Source of the DNA: Brevibacillus brevis | GTDB taxonomy: Bacteria > Bacillota > Bacilli > Brevibacillales > Brevibacillaceae | Reading direction: 5' to 3' | Length of the DNA stretch: 64,000 nt | Assembly: GCF_001039275.2 (NCBI RefSeq) | Contig: NZ_CP030117.1 | Location: 6,179,001-6,243,000 of the forward strand | Shown here: positions 1 through 64,000 of the stretch, one piece after another | Layout of the letters: each line of letters opens with the position of its first letter | How positions within the stretch are numbered: the stretch's first letter is position 1 | Made by a program: the position numbers and the translations under genes | Notes under the pieces: generated by a model | Told to the model about the DNA's origin: nothing | What the model saw: the letters and a program-made list of their open reading frames with translations, nothing else | The model's database searches: none

Positions 1-204
1 TGCATTGGATTCCAGTGATTGAAGAATGCGATATTCATGCTTCAGTTTCCACAGAGATTCCTTATGGGAAGGTCCTTCCATCGGTACTTTGAATAAGACA
101 GGGAGATTGTCGTTATTTCTGTAACCCCGATAAATTCCCAATTTTGAATGAGTGGAAATCAACTCTGCCACCCTATACCCTGGAACCACGATCATGCCGC
201 TCAT
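1..204 (-). CDS. N-terminus of a Ser/Thr-kinase-type multidomain sensor (partial)
   Basis: Only the first 68 codons are present; the gene runs off the left edge. The ATG at 204-202 has a GGAG eight bases upstream. The peptide begins MSGMIVVPGYRVAELI and continues with IYRGYRNNDNLPVLFKV and LKHEYRILQSL. This matches the glycine-loop and VxxK start of protein kinase N-lobes, in particular the large kinase/AAA ATPase/GAF/histidine-kinase fusions, which share the PGY...YRG...PVxxK...EYxI pattern. The family is inferred from this short segment only; the catalytic core is outside the window. It is divergent from the cupin gene at 334, and the 129 bases between them hold both promoters. Confidence 0.6.
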   Translation of the reverse strand, partial: MSGMIVVPGYRVAELISTHSKLGIYRGYRNNDNLPVLFKVPMEGPSHKESLWKLKHEYRILQSLESNA

Positions 205-265
205 ACTATCCACTCCATCTTTAGGTAGAACATCCTATCTTTTTAATTGTTGCCCCGGAACAAAT

Positions 266-301
266 AATCTATATTTAATCTATATTCTGTCTTAATATAA
301 T
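266..301 (+). promoter_or_regulatory. Promoter region with an 11-bp-spaced direct repeat, upstream of the cupin gene
   Basis: TATAAT at 296-301 is a perfect -10 box, 32 bases before the TTG start at 334. There is no good -35 at the expected distance. In its place are two exact copies of AATCTATATT (266-275 and 277-286), one helical turn apart, which may be an activator or repressor site. Regulation is inferred. Confidence 0.4.
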
Positions 302-333
302 CTCTTTTTACTATTTTTCAGGGAGGTATAGTT

Positions 334-960
334 TTGTCAAATCTAAGTCGCAGTGTAAGTAACCCGCACAATAATGAAGTGGTCACCTTTTTAAAGACAA
401 CGGAAGAAACGAATGGCGAATATTTGTTATTCCGTACCGATCTTCCACCGGATAACGGGATTTTTCTACACTATCATACAAAACTTGTCGAAACCTTTGA
501 AGGTGTAATTGGAAATTTAGAGGTAACTATTGATGGAAAAAAAGTAATCCTGAAGCCGGGAGAGAAGCTAACCATTCCGACAGACAAGGTTCATGGGTTT
601 CACAACCCCTCTAACGAATTCGTGAGCTTCGATGTCGAAATCCGACCGGCAGGTACTTTTGAAGCGTTTGTCCGCTGTGGATACGGGCTCGATACAGACG
701 GGCGCAGCTTTTATTTGCCGATTATCAAGCAAAATATCCCAAAAAATATTCTCCTCTTGGGAACGATCTTTCAGATGGGGCAGTTTTATCTCCCAATCAT
801 TCCGCGCTTCCTGCAAAAAGGCATGTTCGCTGTGTTCGCTGCACTGGCTCGTTGGACAGGCTCAGATAAATCGCTGGAAAAATACTACAAAGCCACTCCC
901 ACTGCACCAGTCTCTCATTCCGAAATCGAGCAAACAGCGCAAAAGACCTTGCAAGGATAA
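334..960 (+). CDS. Cupin-domain protein
   Basis: A 208-residue protein with a single conserved beta-barrel cupin at roughly residues 25-110: HYHTKLVETFEGVIG (metal-ligand His/His/Glu pattern), GEKLTIPTDKVHGFHNP and a final beta strand. The C-terminal half (about 135-180) is hydrophobic and might associate with the membrane. The start is TTG at 334, with GGGAGG at 321-326; no ATG lies in a better position. Cupins of this type bind a metal and act as dioxygenases, isomerases or small-molecule sensors. The substrate cannot be read from the sequence. It is a single gene, followed by a convergent hydrolase gene with no clear shared terminator. Confidence 0.7.
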   Translation: MSNLSRSVSNPHNNEVVTFLKTTEETNGEYLLFRTDLPPDNGIFLHYHTKLVETFEGVIGNLEVTIDGKKVILKPGEKLTIPTDKVHGFHNPSNEFVSFDVEIRPAGTFEAFVRCGYGLDTDGRSFYLPIIKQNIPKNILLLGTIFQMGQFYLPIIPRFLQKGMFAVFAALARWTGSDKSLEKYYKATPTAPVSHSEIEQTAQKTLQG

Positions 961-1071
961 AATGGGAAAGACACCATTGGGATTACTCCAGCTTGGTGTC
1001 CTCCACGCTTCTTATATCCATATATTCCAACCTGGATTCGTTGTTTTAACGTGTAAGCTCAGGTAACTACT

Positions 1072-1806
1072 TCACCGTATCAGAGCATCAAGCTGCTCTT
1101 GCACGTTGTTTTGGCACATGCCTCCATGATAACAAATGATACTATTAATTTCCAAGTTCTCGAATTTTTTTAATGAGTTTACTGCTATTTCCATATCGAG
1201 AGTGTTTTGCGGAATCGGTCCTCGTAGCGCTTCGTTCATGTACACCATAGCATCGCCTGCTATCAAGGTCTTGCTATCCTGTACATAAAGGCTGATATGC
1301 CCCGGCGTATGTCCGGGAGTATGAATAATGCGAATTCCCCCACAATACGGCAGAATCTCTGCATCTGCCAGCGTCTTGTGCACCATTGCCTTTGGCGGAT
1401 TTTCGCAAAGCCGTTGCAAGTACTCGCGTTCCTTTTCAGGCAACATCGCAAGTAAAGGGGCCATGCTTTGGGGGTTTGCTTTGAGGAGAGGGCGTGTGCC
1501 TTCAATATACGGCTGATCTAGCTCATGCGCGTATATTTCAACCTGTCCGCCAAGCTCACGAACGATTTCTGGAAGACCGCCGATATGATCAACGTCTTGA
1601 TGTGTCAAAATGATAGCCTGCAAACGCTCAGGGGGGATGCCAGCACGGCTCATCTCCTGACGAATGGTCTCCCAGGAACCAGGCATTCCTGTATCTACTA
1701 ATACCGCTCGATTATCATCCCAAAGTAAGGTGGGATTGATCACCATCGGCTTGCCAAATGCCTCTCCTTGCAACGGAATCATTTTCACACCTGTGTTTGC
1801 TTTCAT
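1072..1806 (-). CDS. MBL-fold metallo-hydrolase
   Basis: A 244-residue metallo-beta-lactamase-fold enzyme. The zinc-binding signature THQDVDHIGG is at about residues 68-77, HTPGHTPGHISLY at about 161-173, a metal-bridging Asp in LIAGDAMVY, and a late His in ICYHGG. This set of ligands marks an intact di-metal hydrolase of the glyoxalase-II/lactonase-like branch. The substrate is unknown. It is monocistronic, transcribed from the strong promoter at 1889-1917, and convergent with the cupin gene. Confidence 0.8.
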   Translation of the reverse strand: MKANTGVKMIPLQGEAFGKPMVINPTLLWDDNRAVLVDTGMPGSWETIRQEMSRAGIPPERLQAIILTHQDVDHIGGLPEIVRELGGQVEIYAHELDQPYIEGTRPLLKANPQSMAPLLAMLPEKEREYLQRLCENPPKAMVHKTLADAEILPYCGGIRIIHTPGHTPGHISLYVQDSKTLIAGDAMVYMNEALRGPIPQNTLDMEIAVNSLKKFENLEINSIICYHGGMCQNNVQEQLDALIR

Positions 1807-1888
1807 ACGCTATTCCTCCTCACACCATTTCATCGCACAACTACTTTTTATCACGGAGCGAGGAGTTTTTTCAACATAAAAATATTTA

Positions 1889-1917
1889 ATTATAACACAA
1901 ATAAAAATATTTGTCAA
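1889..1917 (-). promoter_or_regulatory. Strong sigma-A promoter with a palindrome in its spacer (MBL gene)
   Basis: Read on the minus strand: TTGACA (1917-1912), 17-bp spacer, TATAAT (1894-1889) with an extended TGn. All twelve hexamer bases match consensus. The spacer region contains a perfect inverted repeat, ACAAATA-AAAA-TATTTGT (1897-1914). A repressor bound there would block RNA polymerase. The promoter is seen directly; the operator role is inferred. Confidence 0.75.
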
Positions 1918-1942
1918 CATGTTTTCGAGACATCTTCTTGTA

Positions 1943-1992
1943 CAAAAAAGACCTCCGAAATACGCGGTCGCTCCTTCCCAAGCAGACCGCGT
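1943..1992 (-). terminator. Putative terminator of the tubulin/GTPase operon
   Basis: On the minus strand, just after the stop codon at 2008, ACGCGGTC and GACCGCGT pair as an 8-bp stem (1992-1985 with 1969-1962). A TTTTTT run follows about 12 bases later. An alternative short GACC/GGTC stem lies directly against the T run, so the active fold is uncertain. Confidence 0.45.
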
Positions 1993-2007
1993 TGGCATTC
2001 TATTATC

Positions 2008-4506
2008 TTAGGGTGTCGTTGTCTGAACAGGCTGCCCACCCGTTGGTGCATCTTGGCTTTGCTCCCCAAGAACGCCACGGACAGGTTGGATGTCAGGCTC
2101 GTCCACCATCAACCGATAAACCGGTACGAACACAGCCGGTGGGCGGATCGGCTCAGGCTGCGTTTCAGGTGGCTGCACGTGCGTACTCGTACCTTCCCAA
2201 ACCATATAGCCTCCCCATGCTCCGGCACCTAGCAAGACAACTGCGCTGGATATCACCGTAGCTTTGTGCCGAAACAGCTTCACGAGCGGATTGGCCGTCT
2301 CGCTGCGTACCTCGTCCAAAAGCTTGCGGAAATCTGCATTTCGGATCGCATACCACCGTTTTCGCCATTCTTTATCTCGCAATCTCTTGCCTTTCTCCTC
2401 AAGGAAGAAGGCCTTTAACGCTTGTCTGTATGCAGGCAGCAAATACTTTCCTTCGAAAAACATCCGCTGACTCATCGTCCATTGGATAAAGGACAGTGTA
2501 ACGGCTTCCCCACCATTTTGCTGAACATACTCCAGCAATTCTGCAAACTGAAAGCCTTCCTGACCAAAATGATCTTCCCGGTAAAAGACCAGCGGCACCT
2601 GTGGGAACTCGTCAGCATGGAGCGGTTTGCTCAACATATTCTGGATCATTCTTTGCTGCACGGAAATCGCTTCCCGATCCCATTTTCGGAAAAACTCTGC
2701 CGGGTGTGGCGTGCTTCTCTCTTCGTGCAGCTTCGCCAGATTCATGAGCATTTCTTGCTTGTGGCGACTCTCCATATCCAGCGTTCCGAAAAAGCTCTGT
2801 GGCTTCTCCTCCAAGAGAGCGATGAGAACTTGGAAATCATCCTTGGATAGCGTGTCCAGCGCAACGAGCTTCATCAAGGACTTGTCCAGCTCGTCCAACA
2901 GCTCATCGGCATAGCTACGTGCCCCATCGATGTTTTCAAAGAACTGGTGGATGGTAATGGCGGCAGCGAGCTTTTTACGTTCACGCGTAAATAGACGCAG
3001 AACTTTCTCAGTCGTGGTAGAAACAAAAACAGCATTGCGCATAGCTTGTGGTTCTGTTTCCGTCCAAAACCGGATTTCCTTCAGCATCTGGTCCAAACTG
3101 GTCACGGCGGCTACCCGCTCGGTCATATAATCCTCAAAGAGCGGCTTCACCAACTGCGGATAGCCGAAAATCGTGCGCATCATGAAGCCAAACAGCTCCC
3201 GGTTGTTGGACAAATGCTTGTACACCTCTGCCACATAGCTGCTCTGTCTTGCGGTCTTGGCTTTCATCAACACGTCCATCAAGAAGCGGATCAAATCCAT
3301 TTGCAGGCGTTCCTGCCTGATGACACGGTAGGATTCAATCATTTGCTTGATCGTCTCGCCGTCAGGCAACTGTTTGGACGAAAGCGCCTCTACTTCGATC
3401 CGCATCAGCATTTCCTGGAGCTCGATCAGCCGTTTCTTGCGGGTCAAGCTGCTGTGCCCCAGATAGCTGTTCAACGCCTGCCAAACGCCCGCCCGTTTGC
3501 TCTCATACACGGACGTTCGTCCCTTTTCAATCAAATACAGCGCGCACAGCTCGTAGTACGTGCGAAGGTTCATGGCCAGTGCATGATCTGCTCCAGCCAG
3601 CACTTCCTCACAAAACTCGTGAAACGCATCCAGAATCCGTGGCTCATTCACATACTCCCAGGCAAAGTCGAGGTATTCGTGTCCTCCGTCCTGCAAATCG
3701 ACGTTCTGAACGCGACCAAGGGAGAAGTCGAACAAAAAGTCTTTGTCGCTGTGCCCGCCGCCTGGGCGTATGCTTCCTTTTTCCACGAACGTGACGTGGA
3801 TATGCTTCTTGCTCTGCGGCTCGTTGCTAAAAGTGAGAAAACCAAAATGTCTGCGCATCTCATAAGGCAGACAACTGTACAAAATCTCCAATAATTGAGC
3901 AGCACTCTTGGATGAAGCACTAATATCCACATCCAGGCTGATGAACACCTTCTTTTTCGCTGCGAGCGAGGACATCACCGCAAAGAGAAGCTGTTTGAAT
4001 AAACGCTGATCGACGCCCAATTGCCCAAGCAACTGTTTTCGGTCTTGCGACAAGCCTTTTTCAGAAGGGATGTCATCGACGGCAGGAAGCTCCTTACCCG
4101 TTGCATCGTCGTGGCGATCTGCAAAAGTGCTCACTCCGAAGATTTTGCCCGGGTTCTTGATAAACTCATCCCGACGCTCAACTGGAATGACATAGTTGTG
4201 GCTGAAAAACGTATTGCGCTGCCCAGTAAAGTCCGCTCCGACAAATACGCTTCTGCCGAGAACCAACTCTCCCGATTCGGCCTGGAAGCTGACGAGCGCC
4301 TCCGGAAAGAGCGCGAGGTTGCTTTCCGCCCGCTCTTGAAGCTGTCGCGGCGCGTCGTACACGCAAAACGGATGGAGCGCCTTTTTGATGAATTGGTTAT
4401 CCAGCCCTGGCGTTTTGGCGACAGTATCGTATCCTTCGTTCGAACGGAAAACCCCTTGTCGCCCGCGGGTGTAGTACTGCTGCAAAATGGGCTGACGGTT
4501 GCTCAC
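2008..4506 (-). CDS. GAP1-like GTPase-associated protein with a C-terminal membrane anchor
   Basis: 832 residues. The N-terminal part (YYTRGRQGVFRSNEGYDTVA, then LVLGRSVFVGADFTGQRNTFFSHNY) has the look of the GAP1-N2 domain (GTPase-associated protein 1), followed by a GAP1-M-like middle. These families were described by comparative genomics as partners of TRAFAC GTPases in predicted NTP-dependent conflict systems. I recall this from family knowledge and have not computed it. A helical middle, one transmembrane segment (about 751-770) and a 60-residue proline-rich tail follow, so most of the protein should be cytoplasmic and tethered. The GTG start overlaps the GTPase stop by one base (TAGTG), indicating translational coupling to that gene. 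It is the last gene of the minus-strand operon. Confidence 0.65.
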   Translation of the reverse strand: MSNRQPILQQYYTRGRQGVFRSNEGYDTVAKTPGLDNQFIKKALHPFCVYDAPRQLQERAESNLALFPEALVSFQAESGELVLGRSVFVGADFTGQRNTFFSHNYVIPVERRDEFIKNPGKIFGVSTFADRHDDATGKELPAVDDIPSEKGLSQDRKQLLGQLGVDQRLFKQLLFAVMSSLAAKKKVFISLDVDISASSKSAAQLLEILYSCLPYEMRRHFGFLTFSNEPQSKKHIHVTFVEKGSIRPGGGHSDKDFLFDFSLGRVQNVDLQDGGHEYLDFAWEYVNEPRILDAFHEFCEEVLAGADHALAMNLRTYYELCALYLIEKGRTSVYESKRAGVWQALNSYLGHSSLTRKKRLIELQEMLMRIEVEALSSKQLPDGETIKQMIESYRVIRQERLQMDLIRFLMDVLMKAKTARQSSYVAEVYKHLSNNRELFGFMMRTIFGYPQLVKPLFEDYMTERVAAVTSLDQMLKEIRFWTETEPQAMRNAVFVSTTTEKVLRLFTRERKKLAAAITIHQFFENIDGARSYADELLDELDKSLMKLVALDTLSKDDFQVLIALLEEKPQSFFGTLDMESRHKQEMLMNLAKLHEERSTPHPAEFFRKWDREAISVQQRMIQNMLSKPLHADEFPQVPLVFYREDHFGQEGFQFAELLEYVQQNGGEAVTLSFIQWTMSQRMFFEGKYLLPAYRQALKAFFLEEKGKRLRDKEWRKRWYAIRNADFRKLLDEVRSETANPLVKLFRHKATVISSAVVLLGAGAWGGYMVWEGTSTHVQPPETQPEPIRPPAVFVPVYRLMVDEPDIQPVRGVLGEQSQDAPTGGQPVQTTTP

Positions 4507-5771
4507 TACCGCTCCCTCCCCTCGATGTAATCAAGCTGGTGCATCAACCAAATAAACGGTTCATCGACGCGAATCGGCGTCACGACACCACTCACCCTTT
4601 GATTGACGGGATTGCTACCCAGCGCAGATACAGCGAAATAGGCCGTATTCGTAAAGTAAACATCCAACGCGTCTTTAAACGGTCTATCCACCTTTTCGAT
4701 GAATCGGCGAATTTCCCCATCAATGTTCTCGAATTCAGTTGTATTTAAATATTGTTCATGGACGAAATTACGGAAAACGTTGCTGTTGGACTTGATATAT
4801 TCGCCATCGTCTTCCTTGATCAGATGAAGCATGTCGCTCTTCGTCAACACGACAGCAGTCGGAATATGTGTCTTGCTCTGCTCCTGGTAGCCGATAAAGT
4901 TCTCAAACAGTGTAATGACGACCTCACGCGGCTCGTCGTACCTGGCAGTGAATTCCCCTGGCTCATCCCCTGCTTGCAGCATGACCCGATCGCGAATTGT
5001 CTTGATTTGCAGCGGATCGACCAGGAACAGGATGCCAGACGAGTTTTTCACATGCGCCGCATACAGCTCCAAATACTCGCGGTCGACCATTCCCTCGCCT
5101 GCTACGTCGAAAAACACCAGGATCAATGGCGCCTTGTCACTATCCTTGAAAATGAACTGGAAGATAAACGGCTCCTGTCGCTTTTCTTTTTGCGTGGAAT
5201 CGAGCAACTGTCCGCGTTCAAACAGGGGTGCCTCATAGTTCTCCCGGAACTTGCGGCTAATCTGCGCATTGAGCGGCATACACGCTGCATCGAAGTGATT
5301 CGCTGTCGTGTTCTGCAAGGTATGGATCAATGAGGTCATGTAAACGGACTTTCCGACTTGAGACGCCCCGACAATCGAAATAATGTTGCTCGGCGCTTTA
5401 CCCGCCGTAATCGGCAGCTCGTTGTGGCATTTCGGGCACAGTCTGCGCTTGGAAACCATGCCATATCGGTCGGTCACACCTGCGAGGACGTTATCAACGT
5501 ACAAATGGTTTTCCGACGGGATGGATTCCGGATCGATCACTGCTTCCAGCTCATCGATGGCATCCAGTCCGAATTTATCCCGGTATGCATTAAGAATCTC
5601 ATCCTCCTGCAACGCGTAGTCTTCGTCATCCTGACGATGATGTGTGGCACGGAAGACAACTTGGTCCGGTCCGTATTTGGCGAAGCAGTACGGGCAGACA
5701 ATATCGTAAAAAGGAAGCCGTTCCTTGACCTGCGGCTTCTTTTCAAACATGTTTTTCAAAAACGACAGCAT
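4506..5771 (-). CDS. Zinc-ribbon TRAFAC-type GTPase (DO-GTPase2-like)
   Basis: 421 residues. Two CxxC pairs (C26-C29 and C112-C115) are arranged as one split zinc ribbon around an insert of about 80 residues. The GTPase core follows: P-loop GASQVGKS (135-142), G3 motif DVAGEG (222-227) and G4 motif TKSD (310-313). The pattern fits the bacterial TRAFAC-clade GTPases called DO-GTPase2 (inference from motifs). There is no transmembrane segment, so it is cytoplasmic. GGAGGGAAGAGCC precedes the ATG. It is coupled by overlap to the GAP1-like gene, suggesting the two proteins act as a complex. A nucleotide switch controlling the neighbouring tubulin or VWA proteins is plausible but unproven. Confidence 0.75.
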   Translation of the reverse strand: MLSFLKNMFEKKPQVKERLPFYDIVCPYCFAKYGPDQVVFRATHHRQDDEDYALQEDEILNAYRDKFGLDAIDELEAVIDPESIPSENHLYVDNVLAGVTDRYGMVSKRRLCPKCHNELPITAGKAPSNIISIVGASQVGKSVYMTSLIHTLQNTTANHFDAACMPLNAQISRKFRENYEAPLFERGQLLDSTQKEKRQEPFIFQFIFKDSDKAPLILVFFDVAGEGMVDREYLELYAAHVKNSSGILFLVDPLQIKTIRDRVMLQAGDEPGEFTARYDEPREVVITLFENFIGYQEQSKTHIPTAVVLTKSDMLHLIKEDDGEYIKSNSNVFRNFVHEQYLNTTEFENIDGEIRRFIEKVDRPFKDALDVYFTNTAYFAVSALGSNPVNQRVSGVVTPIRVDEPFIWLMHQLDYIEGRER

Positions 5772-5783
5772 GGCTCTTCCCTC

Positions 5784-6419
5784 CTATTCAGGAATCAGTT
5801 CGTACATTTCTCCGTATTTTTTCCCGTCCGTAAAAAACAGGCGGACGACGTCTTTTTTCCTGACCTCAATCTCCGGCATCAGATTGACACCGGGCTCGAG
5901 ATCGCGAATGAAATTGTATCGGGTACCATCATCCTTGTGGGCGGGAGGAGAGCCTTCTTTTTTGACGTAACAGAGTACGTCCCGCGCGATCGGAATCTCT
6001 GAAAAAATGCGTATCTGCAACGATTGATGCTTGCTAAACCAGCTTCCACCCCGTTTGAACGAATAGTAGATTTTGGCCTTTCCTGTGCTGACGTGGATGA
6101 CATGGGCATCCCCGTCTGGCAGGAGCAGAATCGGCTTGCCATTTTCCAATCGGCAAGGAAAGATGCGGTATGTGTACCGGCCGATGCCGTCTGTTTTTTC
6201 CCGCAAGCCTTTGTGGACTTTGTATTCCTCTCGGGTATACAGCTTGAACTGACGATCATCCAGCTCGTTTACGTCAAAAGGGGCGCCAAACTGCGACTTG
6301 TGCACGTACACACACGGAATATCCTGCGCCCAATGCCAATTGAGTACGTATTCGCTCCCTTGATGCTGGCAGGTGACGTCCTTGATGAAGGTTTCTGTTG
6401 TTTCCTCCCGATTAATCAT
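5784..6419 (-). CDS. Uncharacterised beta-rich cytoplasmic protein
   Basis: 211 residues with no family I recognise. It has no signal peptide or membrane segment. Alternating hydrophobic strands (YTYRIFPCRLENGKPILLL, HVIHVSTGKAKIYYSF) and the Trp/Tyr-rich start WHWAQDIPCVYVH suggest two beta-sandwich or barrel-like parts. It sits 12 bases upstream of the GTPase gene and 17 bases downstream of the membrane VWA gene, on the same strand, so it is part of the operon and probably an adaptor in the same complex. Function unknown. Confidence 0.6.
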   Translation of the reverse strand: MINREETTETFIKDVTCQHQGSEYVLNWHWAQDIPCVYVHKSQFGAPFDVNELDDRQFKLYTREEYKVHKGLREKTDGIGRYTYRIFPCRLENGKPILLLPDGDAHVIHVSTGKAKIYYSFKRGGSWFSKHQSLQIRIFSEIPIARDVLCYVKKEGSPPAHKDDGTRYNFIRDLEPGVNLMPEIEVRKKDVVRLFFTDGKKYGEMYELIPE

Positions 6420-6436
6420 GATTCATCATGCTCCCT

Positions 6437-7714
6437 TTACAGATCAAACCGCTTGTTGCTCTGGTTCCCGGCGTCCAAGGCACGGGGGCTTTGTCTGGTG
6501 TTCAGTCTGCGCTTCGCAAAAGACGATCCGCCACTCGTGGAAGCTGGCACAAAGAGAGTGAACAATGTCAGGATGACGGCGAGCAAGGAGCACGCCAGCA
6601 AACGTACCACCATATCGAGCAAGTTGATCGACGACAGACCCATTTCCAAAACGAGTCCGGCTAACAGTCCTGATACCGCCCCGCCAATCGTAAAGCTTTT
6701 GGCCAGATGACGATTGTCAAAAATCAGACCCAGCGCCAAGCCGAGCAAAGCACCGATGATCAGAACACTGACCACACGGGTAATAGCGTAAAACATGCTT
6801 TCTTCTGTCGCTCCTGTCCGCTCAGAAACAATATTGCGGTCTGTTCGACTCATATCGTAAATCTGACCAAAGATTCCTGTCATTTGGTCCGCGTGTTCAA
6901 CATTGAAATAGCTGCCGCCGGTCTCAGCAGCGATCTTTTGCAGCAGCGCCGTTCCATCTGCATCGATTTGGCTCATGCCTACCGTATGGACAATCACCTG
7001 GTTCTGCTTGTATGGCGCGAGTGCGGCTGGGATATCCAGATCGCTATAGCCGTCTGACATCAGCACGACCGTACTGTTTGTCATTTGGTTTGCCTGGAGC
7101 TGATCCAGTCCCGCTTGCAGTGCCAGGTCGATCCGGGTGCCTCCATCCGATCGTGGATATTGGAGCAGCTTCTTCACAACCTCATCCTTCGCAGACTGGC
7201 TACTCAGATCGGTGAGGGGTTGCAGCACATTCGTTTGATCGTGAAACGTAACCACCGCTATATTCATGTCACTGTCCATGCGCTGCACCATGTCGGCTGC
7301 TGCTTTGAACAATTGGTTATCCGGGTCAGACTGCTGCATGCTGCCTGACGTATCCAGAACCATGACAATATTGTTGGCCCCACTGGCCTGTTGAAACGAT
7401 GACCCGTACAGCAACTGAAGCAAGAGCGCCACTACGCCCACCATCAAAAACGTGCTGGGCACGAGCATTTTCCAGGAAAACCCCAGATAGCGTTGCTTCC
7501 AGCCGTCTCCATTCAATCGTGGCGAGATCATTTCCGCAATGAGGCACATCAGTCCTACGAAAAAGGCATATTGACCAAAATAAAGTCCCATTAACAACCA
7601 TTGCGGTATTTCTCCGGACAGCTTGCCGAGCATGACTTCCCCGACCAAAAATCCGATCACGCCACCTACCAAACTACAAACTAGCATGAGTAAGCTTACC
7701 CTTCTCTGACTCAT
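6437..7714 (-). CDS. Membrane protein with an extracytoplasmic VWA domain
   Basis: 425 residues. About three transmembrane helices at the N-terminus (within residues 7-105) are followed by a von Willebrand factor A domain (about 113-290) with an intact MIDAS motif DTSGSM, the following Thr/Asp ligands (GGTRID) and a late MSDG. At least two further helices follow (about 310-395). VWA domains with a MIDAS bind a divalent metal and mediate protein-protein contacts. The gene overlaps the downstream end of the 782-aa gene by four bases (ATGA), so the two are translationally coupled. It probably anchors the tubulin/GTPase assembly in the membrane. Confidence 0.8.
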   Translation of the reverse strand: MSQRRVSLLMLVCSLVGGVIGFLVGEVMLGKLSGEIPQWLLMGLYFGQYAFFVGLMCLIAEMISPRLNGDGWKQRYLGFSWKMLVPSTFLMVGVVALLLQLLYGSSFQQASGANNIVMVLDTSGSMQQSDPDNQLFKAAADMVQRMDSDMNIAVVTFHDQTNVLQPLTDLSSQSAKDEVVKKLLQYPRSDGGTRIDLALQAGLDQLQANQMTNSTVVLMSDGYSDLDIPAALAPYKQNQVIVHTVGMSQIDADGTALLQKIAAETGGSYFNVEHADQMTGIFGQIYDMSRTDRNIVSERTGATEESMFYAITRVVSVLIIGALLGLALGLIFDNRHLAKSFTIGGAVSGLLAGLVLEMGLSSINLLDMVVRLLACSLLAVILTLFTLFVPASTSGGSSFAKRRLNTRQSPRALDAGNQSNKRFDL

Positions 7715-10059
7715 GATGACTCATCTCCTCCCACGCGGCGAAAGACAAACCCGCTGTCCTCATAGGAAGCATGGTATTTCTTGTTATTGCGGTAAAACAT
7801 CAACTCTTCCATGCCGAATCCACCCATCAGGTTCATTTTTTCTATCCCGCTTTTTTGTTCCTCGTGGATGCAGCCCAGCTTGTAGGTTCGTGTGCTCTCA
7901 TCCTTGTGCAGCGCATACTGGACGAAGTCGTTGTGAATATCGGCAAACAAATACTTCTCCTCATAGCGATGCTTTTGCAAAAAATGGAACACTTCGATGT
8001 GAACCGCTGCACGCTCTTCCAGCACCAATGCCAGATCGAGGAACAAATCCTCCTTCGTCAGCACGGTTCGGTTATCATAAGCAGCCCCGACGTTGGCACG
8101 CGCAAGCAGCTCCGCCTCAAAAGATAAAGCAAATGGCGCACGGGTGAGAATCTCGTTCCGACAAAATTGACACAGCCTCTCCACGAGTCCAGCGAGTCGA
8201 TTCCCGCTGAGCAGAGCGCCGCTGCCAATATACCGTTGTTCCATGTAAAAATCACTGCCGCGCGAAGCTTCCAATGACCGGATCGTTTCATGGACCACCG
8301 ATTCGTAATATTCGTCCACGTTTTTACCCAAGTAGTCAGTCGCTTCTCGAACGCTCGTCTTGGCGATTTCCCGCAGTTGCTTATGCAAGGCTTCCAGTTG
8401 CTCGACTTGCTCACCTAACTGCCGATGAATCTGCTCTGCCTGTTTCTCATAGCTCACAAGGATCGAGAGCATCATCTCCCAATCCAGCAGCTCCAGCTTT
8501 TTACCATAAACAGCGTCCAGCAAATGACGAATGAAGGTCCGCACACGCTCCTTATCCCGTGTGAAAAACCCTCCTACGCGAATGTCCTGCCGATCCACTC
8601 TCTCTTGGTAGAGATCGACCAGCTCGGCTTTTATCTGTTCAACCTGTCGAGATGTCTCGCGAATGCCTGTGCGCAGCTCATCCAACAGGTTTGCTCCATT
8701 GGCGTGTTCGGCTGTGAGATAGTAAGCCGCATACAGCCCAAGCCGTTCATCCTCGATGACTGCTTTCTGAATCAAATCAGCCAATGACTCCTGAGACAGC
8801 ATGTGCTCCAGACGTTTACGCGCCCCGGAAACGACATTCGCCTCAAAAAAGGCTTGGCTGCTGCCGTCAAACAAAGCCAGCTCCGCTTCACGCATATTCA
8901 TACTGCAAAGCTCGCTGTAGCTCATGCCAGAGGTCATAAGCCCCGTCATTTCCTCCAGAATATGATCCTCAGGGAGAATGCCAGCCAATTTTCGCTGCAA
9001 ATCATGTGCAGTCAATCCGAGCTCCTCTCTCGCTTTTGTTTTCGGTAACACCTCGCCATCCTGGAGTCGCTCCCAATAGCGGTCAAATACGGCAGAAAGC
9101 ACTGTCAGCGCAATTGCATGAGTCGGTCGCTTTACTTTGGATAGACCTGCCGATGCAAACTTGGTCTGCCCGTGATCGACCGTGATGCTGCGCATAAATT
9201 GCAGCTTGTTATAGCCATCATTGCTTTCATGGAACTCCGACTCTACCTTTTTGTTGTTCAACAGCACCAGCTTGCTGATCAGCTCGTAATTTTCCTGCAT
9301 GTCGCCTTCGATAAACAAGCCATGCTCTGTCTTGTCACTCAATAGATACGCCAGCGAAAATAACGGTGCGTTCACATGCTCCACAGGCAGTTTCACGAGA
9401 TCCTCCGTTACCAACAGATTCGCTCGATAACTGTAGTCGCTTCGCTGATAGCGATTGACCTCTTCCAAAAAGCTGACCGAGAGCGCTGTCGTGAACCCGA
9501 ATGCTTCTCCGTTGTTCTTTTCCTGTAGCAGGACGTACAGGTCGACTGATACGTTTTTAAACAGCTCGTTGAGGTAGCTCTTGAGAAGCAACGTGAGCTC
9601 TGGCAAAAGGATCGTGGCAGGGTCATCCGCCCTTGCCACGACGGCAATATTGACTTGCTGAAAAGCAGTGAACAACTTGCCCATTTCCGCTACCCGCACG
9701 CTTGCCAGCTTCATCACCTTGTTCAATTCCATGGTGACAGCTTCATCAAGTAAAAAACGCTCGTGAATCGAAGTACGCATTTTTTTCTTGTCGGCATCTG
9801 CCTGCGGCAAGCGGCAGCCGATTACTTGCGGATGCTCCCACGTTTTGTCCTGATACGCATGGACATAAAGAACACCGTGACCATTTTGCCAATTGCGCTC
9901 GTTGTGGGCACGAACAGCTTGCAGTGCCTCTACGCTCTTATCCCCGAGAAAAAGGAAGAGCACGGGGTTTTGAATGCTTCGCTGTCCGTTTCCGCTATCC
10001 AGTTGTCTTTCCAATTCCGTAACGTATTGGGTCGCGAACTCTCCTATCAAATCCCGCAT
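7711..10059 (-). CDS. Large uncharacterised partner protein of the tubulin-like GTPase
   Basis: 782 residues with no catalytic motif I recognise. The first 300 residues look alpha/beta (FLFLGDKSVEALQAVRAHNE, VNIAVVARADDPATILLPEL, SVDLYVLLQEKNNGEAFGF). Their layout of a GDKS-like turn followed by strands is loosely like a Rossmann or tubulin-related fold. Residues about 470-600 are strongly helical and charged (EQIHRQLGEQVEQLEALHKQ), a likely coiled coil. It has no signal peptide or membrane segment. It lies between the tubulin-like gene (34-bp gap) and the membrane VWA gene (4-bp overlap). It is probably a dedicated partner or co-filament subunit of the tubulin-like protein; this is inference from position. 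Confidence 0.6.
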   Translation of the reverse strand: MRDLIGEFATQYVTELERQLDSGNGQRSIQNPVLFLFLGDKSVEALQAVRAHNERNWQNGHGVLYVHAYQDKTWEHPQVIGCRLPQADADKKKMRTSIHERFLLDEAVTMELNKVMKLASVRVAEMGKLFTAFQQVNIAVVARADDPATILLPELTLLLKSYLNELFKNVSVDLYVLLQEKNNGEAFGFTTALSVSFLEEVNRYQRSDYSYRANLLVTEDLVKLPVEHVNAPLFSLAYLLSDKTEHGLFIEGDMQENYELISKLVLLNNKKVESEFHESNDGYNKLQFMRSITVDHGQTKFASAGLSKVKRPTHAIALTVLSAVFDRYWERLQDGEVLPKTKAREELGLTAHDLQRKLAGILPEDHILEEMTGLMTSGMSYSELCSMNMREAELALFDGSSQAFFEANVVSGARKRLEHMLSQESLADLIQKAVIEDERLGLYAAYYLTAEHANGANLLDELRTGIRETSRQVEQIKAELVDLYQERVDRQDIRVGGFFTRDKERVRTFIRHLLDAVYGKKLELLDWEMMLSILVSYEKQAEQIHRQLGEQVEQLEALHKQLREIAKTSVREATDYLGKNVDEYYESVVHETIRSLEASRGSDFYMEQRYIGSGALLSGNRLAGLVERLCQFCRNEILTRAPFALSFEAELLARANVGAAYDNRTVLTKEDLFLDLALVLEERAAVHIEVFHFLQKHRYEEKYLFADIHNDFVQYALHKDESTRTYKLGCIHEEQKSGIEKMNLMGGFGMEELMFYRNNKKYHASYEDSGFVFRRVGGDESS

Positions 10060-10093
10060 GCGTCCTCCTCGATTATCAAACGATCGTGATTGT

Positions 10094-13000
10094 TTATTGC
10101 AGCGTCTTGCGCATATCGTTTACTTTTGACCAAACCTTTTTGTAGAACTGGAACAGCTCTTCACCGTTTACGTATTCGTCGCGGTCGTATTCCAGATCAT
10201 TTTTCGTTTCTTGGAAAGCAGATGCGATTTCTTCGAGTTTTGCCAGCAACTGCTGCGTATCCTCTGCTGAAGTCATCGCGTCACTGCGTTTTGCAGCTTT
10301 GCGCTGGATGGTTGCCATGCTCTTGTGATCCAATGCGCGGTATTTTTCATAGATCGCAAATTCAACATGCTTGTTGACTTTCATCAGGTTGATGAACGGC
10401 TCCCACGCATCTTCTTCCTCATCCTTGTCGTAGACGTAGAGCGCACCGCGCTTGCAAATCGTCCCTGTGTAAAGGGCTTCGATGAATCGGGTCACCAGCT
10501 CTTCTTCGTCCTTGATGGCACCTACAATCTGCTCCAGCTCCTGGATTTTGGCCTCGATTTCTTCGTATTTGCGTACTTCTTGTTCGATCAGGCGAATCTG
10601 CTCTGGATAGCGAATCAGGTTTTCTTTTGCCATCTCTTCATTGATACTGCCGAACACATCACGCGTAAATTCTTGCTCCAGACCATCTTTCATGAAGCCT
10701 TTGAGCTCAACCAATGCACGCTTGATCTCTCCAGGACTCAGCTTGGTCGCGTCTCCTTGTGCTTGGTGCTTAGCCAAGAAAGTGGCCAGCGAGAACGGCT
10801 TCGTCACGATGGATTCATAGCGGTTGCTGGTCTGGCTGTCGCTGCCTTTTTCGCGGATGGCTCCGTAGCGCACCGCACGGTCAAACAATTCGCGTACTTT
10901 GGCGTTGTACGCTTTGATCCGTCCGTTTTGGTACGTATCTCCCCACGATTTTTCCGGAATAGGCGATGGGAGGTACGTCCAGTTGTTCTTTTCGGTTTGA
11001 ACGAGGTGGCGTCCGATACCCTCTCTGTCCAGAATTGTACGTTCGTAGCTTTCCTCGTAGACCTTCAACGGTGTGTAAGCGAACAGTGGAACACCGTTTT
11101 TCGTATTCAGCCAGAAGATGCGGTTTTTGACTTCGCTTTCTTTGACGGTAAAGCGCGATCCGCTAATCGCTGTATTTTGATAGTTTTTAATCCCCTTCAA
11201 GATCGATGGTGCCTTCAGGGGCACGGATACAAAGCCCCAGGAAGGGAAGTGCATATTGCCGAGATTATTGCTCAGATGGAAGACCGGAATCGCCTCTTCA
11301 TCCAGCTTGCTCGCAATCTTGCGCTCTACGATGCGATCGAGTGTCTCGTCCTGACCGTATTTGATCACGAGGAATTCTTCCATCGACTTGGTGATCAGCT
11401 CACCGAACTTCTCCGAGAGGAATTCGGAAATCGAGCTGACGATATCCAGCTCCTGCTCTTTGACCCACTGATCGGAATGCCGCAGCAGCTCGCTGGTGAA
11501 ATCACGGATCAGGTCATCCGCCTCTTTTTGCTCCAGGATGTTGCTGACTACCTTGGAGATATCCGGCACGCTGACGATGTTCCAGTAGTATGTCTTGTTG
11601 CCAGTGCGGTCGCTCTCTTCTCCTCCGTTGATCAGGATGTCGCCGTTTTGCTCGAAAATTTGGTTGAGTGCGTTCAAAATCTCAGTAAATACGTTATAAA
11701 TGCGGTTGTTTTCTGCATTCAACAAACGGTGCAGCTCTTCGTAGAATTCGATCATTTGCTCCAGCTTTTCCTGATCAGCCAGGAGCTGGTATTCGTTGAT
11801 CTTCGCTTCGATGTAGCTGTTTTTCTTCTTCTCCTTGGAGATGAAAGCACTGCGGGCATCGCCCAGCTTTTCATTCGCATTCTCTCTTGCGCCCTCGATC
11901 TCAGGCGGGAAGCTCTCCAAATTCGCCTTGAGGCTCTCGATGTAGGAGAGGATCATTTTCATCAGGCAGTAGCCTTTGTCCGAATGAATCAGACGGGACG
12001 CATAGAAAGGTCCTTGCTGCGGGTGCAGGAATACACGCGTGATCATTTCGCCAAAAACAGAGATCATGTCGCCTGGCATCTGCTTTTTGGACTTGATGTA
12101 CGCTTCGCGTGCTTTGGCGAGATAGCCTTGCTCCAGCTCGTGATCGATGCTCACGACTTGCTGAGTGATCACGTTGCCGTAGTTCAGACGTTCGCTGTTC
12201 TCATAGCCTGGCAACGGTTCAGGAACGCGCTCCTCGAACTTGCGAGAAATCGAGTCGATGTCGATTCCGAGCTTGCGGGCGAATTTCTCCGCATCTTCTT
12301 GCGTTGGTGCTACCGTGAACATTTTTTCCATCTTTTTAAACAAGCGATATGCCAAGTACGTTGTCATCTCTTCGATCGGCAAGACAGCAGAGGAAGCACC
12401 GATGACGTTGTATTGGTAGTTGGCTGCGTACGCTTTTGGCATCTGGTTGATGTTCGTACGGATGTTGCTGATATAGTCGTGGATCGCAAACTCTTCACCC
12501 GAGCGCTTTTCTTCGCTCGCCATGAAGTTCGTAATGTTCTCCGCGGTTACGTTCATGCAGTAATCGTAGGCGTTTTCCAGTGCTTTGCCTTCCAGATTGG
12601 TCGCAGAAATCAAATGGCACAGGTTGAATGGTGGCATTGGCGATTGCACGGTAAGTACATTGCCGTATTGCTGGCGGAAACGCTCATTGCGCTCATCCGC
12701 ATTCATCCAGTAGTCCAGCTCTTTTAATGCCGCGTAACCGTTTTTCATGATGTAGTCGCGTGTGTGCGAGCTGAGGCTCTTGTTCGAAAGGTTGACGTCA
12801 GGTGTGAACAGGTAGCCCAACGTATTCACCTTGTCTACCCCTGCACTGCCAAAGTCGCGCTCCAAAATGCCTCGTACGATATAGGCGATGTCGAGGAAGC
12901 AACCGCTCCCCGTTCCCCCGGATAAACCACTCAGGAGAAATACAGTCAGCTTTTTGTTCGTGCCTTCGCACAGCATCTTGACCTTTTTCTCAATCGTTTG

Positions 13001-13483
13001 GACGACTTGCGTAATTTTTGTAAAGAGAAGAAGTCGACCTGCCTGGCGTACACCCGATGCTCCGCTGATTCCGTCCGTAATCGTCAGCTCTGGCGAGAGC
13101 CAATCGGTGATGTACGGCTCCAGAATGCTGCGATTCTGCAACACACCGCCGATCTCAGGATTGGACAGGAGTACGAACTCCGTCACTGGATCGAGCCCGA
13201 TGCCCTTGTACTTTTTGTTGCGGTCATGCTCGTTCGTTTCAAACGCGATAAATTCAATATTGTCCGGCTTTTCCTTGCGCTTCTTGGAAAGCTGGTCAAC
13301 CGGCAGCTTGAAGCGTCTGTTCACTTGGTATTTCAGGCGCAAAAGCGCGTCAATTCCTGTACCGCCAAGACCGATAACGAGCATCGGGTTATCGATTGTA
13401 TCAACGCGAATCTTGTCACTGACGATTCCTCCGCCGAGGGATACGTCCAATTGTTGAATGTGTTCTCTCACGACTGCTTTCAT
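10094..13483 (-). CDS. Giant tubulin-like GTPase (Tubulin_2 family)
   Basis: 1129 residues, far longer than FtsZ (about 350-400). The N-terminus has IGLGGTGIDALLRLKYQV (GLGGTG at 38-43). The tubulin/FtsZ nucleotide-binding signature GLSGGTGSG is at 186-194, followed by the usual helix. The remainder is unlike FtsZ: long helical blocks (about 540-650 and 960-1050, the latter including YEEIEAKIQELEQIV) and a conserved middle ending before residue 900. It matches the 'tubulin like' family found in bacterial multi-gene systems with VWA proteins. GTP binding is well supported by motif; polymerisation is not. AGGAGTGAGTCGATT precedes the ATG. It probably acts in the cytoplasm, recruited by the flanking VWA membrane proteins. 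Confidence 0.85.
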   Translation of the reverse strand: MKAVVREHIQQLDVSLGGGIVSDKIRVDTIDNPMLVIGLGGTGIDALLRLKYQVNRRFKLPVDQLSKKRKEKPDNIEFIAFETNEHDRNKKYKGIGLDPVTEFVLLSNPEIGGVLQNRSILEPYITDWLSPELTITDGISGASGVRQAGRLLLFTKITQVVQTIEKKVKMLCEGTNKKLTVFLLSGLSGGTGSGCFLDIAYIVRGILERDFGSAGVDKVNTLGYLFTPDVNLSNKSLSSHTRDYIMKNGYAALKELDYWMNADERNERFRQQYGNVLTVQSPMPPFNLCHLISATNLEGKALENAYDYCMNVTAENITNFMASEEKRSGEEFAIHDYISNIRTNINQMPKAYAANYQYNVIGASSAVLPIEEMTTYLAYRLFKKMEKMFTVAPTQEDAEKFARKLGIDIDSISRKFEERVPEPLPGYENSERLNYGNVITQQVVSIDHELEQGYLAKAREAYIKSKKQMPGDMISVFGEMITRVFLHPQQGPFYASRLIHSDKGYCLMKMILSYIESLKANLESFPPEIEGARENANEKLGDARSAFISKEKKKNSYIEAKINEYQLLADQEKLEQMIEFYEELHRLLNAENNRIYNVFTEILNALNQIFEQNGDILINGGEESDRTGNKTYYWNIVSVPDISKVVSNILEQKEADDLIRDFTSELLRHSDQWVKEQELDIVSSISEFLSEKFGELITKSMEEFLVIKYGQDETLDRIVERKIASKLDEEAIPVFHLSNNLGNMHFPSWGFVSVPLKAPSILKGIKNYQNTAISGSRFTVKESEVKNRIFWLNTKNGVPLFAYTPLKVYEESYERTILDREGIGRHLVQTEKNNWTYLPSPIPEKSWGDTYQNGRIKAYNAKVRELFDRAVRYGAIREKGSDSQTSNRYESIVTKPFSLATFLAKHQAQGDATKLSPGEIKRALVELKGFMKDGLEQEFTRDVFGSINEEMAKENLIRYPEQIRLIEQEVRKYEEIEAKIQELEQIVGAIKDEEELVTRFIEALYTGTICKRGALYVYDKDEEEDAWEPFINLMKVNKHVEFAIYEKYRALDHKSMATIQRKAAKRSDAMTSAEDTQQLLAKLEEIASAFQETKNDLEYDRDEYVNGEELFQFYKKVWSKVNDMRKTLQ

Positions 13484-13496
13484 AATCGACTCACTC

Positions 13497-15290
13497 CTAG
13501 ACGATGTAATCTACATATAAGGACTTGTTCACATTCGTTAACGAAATTTTGATGCGATCGTTTTTCTTCAGCTCTTTGCCTTTGCTTGCATCGAGTACAC
13601 GTCCGGCCTTTTCGATTCGACAGCTCGAACGGTTTTCGATGATCAGCGTATCGTTTTTTCCTGGTAAAAAGATGACTTTCTCTGTCTCCGCAAACTCAGG
13701 GGCGAGCTGCAAGAGTTGGTGCAGCTTCACTTTTCCTTTGAACGCGTTCAGTTTCTTGTACTGCGGATTGGACTTTTCCCCTGTATCCTCATCCACGATC
13801 TCGATGGCGATTTGGCCCGCGAAGCCCTTGTTCGCCTTGCGATAGATCGACAGTGCGTACAAGCCTGCACCGATCAACAGGATGAGAACCACGGTACCTC
13901 CTACTACGGTCATCCATGGAAATGGTTTCGATTCTGCCGCAGGATCAGTGGTTGTGTTCGGCTTGCTCGCTCCAGAACCTGCTGTTTTCGCAGCGTCTAC
14001 AAGGAATGGCTTTGTCTCCCGGTAAAAACTGGTGTCTTCTGCCTTGATTTTTATCTCGTACGTATGGTCAGACGGGATTGTAAAGCTGCCTTCGAACCCG
14101 CTGCCCGTATTGTTCAGGGCGACCTCATTCGTCTTATTGTCCGTCTTGTCATTGACGATTAATGTTGCCTTCATTTGTTTGTACAGATCAGGACTCGCTA
14201 CCTTCTGTCCGTTTGAAACAAGTGCAGCCTTGATCGGTACGACATCGCCAGCTTTGAAGCTCTTGGCTGTGACTGGCTCCATCTCCAATTGCAGATCGTA
14301 GTTGAAGATGAGGTTAATATCGATTTTTTCCTTCGGGGCACCTTTTACCTGTAGCTTCCAATCGCCCTGCTGTGGCTTGACCAGCTTGATCATCGTGTAC
14401 GCATTGGATTTCGACAGTCTGACCTGGTTGGAAGGAATTTGTACCTCCTTGCCAGCCGGATCGAACAGCTTCACTTCCACTGCTTTTTGCGACATGATCG
14501 AGATGTTGGCTTCCATGACGCTGCCATTCGGGATGGGGATCGGAATTTCCTGAGCCTGACCGTTTGCAACGAAGCTTTTCACCGGGACAACCTTCAGCTT
14601 CAGGTGATTCGCAAAGATTTCGCTCAAGATTTGCGGGAGCTTGTCCGCTGTGCTCGTTTCAAAAAATTTACCATTTGTCTCCGCAGCAATCTGCTGTAGT
14701 GTCGAGCGGTTAAGCTGACCGTCTGCGTTCAAGCCAATCGTGTAAATCGGATAGCCTTTGTCTTTGGCCTCTTTCACTGCTTGCTGTAGCTCTTGATCTG
14801 ACTGTGCTTGGGTACGGCTTGATGCTTTGTTCAAATAGTTGTTTCCGTCTGCCAACAGCACGATAATCGGTGCATTGTTTGGATTGCGTCCTGCATCAAG
14901 GATTTTTACTGCTTCCGTTACCCCGACAGCGATATCGGTGTAGGCTCCTTTTTGCAGACTGTCGATGAAGGCTTTGATATCATTCTTGTCTTCTTCGGAA
15001 TTAATCTCGAGCAGTGCTTTTTCCCGCTCGATCTTGTCGGTATAGGCCACTACACCAACCTTGTTCGCTTGGATCGATGTCATGTCGACGAACATTTTCA
15101 TCGCTTCGTTACTGACTTTGTTCTTATCGCTTTGGGTCATGGAGTTGCTGACGTCCACGACCAGGACAGCGTCCATATTGTTTCCGCTCGTTTGCGCAAA
15201 GGCTGGGTGAGTGACGGAGAGGACACTGACCAAGAGCAGGGCGAGACATGCTACGTATCGACATAACATTCGGAATCGTATTATTTGCAT
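13497..15290 (-). CDS. Exported VWA-domain protein with a cytoplasmic tail
   Basis: 597 residues, first gene of the minus-strand operon. The signal peptide spans about 1-32 (ending HPAFA-QTS). A VWA domain (about 38-220) has the MIDAS variant DVSNSM and LLADGNNY. An Ig-like or beta-sandwich region (about 225-430), one transmembrane helix (about 456-480) and a cytoplasmic C-terminal domain of about 110 residues with a small beta fold (IIENRSSCRIEKAGRVLDA, resembling an FHA-like fold) follow. The topology allows it to relay an outside contact to the GTPases inside. AAAGGAG lies seven bases before the ATG. An ECF-like promoter at 15429-15457 would transcribe it. Confidence 0.8.
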   Translation of the reverse strand: MQIIRFRMLCRYVACLALLLVSVLSVTHPAFAQTSGNNMDAVLVVDVSNSMTQSDKNKVSNEAMKMFVDMTSIQANKVGVVAYTDKIEREKALLEINSEEDKNDIKAFIDSLQKGAYTDIAVGVTEAVKILDAGRNPNNAPIIVLLADGNNYLNKASSRTQAQSDQELQQAVKEAKDKGYPIYTIGLNADGQLNRSTLQQIAAETNGKFFETSTADKLPQILSEIFANHLKLKVVPVKSFVANGQAQEIPIPIPNGSVMEANISIMSQKAVEVKLFDPAGKEVQIPSNQVRLSKSNAYTMIKLVKPQQGDWKLQVKGAPKEKIDINLIFNYDLQLEMEPVTAKSFKAGDVVPIKAALVSNGQKVASPDLYKQMKATLIVNDKTDNKTNEVALNNTGSGFEGSFTIPSDHTYEIKIKAEDTSFYRETKPFLVDAAKTAGSGASKPNTTTDPAAESKPFPWMTVVGGTVVLILLIGAGLYALSIYRKANKGFAGQIAIEIVDEDTGEKSNPQYKKLNAFKGKVKLHQLLQLAPEFAETEKVIFLPGKNDTLIIENRSSCRIEKAGRVLDASKGKELKKNDRIKISLTNVNKSLYVDYIV

Positions 15291-15311
15291 AAGAGCTCCT
15301 TTTCTTGTTCG

Positions 15312-15455
15312 TTACAAAGAATTTGTGAGGTGTTGCAAAGAAAGTAAGACTATGACACTATTACCACTAGATTCAAGAAGTAGAAGACGGATGATAAAAA
15401 AGTACTAGAATGATTGCCCCTTACTCGTAATACGATACGACATGATTCTTTGTTA
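15312..15455. repeat. CAAAGAA repeats in the divergent control region
   Basis: TTACAAAGAAT (15312-15322) and TTGCAAAGAAA (15333-15343) are direct copies 21 bp apart, i.e. two helical turns. An inverted copy, ATTCTTTGTTA (15445-15455), lies at the other side of the intergenic region between the two divergent operons. This is a candidate binding site for a shared regulator; no regulator gene is in the cluster. Confidence 0.45.
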
Positions 15456-15457
15456 CA
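15429..15457 (-). promoter_or_regulatory. ECF-sigma-like promoter of the VWA/tubulin operon
   Basis: On the minus strand: TGTAAC (15457-15452), 17 bp, CGTATT (15434-15429). The -35 equals the TGTAAC recorded for Bacillus sigma-X-type promoters and the -10 begins CGT. A leader of about 130 nt would result. Prediction only; no good sigma-A pair was found for this operon. Confidence 0.4.
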
Positions 15458-15487
15458 GATTTCGACAACTTCGTTAGGAGAAATTTT

Positions 15488-15637
15488 ATGTTAACTTACT
15501 TTCTGTTGTTTGCGGCTTTTTTGCTGCTAGCGGTCCGATTCCTCAAGCTGCTGCGACTGAAACGGCGCAATCTCTCCAACGCCGAAATCGATCAGCATCT
15601 TCATGCCTTACTGAATGAGAAGAGGGATTCGCCATGA
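15488..15637 (+). CDS. 49-residue single-pass membrane protein
   Basis: ATG at 15488 is preceded by AGGAG at 15476-15480, seven bases upstream. The product is MLTYFLLFAAFLLLAVRF followed by a basic stretch (KLLRLKRRN) and a short polar tail. It has one transmembrane helix with a positive cytoplasmic side. The TGA stop overlaps the ATG of the next gene (ATGA), a typical operon junction that supports real translation. It is the first gene of the plus-strand arm of the tubulin/GTPase cluster. Function unknown; a regulatory micropeptide for one of the neighbouring membrane proteins is possible. Confidence 0.7.
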   Translation: MLTYFLLFAAFLLLAVRFLKLLRLKRRNLSNAEIDQHLHALLNEKRDSP

Positions 15638-16569
15638 GAAAACGAATCGGCGTACAATTTCGCAAAACCCGTAAAACCACTCATACGTATGAAAGAATTC
15701 AAGCGTGCACGCGATGCCATACATACCACGTCCTGTGGGAGACGCATTGTGAGACTTGCGGGAGCGCCTATATACCGATCCGCCAGGTTTCCCACGCTGT
15801 GACGCGCCGCTATGTGCAAACGCGCTTCTTGCTCTTGGGCTTGTTCGTCTGTCTTGCTGTCCTCTCTGCGGAGACCGTTTTGCAATTAGCTCTCGCAGGA
15901 GGTATTGGCTGTGTGTTGTTCGTCCTGTTTTTCGTGATGCAGAAAAAATATGGCACTTATGAAAGAGACGTACAATTCCAACACTTTTTGACGAGGGAAA
16001 TGGAGACGATCAAGAAGTCACTCCTCCGTCATTTGGAGGAAGTGGGCAACGACGTCAAAGAAGGACATCTTAAGGAAGCTTATGAAAAAACGAGAGAGAT
16101 CGGACATTTCATCGATTCCGATACGATCAAGATACGCAAGATCATGTTCCTCAATCATTACGTCCTGCGCAAAGACATGGAGCTGGAGCTCGAAACGCTC
16201 ATCCCGTCTATGTACGACAAGGACTTCATGGAATATGTCCGCGAAGTCATCAAGGTCCAGCCTTCGCTCGTCAAAAATTCCGTGCTTACTTATGTTAGAC
16301 GTTATAAAAATCAAATATTGTTGCTGGAAAACGGGGATCAGCTCATCGGTCAAGTGGCAGGTGCAGCGCTCCGCATGAAGTCTTATGTGGACGAGTATCA
16401 GGATCTGATTATCGAATTTATCGATTTTTTGCCTCGCGAGCGCCTTTTACGATTGGCAAAAATGGTACAAACCCATAAGGATGAAGGTTGGGAACAACTA
16501 TATCATTCTACCAAAAACAGGGTAGATACGCATTACGCGTTTGACCCGGATTTCAAAGGCTTACTGTGA
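15634..16569 (+). CDS. Zinc-ribbon membrane protein
   Basis: 311 residues. An N-terminal four-Cys zinc ribbon (CTRCHTYHVLWETHCETCG, about 25-43) is followed by two closely spaced transmembrane helices (about 65-110) and a cytoplasmic helical domain of about 190 residues. That domain has no recognisable enzymatic motif. The paired CxxC echoes the zinc ribbon of the GTPase encoded on the other arm. It is joined by ATGA overlap to the 49-aa gene and by overlap or near-contact to the 593-aa gene downstream. It is probably a membrane scaffold of the same system; function inferred from context only. Confidence 0.7.
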   Translation: MRKRIGVQFRKTRKTTHTYERIQACTRCHTYHVLWETHCETCGSAYIPIRQVSHAVTRRYVQTRFLLLGLFVCLAVLSAETVLQLALAGGIGCVLFVLFFVMQKKYGTYERDVQFQHFLTREMETIKKSLLRHLEEVGNDVKEGHLKEAYEKTREIGHFIDSDTIKIRKIMFLNHYVLRKDMELELETLIPSMYDKDFMEYVREVIKVQPSLVKNSVLTYVRRYKNQILLLENGDQLIGQVAGAALRMKSYVDEYQDLIIEFIDFLPRERLLRLAKMVQTHKDEGWEQLYHSTKNRVDTHYAFDPDFKGLL

Positions 16570-16583
16570 AGGAGGAGCCTTTT

Positions 16584-18347
16584 ATGTTGCCTATCTCTCC
16601 CTATCATAGGTCCCTCTGGGTCCGTAATATTTTTCTCGGGCTCTTTGCCTTGGGCTTGATCGCCGTTCTGTTGAAGCTCGGATTCGGGTACAAGCAGATT
16701 GCGCTGTATAAACAGGCAAAGACGTTTTATGAGCAAAAGAACCTGCTGCAAGCCGAGAAAACCTTTTCTCGTGCACATGATATGGCTGTCCTGTCCTACG
16801 GCGATGACGAATGGAATTCCATCATGTTCCAACTTTCTTCTATCCGTACTGAGCTGGAGGGGCTTCAACAGCACTCGCACGCGGCCATTTCAGAAAAGAA
16901 GGTCGCAGAAATCGGTGCGGTCTATGAACACTATCAAGCTGTCAAAAAGAATTACCAGAATCAAAAAGACGTACCGGCGATGTTTTTCCAGCAATTGTCC
17001 GCTCATTTGGGTATGGATAAGAGCTTTTCCGATTATTACTTGAATGCCTTGCAAACAGCGAAGGCGCAGGCACAATCGAATCTCGAAAAGGAAAACTATC
17101 AGGACGAATCTTTCATTGAAACACTCCTTGCAGTTCCAGATGAGTACTATGGCGGCAAAAAGAAGAAGCAGGCTGAGCTCTCGGCCCTTTTCCAGAACTA
17201 TGAAAAGACGAAGCTGCGGGCGCTGATCGCTTCGGCTTCTTTTGAAGAAGTCATCACCAAAACGGCTACAAGCATTCGCCATTACGAAAAACTGGGTATC
17301 GAGACAAATTGGTTAGTGGATCAGTTGGAAAAGTATGCGCTAGCTAAAATCAAGGAAGTCATCCGATCGAAGGATTTGAGTGCCTTTGTTGACATGGCAG
17401 CCGCCTATCGCAAAATCGAGGATGTGCTGTCCAGTGATTCACCTGTCCTTGATTCGATCACCCGCTATCTGGAAGGCAAGCTCAAGCAGGCAGAACAATA
17501 CATCAAATCGTTCGAGTTCACCAAAGCGCGTGAATTGTACGAGCAGTTGAATCCGCTACAGGATACGGCTACGCTCCTGTCTGATCTGGAAAAGCTCTGG
17601 TTGGAATACGATCCAGCACGCTTATTGCAATTGAGATATCCAGACAGAACGTTCACTGACATGCTCTCCGGCACAGATCGCTGGGGAGCAAAGCTTTACG
17701 CATTTGGACTCTCTAACGCAGATCAACGTCTTTATTTTGCAGCGAAAATGCCAAATGACTCACTCCTCTATCTCGATCAACCGCTGGATGTGGACATGAA
17801 ATCGGCTAAGGCTAAGATCGACGATACTCTCGGGAGTAAAGAAAAGCCTGTAATTATCGTGAGTGCTTCCGGCAAGGAACGTGCTAACGCCTACGCAGCA
17901 TTGTCTCCGAATTTGACAAAAGAGTCACTCGATAAGCGCTTTTCGGTCGAGGCGGATGAACTCAGTGTAGAAGACTCCGAGCATGTGATCATGAAAAATA
18001 CGGTAGGGAAAGGTGAAAACGAAATCGCTTTGTTCAAGCTCGAGGACAATGGCTTGGCTTACATCGAAAAGCTGGCTGATTTGGAGGAGAGTTCCGAAGA
18101 AACGACCGAGGTAACTGGGTCAGAAGACGCGACTTCCCCTGCCGACGGGTCGACAGAAGCGACAGATCAAACTCCCCCTGCCACTCAAAAAATCGATGTT
18201 TTCGCGGGTCCAGGTGAAGAATATGAGAAGATCGGTCAGGTAGTAGCAGATGGTTCCTTCCAAGTCATCGCAGATCTGAATGGCTGGTACCAGATTGTGT
18301 TTGATGGAAAAGAAGGCTGGATACGCGCTACCGAATCAACGCCATAA
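16584..18347 (+). CDS. Membrane-anchored helical protein with a C-terminal SH3 domain
   Basis: The ATG at 16584 is chosen because GGAGGAG (16571-16577) lies six bases upstream; the GTG at 16566 would place this ribosome site inside the gene. The product has 587 residues: short cytoplasmic N-terminus, one transmembrane helix (about 13-34), a long helical extracytoplasmic part with TPR-like repeats starting KQAKTFYEQKNLLQAEKTF, and a Thr/Glu-rich linker (about 500-525). It ends in a bacterial SH3 domain (VFAGPGEEYEKIGQV ... GWYQIVFDGKEGWI), often used to hold cell wall. It ends the plus-strand operon, with a terminator at 18366-18430. It may connect the tubulin/GTPase assembly to peptidoglycan (inference). 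Confidence 0.75.
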   Translation: MLPISPYHRSLWVRNIFLGLFALGLIAVLLKLGFGYKQIALYKQAKTFYEQKNLLQAEKTFSRAHDMAVLSYGDDEWNSIMFQLSSIRTELEGLQQHSHAAISEKKVAEIGAVYEHYQAVKKNYQNQKDVPAMFFQQLSAHLGMDKSFSDYYLNALQTAKAQAQSNLEKENYQDESFIETLLAVPDEYYGGKKKKQAELSALFQNYEKTKLRALIASASFEEVITKTATSIRHYEKLGIETNWLVDQLEKYALAKIKEVIRSKDLSAFVDMAAAYRKIEDVLSSDSPVLDSITRYLEGKLKQAEQYIKSFEFTKARELYEQLNPLQDTATLLSDLEKLWLEYDPARLLQLRYPDRTFTDMLSGTDRWGAKLYAFGLSNADQRLYFAAKMPNDSLLYLDQPLDVDMKSAKAKIDDTLGSKEKPVIIVSASGKERANAYAALSPNLTKESLDKRFSVEADELSVEDSEHVIMKNTVGKGENEIALFKLEDNGLAYIEKLADLEESSEETTEVTGSEDATSPADGSTEATDQTPPATQKIDVFAGPGEEYEKIGQVVADGSFQVIADLNGWYQIVFDGKEGWIRATESTP

Positions 18348-18365
18348 TCAGTTTGCTGAATCAGG

Positions 18366-18430
18366 AGCTCCCCCTCGCGATCATGACACACCTTTTTTGA
18401 TCGGCGTCAGGAGCTTTTTCTCATTTTTTC
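18366..18430 (+). terminator. Rho-independent terminator after the SH3 gene
   Basis: AGCTCC (18366-18371) pairs with GGAGCT (18410-18415), with an inner CGCGATCA/TGATCGGCG stem, and is followed by TTTTTCTCATTTTTT. It closes the plus-strand arm of the cluster. Confidence 0.6.
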
Positions 18431-18433
18431 ACA

Positions 18434-18462
18434 TTGCGTTAGGTGTCAGATTCTTCTATAAT
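18434..18462 (+). promoter_or_regulatory. Sigma-A promoter of the LysE-family gene
   Basis: TTGCGT (18434-18439), 17-bp spacer, TATAAT (18457-18462). The start codon is at 18500 with AAGGAG upstream. Ten of twelve hexamer bases match consensus. Confidence 0.75.
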
Positions 18463-18499
18463 CTATTCTTATTTTATAGTAGGCAAGGAGTGAGAAGAG

Positions 18500-19132
18500 A
18501 TGTTTGGAATCGTTCATTATGAAGCATTTCTGATGACCGCCATCATGTTGAACCTGATACCCGGCTCAGACACGATGTACATCATCACCCGCAGCATTTC
18601 GCAAGGTAAACAGGCAGGTATTCTTTCGGTTCTCGGCATTTTGACAGGCTCACTCATTCACACACTCTTGGCTGCTTTCGGCTTGTCGCTCCTTTTGGCG
18701 CAATCCATCGTACTTTTTAACATCGTCAAAATATTGGGGGTCGCCTATCTCGTCTATTTGGGCATTCGCATGCTCATGACGAAGGAATCACCAGCTTTTG
18801 ACGCAGCCGATTCCAAGAAACTGAAGGGTGAAAAGGTCTATCTGCAAGCGATCCTGACAAGTGTCACGAATCCAAAGGTCGCTCTGTTTTTCATCGCCTT
18901 CCTCCCGCAATTTGTGAGCGCGACGGAAGCCGGACCACTCCCTTTTCTTATTCTTGGCCTTACTTTTACCGTTACAGGTGGCATCTGGTGTAGTCTTCTC
19001 GCCCTGTTTGCTTCCTTCGCTACACAAAAATTGCGCAGTAATCAGAAGTTCTCTGTCATTCTCAACAAGCTGACGGGGATTGTTTTTATCGGGATGGGGC
19101 TGAATCTGTTGCGGGCGAAAGCGAATCCTTAG
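18500..19132 (+). CDS. LysE/RhtB-family amino-acid exporter
   Basis: 210 residues with about six transmembrane helices. The family signature is near the N-terminus (NLIPGSDTMYIITRSISQG, where most members have PGPxxL), followed by GxxxGxxxH (LTGSLIHTLLAAFGL). VAYLVYLGIRML, the charged loop and TSVTNPKVALFFIAFLPQFV are all typical. Members export amino acids or related metabolites using the proton gradient; the substrate here is unknown. It has its own promoter. The stop codon TAG lies inside the AGGAGG ribosome site of the next gene, so the two are co-transcribed. Confidence 0.85.
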   Translation: MFGIVHYEAFLMTAIMLNLIPGSDTMYIITRSISQGKQAGILSVLGILTGSLIHTLLAAFGLSLLLAQSIVLFNIVKILGVAYLVYLGIRMLMTKESPAFDAADSKKLKGEKVYLQAILTSVTNPKVALFFIAFLPQFVSATEAGPLPFLILGLTFTVTGGIWCSLLALFASFATQKLRSNQKFSVILNKLTGIVFIGMGLNLLRAKANP

Positions 19133-19142
19133 GAGGTTATCT

Positions 19143-19775
19143 ATAAAAAAAATTATTTCAGTACTCGCACTCATTCTTTGCTTTGCTTTTTTACCTGTTC
19201 AAATGATTGAAGCGCATCCAGGCAGAACAGATGCAAATGGTGGACACACCTGTAGAACAAACTGCGAAAAATGGGGATTACAGTATGGAGAATATCACTA
19301 TCACAACGGTGGCGGTGGTTCTTCTAACAGCCAAGTGAAAAAATTGGCTCCTCCAAAACCATCGGCCCCCCGTACACAACCTAAAATACTACCTTCGAAA
19401 ACAATTGTAGCCGTAGACAATGCTAACGTTTATTCTGCTCCATCCCTTGACTCTGTCGTTACTGCAACCCTATGGTATGGTTTTGAAATCAAAGCATCAG
19501 GTACACAGCCGGAATTCATCTCTATGGATCAAGGATACGTTTCTAAAACAGTGGTCACCTCCTATACACCGATCACTCCTAAGACTGTCAAAATTCAAGG
19601 AGAGAAAGGCTACTTCTTCTCGACCCCTTCGCTAGAAAGTCCAGGCAGAGGCTACGCTGTCAAAGATGCACTTGTTCAAGTAGTCGGTGAACGTGGAGAT
19701 TGGTATTACGGCTCCACCATTGATGCAAACGGGAACGTCTTAGTTGGATTTGTTTCAAAAAGCGTCGCCTATTAA
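19143..19775 (+). CDS. Secreted YHYH-domain protein with SH3-like repeats; apparent ATA start
   Basis: The reading frame has an obvious signal peptide (KKIISVLALILCFAFLPVQ) that begins at an ATA codon (19143), six bases after a perfect AGGAGG (19131-19136). No ATG, GTG or TTG is available upstream. The first ATG (19203) would remove the signal peptide. The mature part starts HPGRTDANGGHTCRT and contains GEYHYHNGGG, the YHYH signature, then two SH3-like segments (about 75-130 and 140-205). Probably wall-associated. Either a rare non-canonical start is used, or an ATG has mutated (or been misread) to ATA and expression is crippled. A strong terminator follows. Confidence 0.65.
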   Translation: MKKIISVLALILCFAFLPVQMIEAHPGRTDANGGHTCRTNCEKWGLQYGEYHYHNGGGGSSNSQVKKLAPPKPSAPRTQPKILPSKTIVAVDNANVYSAPSLDSVVTATLWYGFEIKASGTQPEFISMDQGYVSKTVVTSYTPITPKTVKIQGEKGYFFSTPSLESPGRGYAVKDALVQVVGERGDWYYGSTIDANGNVLVGFVSKSVAY

Positions 19776-19792
19776 CCATAGAATGAAGACCG

Positions 19793-19832
19793 AAAAAGCC
19801 AGTCAGGAGATTCTTTCTCCTCTGGCTTTTTT
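19793..19832 (+). terminator. Strong Rho-independent terminator
   Basis: AAAAAGCCAG and CTGGCTTTTTT form a stem with an inner GGAG/CTCC pairing and a T run. It ends the LysE/YHYH transcript. Confidence 0.85.
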
Positions 19833-19997
19833 CATGTTCAGAAATTGTTTAGGTCGAAAGATTATGATACTTCTAGGCATTTTTTCACAATTGGAACAGT
19901 GGTGAATCTGTTGTTCCCGACTAGCAAGATTTATACAACGAAGAATGACTCGCTGAAAAATTTTAGTGTAACTAAAAATTAAGACAAGGGAGGAAAG

Positions 19998-20006
19998 ATG
20001 AATTGA
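19998..20006 (+). other. Minimal ORF (Met-Asn-stop) in frame with the sortase
   Basis: ATG AAT TGA follows AAGGGAGG (19986-19993). It is in the same frame as the sortase and is followed by open codons straight into it. It could be a leader mini-ORF or an original sortase start spoiled by a nonsense change at codon 3. Existence is seen directly; the role is inferred. Confidence 0.35.
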
Positions 20007-20036
20007 GTTAACGGTGCGAAAAGGGAGTTGAAGAAT

Positions 20037-20654
20037 GTGCGAGTGCTGTTAAGTGCTGGGTTTATCCTGGCAGGCTTATTCCTCCTTTTCTATCCTCAAT
20101 GGGAAACGGCGGTATCTGCACAAAAGCAAGAACAGCTCATCGAAGCGTTCGAACAACTGAGCAACGTCAGCCAGCAAATAGAAACGGCTGCATCCGAGGA
20201 ACGACCAACCCCTCAGATACAAGAGCCGCTCGCTATGTTGGAAGGTGCCAGAGGCGTGATTCGGATTCCCAAAATTGATCTGGAAATGATGATTTTTGAA
20301 GGCGCGGACAAGCATGCCTTGAGTAAAGGGGTTGGCCTGATCGAGCCAGACAAGGAATTCGGTGTGAACAATGTTGGACTGGCAGGTCATCGCGGGATTA
20401 CTCACGGTAAGCAATTCAATCGCTTGGACGAACTAGCACCTGACGATGAGATTGAGATCAAGACCAAAGCGGCAACCTACCAATTCGTTGTCGTGAAAGC
20501 CTTTGTCGTAGATCGTACACAAGTAGAAGTTCTAGAGGATCAAAAGAAGCCATTGATCACCTTGGTCACATGCACCCCTGTTGGAGCAAAAGATCCGAAG
20601 GACAGACTGATCGTTCAAGCTGAATGGAAACAAGCGACTTCATCTCAGCCCTAA
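20037..20654 (+). CDS. Sortase (class D-like)
   Basis: About 205 residues from GTG 20037, which has AAGGGAG nine bases upstream; TTG 20028 is also in frame but touches that site. An N-terminal transmembrane anchor (VLLSAGFILAGLFLLFY) and a helical linker precede the sortase barrel. All three catalytic residues are visible: His in LAGHRG, Cys in TLVTCTP and Arg in DRLIVQ. Length and the short spacing of these motifs fit class D sortases of spore-formers. It is 56 bases upstream of the LPQTG adhesin gene, its obvious substrate, which it should join to peptidoglycan. See the in-frame TGA at 20004-20006. Confidence 0.85.
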   Translation: MRVLLSAGFILAGLFLLFYPQWETAVSAQKQEQLIEAFEQLSNVSQQIETAASEERPTPQIQEPLAMLEGARGVIRIPKIDLEMMIFEGADKHALSKGVGLIEPDKEFGVNNVGLAGHRGITHGKQFNRLDELAPDDEIEIKTKAATYQFVVVKAFVVDRTQVEVLEDQKKPLITLVTCTPVGAKDPKDRLIVQAEWKQATSSQP

Positions 20655-20710
20655 CACTTCCTAACTGAAAGACGGAATGAGCTAGTTTTTATTTAGTACA
20701 GGAGGAGCAT

Positions 20711-23700
20711 ATGCAAAGGAAATCTTGGATCGTTGTGGTGGCACTTTTGCTCATCATCCAAAACTTTTTCGGTTTCACGACAACCTCGTATGCCCAAACA
20801 CAAGGTGAGGTTGTCATTGAGACTAGTGGGGAGCCGGGCACAGGCGACCCTACTGATCCGGGCACAGGAAATCCTACCGATCCGGGCACAGGAAATCCTA
20901 CCGATCCAGGCACAGGAAATCCTACCGATCCAGGCACAGGAAATCCTACCGATCCAGGCACAGGAAATCCTACCGATCCAGGTACAGGAAATCCTACCGA
21001 TCCAGGTACAGGAACTCCTACCGATCCAGGTACAGGAAATCCTACCGATCCGGGCACAGGAAATCCTACCGATCCAGGCACAGGAAATCCTACCGATCCA
21101 GGCACAGGAAATCCTACCGATCCAGGCACAGGAAATCCTACCGATCCAGGCACAGGAAATCCTACCGATCCAGGCACAGGAAATCCTACCGATCCGGGCA
21201 CAGGAAATCCTACCGATCCGGGCACAGGAAATCCTACCGATCCGGGCACAGGAACTCCGACTACTCCGCCGGGCACGGGAAATCCGACTACGCCACCTGT
21301 TGAACCACCAGTTCCTCTACCAGAGGTACCGGTACCAGTTCCAGACCCTGAAGACAACATCATCAAAGACAACATCATCACCAGCGTAGTCATGAAGGAC
21401 AAAGACGGAAACAACATCGAAGACATCCGCCCCGATCAGGGCTCGCGTGTTCAAGTTGATTTCACTTGGCAAATCCCTGCTGGACATCCTTATTCAGAAG
21501 GTGCCACCTTTACCTTCCCTCTCCCAGACAAGTTTCGGACCGATCGTGATTTGACCGGAGATCTGAACGGAGGCTACGGCACTTATGAAGTGACAACAGA
21601 CGGCACTGTCACCTTCACTTTCAGTGATGCCATCAATGACGGCGCAGAGATCAATGACGGAACGTTCTTTGTGTGGCGGGAATTCGATGAGAAAAAGTTT
21701 GAGGGCGGCACAAGACAGGAAATCGATTTCAAATTCGATGGCATCGCCCCGATCTCTGTCCATTTCAAAGGCAAAAACAACAATGAAATCGACAAGAACG
21801 GAAAAGCAAACAAGGGCATGAATCCTAGCTATCTCGACTGGACCGTCGATTTTAACTTGAGTGAAAATCCGATTAAAGGCGCTGTCTTTACGGATGAGCT
21901 TCCAAGCGGTCTGGATATCGACATGAGCTCAATTAAGGTCTTCCCATTAGAAGTTCAATTGAATGGCTCTGTTCATCCAAAGGCAGAGGTAACCACCTTC
22001 ACTCCTGAGAAATTAACAGAAGGAAACGGGTTCAAAATGAACTTTGGCGACATCGACGGTGCTTATCGCATCGCGTACAAGACCAACGTCACCGGTACGA
22101 CAGATACAACCTACACGAATAAAGCCACTGTCACAGGAACGAACCTTCCAAAGGATTTAATCGATTCCGCGAATGTCTCTGTCCGGTTCAGCCAGCCTTT
22201 GAACAAAAAAGCAATTGGCTATGATTACAACAAACAAACGATCACCTGGGCTATTCAGTACAACTACAATGAAAAACTGATCAAGCAAAGCGATGCATGG
22301 CTCGAGGATCGATTCGATACGAGTCATCAAGAGCTCGTGAATGGTTCCTTTACCGTTCATAAAATGACCATCGGTGACAACGGAAACGGAACAAAAGACG
22401 GGGCTGCCATCACAGAGTACAACGTAACCCCATCGCCTACCGGCTTCCGCTTGGAGTTTGGCCATGACGTGTCGGCTGCTTACGAAATCACCTACCAAAC
22501 CAAAGCCAAAAATCGGGTCCACCAAGACAGCTACCTCGTAAAAAATGAAGTAGAAATCTATGATGGAACCAAAAAAGATGCATCCAAAGAGATCAATCAA
22601 GCAATCTTCTGGAAAAACGCAAAAAAAGAAAAAGTGAACTACCTGGATAAAACGATCGAATGGACGCTTAGTCTAAACGAAGACAATCAGGTGATGGATG
22701 AAGTCGTCATTACCGACAGTTATGCGGGTCAAGGACTCACTCTTCTTCCTGACAAAGTAAAAATCAACGATTGGACAAAGGATTTGGAAGAAGGTCCTGA
22801 CAAAGACTACAGCATCTCTCCGAATCCAAAATACGAAGACGGATTCAAGATCACCTTCCATAAACCAGTCACAAAAGGTCTAGTCATTACGTACCTGACG
22901 AAGTTCGATCCTACTTCCAAGGACCGTCCATCCGTGTACCAAAACAAGGCCGAACTGAACTGGAAGGAAAACGGGAAACCACAAGACCCTATCACGAAAT
23001 CCGCTACTGTTAAACCAGACAACTACACTAACAATAACGGCAACAAAACAGGTACATACGACGCCCGCACAAAAGAAATCACGTGGACAATCGATGTGAA
23101 CTACAACCTTCACAAGATTAACAACGCGATCATCCGGGATTTTTATACCGGAGAACAGACTTTTGTGAAAGACTCGTTACGAGTGCATAAGCTGCTGCTT
23201 ACAGGTGGAGCAGACGGCGTGAAAGTGGTCGAAGGACCAGTTGTTCCTATCAAATTCGACCCACTAACCAACGGTTTTGAGCTCCATCTTGGAGAGATCG
23301 ACTCTGCCTATCGCATCACGTACACAACCAGTTTGGCTAATCTGCCTGTCGGAGAAGTGTACGAAAACAATGCCACTATGCATGATAGTGACATAACAGG
23401 CACTCCACTCTATAAAGGCAAGACGTCCGTCAGACCGAAATACGGTGGGGAGTACGTCCTCAAAACAGGCGTACAAGGTACAGGAGCAGATTCAGAGTAT
23501 GCAACATGGACTGTAAAAATCAATCCGAGCCAGTCTCATATTTCGGCAGGTGCTGTTTTAACCGATACCCTGTCAAGCAATCAAATCCTGATGAAAGACT
23601 CCTTCAAACTCTTTACGACAACCGTCTCTGAATCCGGTGCTTTGGCTATCGGAAAAGAAATGGCCTCCGAGGACTACACGCTAGAAGTGGTCGGCAACAC

Positions 23701-25642
23701 CTTTAAACTGACTTTCAAAAACGATCTGCACACTGCCTACATCCTGGAATACCGTTCCTTTATCAATGCTGATCATGGTGAGGTCATCAAAAACGAAGCC
23801 TCCTTTGCAGGGAAAACAGTGGTAGGGAAAGGCAAAGACGGACAAGAGGGTATCAAAGTCAGCTTGTCCGGTGCTGGTGGCGGAGCCAGCACACCTGGTA
23901 AAGGCGACTTAAAAATCGTCAAAACAGATGCAGATACGAAAAAAGCATTGGCAGGCGCCACGTTTGGTCTGTACGACAAAGCAGGGAAAACCTTGCTGGA
24001 AACAGTCGTGACTGATGAAAATGGCATTGCCACCTTAAAAGGCTACAAATTTAAAGCCTACAAGCTAAAAGAACTATCCGCTCCTGTTGGCTACGTCATC
24101 GCAGACGAGTACAGAAACGGAAAAGACATTACCTTAAAAGCTCCTACAGGTGCTGACCCTGCTGTTCCAGTTACAATCGAAATAACCGTCGACAACAAGC
24201 TGCTCCGTCAAGGATTTGAGTTAACCAAAGTTGACGCGGAGAATGCTGGAAAAACGCTGGAAGGCGCTGTCTTCAATCTACAGGTTGAAAAGAGCGGAGC
24301 ATACGAAACGATCACTGAGCTGACAACCGGCTCTGACGGAAAAGTCTCTAAAGGCGATCTGGCAGAAGGAAACTATCAGCTAGTCGAAACGAAAGCTCCG
24401 AAGGGATACAAGCTGGATGCGACTCCTATTTCATTCAAAATCGCCTCCAACCAGACAGAAATTGTGACCCTTACGAAAAAGAACGCCAAAAATATCGGGT
24501 CCGTTCAATTGCTGAAAGTGGACCACTACACCAAAGAACCACTACCTGGCGTAACCTTTGAGCTTCAAGATGCTGACGGGAAAGTACTGCAAAGTGGACT
24601 CACAACGGATAAGGACGGTATCCTTCTCCTCGAGAACCTGAAAGCAGGATTCTACCAGCTCGTGGAAACTAAAGCTATTGCTGATTATGAGCTTGCTGAA
24701 CCACTGAAATTCGAAGTGACAGAGGAAGGCACGACCTCTCTCACGTTGACCAACAGATTGAACCCAGGATCTGTGAAACTGACCAAAATAAGAAAGGGAT
24801 ACCCAAATCATAAGCTCACAGGAGCTGAATTTACGCTCCGCGATGAAAATGGTCAGGTAACCAAAGACAAGAACGGTCAAGAGCTGACAAAGCTGACAAC
24901 TGATGCAAACGGTGAACTTCTAGTCGAAGGCCTAAACCCTGGCAAGTATGAGTTTATCGAGACAAAGGCTCCTACTGGTTATGTAATAAACAGCAAGCCA
25001 ATTGCTTTCGAGATTAAACGAAACCAAGTAGTTGGCGAGCATGTGCTTGTTACTGCCGAAAATGACGTAACCTCTAGTGGAGGCGGCGGTGGTGGTGGCG
25101 GCGGAAATCCTGAGCCAAAACCTGAACCGGAGCCCGAAAAGCCAGAGCCGAAGCCAGAGCCTGAACCAGAACCAAAACCAGAGCCCGAACCGGAAAAGCC
25201 AGACAAACCAGATAAACCGGATAAACCAGACAAACCGGATAAACCAGACAAACCGGATAAACCAGACAAATCTAGCAAACCGGATCAGCCTGGCAAACCG
25301 GATCAGCCTGACAACTCAGACCAACCTGGCAACCCGGACCAACCTGGCAACCCGGTCCAACCTGGCAACCCAGACCAACCAAGCACTCCTGATGCAAACA
25401 ACAACAACACTACGAACCCCAACACATCAGGAGAGTTGAATCAAACAGGAAATACAACCAAACCGAACGATTCAGGAGCTGCTAATAACTCCAACGTCTT
25501 GGAAACCAGCAACGAATCTCCATCTACAGGCAAAGTATTGCCGCAGACTGGCGAACAGGCTAACCCAATCCCGATCGTTGCAGGTATCGTTTCGATCTTG
25601 ATCGGTATGTCGATCATGTATCGCAGAAACAAAAAAGCATAG
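20711..25642 (+). CDS. Giant LPXTG cell-wall-anchored adhesin (collagen-binding and CnaB domains)
   Basis: 1643 residues. Signal peptide (about 1-29). A stalk follows of 17 perfect octapeptide repeats PTDPGTGN-type (46-181), then a proline linker. Next is an adhesin head of Cna/SdrG-like and repeated collagen-binding-type beta domains (about 215-1050; recurring TWxIxVNYN and AYxITYxT motifs). Four CnaB/SpaA-type repeats (about 1064-1450) each begin like KIVKTDADTKKALAGATF and end like KELSAPVGY or VETKAPKGY, which supplies Lys and Glu for intramolecular isopeptide bonds. A Gly run, Pro/Glu-rich and KPD-repeat wall-spanning region follow. The sorting signal is LPQTGE (1610-1615), a hydrophobic helix and RRNKKA. 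GGAGGAG precedes the ATG. It forms a pair with the sortase upstream. The ligand is unknown; repeat number may vary between strains. Confidence 0.9.
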   Translation: MQRKSWIVVVALLLIIQNFFGFTTTSYAQTQGEVVIETSGEPGTGDPTDPGTGNPTDPGTGNPTDPGTGNPTDPGTGNPTDPGTGNPTDPGTGNPTDPGTGTPTDPGTGNPTDPGTGNPTDPGTGNPTDPGTGNPTDPGTGNPTDPGTGNPTDPGTGNPTDPGTGNPTDPGTGNPTDPGTGTPTTPPGTGNPTTPPVEPPVPLPEVPVPVPDPEDNIIKDNIITSVVMKDKDGNNIEDIRPDQGSRVQVDFTWQIPAGHPYSEGATFTFPLPDKFRTDRDLTGDLNGGYGTYEVTTDGTVTFTFSDAINDGAEINDGTFFVWREFDEKKFEGGTRQEIDFKFDGIAPISVHFKGKNNNEIDKNGKANKGMNPSYLDWTVDFNLSENPIKGAVFTDELPSGLDIDMSSIKVFPLEVQLNGSVHPKAEVTTFTPEKLTEGNGFKMNFGDIDGAYRIAYKTNVTGTTDTTYTNKATVTGTNLPKDLIDSANVSVRFSQPLNKKAIGYDYNKQTITWAIQYNYNEKLIKQSDAWLEDRFDTSHQELVNGSFTVHKMTIGDNGNGTKDGAAITEYNVTPSPTGFRLEFGHDVSAAYEITYQTKAKNRVHQDSYLVKNEVEIYDGTKKDASKEINQAIFWKNAKKEKVNYLDKTIEWTLSLNEDNQVMDEVVITDSYAGQGLTLLPDKVKINDWTKDLEEGPDKDYSISPNPKYEDGFKITFHKPVTKGLVITYLTKFDPTSKDRPSVYQNKAELNWKENGKPQDPITKSATVKPDNYTNNNGNKTGTYDARTKEITWTIDVNYNLHKINNAIIRDFYTGEQTFVKDSLRVHKLLLTGGADGVKVVEGPVVPIKFDPLTNGFELHLGEIDSAYRITYTTSLANLPVGEVYENNATMHDSDITGTPLYKGKTSVRPKYGGEYVLKTGVQGTGADSEYATWTVKINPSQSHISAGAVLTDTLSSNQILMKDSFKLFTTTVSESGALAIGKEMASEDYTLEVVGNTFKLTFKNDLHTAYILEYRSFINADHGEVIKNEASFAGKTVVGKGKDGQEGIKVSLSGAGGGASTPGKGDLKIVKTDADTKKALAGATFGLYDKAGKTLLETVVTDENGIATLKGYKFKAYKLKELSAPVGYVIADEYRNGKDITLKAPTGADPAVPVTIEITVDNKLLRQGFELTKVDAENAGKTLEGAVFNLQVEKSGAYETITELTTGSDGKVSKGDLAEGNYQLVETKAPKGYKLDATPISFKIASNQTEIVTLTKKNAKNIGSVQLLKVDHYTKEPLPGVTFELQDADGKVLQSGLTTDKDGILLLENLKAGFYQLVETKAIADYELAEPLKFEVTEEGTTSLTLTNRLNPGSVKLTKIRKGYPNHKLTGAEFTLRDENGQVTKDKNGQELTKLTTDANGELLVEGLNPGKYEFIETKAPTGYVINSKPIAFEIKRNQVVGEHVLVTAENDVTSSGGGGGGGGGNPEPKPEPEPEKPEPKPEPEPEPKPEPEPEKPDKPDKPDKPDKPDKPDKPDKPDKSSKPDQPGKPDQPDNSDQPGNPDQPGNPVQPGNPDQPSTPDANNNNTTNPNTSGELNQTGNTTKPNDSGAANNSNVLETSNESPSTGKVLPQTGEQANPIPIVAGIVSILIGMSIMYRRNKKA
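20846..21253 (+). repeat. 17 x 24-bp in-frame tandem repeat
   Basis: Seventeen 24-bp units of the type CCTACCGATCCAGGCACAGG + AAAT, with only scattered third-position changes and two Asn-to-Thr variants. The units encode PTDPGTGN. High identity suggests recent expansion by slippage or recombination. Because 24 is divisible by three, copy-number change keeps the frame. Confidence 0.9.
25196..25267 (+). repeat. 8 x 9-bp KPD repeat in the wall-spanning region
   Basis: Eight units AA(A/G)CC(A/G)GA(C/T) encoding Lys-Pro-Asp. They are part of an extended charged, proline-rich stalk just before the LPQTG sorting signal. Confidence 0.85.
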
Positions 25643-25652
25643 CTCATCTAAA

Positions 25653-25693
25653 GGACCAAGTCCAGGGGATTTCCCGGCTTGGTCCTCTTTTTT
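25653..25693 (+). terminator. Terminator of the sortase/adhesin operon
   Basis: GGACCAAG (25653-25660) pairs with CTTGGTCC (25678-25685), with an inner GGGATTTCCC hairpin, followed by TCTTTTTT. The convergent lipase gene ends three bases further on. Confidence 0.85.
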
Positions 25694-25695
25694 CC

Positions 25696-26646
25696 CTACT
25701 CTAGCAACTGCCGGAGTAGCGGTTCACTTTTATACAAAATCTCCAGATGTGTCGCCTCTACGTAATACCGCTCACCTTCCAGCGCAAATACACTGTTTGC
25801 CATGACACTCCCATCCCCAGCGTCACTATTGATCGAACCCACTACTCTGCCATCGACCCATTTATCGGGAGACAGCGAAGGGACTGTTCGCAGGTAATGA
25901 ATCGTTTCGTGTCCGATGCCAGCTACTAGCGTGACGCGAATATTGCGGGCTGCGATAATTCCCATCGTTGCGTTCAAGTAGTCCATGTATTGATTTTTCA
26001 CGACAATCTGTTCATAAGGTACGAAGGCTTCGACCCCCTGTGTTTTCTCCAGCAAATAATCGCCATATGCTGCTGACGGGGTGAGATCAAGGAGACTGGG
26101 AAAATGTCTGTGAATAGCTTGTATACGATGAAAAGGGATGCTTTGCTCCAAATAAGCCAGATATACATTCATGTATAGCTCTACGACATTTCTTTTGGCA
26201 GAAACGGAGCGCGGCAGCTTCCCTCCTGCCCAATAGCTGTAGGCGACAGGCGATCCGGCGTTGGGAGTCGCAAAAATGAGCAGCTGATCCACATCGTTTT
26301 GGTAAAATTCGCTCTGGACATAGGCTCTAGCAACAAGGCCCCCCATGCTATGGCAAATGAGATTGACATAAGGGGAACCGGTCGTTTGCCTCGCTCGCTC
26401 GATGACAGGCAGCAAAAAGCGCTCGGCTGAAATATCGATCTGCCTTCGCCAATCATAAAAAGCTACAAATAATTGTTCATTGAGGGGGTACCCCATTTTT
26501 CCAAGCAAACGGATAAATGGCTCGTAAGCGGTTCGGGCAAACCCGAAGCCCCAGTCACCAGTACCCGGAATAATTTGATCACTCATCGACCCAAACAGCC
26601 CCGGAACAAAAACAATCGGTGCCTTTTGCGCAAGAAAAGAACTCAT
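25696..26646 (-). CDS. Alpha/beta-hydrolase lipase or esterase (LCAT-like)
   Basis: 316 residues. It starts with the oxyanion-loop motif PIVFVPGLFGSM (about 10-21), then AFYDWRR, and the nucleophile elbow CHSMGG (Ser nucleophile, about residue 96). Later come a candidate acid in SDAGDG and the terminal catalytic His in EATHLEIL. No signal peptide is visible, so it is probably cytoplasmic. The order and sequences resemble the LCAT/PGAP1-like acyl-ester hydrolases. The substrate is unknown. It is transcribed toward the adhesin gene and divergent from the glycosidase gene at 26888. Confidence 0.8.
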   Translation of the reverse strand: MSSFLAQKAPIVFVPGLFGSMSDQIIPGTGDWGFGFARTAYEPFIRLLGKMGYPLNEQLFVAFYDWRRQIDISAERFLLPVIERARQTTGSPYVNLICHSMGGLVARAYVQSEFYQNDVDQLLIFATPNAGSPVAYSYWAGGKLPRSVSAKRNVVELYMNVYLAYLEQSIPFHRIQAIHRHFPSLLDLTPSAAYGDYLLEKTQGVEAFVPYEQIVVKNQYMDYLNATMGIIAARNIRVTLVAGIGHETIHYLRTVPSLSPDKWVDGRVVGSINSDAGDGSVMANSVFALEGERYYVEATHLEILYKSEPLLRQLLE

Positions 26647-26887
26647 GCTTGCACTCCTCTCCCTCCCTTTTGTCCCATGTCCAGAAGGAAAACAACATAT
26701 GCTTTTGCCTATGCCAGAGCAGCTTGGGTGGTTCCCTTGCTTCGATGAGCCTCGTCATTTTTTGCCGAAATGGAGCGAATCGTTACAATTATCTTCCCAC
26801 TTGAGCGAAACAAAGCGATATAATAAAGCGTCTAACGAATTGGCTAATGTAGTAAGCAAATCTATACTTGTCGGAGGATTGGCAAAA

Positions 26888-28510
26888 ATGAAGGTACGCA
26901 AGTGGTTTATGCTTTTGCTAATGTTCGTACTATGTATTCCAACGATGGGGATATCCGTGCAGGCCGCGCAGACATCCTCTGGCATCAGCATCTATTTGGA
27001 CGGGCAACAAATCAAAAGTGACGTCGCTCCGTACATTGTTCCAAAAGCAAATGTAACGATGGTTCCTATGCGAGTGATCGGTGAAAATCTGGGAGCGGAA
27101 GTAAATTGGGAGCCAAAGTCTCAAACCGCAACGATCAGTAAGCAAGATACCTTGTTGTCCCTGAAGGTTAATCAAAAGAACGCTCTCGTGAACAACAGCA
27201 GCGTCCCACTCGATGCTTCTGTTCAGAACAAGCAAGGAAGAATCATGGTTCCGCTGCGTTTTGTCTCCGAGCAATTGGGTCTTGCGGTAAACTGGGAAGA
27301 CAAAACAAGAACCATTCGCCTGCAAAGCGGCAACGTCGCTACCATGACTCCGCCACCCCAGGATGTATTGAGTGAAACTGGCGGAATGGAACCAGCCACA
27401 CCTGTCGTGACAAACGGAGATTTGCGCGGGGTATGGATATCTACGGTCTACAATTTGGACTGGCCATCTTCCGGTTCTTACACAAACCCAGCGAAACAGC
27501 AACAAGAATACATACAACTGCTCGATGAGCTGCAGGCCATGGGAATGAACGCTGTTTTCGTGCAAGTGCGTCCATCTGGAGATGCGCTGTATCCTTCTAC
27601 ACTCACCCCATGGTCGAGATTTTTGACGGGAACCCCGGGGAAAGATCCTGGCTACGACCCGCTTGCATTCATGGTAGAAGAAACGCATAGACGCGGGATG
27701 CAATTCCATGCTTGGTTCAACCCGTTCCGTGCCACTACGGATGCCAAAACAGATCAATTGCCAGCGAATCACGTGATCAAGCAGCACCCTGACTGGATTG
27801 TGAATGCCAACAAAAAGCTATACATCAATCCGGGTATTCCGGCGGCACGTCAGCAAATTATCAATGAAGTAATGGAAGTCGTGCAGCGCTACGACATCGA
27901 TGGCGTCCATTTGGATGATTATTTCTATCCTTCCAATGTCGCCTTTGCAGACGATGCAGCATTCAAGGCTTACAACAGCAAAAAAATCGTGTCCAAAGCA
28001 GACTGGCGCCGCGATAATATCAATCAGTTTGTTCAACAATTGAATCAGTCCATCAAGAGCGTCAAGCCTCACGTTCAGTTCGGGATCAGTCCATTCGGTG
28101 TATGGCGCAACAGCAACGTCGATCCAACCGGCTCCGATACAAAAGCTGGCGTTACTGCGTATGACCACATGTTTGCCGATGTGCGCACATGGATTCAACA
28201 AGGCTGGATCGATTATGTAACTCCGCAAATTTATTGGAGCTTTTCCTTCGCCCCTGCCCAATACGACAAGCTCGTTACGTGGTGGGCAAACGAAGTACAA
28301 GGGACGAACGTCAAGCTTTACATCGGTCATTCCCCTTACAAGCTGGGAACGGCTGAAGCTGGCTGGCAGAGTGCCCAGGAGATTATCAACCAGTTGAATT
28401 ACAACGCGATGGTTCCTCAGGTTCAGGGCAGCATTTTCTTTAGTGCCAAGGACTTGCGGAAAAATCCATTAGGTCTGCTCCCAGCTCTTAGCAGCTATTA
28501 CAACCGCTAG
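26888..28510 (+). CDS. Secreted glycosyl-hydrolase-like (GHL10) protein with a copper-amine-oxidase-type N-domain
   Basis: 540 residues from ATG 26888, with GGAGG at 26873-26877; the open frame continues upstream to 26645 but that part is non-coding in character. Signal peptide (about 1-27, ending SVQAA). The copper amine oxidase N-terminal-like stalk (about 30-140; two NVTMVPMRVIGENLGAEV / RIMVPLRFVSEQLGLAV repeats) is common in Paenibacillaceae surface proteins. The GHL10 (DUF187) TIM-barrel domain follows (about 175-535: LRGVWISTVYNLDWPS, DGVHLDDYFYP with candidate catalytic Asp residues, FGISPFGVWRN). Likely acts on a wall or surface glycan. TATAAT at 26819-26824 is a probable -10. A strong terminator follows. 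Confidence 0.85.
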   Translation: MKVRKWFMLLLMFVLCIPTMGISVQAAQTSSGISIYLDGQQIKSDVAPYIVPKANVTMVPMRVIGENLGAEVNWEPKSQTATISKQDTLLSLKVNQKNALVNNSSVPLDASVQNKQGRIMVPLRFVSEQLGLAVNWEDKTRTIRLQSGNVATMTPPPQDVLSETGGMEPATPVVTNGDLRGVWISTVYNLDWPSSGSYTNPAKQQQEYIQLLDELQAMGMNAVFVQVRPSGDALYPSTLTPWSRFLTGTPGKDPGYDPLAFMVEETHRRGMQFHAWFNPFRATTDAKTDQLPANHVIKQHPDWIVNANKKLYINPGIPAARQQIINEVMEVVQRYDIDGVHLDDYFYPSNVAFADDAAFKAYNSKKIVSKADWRRDNINQFVQQLNQSIKSVKPHVQFGISPFGVWRNSNVDPTGSDTKAGVTAYDHMFADVRTWIQQGWIDYVTPQIYWSFSFAPAQYDKLVTWWANEVQGTNVKLYIGHSPYKLGTAEAGWQSAQEIINQLNYNAMVPQVQGSIFFSAKDLRKNPLGLLPALSSYYNR

Positions 28511-28517
28511 ATAAATA

Positions 28518-28579
28518 GCAAAAACCCCCGAATACTCGTAGCAGGGCAAACTTGCTACATGTGTTTCGGGGGTTTTTGC
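28518..28579. terminator. Strong bidirectional terminator
   Basis: GCAAAAACCCCCGAA and TTCGGGGGTTTTTGC form a perfect 15-bp arm pair around an inner GTAGC/GCTAC hairpin, with T runs in both directions. It closes the GHL10 gene. The next 190 bases to 28771 contain no gene I can support. Confidence 0.9.
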
Positions 28580-28771
28580 TTCTACGTTCATTTTTCTACA
28601 ATAACCTGAGTTGCGCTTCCAAGGAGATCGGATCATTATTGGTGAACGGCTCGATGTTCCTTCGTCCACGCTTTCGATACCATCCAGCTTCCCTTTAAAA
28701 TACGGGTTTCCCATAGCATGGTCCGAGATACCTAGGGGGGGTGGGACTGTGGATGGTGAGTTATGTCCTGC

Positions 28772-29176
28772 TTATTTAGTTACTTTGTGAAGACCAAACA
28801 GCATGAGGACATCATTATCGCTGGTCTCATACTCTTTTACTTCACCTTTAAAGGAAGTTTCTTTGACAATAATCTTGCTGCCTGTCGCATTTGGTTTCAT
28901 TTCGATGATATGTGAAGATAGATTAAGATCATCTGCCTTGATACCTAACTTTTCGGAGAGATCTTTAACCGTAGCCTTGAAATCACCTAATTTACTGTCT
29001 TTAATGGTTACTCCCTGGCCATCCTCAGAAAAAACGAAAGAAATTCTTAGGTCCAGGTTACTTTTTTCCGTTACGTTTGCTTTAGCATCTGCTGTTGTGG
29101 TTGCATACGGTATAACCGTACCAATCACCCCGGTAAGTAACAAAGCTGATGCAGTTGTCATCCATTTCTTTTTCAT
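28772..29176 (-). CDS. Small secreted protein of unknown function
   Basis: 134 residues with a clear signal peptide (MKKKWMTTASALLLTGVIG ... ADA). The mature part of about 105 residues is alpha/beta and charged (VKDLSEKLGIKADDLN, SKIIVKETSFKGEVKEYET). No family was recognised. AAGGAG precedes the ATG. It is monocistronic, downstream of the convergent glycosidase terminator. Probably a small wall- or medium-located factor. Confidence 0.65.
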   Translation of the reverse strand: MKKKWMTTASALLLTGVIGTVIPYATTTADAKANVTEKSNLDLRISFVFSEDGQGVTIKDSKLGDFKATVKDLSEKLGIKADDLNLSSHIIEMKPNATGSKIIVKETSFKGEVKEYETSDNDVLMLFGLHKVTK

Positions 29177-29340
29177 TGGTCTCGCTCCTTTTCATTTCCT
29201 TTTTTGTGTGCAAGTAAATCTCTTACCTGCTAAATCTAGGGTAAGAGGAAATATTAAACAAAATCGTGGGGTAAAACTAAAATTTTCCTTAATTCATCGC
29301 GCATTCTTGGTTCTCTGAGATACACTTCACAATTCGCCAC

Positions 29341-29370
29341 AAAAAATGCCGCGAAGCATGTTCGCGACAT
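29341..29370 (-). terminator. Terminator of the sigma/anti-sigma operon (copy 1)
   Basis: On the minus strand ATGTCGCGAA and TTCGCGGCAT pair, followed by TTTTTT, nine bases after the anti-sigma stop codon. Near-identical to the terminator at 30924-30956. Confidence 0.8.
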
Positions 29371-29378
29371 TGGTAGCT

Positions 29379-30308
29379 TTATTTTTTCGGCATCATGGCA
29401 TTTACAAACTCACTGATGTTTCCTTTACTTAATACGTCTCCAGTCGCGACTACTTCATACTGCATTTTCTTTCCAGCATACTCCATCACCCACATGATGC
29501 TCTTGTCAGTCCGGTCTTTTTTGGCTTCCTCTGTATAAAGCACCTCGATTTGTCCTACTTTGACTACCTCTTTTTTCTGTTGATCCAGATTGGCTACATA
29601 AGTTGTACTTCCTTCTACTCCCTCATAATTCGTGATGTTCAAATTAATATAGCTTTCTCCAGATTGATATGTCGTGTACAGATACTCCAATTCATTTGTC
29701 CACGCTAACGGCTGCATGACGTATTCTTTCTTCTCTTTTTCCGCCTGCTGATACAAGGCAGCTTTGTCATATTCGTTCTTGATGCCAAACTCGAGTCGGG
29801 CATCCAAAAAAGCATGGCGTCCTGGCAAAGTTTCTGGCAAGAATATCTGCTCTCCCACTTTCTGTTGAACATCAGCCAAAGTCTTATAATCAAATGGAGC
29901 CGTCATCGTCACGATTTGTTTTTGAGGATTGTGAGGAACGATGTAGACAGCTGCGACAGTTCCCGGCTCCATATTATCCTCGATTTCCCAACGTTTATTT
30001 AAAAAGGCATCCATTTCTTGATCTGGCTCTTTTACTGTTTTGGCGCCTGATTCTTTTACATCTTTCTCTTGATACAACACCTCTCCTTGCGGGCTCTTCA
30101 ACTGATAGAATTGAACAGCAGCATACCCCGACGAAATACTTGCGATTAATCCGATCGCAACCAAAATACTCACCTTGTATTTCACAAAAAATCTCTCCTT
30201 CTCTCGTTTGATTTTTGTCATCACCTGATGGCTAATGTCAATCTCCTGCGGGATGCGCGGGTCGTTGAACAGGTCCTTAATACTCTCGTGCGATTTGTTT
30301 GGACTCAT
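29379..30308 (-). CDS. Membrane anti-sigma factor-like protein
   Basis: 309 residues: a cytoplasmic N-terminus of about 45 residues (SIKDLFNDPRIPQEIDISHQV), one transmembrane helix (about 46-66) and an extracytoplasmic domain of about 240 residues. That domain contains paired segments (LPETLPGRHAFLDARL, IMWVMEYAGKKMQYEVVA) like DUF4367 anti-sigma proteins. The gene overlaps the end of the ECF sigma gene by 32 bases, the normal layout for a sigma/anti-sigma pair. It should hold the sigma factor at the membrane until an envelope signal releases it. There is no classical zinc-finger HxxxCxxC motif, so the binding mode is unclear. Confidence 0.7.
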   Translation of the reverse strand: MSPNKSHESIKDLFNDPRIPQEIDISHQVMTKIKREKERFFVKYKVSILVAIGLIASISSGYAAVQFYQLKSPQGEVLYQEKDVKESGAKTVKEPDQEMDAFLNKRWEIEDNMEPGTVAAVYIVPHNPQKQIVTMTAPFDYKTLADVQQKVGEQIFLPETLPGRHAFLDARLEFGIKNEYDKAALYQQAEKEKKEYVMQPLAWTNELEYLYTTYQSGESYINLNITNYEGVEGSTTYVANLDQQKKEVVKVGQIEVLYTEEAKKDRTDKSIMWVMEYAGKKMQYEVVATGDVLSKGNISEFVNAMMPKK

Positions 30309-30864
30309 CGTGAGCTGACCCTCCCTTCCCTAAAGGAGAATAAGCGGATCGGAACTTCGATGCCGTACGCTCGAATTTTTTGCGCAGACTCGCAGCGTTT
30401 TTGTTCATGATCAAGGAAATTTCCTCGTACGTCTTTTCTTCCACGCCTCGCAGTAAGAGAAGCGTTCTTTCCTCTACCGAGAGTGTCTGCATCGCAAGAA
30501 ATACATCCTCACTGAAATAAACATTTTCAATATGCCGCTCGATGTCAGATTGAGAGTCTTTGTTCTGCATCAAAAATGGTAACATCTTTGTCCATTTCCT
30601 TTTTCTGATGAGATCGATGCAATGGTGATAGGCTATTTTATAAAGCCAAGCTGCGAACGGCATGGTTGGACTGTATTGTTTCAAGTTGCGATAAGCCTTG
30701 AAGAAGACCTCCTGTGTAGCATCCTCCGCTTCGCATCGATTCCCCAAGATGTGATAGCAGTAGTGAAATATCGGGGTTTGGTAGCTTTTCATGATGGCAG
30801 CATAGCGGTCATCTGCTCCCTGAATGATCTCATCCACGAGTTCTTCTATCTGTTTCGTGTCCAC
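30277..30864 (-). CDS. ECF-type RNA polymerase sigma factor
   Basis: GTG start at 30864, with AAGGAGGG about seven bases upstream. The frame is open to 30945, but the extra 27 codons overlap a terminator and promoter. 195 residues: sigma region 2 (NRCEAEDATQEVFFKAYRNL, PFAAWLYKIAYHHCID) and region 4 (LSVEERTLLLLRGVEEKTYEEISLIMNKNAASLRKKFE). This is a typical two-domain ECF protein, slightly long because of a 30-residue inter-domain linker. It is co-transcribed with the overlapping anti-sigma gene. The possible auto-regulated promoter at 30886-30916 is inferred. Confidence 0.85.
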   Translation of the reverse strand: MDTKQIEELVDEIIQGADDRYAAIMKSYQTPIFHYCYHILGNRCEAEDATQEVFFKAYRNLKQYSPTMPFAAWLYKIAYHHCIDLIRKRKWTKMLPFLMQNKDSQSDIERHIENVYFSEDVFLAMQTLSVEERTLLLLRGVEEKTYEEISLIMNKNAASLRKKFERTASKFRSAYSPLGKGGSAHDESKQIAREY

Positions 30865-30885
30865 TCTCTCCCTCCTTCCAACTGG

Positions 30886-30916
30886 TATAACGTACCACAT
30901 CACCCTGTATGTGACA
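30886..30916 (-). promoter_or_regulatory. Possible auto-regulated ECF promoter of the sigma operon
   Basis: Minus strand TGTCAC (30916-30911), 18 bp, CGTTATA (30892-30886), just upstream of the ribosome site. Similar to the candidates before uppP and before the tubulin/VWA operon. Weak prediction because the spacer is one base longer. Confidence 0.35.
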
Positions 30917-30923
30917 TCGCGTG

Positions 30924-30956
30924 CAAAAAAAATGCCGCGAAGCAAATTCGCGACAT
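30924..30956 (-). terminator. nos: Terminator of nos (copy 2)
   Basis: The minus-strand hairpin ATGTCGCGAA / TTCGCGGCAT plus TTTTTTTT lies ten bases after the nos stop codon. It shares its stem, T run and distance to the stop with the terminator at 29341-29370. Confidence 0.8.
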
Positions 30957-30965
30957 GTGAAAGCC

Positions 30966-32063
30966 TTATTTTTTGCCGAGCTCCGGCTTGTCTTGGTAAA
31001 AGAAATTCGGCGTATGGATTGTGTTGTCGTACTGACTATGGAAAATGTGTGTAGCTGTTCCGGAGATCGGCGGAACCAGCCATGTCCAGTCACCAGTAAC
31101 GGGTCGACCACATTTCTCTTCTCTTTCCTCAAATCGCTTGAATTGCTGGCTCGCCGTATGGTGATCGACTATCGATACTCCTTTTTCCTTGAAGGAATGC
31201 AGGACGGCTACGTTCAGCTCGATAAGCGCTTTGTCTCTCCACAGTGTCGCTTCCCTGCTCGTATCAAGCCCCATGACCTCTGCGACCTTTGGCAGCATGT
31301 TATATCGTTCTTGGTCAGCGAAATTGCGCGCGCCTATCTCCGTTCCCATGTACCAGCCGTTAAAAGGCGCGGCCAAATAGTCGATACCGCCAATCTCCAT
31401 GCGCATATTCGAAACAATAGGAACCCCATACCATTGCAATTCCATATCAGCAAAGCCCGGCAAATCGGGATGCACGATCGGCACCTCCAAGACCAGCTCC
31501 TGAGGAATCTCAAAAAACTGCGGCGTCCGATCTCCAATCTGCACGACAAGCGGTAAAACGTCGTAGTTTGTGCCTTTCCCTTGCCATCCCAAGCTCTCAC
31601 ATAGCTTCGTCAACGAAAGCGAAATCGGGTCACCCAGTACGCCGTACTCTGTCTCGTATCCCGCGTAGCGAATCAGTTGGTCATTCCAGATGCGCATGGG
31701 AGCTCTGCCTGCCACAGCAGGTGCAAAAACCGTGATGGTCGGGCGAATTTTACCGTCATTGGTGGCAAATTCGATGTGGCGGAGCATGGCCTGCGCCATC
31801 TCTTCTTCTGTTTCGACGTGCCGCTCATCTATCACAAGTAACGATTCCCAAAAGAATCGCCCAATACATCGATTGCTATTGCGCCAGGCCATTTTCGCTC
31901 CGTGACGAAGCTCCTCGGCCGTATGCTCATAGTATCCCTGCTGGTGAATCATCTCTCGTACTTCTTGCAGCCGTTGCTCGGTTTCGTCCGTTGTCTTGTC
32001 CAGTTCACGATAGCATGTCCGGATAAATTGCTCTGCCGCTTCCATCAGTTGAATTGGTTCCAT
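30966..32063 (-). CDS. nos: Bacterial nitric oxide synthase, oxygenase domain
   Basis: 365 residues, the normal length of stand-alone bacterial NOS oxygenases (no reductase domain). The haem-thiolate motif [10 protein letters not shown] places the proximal Cys at 66. Substrate-site motifs [32 protein letters not shown] (with the active-site Glu) and [14 protein letters not shown] are intact. It makes NO and citrulline from arginine using borrowed reductases. In related Gram-positives NO protects against oxidative stress and antibiotics. It is a single gene with a sigma-A promoter at 32135-32164. Confidence 0.95.
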
Positions 32064-32134
32064 ATTACCCTCTTTTCACGCTGAAGGGTGTCACTTCGCT
32101 GTTATTTTCTTCATCGTAGAATTTTGTTACCTAC

Positions 32135-32164
32135 ATTATAAAATTACTCGGGCTTGATTACCAA
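32135..32164 (-). promoter_or_regulatory. nos: Sigma-A promoter of nos
   Basis: Minus strand TTGGTA (32164-32159), 18 bp, TATAAT (32140-32135), about 70 bases before the start codon. The -10 is perfect. Confidence 0.6.
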
Positions 32165-32204
32165 TCATGTAGGCATATGGACACATATCTGTAAGAAACA
32201 TGGA

Positions 32205-32236
32205 CGAAAGAAAAGACAGGTGCATTCACACCTGTC
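32205..32236 (-). terminator. Terminator of the glycerophosphodiester operon
   Basis: GACAGGTG-tgaatg-CACCTGTC on the minus strand, followed by TTTTCTTTC, directly downstream of glpP. Confidence 0.8.
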
Positions 32237-32243
32237 CATTCTC

Positions 32244-32813
32244 CTAAACTGTCATATGGTGATTCCACATCTCCGACTTACTCAACGAAACAGCATCTGC
32301 TCCACCCTTCAACGCTTCGTTGACCTGCTCCATATTCCAAATCAACCCGCCCAAAATAATCGGCTGCGACAAATGCTCCTTGATATAAGAAATAATAGAA
32401 GGCGCTATCCCCGGCATGATTTCAATCGCATCTGGCTGGTTTTCCAAGACGTTTTTGATGGTCGTCGTGAGGGAGGTCGAATCGATCAAAAAGACTCGCT
32501 GGATCGTCAGCATCCCTTCCTTTTTGGCTGCGCGAATCATCGGTCCTTTGGTAGTGACAATGCCCGTTGGTTGGATATAGGTCGACAAGAAACGAAAAGC
32601 CTCCTTGTCATTGGACAGGCCATTCATGAGGTCTGTGTGCAAAAAGATCGGCTTGCTAGACTGACGGATGGTCTCGGCTTCCTCCATCAGCTTGGTCAGC
32701 TTTCCGTACATCAAAAGGATCGCGCATGCCCGGGACGCCATCGCCTCTCCCAAGCGATCCTGTTCGGTCGCCGCAATAACCGGATTCGTTTTCAAAATCG
32801 TATGCATGTCCAT
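32244..32813 (-). CDS. glpP: Glycerol-3-phosphate-responsive antiterminator GlpP
   Basis: 189 residues, matching the GlpP family over its full TIM-barrel-like length. Typical segments are NPVIAATEQDRLGEAM, KPIFLHTDLMNGL, GIVTTKGPMIRAAKKEGML, RVFLIDS, EIMPGIAPSII and PIILGGLIWNMEQV. GlpP with bound glycerol-3-phosphate binds leader RNA and prevents termination. It is the last of eight co-oriented genes and starts one base after the preceding stop. The operon's own leader carries a large terminator (40804-40899), the likely target. Confidence 0.9.
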   Translation of the reverse strand: MDMHTILKTNPVIAATEQDRLGEAMASRACAILLMYGKLTKLMEEAETIRQSSKPIFLHTDLMNGLSNDKEAFRFLSTYIQPTGIVTTKGPMIRAAKKEGMLTIQRVFLIDSTSLTTTIKNVLENQPDAIEIMPGIAPSIISYIKEHLSQPIILGGLIWNMEQVNEALKGGADAVSLSKSEMWNHHMTV

Positions 32814-32814
32814 G

Positions 32815-33636
32815 TTATTCGCCTCCTGCCCTCAGTAGCCGTTCCACACTTACCTCAGCGCAGCCAAGCTGCTTTGTCTCTACCACCCAATGACCCGCGA
32901 ATCCGTTGTCTTTTAATAGAGACAGGATCGATTCGAATGGGATCGTTCCATCGCCTATTGCCAAATGATCGTCCAGCTTGCCAAAGTTATCACTCAGGTG
33001 AAGAGCGGATAAATAAGGAAGCACCTCCTGCAATGCATCGATCGCATATCCCGGACGAATCAAATGAGCATGGCCTACGTCGTACACGATCCCCACGCGA
33101 GATGAGTTTACATGACGGCATATACGCACGAGATCCTCGACGTTCCACCCCAGCACTTTTGGATAAGGAGGAACATTTTCGACCGTCAGTATGGTTTTAC
33201 CCTCTGCGGACAGCTCGGAGGTCAACACGCGGAGTGCCTGACTCACATTTTCCACACCTCTGGCACGCTCGCCTTCCGCGAGTCGATCTTCTACCTCCCC
33301 CGCATGCATCACGACGTGGGTGCAGTCGAGAAAGCTGGCAATCTCCAGGCAGCGTTTCATCGTGTCCATTGTTTGATCCCGGGTTGGTCCTGTATCCGCC
33401 GCCAGATTGCAGCCACTAATCGGTGCATGAATCGACCAGGCAATCCCTCTCTCGTCTCCCAGCTTCTTCAACTCTTTCAACTGCTCCCAGGACCAGTCCA
33501 AGAGGTCGGCATGATTCTCTTCACACATAATCTCGATGCCCTTCCAATCATGCTGCAAAAGCTGAAAAATAGCATTGCGCAAGGACAGATCAAATAACGC
33601 ATAAGTGGATACGGCAAACGAGCTTTTGTCTCTCAT
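32815..33636 (-). CDS. Sugar-phosphate isomerase/epimerase-like TIM-barrel protein
   Basis: 273 residues of the xylose-isomerase-like TIM-barrel superfamily. IEIMCEENHAD, SIHAPISGCNLAA, HVVMHAGE, LTVENVPP, GIVYDVGHAHL, LHLSDN and HWVVETK provide the usual set of Glu/His/Asp metal ligands. Such proteins isomerise sugars or act on phosphodiesters. In this operon a sugar-phosphate or polyol-phosphate substrate released by the GDPD is likely, but it cannot be named. Confidence 0.75.
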   Translation of the reverse strand: MRDKSSFAVSTYALFDLSLRNAIFQLLQHDWKGIEIMCEENHADLLDWSWEQLKELKKLGDERGIAWSIHAPISGCNLAADTGPTRDQTMDTMKRCLEIASFLDCTHVVMHAGEVEDRLAEGERARGVENVSQALRVLTSELSAEGKTILTVENVPPYPKVLGWNVEDLVRICRHVNSSRVGIVYDVGHAHLIRPGYAIDALQEVLPYLSALHLSDNFGKLDDHLAIGDGTIPFESILSLLKDNGFAGHWVVETKQLGCAEVSVERLLRAGGE

Positions 33637-33654
33637 CTTTCATGACCCTCCCTC

Positions 33655-34458
33655 TTATTTCACGCCGGAGTGGATGAAGCTGTTGATAAACTGCCGCTGG
33701 AACAACAAAAATGCCAGCAACAACGGGAAAATCACCATGACCGTCGCTGCACTTACCTCGGCCCACTGCGCCCCTGTCTCAAACGATTGGGCAAAAATCG
33801 CCAGACCGACTGTCAACGGGCGATTTTCCACGGAATTCGTAATAATCAGCGGCCACATGAAGTTGTTCCAATGGTAGCTGACCGAGACCAAACCAAACGC
33901 AATGTAGGTCGGCTTCGCTAACGGAACGTACACTCGCCACAAAATCTGGAACCAGGAGCAGCCTTCCATCCGTGCCGCCTCCTCCAGCTCGTGCGGGATT
34001 GTCTTGAAGGTTTGTCGCAATAGAAAGACCCCGAAGGCTGAAGCGAAGTACGGCAGCATAATGCCGATTTTCGTATCCAGTAAAGACAAGTCACGCAGGA
34101 CGTTATAGTTGGGGAAAATCAAGATATCTGCCGGGACCATGAGCTGGATCAGGAACAGGACAAACAGCACATCCTTCCCCCAAAATTGCAGCTTCGCAAA
34201 GGCATAGGCAGCCAGTGTAGCCGTAATCATTTGCGCCACCAAAATACCAGTCACGATCAAAAAAGTGTTGATGTAGTACTGGTCAAAGGGCGCTGCATCC
34301 CACACCTTCGCAAAGTTATCGAGTGTAAAATCTGTACTGAACGACCACGAAGTCGCCAGCTCTCTCGGGCGAAAGGAAGTCCAGACCGCCCAGAGCAAAG
34401 GAAACAACCAGAGAACGGCCAAGCCGTACATTCCAGCCGTTGTGATTTTGCGAAGCAT
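33655..34458 (-). CDS. ABC transporter permease (UgpE/MalG-like)
   Basis: 267 residues from ATG 34458, with AGGGTGGG upstream; a GTG at 34470 is also in frame. About six transmembrane helices. The cytoplasmic EAA loop that docks on the ATPase is intact (EEAARMEGCSWFQILWRVY). The MalG-type C-terminus is present (FQRQFINSFIHSGVK). It pairs with the permease encoded immediately upstream. The operon context (GDPD, GlpP) suggests import of glycerol-3-phosphate or glycerophosphodiesters, as in Ugp systems. Confidence 0.85.
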   Translation of the reverse strand: MLRKITTAGMYGLAVLWLFPLLWAVWTSFRPRELATSWSFSTDFTLDNFAKVWDAAPFDQYYINTFLIVTGILVAQMITATLAAYAFAKLQFWGKDVLFVLFLIQLMVPADILIFPNYNVLRDLSLLDTKIGIMLPYFASAFGVFLLRQTFKTIPHELEEAARMEGCSWFQILWRVYVPLAKPTYIAFGLVSVSYHWNNFMWPLIITNSVENRPLTVGLAIFAQSFETGAQWAEVSAATVMVIFPLLLAFLLFQRQFINSFIHSGVK

Positions 34459-34472
34459 CTGCCATCCCACCC

Positions 34473-35360
34473 TTAGTTGTAATGAATCTTTTTATCCATA
34501 CCAAAAAACTGAAATGCAGCGACTAACAGCAGCAGCACGACCATGACAATCGTCAATGCCGAAGCCATTCCTTGATCCCAGAAAGAAAACGCCGTCTCGT
34601 ATATGTAGTACAGCAAGAGATTGCTGGCATTATCCGGTCCGCCTTTGGTCATGATCACCAAATGATCAACCAGCTTGAAAGAGTTGGTGAAGGCGATAAT
34701 ACTGACAAACATCGTCGTTGGCATAAGCAGCGGAAAGGTGATGCGGCGAAAAACCGTCCACGATGATGCCCCTTCCATGGAGGCGGATTCGTATAGCTCC
34801 TGTGAAATGTTTTGAAGCCCGGCCAAATAAAAGATCATGAAATAGCCCGCTTCCTTCCAAATGACCATGAAGATCATCGCCCACATCACATTTTTCTGAT
34901 CGCCGAGCCAGTTCATGTCGCCTTTTCCGAACCACTCCATCACATGACTAAGTGCTCCGTACTCCGGTGTGTAAATAAACAGCCAGATGTTCGCCACGGC
35001 AATCATCGGAACAACTGTCGGGTAAAAATAAGCCGTGCGGATAAAGCTCTTCCCTCGTAATGCCTTGTTGGCGAACAGAGCCATAGCTAGCGCGAGAGCC
35101 ACACTCGTCGGCACCGTTCCGATGGCAAACCAGATATTATTGGTCAGCACCTTCCAAAACACTTCATCTTCCACCATTTGTTTATAATTATCTATCCCGT
35201 TAAAAAACGGCTCTGGAGAACCCAGATCCGCTTGATGAAAACTGAGTATGAACGTTTGTATAACCGGATAGAAGGTAAACAAGAGCAGGAAGATGAGGGA
35301 GGGAAGGAGCAAGAGCCAGGCGTACATGTTCACTTTCCATTTTGCGCGTAGTTCCCCCAT
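34473..35360 (-). CDS. ABC transporter permease (UgpA/MalF-like)
   Basis: 295 residues with six transmembrane helices and the EAA motif YESASMEGASSWTVFRRI. It lacks the long periplasmic loop of E. coli MalF, as usual for Gram-positive CUT1 importers. It starts from ATG after GGGGGAG. Adjacent genes encode the binding protein, partner permease and ATPase. The sequence alone supports carbohydrate-uptake-1 type; the glycerol-phosphate substrate is inferred from context. Confidence 0.85.
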   Translation of the reverse strand: MGELRAKWKVNMYAWLLLLPSLIFLLLFTFYPVIQTFILSFHQADLGSPEPFFNGIDNYKQMVEDEVFWKVLTNNIWFAIGTVPTSVALALAMALFANKALRGKSFIRTAYFYPTVVPMIAVANIWLFIYTPEYGALSHVMEWFGKGDMNWLGDQKNVMWAMIFMVIWKEAGYFMIFYLAGLQNISQELYESASMEGASSWTVFRRITFPLLMPTTMFVSIIAFTNSFKLVDHLVIMTKGGPDNASNLLLYYIYETAFSFWDQGMASALTIVMVVLLLLVAAFQFFGMDKKIHYN

Positions 35361-35387
35361 TGTCGCTCCCCCATTGCCTTGCTTGAT

Positions 35388-36704
35388 TTATTTGTTAAAC
35401 GGCGCCAGCATCTTGTCCGCTTCTTCCTGCGCTTTTTTCAATGCTTCCGCAGGCTCGGATTGACCAGTGATCACGGATTGTAGCGTGTCGTTCAAGAGCT
35501 TTGTCACTTTGCCGTTATTGTGTGTAGACAGCTCAGCATGACCGAATTCCAGTTGGTCGCGAGCCACTGCTGCTGCCGGGAAGTCCTTGACGTATTGCTT
35601 CATCGCCTCTTCTTCATAAGCAGACTTGCGTGTAGCAACATAACCTGTATCAACACTCCACTGTGCAGCGCGCTTAGGCTCGGTCATAAAGCGAATGAAC
35701 TTCCATGCCGCTTCCTGTTTCTTTGCATCCGTTCCTTTAAACATGTAGAAGTTTCCGCCACCTGTCGGGCTGCCGTAGTTCTTTTTCGCTGGCAAAAACG
35801 CTACGCCAAAGTCAAACTTCGCGCTTTTCTTCACGTTCGTCAGGTTCCCTGTCGTATGGAACATCATCGCCGTTTTGCCTTCCAAGAAATCAGACGGTAC
35901 AGTCGCCCACTCGTTGACACCTTCAGGCATGACTTGATGCTTTTTGGACAAATCTACCCAAAATTGCAGAGCTTCTACATTTTCTGGCGTATCAAAAAAC
36001 ACTTTTTTCCCATCTTCGGACATCAAGTTCTTGCCGTTTTGCAGGGCCAACGCTTGGAACATCCAATATGTGAAGCTCGAGGAAGGAATCTCAACACCGT
36101 AACGTCCGTCCTTTTTCAATTTGGCCGCGTACGAAACCAGCTCGTCCCATGATGTCGGCGGCTTTTCCGGATCAAGCCCGACTTCCTTGAACGCGTCCTT
36201 GTTGTAATAGAGCACGATGGTGCTGCGCTGGAATGGAATGCTGTATGTCTTGCCGTCTACTTGGGAATTCGCCAAGAATCCCGGGAAGAAATCATTTACG
36301 TAGTCGCTGCCGCCATCCTTGGCAATGAAGTCGTCCATCGGAAGGATTGCATCCATATCCATCATCGTATGCAGCTCAGTCGAGAGCATCACCGCTACGT
36401 CGGGAGGAGTTTTGCCCTGTACAGCTGCCTGTACTTTTGTCGTCGTATCCTGATAGCTGCCCGTATAGACCGGTTTGACTGTGATATCTGGGTTTTCTTT
36501 GTTAAATTCCTCTGCCATACCATCCACGATCTTGGTCAAAGGACCGCCAACCGCGACCGGATAATAGAAGGACAGCTCTGTTTTACCTGATGAATTGGCT
36601 CCTTGCGCCGCGTTGTTCGTGGACGAAGAATTACCACTGGAGCAACCCGTGATCAGACTCATACTCATAACGACCGCAAACAAGCTTTTGACAACTTTAC
36701 GCAT
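35388..36704 (-). CDS. Extracellular solute-binding lipoprotein (UgpB-like)
   Basis: 438 residues. Lipoprotein signal peptide with the lipobox LITGC (lipidated Cys at about 21), Ser/Asn-rich tether, then a family-1 solute-binding fold: LSFYYPVAVGGPLTKIVDGM, DVAVMLSTELHTMMDMDAIL, YSIPFQRSTIVLYYNKDAF, PTSWDELVSYAAKLKKDG, GGGNFYMFKGTDAKKQEAAW. The Phe/Tyr/Pro opening and GGGNFY resemble glycerol-3-phosphate binding proteins rather than maltose binders. It captures ligand outside the membrane for the permease pair. Confidence 0.85.
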   Translation of the reverse strand: MRKVVKSLFAVVMSMSLITGCSSGNSSSTNNAAQGANSSGKTELSFYYPVAVGGPLTKIVDGMAEEFNKENPDITVKPVYTGSYQDTTTKVQAAVQGKTPPDVAVMLSTELHTMMDMDAILPMDDFIAKDGGSDYVNDFFPGFLANSQVDGKTYSIPFQRSTIVLYYNKDAFKEVGLDPEKPPTSWDELVSYAAKLKKDGRYGVEIPSSSFTYWMFQALALQNGKNLMSEDGKKVFFDTPENVEALQFWVDLSKKHQVMPEGVNEWATVPSDFLEGKTAMMFHTTGNLTNVKKSAKFDFGVAFLPAKKNYGSPTGGGNFYMFKGTDAKKQEAAWKFIRFMTEPKRAAQWSVDTGYVATRKSAYEEEAMKQYVKDFPAAAVARDQLEFGHAELSTHNNGKVTKLLNDTLQSVITGQSEPAEALKKAQEEADKMLAPFNK

Positions 36705-36729
36705 CGCAGTACCTCTCCCTTTTCTTTTC

Positions 36730-37830
36730 TCAATTAGTCGTAACTGCTAGATTTTTTCCGGTTTCTCCTTCAAACACGTTCACCTGAGCTGGATCAAAAC
36801 GAACATGCATGGTTTCGCCTCGTTTGCAATGCCATTGCCCGTTCCATTTGGCCTTCCACAGCTTGTCTCCCACGGTGAATTCCACAATGGTCTCAGAACC
36901 GAGAATCTCTACTCCCTGCACAGTGACAGGGAATTGGCAGGAAGCATCAACAGATTGCCCTTCAAGGGCGGGTTGAAGTGACTCTGGACGCAAACCGAGA
37001 ACGACCGGGGTCTGGTCCTTGATACCGTGAAACATAGGAAGTGGCAAAAAATGCTGACCTGCCAGCTCAATTCCTGCTTGATCGCCTGCCCGCCAAATGG
37101 CAGGTACCGTATTCATCGGGGGTGCCCCCGTAAACTCCGCCACGAACAAATTCGCTGGATGGTTGTAAACGTCGAGCGGTTTTCCGACTTGCTGGACCTC
37201 GCCGTCGCGCAGGACCATCATGCGGTCTGCCATCGTCATCGCTTCCACCTGATCGTGCGTCACGTAAATCATCGTGATGCCCAGCTCTTGCTGCAAGCGA
37301 CGGATTTCCGTGCGCATGTGCCCGCGCAGCTTGGCATCCAGATTGGACAAAGGCTCGTCCATCAGGCAGATAGGGTGCTGACTGACGATAGCCCTTCCGA
37401 GTGCAACACGCTGTCGTTGTCCCCCGGATAATTCCTTCGGCTTGCGTTGCAAAAGATGCGCGATACCCAGCATCTCTGCTACACGTTCCAACCGCTTGCC
37501 CTGCTCCGCTTTGTCTACTTTTCGAACCTGCAAACCAAACAAAATATTATCTTTTACCGTCAAATGCGGATAAAGTGCGTAATTTTGAAACACCATGGAG
37601 ATGTTTCGCCCGCTCGGAGGGACTTGGTTCATCGGCTTGCCGCCAATCAACAGCTCTCCCGTGCTGATCTCCTCCAGCCCGGCAATCATGCGCAGTGTGG
37701 TTGATTTCCCACAACCAGAAGGCCCTACCAGCACGAAAAATTCTCCTGGTAGAATACGAGCACTCACTTCATTGACTACCTTCTGGCCCCCATACATCTT
37801 GGAAATGCGCCGCAATTCCACTTCAGCCAC
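36730..37830 (-). CDS. ABC transporter ATP-binding protein (UgpC/MalK-like)
   Basis: 366 residues. All ABC motifs are intact: Walker A GPSGCGKST, Q-loop FQNYALYPHLTV, signature LSGGQRQRVALGRA, Walker B ICLMDEP, D-loop SNLDAKL and H-loop YVTHDQ. The C-terminal MalK-type OB-fold regulatory domain is about 240-360 (VLGLRPESL, DPAQVNVFEGETG). GTG start after GGGGGGAAAG. Genes for its own binding protein and permeases are downstream, but MalK-type ATPases can also serve other importers. Confidence 0.9.
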   Translation of the reverse strand: MAEVELRRISKMYGGQKVVNEVSARILPGEFFVLVGPSGCGKSTTLRMIAGLEEISTGELLIGGKPMNQVPPSGRNISMVFQNYALYPHLTVKDNILFGLQVRKVDKAEQGKRLERVAEMLGIAHLLQRKPKELSGGQRQRVALGRAIVSQHPICLMDEPLSNLDAKLRGHMRTEIRRLQQELGITMIYVTHDQVEAMTMADRMMVLRDGEVQQVGKPLDVYNHPANLFVAEFTGAPPMNTVPAIWRAGDQAGIELAGQHFLPLPMFHGIKDQTPVVLGLRPESLQPALEGQSVDASCQFPVTVQGVEILGSETIVEFTVGDKLWKAKWNGQWHCKRGETMHVRFDPAQVNVFEGETGKNLAVTTN

Positions 37831-37891
37831 GACTTTCCCCCCTGAACCTCTCGCTGTTTTTTACGTATCACTCGACTATAACAATTGCTTA

Positions 37892-39973
37892 CTAAGGTAA
37901 TATTTGGTCATTGTAAAGTTTCTGTGCATAGTCGGTAATAATCCCGCCGACTCCCGCCTCGGTTGCCCGCTTCATATCTGCTTCCTCGTTAACGGTATAC
38001 ACGGTCAAAATGATTCCCCGATGCTTGGCAAAACGAATTAGCTCTGGCGTGACAATCTGATGGTTGATAAAGTATTGGGCATTCAGTTGAACCGCGTCTG
38101 TTACCTGCTTTTCGGCATACTGTTCCAGCTGTTCCTTTGGCTTGGTCCCGCTCAAGGTAAAGCCCAGTCCCAATTCCGGATTGAGCTTGGCGAAACGCTC
38201 CAATACTTCTGAGCTGAAGCTGCTGACAATTACATCTTCAACCATGTCGTGCTCCTTGATAGCCTTCGCCATTTCCTTTTCGTACCCAATCCCCTTTGCT
38301 TCCAGAATGAGCACCGCTTTGCCCTTGGCCGCTTCCAGCAGTTCATCCATAGTAGGGATGACAGCATCGGTAATCTCAGGCTGGTACCAGGAAGGATTTG
38401 CTGGATCGAGCTTGTTCGCGTTCAATTCGCGCAGTTCCTTCAGCGTGAAATCCTTTACCTTCCCTGTACCGTTGGTCGTACGCTCCAGATCAAAGTCGTG
38501 GATCAGGACAAGGTGGCCATCCTTTGTTTTGTGAACGTCTGTCTCGATAATTTCCACACCCAGCTCCATCGCTTCTTCAAAGGCGTACATCGTGTTTTCC
38601 GGCTTTAAGGAAGGAATACCTCGATGCGCCATCACCATCGGAGGTTGCGTGATGCTTTTCTCCGGGTATGCATTAAGCAGCTCATGTACCTCTTTTGGAT
38701 CGTGTGAGACAACCCCCGCCACACCCATCTCGATCATTTCACTCGCTTGGCTCTTGTTCGCCCGATCAATTCCCCACACGGACAACCCGCGATTGCGGAA
38801 GTAGCGAATGACATCCTCCGTCATCGCCGTTTGCGAGAGAACGATCACATTGGAACGACTGCTCCTGGCTGAGCGCACGAGCTCCTTTTGCTTCTTTTCG
38901 TTCAGCTTGCCGTCGATATACACGAGGGCACCACGGTATTCATTGTTTTTCTCCCGCATCTCTTGGACGATTTCCGGTCGGGAAGACACAATGTGCACAT
39001 CAGTGAGGTTCTCTTTCTGGAGCAGGCGGTCGACCTCCGCTACCAATTTCTTGTCCTCGATATGAATCACCGGGATCGCCTTGCCCTTGATCTGCTCCAG
39101 TACCTCGTCCAGTGATGTGCCATCCTGAGTGACGACTCCGTTCTTCCCGGATTTTTTCACCGGAATAAAAATGGACGACGCTTCTGCTTCCAGAATCGCA
39201 TCGATCTCGGACTTCTTGTCGTACATGGCAATCACCGTCGGCGGAAGGACAATTCCCGTCTTAGGTTCAGGGACAATCAGCACGTCTTCCTTCAGATCAG
39301 AGACCGGAATCTTGTCTTTTCGGGCATTCGGTCCAAACAACAACTCACCAGGGGTCGGCTTGGGCTGATCGACAAAATCTCTGGACGCATCATTCGTATC
39401 CTTTTCCGTCAGGCGTTCCATCGAGTGTCCGCCAGCTACTCCCGGATGAGAGGTAACTCCCGGAACCTTCGCATCCATATAAGCCATCGAATCCACCACA
39501 TTGTACTCAGGGTCCATCAAAATGACGTGGTCGCCGCCATTCGCCAAATAAATGCTGCCTGTCGCCCAATCTGTCGGCAATAGCTCAGGGACGTCCTCCA
39601 TGGAATCGAACAATTCAAAATCAGGCGTGACGTCATGGCGTTCCACGATTCCGTCAGCATAGCGGGAAATGACAATCGTCTGGTAAGGATCAATCATGGT
39701 GCCTTCCGGAAACGCATGCATCCCTTCATTTCCTCCACGCTTTTCCTCGTCGCCGATCATGTATCCACTCAAATCAATCGGATCGTCGGAGATATTGGTG
39801 ATTTCGATAAACTCGCCTGTGCTTTCATCAAAGAGAGGATCATTGACAACTTCTGTGATGAGCAAGGTTTTGCTCACCGCGCTTTGTGCCATCACGGACG
39901 GCATACTGCCTGTCACCAGACTTGCTGCCATTAGTGACCACAACCACTTTTTGCTGCTCTTTCCCAACTCCAT
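37892..39973 (-). CDS. Exported glycerophosphodiester phosphodiesterase with lamin-tail and degenerate GDPD domains
   Basis: 693 residues. Signal peptide (about 1-30, ending SVMAQ). Lamin-tail domain (about 35-160: LITEVVNDPLFDESTGEFIEI, LSGYMIGDEEKRGG). A middle region (about 240-440) reads like a GDPD half-domain without catalytic residues: its end GLSVWGIDRANKSQASEMIE repeats the form of the C-terminal GIILTVYTVNEEADMKRATE. The active GDPD domain is 444-693: HRG at 450-452, ENT, EIIETDVHKTKDGHLVLIHDFDLERTTNGTG. It should cleave glycerophosphodiesters (lipid or teichoic-acid derived) outside the cell, supplying glycerol-3-phosphate to the adjacent importer. Confidence 0.9.
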   Translation of the reverse strand: MELGKSSKKWLWSLMAASLVTGSMPSVMAQSAVSKTLLITEVVNDPLFDESTGEFIEITNISDDPIDLSGYMIGDEEKRGGNEGMHAFPEGTMIDPYQTIVISRYADGIVERHDVTPDFELFDSMEDVPELLPTDWATGSIYLANGGDHVILMDPEYNVVDSMAYMDAKVPGVTSHPGVAGGHSMERLTEKDTNDASRDFVDQPKPTPGELLFGPNARKDKIPVSDLKEDVLIVPEPKTGIVLPPTVIAMYDKKSEIDAILEAEASSIFIPVKKSGKNGVVTQDGTSLDEVLEQIKGKAIPVIHIEDKKLVAEVDRLLQKENLTDVHIVSSRPEIVQEMREKNNEYRGALVYIDGKLNEKKQKELVRSARSSRSNVIVLSQTAMTEDVIRYFRNRGLSVWGIDRANKSQASEMIEMGVAGVVSHDPKEVHELLNAYPEKSITQPPMVMAHRGIPSLKPENTMYAFEEAMELGVEIIETDVHKTKDGHLVLIHDFDLERTTNGTGKVKDFTLKELRELNANKLDPANPSWYQPEITDAVIPTMDELLEAAKGKAVLILEAKGIGYEKEMAKAIKEHDMVEDVIVSSFSSEVLERFAKLNPELGLGFTLSGTKPKEQLEQYAEKQVTDAVQLNAQYFINHQIVTPELIRFAKHRGIILTVYTVNEEADMKRATEAGVGGIITDYAQKLYNDQILP

Positions 39974-39994
39974 CTCCCATGCCTCCTCGTTTTC

Positions 39995-40783
39995 CTACTC
40001 GACTTGCACCATGGCTTCCATCGTCGGAAGGATGTAATCTGGCTGAATCTCTGTGGCTTCCAGTTCGCGGCTGGTTGTCACACCTGTCATGACCAGCGCC
40101 GTTTTCATGCCGCTGTTTTTCCCAAGTAAAATGTCTGTTTCCAAACGGTCACCCACCATGACGCATCTTTCTGGCTGCACTTGGAGCTGTTGAAAAACCT
40201 GATCGGCGTAGTACCGGGACGGCTTGCCAGTCATCGCCCAGACAGAGGCTCCACCAGCCGTTTCAATCGCTCTCGCCAACGCCCATGTATCAGGAATAGC
40301 TCCCCCTGGCACCGGACATAGCGGATCGGGGTTCGCTACGATCAGGTGTGCTCCGTTTCGCACAGCGTCAGCAGCCTGTTGCAGCTTTTCATACGTAAAT
40401 GCACGGTCCATTCCAACCAATACATGCGTTGCTTCCTCCGCATCTTGCACCTGCTTTATATGAAAGCTCGCAATCTCTTCCTCCAAGGCAGGCTCCCCAA
40501 TGATCAGGACACGCGCTTGCTCCGCATTTTCTTGAAGATACAATCCCGCCGCATAGGCAGCCGTCATGATTTCTTCCCGCCGAGCAGCCAATCCGAGCTT
40601 CTGGAGGCGAGTCTGACAAGCTGTTCTTGTCTGTACCGTCGTATTGGTCAAAAACATGATTTTTTTCTGCTTCTCCCGCAGCGCGGCAAGTGTCTTTTCC
40701 ACCCCAGGAAGCAGTTCATTCCCGAGAAAAATCGTTCCATCCAAATCAAAAAAATACGCATCGTACCTATCTGTATCTAGCAA
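39995..40783 (-). CDS. HAD-IIA family phosphatase (NagD/AraL-like)
   Basis: 262 residues. HAD motifs: DLDGTIFLG (nucleophile and acid Asp), TNTTVQTR, GKPSRYY (Lys) and VGDRLETDILLGKNSGM (acidic pair). The cap of the C2a type lies between motifs II and III. Family members dephosphorylate sugar phosphates, nucleotides or glycerol phosphate. As first gene of the glycerophosphodiester operon, glycerol-phosphate or a related metabolite is a reasonable substrate. TTG start at 40783, with AGGGGAT and AAGGAG upstream. The leader terminator ends about 20 bases upstream. Confidence 0.85.
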   Translation of the reverse strand: MLDTDRYDAYFFDLDGTIFLGNELLPGVEKTLAALREKQKKIMFLTNTTVQTRTACQTRLQKLGLAARREEIMTAAYAAGLYLQENAEQARVLIIGEPALEEEIASFHIKQVQDAEEATHVLVGMDRAFTYEKLQQAADAVRNGAHLIVANPDPLCPVPGGAIPDTWALARAIETAGGASVWAMTGKPSRYYADQVFQQLQVQPERCVMVGDRLETDILLGKNSGMKTALVMTGVTTSRELEATEIQPDYILPTMEAMVQVE

Positions 40784-40803
40784 ATCCCCTGCTCGCTCCT
40801 TTC

Positions 40804-40899
40804 ATTCGAAAACACAAAAAGCCCTCATACACGGCAATAGCACAAAGAAACAAACCGATCGAACGGTCTTTTTCGAATCTATTGCTGTATGAGGGCTTT
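40804..40899 (-). promoter_or_regulatory. Leader terminator, probable GlpP antitermination target
   Basis: On the minus strand AAAGCCCTCATACAGCAATAG (40899-40879) pairs with CTATTGCCGTGTATGAGGGC (40840-40821), with an apical ACCG/CGGT hairpin. It is followed by TTTTTGTGTTTT, only 20 bases before the first gene. An intact Rho-independent terminator between promoter and operon implies conditional read-through. GlpP is encoded by the last gene of the same operon. Structure seen; regulator assignment inferred. Confidence 0.75.
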
Positions 40900-40949
40900 C
40901 TCCACGTCTCGACCCACTTACAGACGTTATTCATTTGGTTGATAGATCG

Positions 40950-40955
40950 ATCATA
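40950..40955 (-). promoter_or_regulatory. Extended -10 box of the glycerophosphodiester operon
   Basis: Minus strand TGTTATGAT: TATGAT (40955-40950) with an upstream TGn. No good -35. A start near 40943 would give a leader of about 160 nt containing the terminator above. Confidence 0.4.
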
Positions 40956-41082
40956 ACAAGACATTGTTAAGGGATTGTTGAGCTACTTTTGGTTTTATGT
41001 GAACAACGCCAAAACTAACCAAGTGATTGATGCCAAAAAAAGATTGCAAACTGTCTAAGAAAGAGTAAAATTCTTTGTGGAT

Positions 41083-41101
41083 GATAATGATATTCATTAT
41101 C
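41083..41101 (+). promoter_or_regulatory. Fur box
   Basis: GATAATGATATTCATTATC matches the 19-bp Fur consensus at 18 positions. It overlaps the promoter region (TATAAT at 41106-41111 and 41114-41119) of efeO-efeB-efeU, so iron should repress the operon. Of the 370 gene-free bases from 40784 to 41153, this site and the GlpP leader are the identifiable content. Confidence 0.9.
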
Positions 41102-41153
41102 GAAATATAATCATATAATTATACACTCATATCATATGAAGGGATGTCTTTTC

Positions 41154-42053
41154 ATGATTCAAAAATGGGGTTATCCAATCGCCGCAGTTGTTCTCAGCTC
41201 TTCCTTGCTCGCCGCTTGCGGAAACGCACAAACACAAACCGAAGAGAAAAAACCAGAAGCCGCTCAGCCTGACAAGCCTGCCGCTGCTGATCAGTCTGCG
41301 TCAGCGAGCACTGCTTCTGCTCCTTCTCCTGAGCTGCAAGCTTCTATTGATCAATACCGAAAATGGGTCGTCGACCAAACCGACCAATTCGTAAAAGCAA
41401 CAGAAAGCTTCACCACCGCCGTCAAAGCAGGCGATATGGAAAAAGCGAAAAAGGAGTATGCTCCAGCCCGTGCGTACTTTGAGAGAATCGAACCTATCGC
41501 AGAATCTCTCGGCGATTTTGACCCGTGGATCGATGCTCGCGAAGGCGATGTGCCTGATAACGAATGGCGCGGCTATCATAAATTGGAGAAAGCACTCTGG
41601 GAAACCAAATCGGTTGCTGACCAAGGAAAAGTCGCGGATCAACTGCTGCAAGATGTGAAGCAGCTCCGCGTAAAAGTAGAGAGCGTCGAAATCGATGTGC
41701 CTATGCTGGTAACGGGTGCGGTCGAGCTCTTGAACGAGGTATCGACAAGCAAGGTGACTGGCGAGGAAGAACGCTATTCCCATACGGACTTGTACGATTT
41801 CGCTGCGAACGTGGAAGGCGCTCACGAAATTTACAAAGTATTGAAGCCTGCTGTTACAGCGAAAGACTCTGCTCTTGCTAATGAAATTGAAGCTCGCTTC
41901 GCTGATTTGGATAAAGCACTCGCACCATACCGCAAAGGCGACGGCTATGTGCTGTACACGGAATTGAAGGAAGACCAGGTGAAAAAACTGAGTCAGTCCC
42001 TCGATGCATTGGCTGAACCATTGTCCAAAATGGGTACGATCGTAGGAGGCTAA
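41154..42053 (+). CDS. efeO: EfeO-type iron-uptake lipoprotein (M75/imelysin-like)
   Basis: 299 residues from ATG 41154, which has GAAGGGATG upstream; the ATG at 41136 lacks a ribosome site. Lipobox LLAAC gives a membrane-attached lipoprotein. An Ala/Pro/Ser-rich tether precedes the EfeO/imelysin helical domain (from about residue 65), with the metal-binding HxxE motif in GYHKLEKALWE and DFAANVEGAHEIY. There is no N-terminal cupredoxin, so this is the short EfeM-like form. It should bind iron outside the membrane and hand it to EfeU. First gene of a Fur-regulated operon. Confidence 0.9.
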   Translation: MIQKWGYPIAAVVLSSSLLAACGNAQTQTEEKKPEAAQPDKPAAADQSASASTASAPSPELQASIDQYRKWVVDQTDQFVKATESFTTAVKAGDMEKAKKEYAPARAYFERIEPIAESLGDFDPWIDAREGDVPDNEWRGYHKLEKALWETKSVADQGKVADQLLQDVKQLRVKVESVEIDVPMLVTGAVELLNEVSTSKVTGEEERYSHTDLYDFAANVEGAHEIYKVLKPAVTAKDSALANEIEARFADLDKALAPYRKGDGYVLYTELKEDQVKKLSQSLDALAEPLSKMGTIVGG

Positions 42054-42057
42054 CAAG

Positions 42058-43335
42058 ATGAATGACAAGCATCTCGCAAACACCACAGCGAACAAATTCA
42101 CACGTCGAGAAGCTCTGAAGTTGGCTGGTGTCGGGGGGATTGGACTGCTGTTGGGGGCGACTGGGGTCAATAGCCTTTTATCCTCCTCTCCTAAAAATGA
42201 GCAGACAAGTGCCACTCCGACCGGTGCAGATGAGGTCATTCCCTTTTATGGCAAGCATCAGTCCGGGATCATTACACCTATGCAGGATTTTATCTGCATG
42301 GGTGCTTTTGATTTGACGACGACCTCGCTAGGGGATGTCCGCACCTTGTTTCAAAGCTGGACGCAGGCAGCAGCACGCTTGACTGCCGGCAAAAATGTCG
42401 ATGAAGAGAGCGATAACACCCTTCTTCCTCCTGTCGACACTGGGGAAGCCATGGGCCTGCGCCCAATGAAATTAACGATCACATTTGGGCTTGGTGCTTC
42501 CTTCTTTGATGAGCGCTTTGGCCTTACAGCCAAACGCCCAGCTCCTTTGGTCGATTTACCTCGTTTCAACAGTGATGAAATGCGAAAGGAATGGTCGGGT
42601 GGCGACATTGTCGTGCAAGTCTGTGCCAACGATCCACAGGTCGCCTTCCATGCCCTGCGGAACTTGGCCCGGATCGCTCGAGGCAAAGCTGTCCTCCACT
42701 GGCTACAGGAAGGCTTCCAGCGTACCAGCGCATCCGACCCGACTGGCTCCACACCGCGAAATCTGATGGGCTTCAAGGATGGCACGAACAATCCGCAGGT
42801 GAACGATCCCGCTACCGCAAATGAAGTCGTCTGGGCTAACACTGCTGAAAGTCCCGCGTGGATGGCAGGCGGAAGCTACATGGTCATGCGTCGAATCCGC
42901 ATGCGGATCGAGGTGTGGGATCGCTCCACCCTCACCGATCAGGAGAATACGTTTGGCCGTCACCGTTTAACCGGAGCTCCGCTTGGCAAAGCAAATGAGT
43001 TCGACGAGCTGGAGCTGGATCGCAAGGATGCCAAGGGCAAACCCGTTATTCCTGTGGATTCCCATGTCGCCTTGGCCCATATGGAGGGCAAGGTGAAAAT
43101 TTTGCGGCGCGGTTACTCCTATTCGAGTGGAATGGATCTCAAAACTGGTCAGCTCGATGCTGGGCTTTTGTTCATTTGCTTCAATCGTGATCCGCGCAAG
43201 CAATTCATTCCGATGCAACAAAGGCTCGCATCCGTCGACCTGCTCAATGAATATATCACCCATGTTGGCAGTGGTTTGTACGCCTGTCTTCCTGGTGCAA
43301 GTGAGGGCGGATACATCGGGGACACACTATTTTAA
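42058..43335 (+). CDS. efeB: EfeB-type DyP peroxidase, Tat-exported
   Basis: 425 residues. Tat signal (TRREALKLAGVGGIGLLLG) shows export in folded, haem-loaded form. DyP-type peroxidase fold with the catalytic GxxDG motif in GFKDGTNN (from about 238) and a proximal His region near the C-terminus (DSHVALAHMEGKVKILRRGY). EfeB members oxidise ferrous iron or act on haem at acidic pH and supply ferric iron to EfeU. AGGAGG is eight bases before the ATG, and the gap to efeO is four bases. Confidence 0.92.
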   Translation: MNDKHLANTTANKFTRREALKLAGVGGIGLLLGATGVNSLLSSSPKNEQTSATPTGADEVIPFYGKHQSGIITPMQDFICMGAFDLTTTSLGDVRTLFQSWTQAAARLTAGKNVDEESDNTLLPPVDTGEAMGLRPMKLTITFGLGASFFDERFGLTAKRPAPLVDLPRFNSDEMRKEWSGGDIVVQVCANDPQVAFHALRNLARIARGKAVLHWLQEGFQRTSASDPTGSTPRNLMGFKDGTNNPQVNDPATANEVVWANTAESPAWMAGGSYMVMRRIRMRIEVWDRSTLTDQENTFGRHRLTGAPLGKANEFDELELDRKDAKGKPVIPVDSHVALAHMEGKVKILRRGYSYSSGMDLKTGQLDAGLLFICFNRDPRKQFIPMQQRLASVDLLNEYITHVGSGLYACLPGASEGGYIGDTLF

Positions 43336-43362
43336 CCAACTACCAGGGATGGAGTGAACACC

Positions 43363-45147
43363 TTGAAACGCTATCTGTTTATCATTTGTACCTGCATGCT
43401 GCTATGGACATCTGCTCTGTCTGCTGCTGTAGCCGCGCCGCTGGTGCCAGAGCAGCTCAAGCAAATAATCGCCCTCTCTAGCGATGCCCTGATTAGCAGT
43501 GGAGATAACAACTGGGAAGAAGCAGCTAAAGCGATCAGCAGTATGAAGAGCATCTGGGAGGGCAATTCGGAAGAAACCTCCGCAGATGCACAAGCATTGA
43601 CGCAAGCAATCGTGGAAGCAGAACAAGCCCTTGCCCAAGCGAAGGCGAATCCTGACACTGCAAAAGCAGCCATCTCCAATCTGGCAAAAGCAACGGATCG
43701 TTACGTCTCATCCAAAGAAGAAGGCGGTCAGCCAAAAGAACGCGCGCACAAGCAAATTGCGGCATTGCTACCTCTCTTGCAAAACAGCATGACAGCCATC
43801 ACGGAAGGCGATCTGACGAAAGCCAAGCAATCGTACAACAGCTTCGTCACCGGCTGGTACAAGGCAGAGGGTCTTGTACGAGCGGAAAATGCCGCAATCT
43901 ACGGGGATATGGAAATCAAAATCAGCAGTGCACGCATTGCCTTGAATACAGAACCACCCGACCCTAAAAAGAGCGCAGAGAAAGTACAGGCACTCATTAC
44001 TACCGTTGACAATTATTTGTCAGGAAAAGCAGGCCAACAGGCAGCTACGAATGCTTCTACTGAGCAGCCGTCCATCTCGTCTCTCCTGGAACTCCTTGCC
44101 TCGGTAGAAACAGATATCGCCAATCAGGATGCAACCGCTGCTTCGGACAAAATGGAGACCTTTATCACCGCTTGGCCCTCTGTGGAAGGCGTGGTCATGA
44201 CGAAATCGCAAGCTACCTACAGCAGCATCGAAGCCAAGATGGTCGCCATCCCGACACTCATCCTGTCCAATCCCCCGCAATGGGAAAAGGCCACGGCTCA
44301 TCTAGCGGAAATGAAGACAGAGCTGGCGCCGTTTGCGACAACGTCCTCGTACACCGCTTGGGATGCGGGACTCATCTTGTTCCGCGAAGGACTGGAGGCT
44401 ATCTTGATCATCGTCTCCCTGCTCACTGTCCTGAACAAGTCAGGCAATGCCGACAAGCGCAAATGGATTTGGTCTGGGTCCATTGCCGGGATCGTAGTTT
44501 CCGCCATTCTTGCCGTCATCCTCAGTTTCGTTTTCTCTAACCTCTCCACAGGTAACTCGCGAGAAACGATTGAGGGAGTAACTGGACTGATTGCCGTCTT
44601 CTTTATGGTGACGATTGGTGCCTGGTTGCATAAGAAGTCCAATTTGCAGGCATGGAATCAGTTTGTCGAGAAATCTATCGGCTCTTCTTTGGCAAAAGGA
44701 GCTCTGTTGTCACTCTCATTCACTGCCTTTCTCGCTGTCGCCCGCGAAGGGGCAGAAACGATTATCTTTTATATGGGGATGGCCGCTACAATCTCCATGA
44801 CAGACCTAGTGATTGGCATTTTGAGCGCACTTGTCGTCCTAGCCGTGATTGGTTTGGTCATCATCAAGCTCAGTGCACGCATTCCGGTTCGTCCGTTCTT
44901 TTTTGTAGCCAGTCTCTTGCTCTACTACATGGCGTTTAAATTCGTTGGCGTCAGCATCCATGCTTTACAGGTGACCGGAAGCTTATCTGCACACAGCAGC
45001 GATTACTTGTTGTATGCACCAACTCTCGGCATTTACGCGAGCTGGGAAACGACGATCCCGCAATTGATCATACTCGTGATCGTTCTCGTCAATTTGTTCC
45101 TGTATTCGCGGAAAAAAGCAGCCACTCCGATTCCGCGGGTAAACTAA
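43363..45147 (+). CDS. efeU: EfeU/FTR1-family iron permease
   Basis: 594 residues from TTG 43363, with GGAG eight bases upstream; a GTG at 43354 is also in frame. Signal peptide (about 1-25), then an extracytoplasmic helical domain of about 310 residues (three repeated PxVEGxV-type segments, e.g. ITAWPSVEGVVM). The FTR1 membrane domain carries the two iron-binding motifs REGLEAILI (about 341) and REGAETIIFYMG (about 462). Seven transmembrane helices are expected. It imports iron oxidised by EfeB. Last gene of the operon; terminator follows. Confidence 0.92.
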   Translation: MKRYLFIICTCMLLWTSALSAAVAAPLVPEQLKQIIALSSDALISSGDNNWEEAAKAISSMKSIWEGNSEETSADAQALTQAIVEAEQALAQAKANPDTAKAAISNLAKATDRYVSSKEEGGQPKERAHKQIAALLPLLQNSMTAITEGDLTKAKQSYNSFVTGWYKAEGLVRAENAAIYGDMEIKISSARIALNTEPPDPKKSAEKVQALITTVDNYLSGKAGQQAATNASTEQPSISSLLELLASVETDIANQDATAASDKMETFITAWPSVEGVVMTKSQATYSSIEAKMVAIPTLILSNPPQWEKATAHLAEMKTELAPFATTSSYTAWDAGLILFREGLEAILIIVSLLTVLNKSGNADKRKWIWSGSIAGIVVSAILAVILSFVFSNLSTGNSRETIEGVTGLIAVFFMVTIGAWLHKKSNLQAWNQFVEKSIGSSLAKGALLSLSFTAFLAVAREGAETIIFYMGMAATISMTDLVIGILSALVVLAVIGLVIIKLSARIPVRPFFFVASLLLYYMAFKFVGVSIHALQVTGSLSAHSSDYLLYAPTLGIYASWETTIPQLIILVIVLVNLFLYSRKKAATPIPRVN

Positions 45148-45162
45148 AAGAGAGAAAACCTG

Positions 45163-45196
45163 AAAAACGCAGCTCCTTCATGAGGGCTGCGTTTTC
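45163..45196 (+). terminator. Terminator of the efe operon
   Basis: AAAACGCAGC and GGCTGCGTTTTC pair with a short loop, and a T run follows. Confidence 0.85.
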
Positions 45197-45370
45197 TTGT
45201 AAACCCCGATATTATTTTTGGCAATCATTCTTTATCGCAAGTTCACATTTTTTCTGTTATCGTTAAATATTTATGGGACAAGTTATGTTACCATATTACA
45301 GGTGTAACCTTCTTTTTACATTTTTCGTCATTAGAAGGTACGAGATTCGATACTAGGATAGGAGTTAGAT

Positions 45371-46300
45371 ATGGGGGCAACATCAAATTCTGTTAAAGTT
45401 GACGTCAAAACAACGCCACGCGTTCGACAAAATATGGTCTACCTATTAGTGAAGCAGCTTCGTCCACATCAATGGACGAAAAACCTGCTTGTCTTTGCTG
45501 CCTTGCTATTTTCCTTGCACAAAGTAAGTCCGGATGTCATTGGAAAATCAGTGCTGGCCTTCCTGCTGTTTTGTTTTGTATCTGGCTGTGTCTACATCCT
45601 CAATGATTTTGTCGATATCAAAAATGACCGAAATCACCCGGAAAAACAGTTCCGGCCCATGGCTTCTGGTGCATTGCCTCCAGCGCTCGCATTGGCATTC
45701 GGTGCGTTTTTACTACTGGGTTCCCTTTTCAGTGCTTATTACTTTGACCGATTATTCGCGCTCGTACTGCTCGTTTACTTTGTGCTCAATGTCGCTTACT
45801 CGTTGAAGCTGAAGCATGTGGTCATTCTGGACGTCATGATTATTTCAGCCGGTTTTGTTTTGCGTGCCATCGGTGGAAGTCTGATGATCCAAACGCCGTT
45901 CACCCCGTGGTTTTTGCTCTGTACGATGCTGCTCGCGCTGTTTTTGGCCATCAGCAAACGTCGCCACGAGCTGATTTTGTTGCAGCAGGATAAAGGAACG
46001 CATCGCAAAGTGCTCGACAGTTATTCCTCCGAGCTGTTGAATCAGTTGAATACGATTGTGACGACCATGACGATCATCAGCTATTCCTTGTTCACTTTTA
46101 CATCTGGACGCACGATTCACTTGATGTGGACCATTCCGCTCGTGATCTTTGGTATTTTCCGTTACCTGTATTTGATCACCGTCGCAGGCCAGGGCGGCAG
46201 TCCGGAAAAAGTTTTGTTGCAGGACAAGCCGATTCTCATTACGGTGTTCCTGTATGTTGTCATGGTGGCCGGGATTATTTACGTATTTGAATTTAAATAA
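45371..46300 (+). CDS. UbiA-family polyprenyl-phosphate phosphoribosyltransferase
   Basis: 309 residues with about eight or nine transmembrane helices. First aspartate-rich motif NDFVDIKNDRNHPEKQFRP and upstream LRPHQWTKNLLVF match decaprenyl-phosphate phosphoribosyltransferases (the Rv3806c type) more closely than quinone prenyltransferases. A second Asp motif and SKRRHELILLQ are also typical. It should transfer 5-phosphoribose from PRPP to undecaprenyl or decaprenyl phosphate. Downstream genes encode a PAP2 phosphatase and GT-C transferase, the expected next steps. AGGAG precedes the ATG. Confidence 0.8.
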   Translation: MGATSNSVKVDVKTTPRVRQNMVYLLVKQLRPHQWTKNLLVFAALLFSLHKVSPDVIGKSVLAFLLFCFVSGCVYILNDFVDIKNDRNHPEKQFRPMASGALPPALALAFGAFLLLGSLFSAYYFDRLFALVLLVYFVLNVAYSLKLKHVVILDVMIISAGFVLRAIGGSLMIQTPFTPWFLLCTMLLALFLAISKRRHELILLQQDKGTHRKVLDSYSSELLNQLNTIVTTMTIISYSLFTFTSGRTIHLMWTIPLVIFGIFRYLYLITVAGQGGSPEKVLLQDKPILITVFLYVVMVAGIIYVFEFK

Positions 46301-46312
46301 GGTTATAAGGAA

Positions 46313-46478
46313 GTTCAAAAAGTTGTCTTTTGATCACGAAGTAGTCTAAAAAGCTATTTCGACAACGAAGATGGCGTTCACCTCCGAAGTCCGGTGCTCA
46401 TGTAGTTTACCTACACTGCGCTCCTCCTTCGTTCGGTTCTCGCCATCTTCTCGGTGCTGAAAAGCCAGCTTTTTGAAC
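46313..46478. mobile_element. MITE-like inverted-repeat element, 166 bp
   Basis: The terminal arms GTTCAAAAAGTTGTCTTTT and AAAAGCCAGCTTTTTGAAC are inverted repeats matching at 17 of 19 bases. A second internal pair, GAAGATGGCG (46367-46376) and CGCCATCTTC (46441-46450), lets the whole element fold. It contains no ORF. It sits between the UbiA and SMR genes of one operon. I see no certain target-site duplication. Calling it a non-autonomous mobile element is inference. Confidence 0.55.
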
Positions 46479-46527
46479 GTGTTTTTAAGTAGGAAGTTAC
46501 TTGCACAGATAGGTTGTGGATCAGGCT

Positions 46528-46884
46528 ATGCCATCAATTGTTCTAATCATCATTTCCGTGGTCCTCAGTGCGTGTGGACAAGTCGCGATGAAGATGGGCG
46601 CATCCTCGCTCACCAGCAACAATGACATGCTGCTACTGAAGTTCCTGCACTATTTCACGAACCTGCCGATTATGGTGGGACTTGCGCTTTACGGACTTTC
46701 TGCGTTTATCTGGATTGCTGCGCTGGAAAAGGTGCAGCTCTCCTATGCTTATCCCATGGCAGCACTCGGATACGTGTTGGTAGCTGTGCTGTCCTTCTTG
46801 GTCTTCAACGAACCATTGTCCCTTACACGTATTGTCGGTCTGGCGATTATCGTTGTGGGCGTCGTCGTCATTTCCCAGTCGTAA
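46528..46884 (+). CDS. SMR/EamA-type small membrane transporter (lipid-linked sugar flippase candidate)
   Basis: 118 residues and four transmembrane helices, starting MPSIVLIIISVVLSACGQVAMKMGAS, which is typical of the ArnE/SMR-like EamA half-transporters. The start is uncertain: ATG 46528 is preferred, GTG 46516 is also open; both ribosome sites are weak. The following AYPMAALGYVLVAVLS is the usual third helix. Located between a polyprenyl phosphoribosyltransferase, a PAP2 phosphatase and a GT-C transferase, it may flip polyprenyl-phospho-pentose across the membrane. Function inferred from context. Confidence 0.7.
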   Translation: MPSIVLIIISVVLSACGQVAMKMGASSLTSNNDMLLLKFLHYFTNLPIMVGLALYGLSAFIWIAALEKVQLSYAYPMAALGYVLVAVLSFLVFNEPLSLTRIVGLAIIVVGVVVISQS

Positions 46885-46907
46885 TCATCATGTAGAGGAG
46901 TTTTACC

Positions 46908-47348
46908 ATGTTATATGCAGTAGCGCCGTTCATCGGCTGGCTTGTGTCCGGAATAACCAAATTTTTGATTAATTACCTCCGTTTTGGGTCCCGGGCCAAA
47001 GAAATGGTCGGGAACGGCGGGTTTCCCAGCACGCACACAACTGTTATGGTCACAACTGTGTTTTTGATTGGTTTGCAGGAAGGCTTTACTCATCCTGCAT
47101 TCGGGCTGGGTGTGGCTGTGACGTTTATTGTGATCATCGATGCGACTGGATTGCGCAGAGCGGTAGGAAAACATGCAGAAGCACTCAACAAGCTCGCAAA
47201 GGAACATCCGGACGTGTTTCCCACCAAACCTTTGCGCGAAAGCATGGGACATACCAGATGGGAAATTGCCGGGGGGCTGGTGCTCGGGGTACTGCTTGCG
47301 ACCATATTGCATCTGCTGGCAGCGAACCTCCCTAACCTCATTGGCTAG
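46908..47348 (+). CDS. Divergent PAP2-family phosphatase (DUF212)
   Basis: 146 residues and four transmembrane helices. The conserved GNGGFPSTHTTVMV and late RESMGHTRWEIAGGLVLG with catalytic-type His residues correspond to the divergent PAP2 family. GAGGAG precedes the ATG. Its expected role, by analogy with the mycobacterial Rv3806c-Rv3807c pair, is to remove the 5-phosphate from polyprenyl-phosphoryl-5-phosphoribose. The analogy is inferred from gene order and family. Confidence 0.75.
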   Translation: MLYAVAPFIGWLVSGITKFLINYLRFGSRAKEMVGNGGFPSTHTTVMVTTVFLIGLQEGFTHPAFGLGVAVTFIVIIDATGLRRAVGKHAEALNKLAKEHPDVFPTKPLRESMGHTRWEIAGGLVLGVLLATILHLLAANLPNLIG

Positions 47349-47375
47349 TAGATTCGTAGACAGGAGATTATGTTC

Positions 47376-49064
47376 ATGAATAACCGTACAGCTACGTACT
47401 CGTTCCTGCTCGGGACGGCTTTGCTATTGTTTATGGCTACGATTGTGCTTAGCACATCGGTTTTATTTTTATTCGGCGTATCCGTGACGGCCGCCAGCTT
47501 TTGGATTGGCCTCGTTGCGGCTTTGGCGGCGATGGGCGGGATGGTGTCAGTCTTCGTAAGTTCACGTCGTCGGGCCTGGTTTTTCTCCCTGTTGGCTGGA
47601 CTGGCGATTGTGTCAGGCATCAGCTACTCTATCAGCGCCAATACGTTTGATCTCTCTTTTGACGGACAAACGTATCATCAAGAAGCAATCGTGAAGATAA
47701 CCGAAGGCTGGAATCCGGTTCATGACCAGCCTATCCTCAAGCCTCCTGGTTCAAAAGAAGTGGAGGAGATGGATAATAGAGAGGTTCTCTCGGCCTTTCA
47801 CCTGTGGATCAATCATTACGCCAAAGGTCCTTGGATGCTCGATGCCGTCATGTATAAACTGACTGGTCAGATCGAGGTTAGCAAAATATTTAACCTGTTG
47901 TTGATTGCATCGTCCTTTTTCCTGACACTCGCTGCCATCCAGACCGCTTTCCCAGAGAAAAAAGGGACTGCGATTGCCTTCGCCCTGCTCGCAGCGTTCA
48001 ATCCAGCGGTGATCACGCAATCAACTTCCTTCTATATTGACGGACAGCTCGGGTCACTCGTGCTCATCATCTGCGCTCTCGGCTATCTGCTGTATAAGCG
48101 CTACCATGTTTGGACGCTACTAGCGCTGTGCGCAACACTCATGCTGCTGGCACAGATCAAATTCACGGCATTGGGGTATGCCGGATTGCTCGGCTTGGCG
48201 ATTCTCGTGCTCTTCTTTTTCTACGATCGCCGTCAGCACATCAAGAGCATGCTCGTGTGGCTTTCGGTTAGTCTGGTTATCACGGTAGGGGTTGTTGGGT
48301 ACAATCCGTATGTCACCAACACGCTAGCAAAGGGACATCCGTTTTATCCGTTGGCGGGTAAAGGCGCCGTTGATATCATGACCTCGAACAGCCCGCATGG
48401 CTTCAAAGACAATACGAGCATAGAAAATCTGGCTATTTCCTTATTTTCCAAATCGGAAAACATCGCAACTCCCCATAGCCCTACATGGAAAGTGCCATTT
48501 ACGGTCACAGGGAAAGAGCTCGCCGTGTTCTACTCTCCTGACGTGCGTGTAGCCGGATTCGGACCGCTTTTCGGAGGAGCTATGATTGTCACATGCCTGA
48601 TTCTCGTCGCCTTGCTTTTGGGGACTCATCGAAAAAAAGCGGCACCTTTCTTGTGGATCAGTCTGGCGCTCTTCGTGACTGTGCTCATTAATCCGGAAAG
48701 CTGGTGGGCGCGCTATGTTCCGCAGCTTTGGGTGATTCCACTCTTGATTGCGCTGGCAGTTTGGGATCTCCAGAAGGGCTTTTTCCGCCATGCGGGCAAG
48801 GTTTTGGTCGTCATCTTACTCGCCAATATGGTGATGGTAAATGCTTCTCATATCATTGGACAATCTGGCGCCAATGCGTTTGTGAAAAAGCAGCTTGAAG
48901 AGCTTAAGGCAAGCAACAAAACGCTGGTCGTAGACTTCCACCATTTCAATGCGGTGAAAGTACGTCTGCAAGAAGCTGGCATTCCTTTCGTTGAGCAAAA
49001 GCTGGATAAAGGCGAAGAAGTCAAAGGATTTATAACTACGCGTGCGGTTTACCTGTTGAAATAA
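47376..49064 (+). CDS. GT-C-fold membrane glycosyltransferase
   Basis: 562 residues from ATG 47376 (AGGAG nine bases upstream); ATG 47370 is too close to the ribosome site. About eleven transmembrane helices. The first long outer loop has an acidic motif FDLSFDGQTYHQEAI, and a second loop DQPILKPPGS, resembling the DxD-like loop of PMT/ArnT/arabinosyltransferase-type GT-C enzymes, which use polyprenyl-phospho-sugars. A short soluble C-terminus follows. It probably uses the polyprenyl-phospho-pentose made by the upstream genes to decorate a wall polymer. Acceptor unknown. Terminator downstream. Confidence 0.75.
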   Translation: MNNRTATYSFLLGTALLLFMATIVLSTSVLFLFGVSVTAASFWIGLVAALAAMGGMVSVFVSSRRRAWFFSLLAGLAIVSGISYSISANTFDLSFDGQTYHQEAIVKITEGWNPVHDQPILKPPGSKEVEEMDNREVLSAFHLWINHYAKGPWMLDAVMYKLTGQIEVSKIFNLLLIASSFFLTLAAIQTAFPEKKGTAIAFALLAAFNPAVITQSTSFYIDGQLGSLVLIICALGYLLYKRYHVWTLLALCATLMLLAQIKFTALGYAGLLGLAILVLFFFYDRRQHIKSMLVWLSVSLVITVGVVGYNPYVTNTLAKGHPFYPLAGKGAVDIMTSNSPHGFKDNTSIENLAISLFSKSENIATPHSPTWKVPFTVTGKELAVFYSPDVRVAGFGPLFGGAMIVTCLILVALLLGTHRKKAAPFLWISLALFVTVLINPESWWARYVPQLWVIPLLIALAVWDLQKGFFRHAGKVLVVILLANMVMVNASHIIGQSGANAFVKKQLEELKASNKTLVVDFHHFNAVKVRLQEAGIPFVEQKLDKGEEVKGFITTRAVYLLK

Positions 49065-49071
49065 AAGATAG

Positions 49072-49122
49072 AAAGGGCGTCTCTAAGTCGGGAAATCGAC
49101 ATTTGAGACAGCCCCTTTTTTA
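49072..49122 (+). terminator. Terminator of the polyprenyl-pentose operon
   Basis: AAAGGGCGTCTC pairs with GAGACAGCCCCTTTTTT, with an inner GTCG/CGAC hairpin, and a T run follows. Confidence 0.8.
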
Positions 49123-49243
49123 TTTTTAAGTTTGTGTAGTGGACGAGACATCAGATTGCACAAATGTAAAAATTTTCATAATGGTTTCTGGAAGACTATG
49201 GTAAAGTTTACTTGTGTTGATTATCCAGAAGGGAGTGTGCATC

Positions 49244-49711
49244 ATGCCTGTTGAAACATTCAAAGCAACTGCACATCTACAAAAGGGAATGGTTGTGAAG
49301 GCCAGTTCCAGAAATTTCGAGATAACCATCGATGAACCGAAAAGCTTGGGGGGAACGGATACTGGGATGAACCCGGTTGAACTGGTACTCTCCGCATTAG
49401 GCGCATGCCAATCTATCGTTGCCAGAGTATATGCCAGGAAGTTTTCTATTCAACTCGACGATTTTTGGGTAGAAGTCGAAGGCGATCTCGATACAGATGG
49501 CTTCATGAACAAATCTGATGTTCGACGCGGGTATTCCGAGATTCGATACACCTTTCATATCAAAACCGATGCTCCTAGAGAGCAAGTAGAGTCTTTTGTG
49601 GAGTTTTTGGAACAGACATGCCCGGTTGGAGATACGATTGCGAATCCTGTTACCCTTAAGTTAAACGGAATTGTTATTGAAAAGCCGAGCGAGATAAAGG
49701 CGAATGATTAA
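49244..49711 (+). CDS. OsmC/YhfA-family protein
   Basis: 155 residues from ATG 49244, with AGGGAG nine bases upstream; a GTG at 49214 lacks a site. OsmC fold with both catalytic cysteines: LGACQSIVARVYARK (first Cys) and FLEQTCPVGDTI (second Cys), plus the Met-Asn-Pro-Val-Glu start of the main helix (GMNPVELVLSALG). Members reduce organic hydroperoxides; the YhfA-like subgroup has no clear substrate. Own transcription unit, ending in a bidirectional terminator. Confidence 0.85.
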   Translation: MPVETFKATAHLQKGMVVKASSRNFEITIDEPKSLGGTDTGMNPVELVLSALGACQSIVARVYARKFSIQLDDFWVEVEGDLDTDGFMNKSDVRRGYSEIRYTFHIKTDAPREQVESFVEFLEQTCPVGDTIANPVTLKLNGIVIEKPSEIKAND

Positions 49712-49715
49712 AAAT

Positions 49716-49740
49716 AAGGCTCCCTATTGGGAGCCTTTGT
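49716..49740. terminator. Terminator shared by osmC-like gene and uppP
   Basis: AGGCTCCC (49717-49724) and GGGAGCCT (49729-49736) with a 4-base loop, followed by a TTTG and later TATTTTT stretch. It lies between two convergent genes. Confidence 0.7.
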
Positions 49741-49754
49741 CGTATTTTTGATTT

Positions 49755-50588
49755 TTACATAAACACAAAGTAAATGACCGCTGCCAGCACCAAACGGTAA
49801 ATCGCAAACGGTGTCAGCTTAATGCGATTGATCAGCTTCAGGAAGAAACGGATCGACAGAAGCGCGAACACAAACGCGCTAATAAAACCGACGACGAAAA
49901 ACGGAATGCTGTCCATCGTAATCGCATCCCAACGCTTCAACAGCGACAAAAAGCTTGCGCCCGCCATGATCGGCACAGCCATAATAAACGTGAAGTCTGC
50001 CGCCGCCCGATGGCTCATACCCAACAGTACGCCCCCCGAGATCGTGGAACCCGAACGGGAAAAGCCAGGCCACAGGGAGAAGCATTGAATAAGTCCGACC
50101 AGAAACGCTTGCTTGTACGTAATTTGGTCAACCGACTCGATCTTGGCACGCTTTGGTCGGAACCAATCCGCAGCCAACATGAGCAGAGCGCCCAGCACCA
50201 GACCGATTACCACGGTCTTCGTCGAGAACAAATACTCATCGATGTAGTCGTCAAACAAAACACCCAGAATCCCCGCCGGAATCAAACCGACAATGACCGT
50301 AGCCAAATTCAGCCGAGGTCCTGCCTGAACCTCACGCTTACCAGCCAGTCTGTTGAGGCCGAGCAAGCTCATGAACCGATCCCACATCAAAACGACAACA
50401 GCCAAAATCGAGCCGAGCTGAATGACAATCTTGAAGGTGTTCGCCACTTCTGGTGAAAACATCTCCTTCGTTTGGAACAAAAAGTCATCAACAATGATCA
50501 TGTGACCCGTAGAGGAAACAGGGGCAAACTCAGTCAAACCTTCTACTAGCCCCAGCACAATCGCGACAAAAGCTTCCCAGAGACCCAA
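49755..50588 (-). CDS. uppP: Undecaprenyl-diphosphatase UppP (BacA)
   Basis: 277 residues from TTG 50588 (AGGAG upstream at a workable distance); the frame is open to 50624. Eight transmembrane helices. Both catalytic regions are intact: EGLTEFAPVSSTGHMII and GFSRSGSTISGGVLLG. It recycles undecaprenyl diphosphate to the monophosphate for wall and polymer synthesis and confers bacitracin tolerance. It neighbours the polyprenyl-pentose operon and the exopolysaccharide operon, which both use the same lipid pool. Transcribed from a possible ECF promoter. Confidence 0.92.
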   Translation of the reverse strand: MGLWEAFVAIVLGLVEGLTEFAPVSSTGHMIIVDDFLFQTKEMFSPEVANTFKIVIQLGSILAVVVLMWDRFMSLLGLNRLAGKREVQAGPRLNLATVIVGLIPAGILGVLFDDYIDEYLFSTKTVVIGLVLGALLMLAADWFRPKRAKIESVDQITYKQAFLVGLIQCFSLWPGFSRSGSTISGGVLLGMSHRAAADFTFIMAVPIMAGASFLSLLKRWDAITMDSIPFFVVGFISAFVFALLSIRFFLKLINRIKLTPFAIYRLVLAAVIYFVFM

Positions 50589-50668
50589 AAATTCCACGCT
50601 CCTATGAATGATGTCCAAAATCAATATGCAGCAGCCACCCTGTAAAAGAGCAGACTACTGCTTCTAGC

Positions 50669-50700
50669 ATTATAACGTTCATCTCCGGTACAAAGTTACA
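50669..50700 (-). promoter_or_regulatory. uppP: ECF-like promoter of uppP
   Basis: Minus strand TGTAAC (50700-50695), 17 bp, CGTTATAAT (50677-50669). The -35 and the CGT of the -10 fit ECF promoters, and TATAAT could also serve sigma-A. In Bacillus the functionally equivalent bacitracin-resistance phosphatase gene is under ECF control, which makes this plausible. Confidence 0.45.
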
Positions 50701-50812
50701 TTGTGATAGAAAAACATTCTAGTAAATTATTGATGGGATTTCCCACAGTGAAAGCCCTCATGTTTTTCTTTATTCATTTAACTCTACAAGATGTGAATCG
50801 AAAAGCTGCGCA

Positions 50813-51012
50813 GGAAGAAGCGAATTTCCAGTCCAAGCGCCTCTGGAGCCCGCCCCAGCTTCGGAATAAATGGCGGGGAATTTCAGCTTCACTTATGAAG
50901 GACATCCTCGAAACTTCTACGTTTGAAGCGCTCCCACCATTTATTCCGAAGCGGACAGTCATACCCCTTGCGGGGCGTAGGCCGAAGCGTAGACTTGAAA
51001 TTCGCTTCTTCC
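50813..51012. repeat. 200-bp long inverted-repeat element
   Basis: The ends GGAAGAAGCGAATTTC (50813-50828) and GAAATTCGCTTCTTCC (50997-51012) are perfect inverted repeats. A second perfect pair, TTCGGAATAAATGG (50860-50873) and CCATTTATTCCGAA (50937-50950), lies inside. No ORF. It occupies most of the roughly 440-base gene-free stretch between uppP and the GH18-like gene. It may be a REP/MITE-type element; it could also help terminate the exopolysaccharide operon. Confidence 0.65.
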
Positions 51013-51026
51013 CCCACCAAAAGCCC

Positions 51027-52091
51027 CTACCGGTTCACATATTGCAATGTCCCTTCCCCCATGTCACCTAGTCGCCAAAGCGCGATTTTCTCGATGCCCG
51101 CCTTCTTCGCAACTGCAACCCATTGAGACAGTGTCTCTTCATCCGCATACCAAACTGTGTGCTTTTGTCCGTCTTCACCCATATAGTCGAAGTACAAACT
51201 GCCACTTGCTTTATCCCGCTTTGGCGGCTCGATGCTGGAGATAGCAAAGTCTGCTGCCTGTTTTTCCGTCACAGCCGTCACTTTTCCATCAGAAGCCCAA
51301 TCAAATCCACCTACAGAAAGGGCCATGATTTTGTCACTCGGCACTTTTTGCATGCGCTGGGCAAGCTCCTCAATAAATGCATGATCGGCTTTGGGACCTG
51401 GCTCTGTATTCATACCGTACAAATTATACGCCATCATGACGTAAGTAGGCCCCTTTGGCAATGCCAACTCTTCAATCGGCGCGCGCGGCTCCAATACGAT
51501 GCGAAGCGACTTTTCCTCCTGCTCCATTTGCTGGTACAAGGTATGGATAAAAGTAAGGAAGTTGTCCCAGTCTTTCTCGTCAATTCTCTCATAATCGATT
51601 TCCAAACCATGAAAGCCATTCTGGATCACGGCATTCTTGATCTCCATAATGTGCTTGGTACGGCTATCTTCTGTCGCCATGAGCCTGCTGACAATCGACG
51701 GGTCCTTTTGAATCTGCGTACCATCACGGTTAAGACGATCATTCACAATGGTCAAATCGAGATCGACATAGCTGCCCTGCTTCGAGGCTTCCTTGATCTC
51801 AGGCATCGCCTTGGTCATGCGGTCTGTAAAATGTAGCTTGTCATTTTCATCAAAATACGCCGCGAAGACTTGCACACTGGACAAGCCATCCGTCATCCTG
51901 CGGAAATCCTCCAAGCCGGATTCCCACTGCCAGTCTACTACCCAGGCAGACAATTCCGTCGTTTTGTTGGCAGCATCTACAATCTCCAAGTTTTCAGTAT
52001 CATTCCATTTCATCATGTACCACACGAGGGTGATACACACTACTATCAGAAGAGCAGTCAAAATGATCGATCGTTTCTTGATGTTTGACAC
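51027..52091 (-). CDS. GH18-like membrane-anchored glycosidase
   Basis: 354 residues. N-terminal signal anchor (about 8-26), then a TIM-barrel with the GH18 signature in slightly changed form, FHGLEIDYE, where the final Glu is the catalytic acid. Other strands (LSAWVVDWQWE, YVMMAYNLYGM, IALWRLGDMGEG) fit the YaaH/chitinase-like family. GTG start. It is the last gene of the exopolysaccharide operon; synthase-dependent systems commonly include a hydrolase that trims or releases the polymer. Specificity for an N-acetylhexosamine polymer is inferred. Confidence 0.75.
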   Translation of the reverse strand: MSNIKKRSIILTALLIVVCITLVWYMMKWNDTENLEIVDAANKTTELSAWVVDWQWESGLEDFRRMTDGLSSVQVFAAYFDENDKLHFTDRMTKAMPEIKEASKQGSYVDLDLTIVNDRLNRDGTQIQKDPSIVSRLMATEDSRTKHIMEIKNAVIQNGFHGLEIDYERIDEKDWDNFLTFIHTLYQQMEQEEKSLRIVLEPRAPIEELALPKGPTYVMMAYNLYGMNTEPGPKADHAFIEELAQRMQKVPSDKIMALSVGGFDWASDGKVTAVTEKQAADFAISSIEPPKRDKASGSLYFDYMGEDGQKHTVWYADEETLSQWVAVAKKAGIEKIALWRLGDMGEGTLQYVNR

Positions 52092-52118
52092 CTTACACGG
52101 ATCCCCCTTGTTTCGGAT

Positions 52119-53879
52119 TTAAAAGGTGTCGATGACCCAGTCCATTGTGGTAGAAAAAGCTTTCTTGATCGAACTGACGACTCCTGCAAGCCCTGTCTGC
52201 ACATTACTGAACAGCATCTGCTGGTCACCATTCGGTTGCGCCAAGGACTCTATCTTTACGTCCGCAAACACCCCGTCATAAATGTCGTCCTTTTTGTTCC
52301 CTTCACTATAGGCCGCTTCCAATGCGACACCACCGCTGCTAATGCTTGGGCCGATCTGTTGCTTTTCCAAGAGCGGTATCTTGTCCACGGAAACACTGAG
52401 ATGGTCACCTTGAACCATAATTTCGAATGGACGCGTATTTTTAATGTTGATCGGGTATTTTTCCAGCTCGGGAGCACCAGACTCGCCTTGCTCTCTCGTA
52501 TAAACTGACGCACGGTCGAAGGTCAAATCCTCAGGATTCCAAATCACTTGGCTCAATTCCGTCTTGAAAAGCTCCTGAACCTCTCCTTTTTCCTTCTTCT
52601 GCTCGACGCGCAGCTCATTATCATGCAGGACGACCCGTACAAAGCTACCTTTTTCCTGATCATAGCGCAAATAAATCGACTGTTTGCCGATTACATTCCC
52701 TTCCAGCTTGGCAGAAAGCTTGATATCTTCCTGGCTGTCGCTGTTTTTTAAATATAACATGCCAGAGCCAGTAGCTGGAGAGGTCAGGACGATCTGATCC
52801 TCCATAAATTGCGCGGCGCCACCGAGACGATCCCACTCTTTAGCCTGCTCTTCATCGCCGCGAACGAAGCGAATCTTTTCGTCGGTGTCTTTTTGGATGC
52901 GCATCAACAAATGATTCGTGTACCAGTAAGGCTCTGGCTGCACGCGAGTCAGGTTGTACAGATCACCCTCCCTGTCGTTGTAGGCGTTTCCTTCCCGGTT
53001 AAAGTGCATCGTAAAATACTTTTTGATATTCGCGTCGTTCGCATCTGCTACCAAGCGATTCATTCCGCCATACAGGGTGTTCGCATGCATAATCATATAG
53101 GCACCCGGGACAAAGCCCAATTGATCCATATACGTATCATTCATCAGCTTGTAGTCTGCGTTGATTCTCGCTTCCATCTTGTTTCTGTCTTCTATCGGGA
53201 TCATATTGCTGTCACGGATAAAGTCCATCAAGTAGTGGTTATAGTAGCCCACCTTTGCTTTATTCGTTAATTCACTCTCATCCTTTACCCCGATGAAATT
53301 ACCCTGATCATCAAACACATTGATATACGTCAACCGATAGCCGTTGGAACCGAGCTCCCAGAAGCCATTTTCCATCATTTTTTTCAAGTCTTCCGGCTGC
53401 AGGAATTTGTTCTCGCTGTTTCCCATCTTGTTGCCGTAAGACAATGCCGTTGCTTTGAAGTTGTACTTCTCCAAAAACGTCTGCGCAAACAAGCTCGAAT
53501 CGTTGCGACCATCTTCAAAGGATAAGAACAGTGCCTTGTCAGGAAGTGGCTTATTCTTCTTGTAAAAGTCCAAGATATCTTGTTGCGAGATCGTTTGATA
53601 GCCCTGGTCATACAACGCCTGAAGCTGCTCGTCCAATTGCTTCTTGGCTACTAATTTCGGTGTACCTGAACGACCTACGCCAAAATAGGAGATGGCGATA
53701 AAGCCTTTTTCATTCGTCCAGCTCGCTTTATTCGGTTCCTCGTACTTTTTCCAATCAAATACGGCATTGAATAACATGACGCCCAAGACGACTAGGATAG
53801 CGACCTGGATCAGCGTCTTGATGAATTTATTGCGATCTTTTTTCCGATAGTCCAAGACATCGCTCGTCGTTTTCCCCAT
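52119..53879 (-). CDS. Membrane-anchored polysaccharide-deacetylase-like protein with a C-terminal lectin-like domain
   Basis: About 586 residues. The start is ambiguous: ATG 53879, with GTG 53891 and GTG 53897 also in frame. Transmembrane anchor (about 20-40). A NodB/PgaB-like barrel region contains FLSFEDGRNDSSLFAQTFLE, where the usual DD is replaced by ED, followed by FKATALSYG and NGFWELGSNGYRLTY, with no HxxxH. Catalytic deacetylation is therefore doubtful. The C-terminal part (about 370-540) is a beta-sandwich of concanavalin-like form (LYLRYDQEKGSFVRVVL). Between synthase and hydrolase genes, it probably binds or modifies the nascent polymer outside the membrane. Confidence 0.65.
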   Translation of the reverse strand: MGKTTSDVLDYRKKDRNKFIKTLIQVAILVVLGVMLFNAVFDWKKYEEPNKASWTNEKGFIAISYFGVGRSGTPKLVAKKQLDEQLQALYDQGYQTISQQDILDFYKKNKPLPDKALFLSFEDGRNDSSLFAQTFLEKYNFKATALSYGNKMGNSENKFLQPEDLKKMMENGFWELGSNGYRLTYINVFDDQGNFIGVKDESELTNKAKVGYYNHYLMDFIRDSNMIPIEDRNKMEARINADYKLMNDTYMDQLGFVPGAYMIMHANTLYGGMNRLVADANDANIKKYFTMHFNREGNAYNDREGDLYNLTRVQPEPYWYTNHLLMRIQKDTDEKIRFVRGDEEQAKEWDRLGGAAQFMEDQIVLTSPATGSGMLYLKNSDSQEDIKLSAKLEGNVIGKQSIYLRYDQEKGSFVRVVLHDNELRVEQKKEKGEVQELFKTELSQVIWNPEDLTFDRASVYTREQGESGAPELEKYPINIKNTRPFEIMVQGDHLSVSVDKIPLLEKQQIGPSISSGGVALEAAYSEGNKKDDIYDGVFADVKIESLAQPNGDQQMLFSNVQTGLAGVVSSIKKAFSTTMDWVIDTF

Positions 53880-53915
53880 AACTCCTGACACCCTCACTCC
53901 CTTTGTCTTTCCCTC

Positions 53916-55799
53916 TTAAAATGGCAGGCCAAAGCCCTTCTTGTTCTTCTTTCGGGCTTCCTTTTTCAGTCTCGCTTCGACATCCTGTGGCGTTTCTCGC
54001 GTACCCCAAGTAGATTTCCAGAATGTCACCCAAGCTACTGGCATCTGCCATAACAGCACCAGCTCATAAAACACACAAAAGACAATCCCGAAAACCCACA
54101 GCTTGCTTCGACGAAAAAACAGATGGGCCAAGCTCATTAAGAGCGCCATCAACAGCAAGCCTATTAAAAACGTACCCGGGAAAATGTGATGAACGAGCGG
54201 AACGTATACGAGGTTGTACAGTACGATGACGGGAGCAGCGATAGGAACAATTAGACCAATGTAAAAGAAGATCGCCATAAAAGGCTCCTTGCGCCAAATA
54301 AAACCGCTGGCACGCAAAGATTCTCTCAACCACGAACGCTTCCAGCGCATCTGCTGCTTCAAAAATACGTTCATGTCTGACGGCACAATCGTCGAGCAAA
54401 TCGCAGAATCCTGATAACCTGTCCGATGTGTTCGCAAAATAAAGTTGGTCATGCTTCGGTCATCGCCAAAAGTGGCGGGCTGCCCGAGAAACTTCTGATT
54501 CAGCCATGCTTCAGAATGCTGCAAAATCAATTCCTTGCGATAGCAAGACAGCGGCCCAGACAAGCAAGTGACACTGTCAAACCACGACTCAGCCGCCTTC
54601 ATGATACGAAAAGCAATGTAGTAACGAACCGTTTGCAGCTTGGTGATCGCGTTGGTGAACTTGTTTTCCACATCCGTACGCCCTGCGACACCACCCATTT
54701 TCGGGTCTTGGAAAGGCTGTACGAGGTTGCGAATCGCAGTCGGTTCCAAAAAGCTGTCCGAATCAACGAAGACTACCAAATCGTGCTTGGCCATTTCCAC
54801 ACCTTTTACCAAAGCGACCCGTTTCCCCCCGTTTTCCGGAAGAATGTGCATCTTTACGCGTTCGCGGGTCATATAGCGCTCGGCCTCGTTATGAATCATA
54901 TCGATGACCTTTTGAATCTCTTCTGCCGATCGGTCCGTCGAGCGGTCGTCTACCACGATGACCTCCAGCTTATCAATCGGGTAGTTCTGATTCACACAAC
55001 TCAAAATCGTCCGGTGAATCCACTCCTCTTCGTTAAAACACGGAATAATGATGCTCACGCCCGGTGTATAGTCAGGATTGACGGGAACCTCCCGATAAAG
55101 AGCACCGAATAAATACCGTGTCAGCAAAAAGGCAGCGGCAATCAAGCTGTACAAATACAAGTACATGTTGTATTTGAAATAAATCACGCTCTCCGCGCGC
55201 ATGAGCACGATAAACGCCGCAGCGAAAAACAGGGAAGCACTTGCGATATAAATGGCGTATCCCCAGCGCTTTTTGCGAAAATACTCGGTCAGCGGTTTGG
55301 AAAACTCAAAGGCGAGCATGAATTTCTGACGCCCGTCCTCTTCCTGCGTAAACCGGCGAACAACAGTTGCATCCAGCTTCACCGTTGACTCATAGCCTTC
55401 TGGCATTGTGCCTGGTGGGATCGTGCAATGGATCATAAACACTTGTCCCACCTGGATATCTTCCATCTCCGAATCTAGTTCAACTAATAGGCCCGTCGAA
55501 GAAATATCGACGGCTCTGGCCTTGATTCCATCCTGGACCCGCTGTTTCTTGGTCAATAGCGTCACCGGGAAATCCGCCATATAGCGCAGACTCAGCATCC
55601 GAATGCGATTCAAATATTCCGGGTCCTCTAGCTGTCCTGGCTCATCCGTATCTTTCGCACCGCGTCGGTCCACTTGGACACGAATTTTCTCCGGGTCTGG
55701 CACATTCGATAGCATGCGTCTCTCCGTTTTGGAAACCGTCAGCACCTCTTCGATTTTCTCTTTCTTTTTCGGCTTTATTTTCTCTATCAACTGTTTCAT
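53916..55799 (-). CDS. PilZ-fused processive glycosyltransferase (GT2 polysaccharide synthase)
   Basis: 627 residues. The N-terminal PilZ-type domain (about 60-175) has the conserved AVDISSTGLLVEL motif, but the usual RxxxR is replaced by a shifted arginine cluster (RIRMLSLRYMADFPV), so c-di-GMP binding is likely but not certain. Two transmembrane helices, then the GT2 core: VSIIIPCFNEEEW, VVDDRSTDRSAE, FVDSDSF, GDDRSMT and the processive-synthase motif QQMRWKRSW. Four C-terminal helices form the export channel. The layout resembles hyaluronan/PNAG/cellulose synthases. Together with the UDP-sugar dehydrogenase next to it, a uronic-acid-containing polymer is predicted. Confidence 0.85.
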   Translation of the reverse strand: MKQLIEKIKPKKKEKIEEVLTVSKTERRMLSNVPDPEKIRVQVDRRGAKDTDEPGQLEDPEYLNRIRMLSLRYMADFPVTLLTKKQRVQDGIKARAVDISSTGLLVELDSEMEDIQVGQVFMIHCTIPPGTMPEGYESTVKLDATVVRRFTQEEDGRQKFMLAFEFSKPLTEYFRKKRWGYAIYIASASLFFAAAFIVLMRAESVIYFKYNMYLYLYSLIAAAFLLTRYLFGALYREVPVNPDYTPGVSIIIPCFNEEEWIHRTILSCVNQNYPIDKLEVIVVDDRSTDRSAEEIQKVIDMIHNEAERYMTRERVKMHILPENGGKRVALVKGVEMAKHDLVVFVDSDSFLEPTAIRNLVQPFQDPKMGGVAGRTDVENKFTNAITKLQTVRYYIAFRIMKAAESWFDSVTCLSGPLSCYRKELILQHSEAWLNQKFLGQPATFGDDRSMTNFILRTHRTGYQDSAICSTIVPSDMNVFLKQQMRWKRSWLRESLRASGFIWRKEPFMAIFFYIGLIVPIAAPVIVLYNLVYVPLVHHIFPGTFLIGLLLMALLMSLAHLFFRRSKLWVFGIVFCVFYELVLLWQMPVAWVTFWKSTWGTRETPQDVEARLKKEARKKNKKGFGLPF

Positions 55800-55825
55800 C
55801 CCTGTCGCTCTCTCCCCTCCACTGC

Positions 55826-57139
55826 CTACAAGCTCCAGTAATGAAATCCACTGTTTTCAAAGTCAGCTTTGGAATAAATCTCTTTTATATCGATCATGAT
55901 TTTCGCTTCGTTCTTGCCGTACATCGCGGCAAAATCAGCGACTTCCATCTGGGCAAAGGGAGTATGCGGTACCGCTACAACCACAATGTCCAAGTCATGG
56001 AGAGCCTTCGTTTCTGACAGCTCGATGCCGTATTCCTCGTATGCCTCCCGAGGATCTACCATCGGGTCTACGACTAGTGGGTTGATCCCGTATTCCCTCA
56101 GCTCCTCAATGATATCCGTCACCTTGGTATTTCTGATATCCGCGCAATTCTCTTTGTAGGACAGTCCGAGTATGCCAATCCGTACATCCTTGAGGTCGAG
56201 CTTTGAACGAACAGCCATTTTGATAATTTGTTGGGCCACATATTTCCCCATGCCATCGTTAATGTGTCTGGCCGCCAAAATAATGCGGGAGCGATAGCCG
56301 CTGTCTTCTGCTTTGTATGTTAAATAGTAAGGGTCGATACCGATGCAATGCCCGCCGACCAAGCCCGGTGAAAAAGGGAGGAAGTTCCACTTGGTTCCTG
56401 CCGCTTGCAATACTGCTTTCGTCGGAATATCCATCTGGTTGAACAGCATGGCCAGCTCATTCATAAACGCAATATTGACATCCCGCTGAGCATTTTCAAT
56501 GACTTTCGCCGCTTCCGCTACCTTAATGCTTTCTGCTCGATAAACGCCTGCCTTGATCACGAGCTCGTAGACGCTTGCTACGATTCCCAGTGTTTCTTCA
56601 TCCATCCCCGATACGATCTTGACGATGTTTTCCAGACGATTTACTTTGTCTCCCGGGTTGATGCGTTCAGGTGAATAGCCGACCTTGAAGTCTAGGCCAC
56701 AACGCAGGCCCGATTCCGCCTCGATGATTGGCAAGCAGACGTCTTCGGTTGCCCCTGGATAAACGGTGGATTCAAAGACAACGATTGACCCTTTTCTCAA
56801 CTGTCTGCCAACCATGCGGGATGCACTTTCTACATATTTCAAGTCGGGGACATTGCCGCTTTTGACCGGAGTAGGTACTGCCACGATAAAAAATCGCGCT
56901 TCCTGCAATCTATTTTCATCTGAAGTGAATTCAATAGCGGTGTCACTCGTCAGCTCCTGATCCACGTCAGCATCATGAAAGTGTCCCTTTTGATAGGCTG
57001 CTACTTTCTCTTTGTTTACATCGAATCCAATCACAGCAGCACGCTGGGATAGTGCCATCGCAATCGGCAAGCCTACGTACCCAAGACCGACGACAGCAAT
57101 TTTTTCTTTCCTCTCCACAATCCCTTCGTACAAACTCAT
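55826..57139 (-). CDS. UDP-sugar (UDP-GlcNAc/GalNAc-type) 6-dehydrogenase
   Basis: 437 residues. NAD-binding VVGLGYVGLPIAMALS, catalytic-site segments FESTVYPGATEDVCLP, GYSPERINPGD, KVIENAQRDVNIAF and the Cys motif GLVGGHCIGIDPYYLTYKA, with the C-terminal Rossmann domain GILGLSYKENCADIRNTK. The GGHCIGIDPYYLT form resembles the WbpA/TviB branch acting on UDP-N-acetylhexosamines rather than plain UDP-glucose dehydrogenases. It oxidises the sugar to a uronic acid for the adjacent synthase. The exact substrate is an inference. Confidence 0.85.
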   Translation of the reverse strand: MSLYEGIVERKEKIAVVGLGYVGLPIAMALSQRAAVIGFDVNKEKVAAYQKGHFHDADVDQELTSDTAIEFTSDENRLQEARFFIVAVPTPVKSGNVPDLKYVESASRMVGRQLRKGSIVVFESTVYPGATEDVCLPIIEAESGLRCGLDFKVGYSPERINPGDKVNRLENIVKIVSGMDEETLGIVASVYELVIKAGVYRAESIKVAEAAKVIENAQRDVNIAFMNELAMLFNQMDIPTKAVLQAAGTKWNFLPFSPGLVGGHCIGIDPYYLTYKAEDSGYRSRIILAARHINDGMGKYVAQQIIKMAVRSKLDLKDVRIGILGLSYKENCADIRNTKVTDIIEELREYGINPLVVDPMVDPREAYEEYGIELSETKALHDLDIVVVAVPHTPFAQMEVADFAAMYGKNEAKIMIDIKEIYSKADFENSGFHYWSL

Positions 57140-57172
57140 AAGCTAGCTCCCTCTCCCTGTTCTATTTTGGCT

Positions 57173-58627
57173 TTATTGGCCAAACATCGCTGTCATGGGT
57201 ACAAGCGTGTATCCCTTGCTTCTAAGCTGATCAATTACGATTGGTAGCGCCTCTATTGTGTGAATGTCATCGAGCATGTGCAGCAGAATCACACTTCCGC
57301 TCCGCGTCTGCTCCATAATGGTTTTGACGATATCGTCGGTACTCCGTTTCTTGTCGTAATCGGACGGCGTCACATCATAAATCGTAATATCCTCGTAGCC
57401 CGTCGCTGCAATCGCCTTGAGTGTCTGTTCGTCAAACGCCCCGGTTGGCGGTCTGAAATACATCGTCGGCTTCTGCTGAATCGCTTCGGTAATAATCTGA
57501 TGGGCTTTGACAATCTCTTTTTGCAATGATTCCGGCGCTATTTTGGTATTCACCGGATGAGAATAGGTGTGGTTGGCTACGTCGTGTCCCGCTTCCGCAA
57601 TCGCTCTCGCCAAGTTTGGATTTCGCTCTACACCATCTGCACGAAGGAAAAACGAAGCCTTTACTCCTTTTTTGTCCAAGATATCGAGAATCTTCGTAAC
57701 TGTTTGATCCGTACCCCAATCATCGAAGGACAAGGCAACCATCTTCTTGTCTGTTTCTTTTCGATAGATGAGATTTGGCTTGGACTCGTGATACGCCGCA
57801 TTCATTTTTGCTGCATCAAAACCCGGAATTTCTTGCAGCGGCTTACGCTCCCGGCCTTGTGCAATCAACTCGTGTAATGGGACGAATCTGTATCCGACAT
57901 CCGTAGCTGCTTCTGAGAGAAGACGGATGTTTTCGATTACAGACTTGTTCTCTTCTGTGTCCATCGCGATGATACCGCCGCGATTCATGTACTTTCTTAA
58001 GTAATGATTTTTTTGCTCTTCCGTCTCTTTTTGCCAATTGTGCAGAAACAGACTGGAGGACACGACCGCTTCTTGTCCATTGTGAGCGGCTGCCAATCGA
58101 AGATCGTCGGAGTAATCGCCCGACTTCGTTCTGATATACTGCGGTGTTTTATCGGTCTCTCTTTTGATGACCTCATTAGCCAATTTGATATCTTCGTACA
58201 TTTTCTCGTAAGGTTGGCCCTGCAAATCCGACTTGTTCAACGTATTGTTTTCGATCTCGTGACCTCTGGCGACAATTTCCCGCGCAATGTCAGGCTCTTC
58301 CGCTACTCTCATTCCTGGCATGAAAAAAGCTGCCTTGATGTGGTACTTGTCCAACTCATCGAGCAGTCTTTTCATCGTGTCCTTATCTGCCATCCCATTA
58401 AAAGTAAGAGCAAGCTGTCTTTGCGTCGTGTAGACCATAGACACCGCCTTGCTCTTTTCCCCTTGGTAACGCTCGATTTTTTCAGGTTTGGCTGGCGCTG
58501 GGCCGTTATCTGCACCGTTTTCTTTCCCCTGAAACGGTGAACAGCCTGCCAACAATGCCACGATCGCTACCAGGGAGATCCAGTGAAATAATTGGAACCC
58601 ACTGGCCCCTTTTTTATGACTAATCAT
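57173..58627 (-). CDS. Lipoprotein with two polysaccharide-deacetylase domains, the first degenerate
   Basis: 484 residues from ATG 58627 (AAGGGG upstream); the open frame extends to 58666. Lipobox LLAGC gives a lipoprotein. Two NodB domains in tandem. The first (about 55-250) has lost the metal/catalytic signature: TFNGMADKDT where TFDDG is expected and NNTLNKS instead of HTxxH. The second (about 290-480) is intact: SFDDWGTDQT, ANHTYSHP, FRPPTGAFDEQTL and LLHMLDD. It should deacetylate N-acetylhexosamines outside the membrane. First gene of the exopolysaccharide operon. Confidence 0.85.
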   Translation of the reverse strand: MISHKKGASGFQLFHWISLVAIVALLAGCSPFQGKENGADNGPAPAKPEKIERYQGEKSKAVSMVYTTQRQLALTFNGMADKDTMKRLLDELDKYHIKAAFFMPGMRVAEEPDIAREIVARGHEIENNTLNKSDLQGQPYEKMYEDIKLANEVIKRETDKTPQYIRTKSGDYSDDLRLAAAHNGQEAVVSSSLFLHNWQKETEEQKNHYLRKYMNRGGIIAMDTEENKSVIENIRLLSEAATDVGYRFVPLHELIAQGRERKPLQEIPGFDAAKMNAAYHESKPNLIYRKETDKKMVALSFDDWGTDQTVTKILDILDKKGVKASFFLRADGVERNPNLARAIAEAGHDVANHTYSHPVNTKIAPESLQKEIVKAHQIITEAIQQKPTMYFRPPTGAFDEQTLKAIAATGYEDITIYDVTPSDYDKKRSTDDIVKTIMEQTRSGSVILLHMLDDIHTIEALPIVIDQLRSKGYTLVPMTAMFGQ

Positions 58628-58823
58628 GATTGTCCCCTTTTCATGTAAGAAATGCCCTTTACGCATAAAAAAACGACTATTTCATCTGCGTAACAAGTAA
58701 AGTGTAATCAAACACTCTTCCGCAAAAATGAACATAGTCTACCTCCACACGCTAGACTAACATAACCACCTATACCAAACAACTTTATGAAGCGGTTTCA
58801 AATATGACAATTTATGGGGAACA

Positions 58824-58853
58824 TAAAAAAAGACGAGCCTCATCAGGCCCGTC
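58824..58853 (-). terminator. Terminator of the GABA operon
   Basis: Minus strand GACGGGCCT-gatg-AGGCTCGTC followed by TTTTTTT, just after the aldehyde dehydrogenase stop codon. Confidence 0.85.
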
Positions 58854-58861
58854 ATTCGCTG

Positions 58862-60286
58862 TTACAGTTTGATCGCGATTAATTTTAGTTCCGTTAACTC
58901 CTCGACCGCATACTTGATACCTTCGCGGCCAAAGCCACTGTCTTTTACACCGCCGTACGGCATGTTGTCCACGCGGAACGTCGGAATGTCGTTGATCATC
59001 ACGCCTCCGACCTCCAGCTCTTCCGCTGCGCGCATAGCCGCGTGAATGTCACTCGTATAGATGCCTGCCTGCAAGCCGAATCGGGAGTCATTTACCGCCT
59101 CAATTGCTTCGTCCATCGTCTCAAACGGTGTAACGACAACGATTGGACCGAATACTTCTTGGCAAGAGACAGCAACATGTGCGCCCACATTCGTCAGAAT
59201 CGTAGGAGCAAAGAGGTTGTCGCTGACAGCCTTCCCGCCAGTAACTACATGTGCCCCTGCTTCTACTGCTTCCTGTACCCATGCTCCCATGCGTTCATGA
59301 TCCTTGGCGGAGATTACAGAAGACATGTCTGTCTCTTCGTTCAGCGGATCACCCAGCACGAGCTTTCCAGTGCCAGCCTTAAACTTCTCCAGGAACTCTT
59401 CGTACTTGCTCTGGTGAATATAGACGCGTTGCAGTGAGATACACACTTGACCACTAAAGGAGAAGGCACCTGTCACACAACGATCAATCAACGCTTGCGT
59501 GATTTCCACGTTGTGGTCGATGATTACTGCGGAGTTGGAGCCAAGCTCCAAGGTCACGCGCTTGAGTCCCGCTTTGTTTTTCATCGCAATTCCAACCGCA
59601 GGGCTTCCCGTAAAGGTGATCGCGGCAATTCGGCTATCACTGACCAGCTTTTCGCCTACGACTGCGCCTTTTCCAGGCAAAATATTGAGCGCTCCTGCTG
59701 GCAAGCCTGCCTCTGCGAAAATATCGGCCAGGATCAGCGAGCTAAGCGGCGTCTGACTCGCTGGCTTCAGCACGACGGTATTTCCTGCGGCAATAGCAGG
59801 CCCGACCTTGTGTGCTACGAGGTTAAATGGAAAGTTAAAAGGCGTGATCGCGCCGACTACGCCGATTGGCTTGCGTACCGTAAAAGCAAGACGTCCTTCA
59901 CCACCCGGTGCTGCATCGAGCGGCACCGTCTCTCCGTGAATACGCTTCGCTTCTTCTGCTGCGAACTTGTAAGTCTGGATTGTCCGAGCGATTTCTACAC
60001 GACCCGTGCGAAGTGGCTTGGCGGCTTCCTGTGCGAGGATGACCGCCAGTTCCTCCTTTCGTGCTTCCATAATCGCAGCGGCTTTTTCCAGTATCAAGGC
60101 GCGCTGACTGGCTGGCATTTTCGCCATGACTTTGGCAGCAGCTTTTGCCGCCTTGATTGCCTCGTCGACATCATGATCGTCTGCCTGAGCGATTTCTGCC
60201 AGCAGCTCCCCGGAGTAAGGGGAATAGAGTGACGCGTATTCTTTTGCTTCTTTCCATTGTCCGTTGATGTAGAGATGCTTTTTCAT
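58862..60286 (-). CDS. gabD: Aldehyde dehydrogenase, probably succinate-semialdehyde dehydrogenase
   Basis: 474 residues from ATG 60286; the frame is open to 60535 but that part overlaps gabT. NAD(P)-dependent ALDH fold: PFNFPFNLVAHKVGPAIAAG, FTGSPAVG, catalytic Glu in LELGSN, catalytic Cys in FSGQVCIS (about 283), and the C-terminal EVFGPIVVV and YGGVKDSGFGREG. It directly follows the transaminase gene in one operon controlled by a sigma-54 regulator, the same set known for the GABA shunt of Bacillus. Substrate assignment rests on this context; ALDHs are hard to assign from sequence alone. Confidence 0.8.
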   Translation of the reverse strand: MKKHLYINGQWKEAKEYASLYSPYSGELLAEIAQADDHDVDEAIKAAKAAAKVMAKMPASQRALILEKAAAIMEARKEELAVILAQEAAKPLRTGRVEIARTIQTYKFAAEEAKRIHGETVPLDAAPGGEGRLAFTVRKPIGVVGAITPFNFPFNLVAHKVGPAIAAGNTVVLKPASQTPLSSLILADIFAEAGLPAGALNILPGKGAVVGEKLVSDSRIAAITFTGSPAVGIAMKNKAGLKRVTLELGSNSAVIIDHNVEITQALIDRCVTGAFSFSGQVCISLQRVYIHQSKYEEFLEKFKAGTGKLVLGDPLNEETDMSSVISAKDHERMGAWVQEAVEAGAHVVTGGKAVSDNLFAPTILTNVGAHVAVSCQEVFGPIVVVTPFETMDEAIEAVNDSRFGLQAGIYTSDIHAAMRAAEELEVGGVMINDIPTFRVDNMPYGGVKDSGFGREGIKYAVEELTELKLIAIKL

Positions 60287-60312
60287 GAGTATGGAGAACC
60301 CCCTCGGGCGTT

Positions 60313-61662
60313 TTAGTTCGTCACGTATTGGCTTTTCAGAACATCTGTCATAATATCCAGTGCCTCTTCCAATTGCTCGTCTGTAATAACCAGTGGAGAC
60401 AGGAAGCGCAGTACATTGCTGTGGACACCAGCAGAAAGCACGATGACGCCAGACTCGTAGCAGCCTTTGGTCAAGCCAGCAACGAGCTCTTTCGCTGGTT
60501 GTTTGGTTGTTGGATCGATAAATTCTACAGCGCACATCGCCCCCAGCCCGCGCACTTCTGCGATCACAGGGAAATCTTTTTGCAACGCGTGGAAATGTGC
60601 CTTGATCTTGTCCCCGATCACCTGTGCACGACCAGACAGGTCTTCGCGCTCCATTTTTTCAATGACTGCCAAAGCCGCTACACAGCCAAGCGGGCTTCCT
60701 CCATAGGTACCGCCAATCTCACCTGGGTTTGGCGCGTCCATGATTTCTGCGCGTCCCGTAACCGCAGAGATGGGTAAGCCTGCCGCGATGGATTTGGACA
60801 TGGTGATGAGATCTGGCTCGATACCGAAATGGGTAGAAGCAAACATGGCACCAGTACGACCGAAGCCTGTTTGAATCTCATCGGAAATAAATAGGATTTG
60901 ATGCTTTTTACAAATGTGATAGACACCTTGAACGAAGGACACAGGCGGAACGATAAAGCCGCCTTCTCCCTGAATCGGTTCCATAATTACAGCAGCCACT
61001 TCTTCCGGTGCAACCTCAGTCAAGAGGAAGTCCTCGAACTGACGCACGCAGAATTGCGCGTACTCATCATCTGTCATGGATTCCGGCTTGTTCAGTGGAT
61101 ACGGGAACTGCGCTTTATACGTAGCTGGAGCGAATGGACCCATCTGGAATTTGTACGGCTTCACCTTGGAAGTCAGTGACATGCCCAGAAGCGTACGGCC
61201 GTGGAAGCCGCGGCTAAAGGAAATGATGCCTGGGCGTCCTGTGTATTTGCGGGCGATTTTCACCGCGTTCTCGACTGCTTCTGCTCCACTGTTTGCGAGC
61301 ATCGTCTTCTTTTCAAAGCTGCCTGGCGTGATTTGCGTCAGCTTCTCAGCCAAGGCAACATAAGGCTCATACATCCCTACGTGGAAGCAAGGATGGATGT
61401 ATTTGTCTAGCTGCGCTTTTAGTGCCTCGACTACTTCCGGCGGACAGTGTCCGGCATTCAGTGTACCGATCGCTCCGGCAAAATCGATGTACGTATTGCC
61501 ATCTACATCCGTAACCAATGCACCTGAAGCTGACTCTACAAAAACAGGGGTGTTGTTGCCGACACCTTTTGGAACGAACTGCTTTCTTTTTTCAATCAGG
61601 GCCGCTCCCTTTGGACCTGGCACACCAGCAGCTACGTTTACAAATTGACGTTGTTTGGACAT
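60313..61662 (-). CDS. gabT: 4-aminobutyrate aminotransferase
   Basis: 449 residues from ATG 61662, with GAGGAGAGG upstream. Class-III PLP transaminase: NSGAEAVENAVKIAR, FSRGFHGRTLLGMSLTSK, EPIQGEGGF, DEIQTGFGRTGAMFA and the PLP-lysine in TMSKSIAAGLPISAV (about 289). GGTYGGSPLGCVAA completes the site. Sequence is close to GabT enzymes, which convert GABA and 2-oxoglutarate to succinate semialdehyde and glutamate. Transcribed from the -24/-12 promoter at 61730-61747. Confidence 0.9.
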   Translation of the reverse strand: MSKQRQFVNVAAGVPGPKGAALIEKRKQFVPKGVGNNTPVFVESASGALVTDVDGNTYIDFAGAIGTLNAGHCPPEVVEALKAQLDKYIHPCFHVGMYEPYVALAEKLTQITPGSFEKKTMLANSGAEAVENAVKIARKYTGRPGIISFSRGFHGRTLLGMSLTSKVKPYKFQMGPFAPATYKAQFPYPLNKPESMTDDEYAQFCVRQFEDFLLTEVAPEEVAAVIMEPIQGEGGFIVPPVSFVQGVYHICKKHQILFISDEIQTGFGRTGAMFASTHFGIEPDLITMSKSIAAGLPISAVTGRAEIMDAPNPGEIGGTYGGSPLGCVAALAVIEKMEREDLSGRAQVIGDKIKAHFHALQKDFPVIAEVRGLGAMCAVEFIDPTTKQPAKELVAGLTKGCYESGVIVLSAGVHSNVLRFLSPLVITDEQLEEALDIMTDVLKSQYVTN

Positions 61663-61729
61663 ATCGTTTCCTCTCCTCGTTCGAGATGGTATTAGTTGAA
61701 TGCTTGCTTGTAAACTCAACCACGATATG

Positions 61730-61747
61730 TAGCAATACCTATGCCAA
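61730..61747 (-). promoter_or_regulatory. gabT: Sigma-54 (-24/-12) promoter of gabT
   Basis: Minus strand TTGGCATAGGTATTGCTA (61747-61730): GG and GC are separated exactly as required, with TTGGCA and TTGCT fully conserved. Transcription should begin near 61720, about 58 bases before the gabT start. Confidence 0.88.
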
Positions 61748-61798
61748 ACGCCAGAGCTTGATGAAATCGCGTTTCCGGCGCTACGGTCACATCGAATT

Positions 61799-61864
61799 AT
61801 TCAAAAATGAATCAAAACACCAGAATGATCGATTCATTTTTGAATTAACGATTCATTTTTGAAT
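61799..61864 (-). promoter_or_regulatory. Three activator palindromes upstream of the gabT promoter
   Basis: ATTCAAAAATGAAT (61799-61812) and two copies of ATTCATTTTTGAAT (61832-61845, 61851-61864) are the same 5-4-5 palindrome in alternating orientation. The centres are 33 and 19 bp apart. They lie about 80-140 bp upstream of the expected start, the normal place for an enhancer-binding protein. The last overlaps the stop codon of the regulator gene. Confidence 0.8.
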
Positions 61865-63267
61865 TACCTGGAACGAATCCGATATTTTTGCAGCTTGCGT
61901 ACGACAGAAGGCTGGCTAATGCCGAGAAACTCCGCGATTTCTCCCGTGGTCCGGCAGTGCTCGGATGCATAACGCAGCCATTTTTCCTCTACCTGCTCCA
62001 GTGCTTCGCGAAGCGACATCTTGGAAGTAGCCAGATTCGGCTCCATCGCTGCCTGCTCTTCCCCTGCCAACCTGATTTCCGCGGGCAGATGCTGAGAAGT
62101 GATCACCTCTTCGTCCGCTGTGACCACCATTCTCTCCAAGACGTTCTCCAGCTCGCGCACATTGCCGGGCCACTCATACTGCATCAAGCCATGTGTTGCA
62201 GCAGGGTCCAGACGCTTGTCCATTCCGTATCGTTCATTGAGCGAGCGCACGACGCGCTTCAGGAGAGCGGCGATATCCTCTGGCCGATTTCGCAACGGCG
62301 GGACGTGGATCGGGACAACATTCAGGCGAAAATACAGGTCCTGCCGAAACTTCCCTTCCTTTACCATCTTCTCCAAATCGCGATTGGTGGCGGCAATCAA
62401 ACGAAAATCCACATCGCGGTACTGTGTGCTTCCAACGCGTTGCAACCGTTTTTCTTGAATCACCTTCAACAGCTTTGCCTGCAAGGTCAGCGGCAGTTCC
62501 CCCAGCTCGTCCAAGAGGAGAGTCCCCTGGTTCGCCATCTCGATAATCCCTTGCTTGCCCTGCTTGGCGGCGCCTGTAAACGAACCAGCCTCATAGCCAA
62601 ACAGCTCCGATTCCAGCAAGCCCTCCGGGATCGAGCCACAGTTGATCTCCACGAATTGTCCACCTGCACGACGGCTATTGCGATGAATTTCTTTTGCGAT
62701 CACGTTTTTCCCGACACCCGATTCCCCGAGGATCAGGACAGTCGAATCGACAGCCGCGACTTTCTTGATGAGACGCTCAATGGCTTGCATCGGCTGACTC
62801 ACTGCCACAAAGCCCTCCTGATGCTTTTCGCGCAGCTCCTCAATCTCAGTTTCAAACTGCTTGAGCTGCTCTGTCAGACCTTCGTAGCGCCGTTTCAATT
62901 CCATAATTTCAGTCAGGTCATGGGAATAGCTGATGATCGAATGCATACTGCCATCCTCGTTCCAGACGGGAAATGCCGTCACCATCAGCTTTCGACCGCC
63001 GGGTATTTCCTGCATGATCGTCTGCGGTATCTTGGCATCCATGACTTTTCGCGTGACAGATGGAGAAAAGACCTTCCTTTTTTCCAGCTCGATGACGTTT
63101 TTGCCCAAGAGCTCTTGCTTTCCAATGCCGTATATTTCATAGGACGAATCGCCAACCAGCCGGATATAGCCCTCAGGGTCCGTGATTAGCAAATGATCGC
63201 GAGACGTTTCAACAATAGCTTCCAATACGCGGCTCATCCACTTCTGTGTGCTCTCTTCTCTCTTCAT
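61864..63267 (-). CDS. gabR: Sigma-54-dependent enhancer-binding regulator of the GABA operon
   Basis: 467 residues. PAS sensor domain (about 15-130: LLITDPEGYIRLVGDSSYEI), linker helix, AAA+ ATPase (about 158-385: Walker A GESGVGKN, the sigma-54 contact loop as GSFTGA in place of GAFTGA, Walker B LLLDELGELPL, R-finger region FRQDLYFRLNV) and C-terminal Fis/TyrR-type helix-turn-helix (TGEIAEFLGISQPSVVRKLQ). It is immediately upstream of gabT, whose promoter is sigma-54 type. This matches the sigma-54-linked regulator described for the Bacillus thuringiensis gab cluster, hence the symbol; it is not the MocR-type GabR of B. subtilis. Confidence 0.88.
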   Translation of the reverse strand: MKREESTQKWMSRVLEAIVETSRDHLLITDPEGYIRLVGDSSYEIYGIGKQELLGKNVIELEKRKVFSPSVTRKVMDAKIPQTIMQEIPGGRKLMVTAFPVWNEDGSMHSIISYSHDLTEIMELKRRYEGLTEQLKQFETEIEELREKHQEGFVAVSQPMQAIERLIKKVAAVDSTVLILGESGVGKNVIAKEIHRNSRRAGGQFVEINCGSIPEGLLESELFGYEAGSFTGAAKQGKQGIIEMANQGTLLLDELGELPLTLQAKLLKVIQEKRLQRVGSTQYRDVDFRLIAATNRDLEKMVKEGKFRQDLYFRLNVVPIHVPPLRNRPEDIAALLKRVVRSLNERYGMDKRLDPAATHGLMQYEWPGNVRELENVLERMVVTADEEVITSQHLPAEIRLAGEEQAAMEPNLATSKMSLREALEQVEEKWLRYASEHCRTTGEIAEFLGISQPSVVRKLQKYRIRSR

Positions 63268-63494
63268 TTCTTCGCCGCCTCTCGTTGGTCACGACTATTT
63301 TATATGAGAGGGACACATGTAAAACCTGCAAACATCCCCCTAATGTTCATCTATATACCCATCAATGTACACGTGCCTTCCTTCATTCTAGCAGAAAATG
63401 ATTTTCACAAAAAATTCATATTCAAAATTACAATTTATAACATTAATTCAAATGATTTTATTACATTAACGATAGAAAAAAGGGAGGCGATACC

Positions 63495-63659
63495 ATCATT
63501 AGAATACTCTTAGTTGTTATTCTTGGGCTTTTGGCATTCCGTTTCTTTGATCTTGACATCAACATGGGAATAGACAGAAAGATTACCGTAAGCATTACAG
63601 TCGTTTTGGTTTTTTGGATGACCTATCTTCAATATAAAAATCAAAGGAAAGGCAAATGA
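63495..63659 (+). CDS. 54-residue membrane protein with an apparent ATC start
   Basis: AGGGAGG (63481-63487) is followed seven bases later by ATC ATT AGA, with no ATG, GTG or TTG at a usable position in this frame. The product would be (M)IRILLVVILGLLAFRFF, a short polar segment, KITVSITVVLVFWMTYL and a basic tail, i.e. two transmembrane helices. A terminator lies directly after the TGA. The hydrophobic pattern and ribosome site argue for a real gene, either using a non-canonical start or damaged at its start codon. Function unknown. Confidence 0.5.
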   Translation: MIRILLVVILGLLAFRFFDLDINMGIDRKITVSITVVLVFWMTYLQYKNQRKGK

Positions 63660-63667
63660 ATGAAAAA

Positions 63668-63714
63668 CAAAGAAGCTAGGAGAAACCGTTTCGTTTTATC
63701 CCAGCTTCTTTTTT
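63668..63714 (+). terminator. Rho-independent terminator
   Basis: AAGAAGCT (63670-63677) pairs with AGCTTCTT (63703-63710), with inner GGA/TCC and AAC/GTT pairs, followed by TTTT. Confidence 0.75.
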
Positions 63715-63817
63715 GTCCCTTTGGGTTTAATAAAAACCGCAAGAACAACGACAATGTTTGAAAAATATGTAAAAATAACAGTAACAACAGCCTTGCGAGA
63801 TGGAAAGGATGGTAGGA

Positions 63818-64000
63818 ATGACGCCCACAGTCGGAGACATCTACTGTGTTTTTGTCGAGAAGCTGCAAAAGTACACAGCTTGCCAGGTCACATCGATAAA
63901 AGAGCCTGACACGAGCAAATCCAACCTCATCAGTATCCTCGAGCTGGACTGGAGCAGCGATACACTGCCTGATGAATCAGAGCTGCACCAGATGAAGCCC
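63818..64000 (+). CDS. N-terminus of an unrecognised protein (partial)
   Basis: The last 61 codons of the window are open to the right edge. Three in-frame ATGs occur (63800, 63809, 63818); the last is best placed after GGAAAGG. It reads MTPTVGDIYCVFVEKLQKY, ACQVTSIKEPDTSKS and LISILELDWSSDTLPDE. It has no signal peptide. A small beta-barrel-like start is likely. I cannot name the family from this fragment. Confidence 0.55.
   Translation, partial: MTPTVGDIYCVFVEKLQKYTACQVTSIKEPDTSKSNLISILELDWSSDTLPDESELHQMKP

Follow-up and report, generated by a model that had tools for sequence, protein, structure and literature searches.

A fixed ten-gene divergent locus of Brevibacillus brevis encoding a tubulin, a predicted pseudo-tubulin, and a DO-GTPase/GAP1 pair

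Gene content and domain architecture

The stretch of DNA analyzed here (the window; 64,000 nucleotides of B. brevis contig NZ_CP030117.1) includes ten open reading frames in two divergent arms. The minus-strand arm holds seven of them (2008-15290) and the plus-strand arm the other three (15488-18347), all present at the following coordinates:

2008..4506, minus strand: GAP1 protein, 832 aa (Pfam GAP1-N2 and GAP1-M; hydropathy)
4506..5771, minus strand: DO-GTPase, 421 aa (Pfam DO-GTPase1/2; motifs)
5784..6419, minus strand: predicted double FN3 protein, 211 aa (AlphaFold2, Foldseek, VIA)
6437..7714, minus strand: membrane VWA protein, 425 aa (Pfam VWA; hydropathy)
7711..10059, minus strand: pseudo-tubulin (predicted fold), 782 aa (AlphaFold2; G-box absent)
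10094..13483, minus strand: Tubulin_2/FtsZl1-type tubulin, 1129 aa (Pfam Tubulin_2; T1 and T4 loops)
13497..15290, minus strand: secreted-type VWA protein, 597 aa (Pfam VWA; hydropathy)
15291..15487, no strand: intergenic region common to both arms (alignment; conserved blocks in Brevibacillus-type loci)
15488..15637, plus strand: single-TM peptide, 49 aa (ORF)
15634..16569, plus strand: zinc-ribbon membrane protein, 311 aa (zinc-ribbon pattern; hydropathy)
16566..18347, plus strand: membrane-anchored protein, 593 aa (Pfam SH3_3; N-terminal TM)

The initial annotation had described a divergent ten-gene set with tight couplings, and these are all there: the GAP1 and GTPase genes have base 4506 in common (TAGTG), and ATGA-type overlaps of 4 bases occur at 7711-7714, 15634-15637, and 16566-16569. 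A Pfam profile search matched the protein families it had named, including the tubulin and GTPase motifs, and the MIDAS DxSxS, Walker, and G-box motifs are intact in sequence comparison. Counts given below refer to a comparison set of 129 related loci, which hold 120 distinct tubulin sequences.

The DO-GTPase (DO-GTPase1/2, 3.6e-9 and 1.3e-8) carries zinc-ribbon knuckles at C26-C29 and C112-C115. Its P-loop GxSxxGKS, FFDVAGE, and [TA]KSD motifs are found in all 110 distinct DO-GTPases, and its median dN/dS is 0.011. The GAP1 protein (GAP1-N2, 2.8e-47; GAP1-M, 6.4e-31) has a C-terminal TM predicted by hydropathy at 751-769, followed by a short proline-rich polar tail. Both GAP1 domains were present in 36/36 members scanned (out of 71 representatives), with extra Cadherin-like domains in three and Glucodextran_B-type domains in three. 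GAP1 adjoins the GTPase in 129/129 loci, in 25 of which GAP1 runs off the end of the available sequence.

Both VWA proteins are supported by Pfam (3.1e-21 for the 425-aa protein, 3.4e-19 for the 597-aa protein). The 425-aa protein has about six TMs, with its VWA domain (115-283) predicted to lie outside based on the hydropathy of the protein and its homologues, and MIDAS DxSxS is found in 117/117 proteins of this type. The 597-aa protein includes, in order, an N-terminal hydrophobic signal, a VWA domain (40-222), beta domains, a TM (462-480), and a predicted cytosolic tail (481-597) that has invariant columns among 18 sequences. The beta region gave a weak MG2 match below cut-off, with no YtkA among the matches listed.

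In the divergent arm, the 49-aa peptide has zero amino-acid changes in the 32 close pairs measured. The 311-aa protein has a TM hairpin at about 61-100 by hydropathy and a zinc-ribbon pattern that is found in 119/119 sequences; an assignment to TackOD1 was rejected, as that match fell below cut-off and covered the zinc ribbon only. The 593-aa protein has one N-terminal TM and an SH3 domain at 545-587 (SH3_3, 1.8e-9). Of 68 representatives of its family, 34 were scanned and 11 of these had SH3_3, which makes the SH3 ending a lineage-specific feature. The second arm described initially, with a 49-aa peptide, a zinc ribbon, and an SH3 ending, stands as to its genes, but its SH3 ending is not general.

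The tubulin and the predicted folds

The 1129-aa protein matches Tubulin_2 at 6.5e-78, and both the FtsZl1/Tubulin_2 signature loop and the profile are found in it. All 120 distinct tubulins of this type keep the T1 loop and the G-box (T4), in the form GLSGGTGSG, GISGGTGSG, or GLAGGTGSG, and the median dN/dS is 0.038. An acidic stretch, EEFAIHDY, is invariant in the family and may be its T7. FtsZ is encoded separately in all 12 genomes checked, so we rejected the 1129-aa tubulin as an FtsZ substitute. A sequence search for solved structures yielded none for the tubulin, GTPase, or GAP1.

The two proteins first listed as being of unknown fold, of 782 and 211 aa, now have predicted folds. The 782-aa protein matches Tubulin_2 at 0.0034, below that profile's cut-off, and 28 of 56 members of its family match at E<=0.01. 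Its AlphaFold2 model (pLDDT 85.2, pTM 0.72) resembles BtubB 2btq (Z 22.0 over 312 residues, rmsd 3.8) and CetZ 3zid (Z 22); Foldseek matched it to CetZ2 at 2.8e-4, with a low TM-score (0.21/0.43). The model predicts a tubulin fold, formed by residues about 30-334 and about 699-781, that is interrupted by a long helical coiled-coil insertion; the coiled coil is called from a long predicted helix, in the 782-aa protein only. The GTP-binding G-box was found in 0/118 sequences of this family. Based on the predicted fold and the absence of the G-box in 118/118, we refer to this protein as a pseudo-tubulin. It is paralogous to the 1129-aa tubulin (hhalign E 7e-5), and judging from the motifs, plausibly only one of the locus's two tubulins is able to bind GTP. 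The C-terminal halves of the two proteins gave no significant hhalign match (E 0.12), so for the 1129-aa protein, fold closure is a pattern seen by eye only. The pseudo-tubulin shares its predicted fold with BtubA/BtubB, CetZ, TubZ, and FtsZ (Z 22 to BtubB and CetZ). Unlike them, it lacks the G-box, has an insertion of about 360 residues, and belongs to a ten-gene membrane system, with FtsZ encoded elsewhere; identity is 4-10% over aligned residues.

The 211-aa protein has no Pfam match, nor do any of 63 family members, and hydropathy shows no TM. Its AlphaFold2 model (pLDDT 92.8, pTM 0.68) is almost all beta and is predicted to comprise two tandem fibronectin-III domains. Foldseek matched it to NCAM FN3 (9.2e-4, with a TM-score of only 0.31-0.33), and VIA gave Z 9.8 for domain 1 (96 residues, rmsd 2.7) and Z about 8-9 for both domains (about 165 residues, rmsd 4.5-10).

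The available text of Makarova and Koonin 2010 (PMC2875224) describes FtsZl1 loci with vWA and GTPase genes, and these share with our locus the tubulin signature, a coiled coil, a helical C-terminus, and the vWA and GTPase neighbours. A Brevibacillus brevis sequence appears in its alignment figure, and the legend is silent on the family of that sequence. FtsZl1 was not reliably alignable beyond H5 in 2010; here, the paralogue model closes the tubulin fold after the long insertion. The same source reports that the T6-H7 elements of FtsZl1 are not identifiable and that filament formation is perhaps lacking, and Jekely, as reviewer, proposed a transport or signalling role. These points, together with the loss of the G-box in one of the two tubulins, are what a filament-free signalling relay would lead us to expect, in which the proteins with a tubulin fold work as GTP switches, monomeric or dimeric, within a sensor that spans the membrane, and the long helical insertions act as scaffolds. 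We consider such a relay unlikely. Against it speak the 782-aa tubulin fold, which is predicted including its C-terminal part, and the retention of T1, T4, and EEFAIHDY (a possible T7) in the 1129-aa protein.

Conservation, inheritance, and genomic context

The seven-gene arm is present with unchanged gene order in 129/129 loci. In the divergent arm, the 49-aa peptide gene occurs in 127/129 and the 311-aa gene in 128/129; the first two genes of this arm are found in 127 loci and the third in 93, with one of its 36 misses (L110) at a contig end. Across genomes, the genes of the locus are jointly present or jointly absent. All ten are under purifying selection (median dN/dS at most 0.17, and at most 0.25 in any measured pair). 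Related loci repeat this arrangement, which together with the selection places the observation beyond chance. The two arms are a fixed, co-inherited unit, in agreement with the initial argument for one assembly; linkage of the genes holds across the 129 loci of the comparison set. That the genes are unrelated neighbours without a common function is extremely improbable: only the two-strand layout speaks for it, while the constant order in 129 loci and the joint absence contradict it, and five genes tested from the flanks turned up only in 13 of 28 family loci.

The tubulin and GTPase share 68-72% identity with those of five genomes of family f4 (FtsZ, 77-78%), and their trees separate families f1 and f4 as the FtsZ tree does, with the exception of G207. 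The chromosomal place of the locus is stable, within about 1 Mb of dnaA, and in three groups comprising 21 genomes, its side and distance are constant inside each group. This pattern is consistent with vertical inheritance and a stable chromosomal place. Of 39 genomes of the order, 10 lack the tubulin, and most of these are small (median 4.25 vs 6.2 Mb, p 5e-5), so the unit is dispensable. Identity to the window's proteins ranges from 19 to 97% for GAP1 and from 16 to 93% for the 593-aa protein; several parts evolve fast, as arms-race sensors also would.

With the tubulin as query, phage records gave no match and plasmids only three distant matches, on Thermus-type plasmids, and we rejected a phage or plasmid origin on that basis. 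In a viral structure library, no match reached an E below 0.001, although phage tubulin or FtsZ proteins made up several of the top rows.

Systems of this kind have been predicted before. The available text of Kaur et al. 2020 (PMC7159879) interprets GAP1-N2/DO-GTPase systems as conflict systems, reports a statistical link of GAP1-N2 systems to a multicellular habit, and describes a Firmicute GAP1-N2 "tubulin theme" that includes a pair of tubulins and a pair of vWA proteins. Our locus shares with that theme the zinc-ribbon DO-GTPase, GAP1-N2/M with a polar C-terminal extension, an FN3 component (here by predicted fold, not by sequence), two tubulin-domain proteins, a coiled coil, and two vWA proteins, one of which is multi-TM with an extracellular vWA (here by hydropathy). 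The theme includes a vWA-YtkA fusion; in that region of the 597-aa protein, the matches listed show only the weak MG2 match described above. The coiled coil is C-terminal in the account of Kaur et al. and is predicted to be inserted here; the divergent arm and the missing G-box of the second tubulin are unmentioned in the available text. What this analysis adds is the fixity of the gene set, the predicted pseudo-tubulin, the predicted double FN3, and the signs of inherited machinery given below. The initial annotation knew of no experimental role for this combination, and our literature searches indeed found no experimental study on systems of this kind, but the combination itself is largely in print (PMC7159879, PMC2875224). 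The available text of PMC11237479 and PMC11217815 has nothing bearing on the function of the locus.

An anti-phage or abortive-infection system would use FN3 and VWA domains to sense an invader and DO-GTPase/GAP1 to set a threshold; the response, e.g., membrane depolarisation or remodelling, would come from the tubulins together with the membrane proteins. The defining parts are present, the unit is dispensable, GAP1, FN3, and extracellular parts evolve fast, and the published prediction and multicellularity link (PMC7159879) point the same way. However, the gene set is constant rather than variable, dN/dS is low in every measured pair, and the pattern fits vertical inheritance. Pfam recognised no effector domain in nine window proteins (all but the 49-aa peptide), nor in the homologues scanned (36 GAP1, 34 593-aa-family, 18 VWA, 63 FN3, and 56 pseudo-tubulin). 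PADLOC gave nothing at 1e-3 for the ten proteins (best 0.0039). Among ten neighbouring ORFs, its one match was LmuA (1.9e-7), in a metallo-beta-lactamase-fold protein, and we rejected a defence island on these results. Altogether, the low median dN/dS, the stable place near dnaA, and the lack of a recognised effector domain make the locus look like inherited machinery. The evolutionary pattern suggests something other than the conflict role proposed by Kaur et al., a role we regard as possible but rather improbable.

Proposed function and the intergenic region

We favour a membrane-anchored, GTP-driven tubulin scaffold that couples outside contacts to a cytoplasmic assembly, as inherited machinery most likely for envelope or membrane remodelling, and give it a probability of roughly one half, ahead of the conflict system. 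In this scaffold, the 1129-aa tubulin, with T1 and T4 intact, would bind GTP and polymerise, and the 782-aa protein would be its nucleotide-dead partner, either an inert heterodimer half or a filament-limiting end cap. The DO-GTPase and membrane-anchored GAP1 could form a switch that permits assembly, and the double-FN3 protein may serve as a cytosolic adaptor. Outside, the VWA domains with MIDAS may read ligand or tension, a signal that the 597-aa protein would pass on through its conserved cytosolic tail. The divergent arm (TM peptide, zinc-ribbon hairpin, and anchored extracellular protein) would tie the complex to the membrane and wall.

This reading draws on the fixed gene set and order, joint presence and absence, purifying selection on all ten genes, the FtsZ-like trees, and the stable place near dnaA, as well as the predicted 782-aa tubulin fold, the paralogy of the two tubulins, the kept nucleotide motifs, and the membrane topology; it also accords with the lack of a recognised effector domain or phage tubulin match and with a separately encoded FtsZ. 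Against it are the dispensability of the unit, its fast-evolving parts, the domains added to GAP1 in a few members, the conflict reading of the authors who defined GAP1, the low Foldseek TM-scores (about 0.2-0.4), and the non-significant match of the 1129-aa protein to the pseudo-tubulin C-terminus. The transmembrane machine proposed initially agrees with the topology predicted by hydropathy, which places the VWA domains outside the cell and the proteins that bind GTP inside, but its SH3 contact is not a general feature. As a tentative and more specific form of the scaffold, we suggest a machine built from two different tubulins, each with a long helical insertion inside its tubulin fold and one of them obligatorily nucleotide-dead, whose filament connects across the membrane with VWA sensors and the wall; this would be a vegetative cytoskeleton of Paenibacillus/Brevibacillus relatives beside FtsZ, not defence.

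As far as our literature searches show, knowledge of this class of bacterial tubulins, which dates from 2010, comes from sequence only. The locus is a compact, invariant version of the system and a good target for experiments. It could help to tell whether GAP1-N2 systems serve immunity or are machinery of the cell envelope, an outcome that matters for the reading of predicted conflict systems generally.

The intergenic region between the arms was also analyzed. None of the promoter-like sites listed by a promoter scan falls inside 15291-15487, and such sites in 1700-18600 were no more frequent than in shuffles. Rfam returned no RNA element at gathering score, so a known RNA element was rejected. 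TGTCGAA, which we take to be a Spo0A-box-like heptamer, occurs in 23/30 Brevibacillus-type and 8/88 other distinct regions (31/118 in all vs a shuffle mean of 2.9); as related sequences are not independent, we treat this enrichment as a lead. The sequence ATTACCACTA is found in 21 of 118 distinct intergenic regions (composition shuffles averaged 0.1), and the shorter TTACCACT in 21/30 Brevibacillus-type regions and 0/88 others.

Composition and linkage of the ten-gene system

The ten open reading frames proposed in the initial annotation were confirmed at its coordinates, and they form two divergent arms:

2008-15290, minus strand: seven genes, for GAP1 (832 aa), a DO-GTPase (421 aa), a predicted FN3-type protein (211 aa), VWA_TM (425 aa), a putative pseudo-tubulin (782 aa), a tubulin (1129 aa) and VWA_sec (597 aa)
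15291-15487: intergenic region between the arms
15488-18347, plus strand: three genes, for a 49-aa peptide, a zinc-ribbon protein (311 aa) and a 593-aa protein

Pfam searches of nine proteins (the 49-aa peptide was left out) returned GAP1-N2/GAP1-M, DO-GTPase, two VWA domains, Tubulin_2 and SH3_3, bearing out the proposed tubulin and GTPase families; the 782-aa protein had a sub-threshold Tubulin_2 match, and the 211-aa protein had no Pfam match. No NCBIfam match reached its cut-off, and PADLOC gave none at 1e-3 and three weak matches up to 0.1 (best 0.0039).

Two earlier papers limit the novelty of the system. In passages of Makarova and Koonin (2010; PMC2875224), FtsZl1 proteins adjoin vWA proteins and a GTPase, and membrane remodelling is proposed; an alignment figure there includes a Brevibacillus brevis sequence, for which its legend gives no family. 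The GAP1-N2 systems in passages of Kaur et al. (2020; PMC7159879) include DO-GTPase and FN3 components; those of Firmicutes also have two tubulin genes with a coiled coil, a pair of vWA genes and a GAP1 with a polar extension, and the authors interpret the systems as conflict systems. We found no experimental work on such systems in the open-licence literature.

Linkage was compared across 129 loci, made up of the window's own, 48 unnamed ones and 80 named ones; the named ones, which are the best 80 of 287 confirmed relatives, are titled Brevibacillus, Paenibacillus or Bacillus sp. Some genomes are in twice, and the set holds 120 distinct tubulin sequences. The genes proved linked in these loci, as the initial annotation expected: the minus arm was whole and in the same order in 129/129 loci (in 25 of them GAP1, its final gene, extends beyond the available sequence), and the zinc-ribbon, 49-aa and 593-aa genes were present in 128, 127 and 93. 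Of the 36 loci in which it went undetected (e.g. L102), one reaches a contig end (L110) and one lacks the whole plus arm (L154); each of the other 34 offers 4.5 kb or more of DNA where detection was possible. Open reading frames are split in a few loci (L055, L073, L112, L117, L171). Because 207 weaker relatives lay outside the comparison, the claim is limited to this group.

Of five flanking genes tested, complete or partial copies turned up in 13 of 28 own-family loci; the other 15 had none. Near the system, outside the conserved unit, 20028-25642 (plus strand) encodes a sortase-domain protein and, after it, an LPXTG-anchored protein of 1643 aa that has collagen-binding and SpaA repeats. The intergenic region contains conserved blocks, and TGTCGAA, which we take to be a Spo0A-box-like motif, occurs in 23/30 distinct Brevibacillus-type intergenic regions versus 8/88 others.

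Predicted folds, motifs and topology

The main interest of the system lies in the pseudo-tubulin and the clean tests that it allows. Although the 782-aa protein had been listed as of unknown fold, its predicted structure (pLDDT 85.2) matches tubulins: CetZ2 by Foldseek (E 2.8e-4; TM-scores 0.21 and 0.43) and BtubB by VIA (Z 22.0, 312 residues, rmsd 3.8). The BtubB alignment runs from residue 31 to 780 of the model and from 2 to 407 of the BtubB chain. By DSSP, the order of elements in residues 33-334 is consistent with tubulin S1 to H9 (element names are our assignment); a helical stretch follows, including a 71-residue helix (502-572), and the strands and helices of 699-768 are assigned to S8-H10-S9-S10-H11. 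In the model, then, the coiled coil sits within the fold as an insertion and does not form a tail. Profile comparison makes the 1129-aa and 782-aa proteins paralogues as far as the insertion start (E 7e-5); for the C-terminal part it was not significant (E 0.12).

In the 1129-aa protein, T1, the G-box (counting GLS, GIS and GLA forms) and EEFAIHDY, which may be T7, are each kept in 120/120 sequences. The G-box is absent from all 118 sequences of the 782-aa family, 104 of which match a pattern drawn from the loop that replaces it.

The 211-aa protein, also previously given as of unknown fold, is predicted to consist of tandem FN3 domains. Its model (pLDDT 92.8, nearly all beta) matches NCAM FN3 1-2 by Foldseek (E 9.2e-4; TM-scores 0.31-0.33), and domain 1 aligns with FN3 by VIA (Z 9.8, 96 residues, rmsd 2.7); both domains together give Z of about 8-9 and rmsd of 4.5-10, which is what a different hinge would lead one to expect.

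The GTPase P-loop, FFDVAGE and [TA]KSD are kept in 110/110 sequences. Of the MIDAS motifs noted in both VWA proteins, DxSxS is kept in 117/117 (VWA_TM) and 121/121 (VWA_sec) sequences; two further patterns, for other MIDAS residues, occur in 84/117 and 70/117 of the former and 121/121 and 92/121 of the latter.

Hydropathy, the only basis for topology throughout, predicts that both tubulins, the GTPase and the FN3 protein are cytosolic, and that GAP1 (one TM near the C-terminus), VWA_TM, VWA_sec (signal plus one TM), the 49-aa peptide, the zinc-ribbon hairpin and the 593-aa protein are in the membrane. The predicted cytosolic tail of VWA_sec has many invariant columns (18 sequences). The SH3 ending described initially is present in the window's system (Pfam SH3_3), but it is not general: SH3_3 occurs in 11/34 homologues of the 593-aa protein, and wall binding via SH3 would therefore be a local feature. 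Among 36 GAP1 members, tails carry Cadherin-like domains (3/36) or Glucodextran_B (3/36), and no Pfam domain beyond these and GAP1-N2/M was found.

Distribution, inheritance and possible function

The 1129-aa tubulin occurs in 29/39 genomes of the order and 42/299 sampled genomes of the class (7/118 genera). The GTPase had no match in ten order genomes without the tubulin, a search set that held no positive genomes; GAP1-N2 was present as one copy in each of 10/10 carriers and in 0/5 non-carriers tested. Median genome size is 6.2 Mb in carriers versus 4.25 Mb in non-carriers.

The locus and dnaA share a contig in all 21 genomes tested, each of which has one to three contigs. Taking contigs as circular, the distance from dnaA is 0.07-0.33 Mb for 10 genomes in the window's family (f1) and 0.44-0.59 Mb for 8 in genus g33; for 3 in genus g10 it is about 1 Mb, and the locus is on the opposite side. 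Tubulin and GTPase trees part f1 from family f4, like the FtsZ tree, and identity to five f4 genomes is 68-72% for tubulin and GTPase and 77-78% for FtsZ. The exception is G207, a genome of another family (8% contaminated) whose tubulin and GTPase group with f1 and whose VWA_TM and zinc-ribbon reading frames are split (locus L073); this copy may reflect either transfer or contamination. Over nine close loci, the 49-aa peptide has a median dN/dS of 0.00, and the medians of the remaining genes range from 0.011 (GTPase) to 0.15 (593-aa protein). With a wider set, of seven loci, they range from 0.017 to 0.173.

The constancy of the gene content, the vertical pattern, the purifying selection and the fact that no effector domain was recognised are easier to reconcile with inherited machinery than with a defence cassette that is swapped. 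A conflict system is a rather unlikely reading, kept alive by the fast evolution of the outer parts, by the dispensability of the system and by the published view, and we also think it improbable, to a slightly greater degree, that the system is a relay working without filaments. A membrane-anchored tubulin scaffold is our preferred reading, with a probability of about one half.

Elsewhere in the window, 30966-32063 (minus strand) encodes a bacterial nitric oxide synthase oxygenase (Pfam 1.9e-176), and 37892-39973 (minus strand) combines a Lamin Tail Domain and a glycerophosphodiester phosphodiesterase domain in one protein. At 42058-45147 (plus strand), an FTR1 iron permease adjoins a Dyp-type peroxidase, perhaps as an iron-uptake pair.
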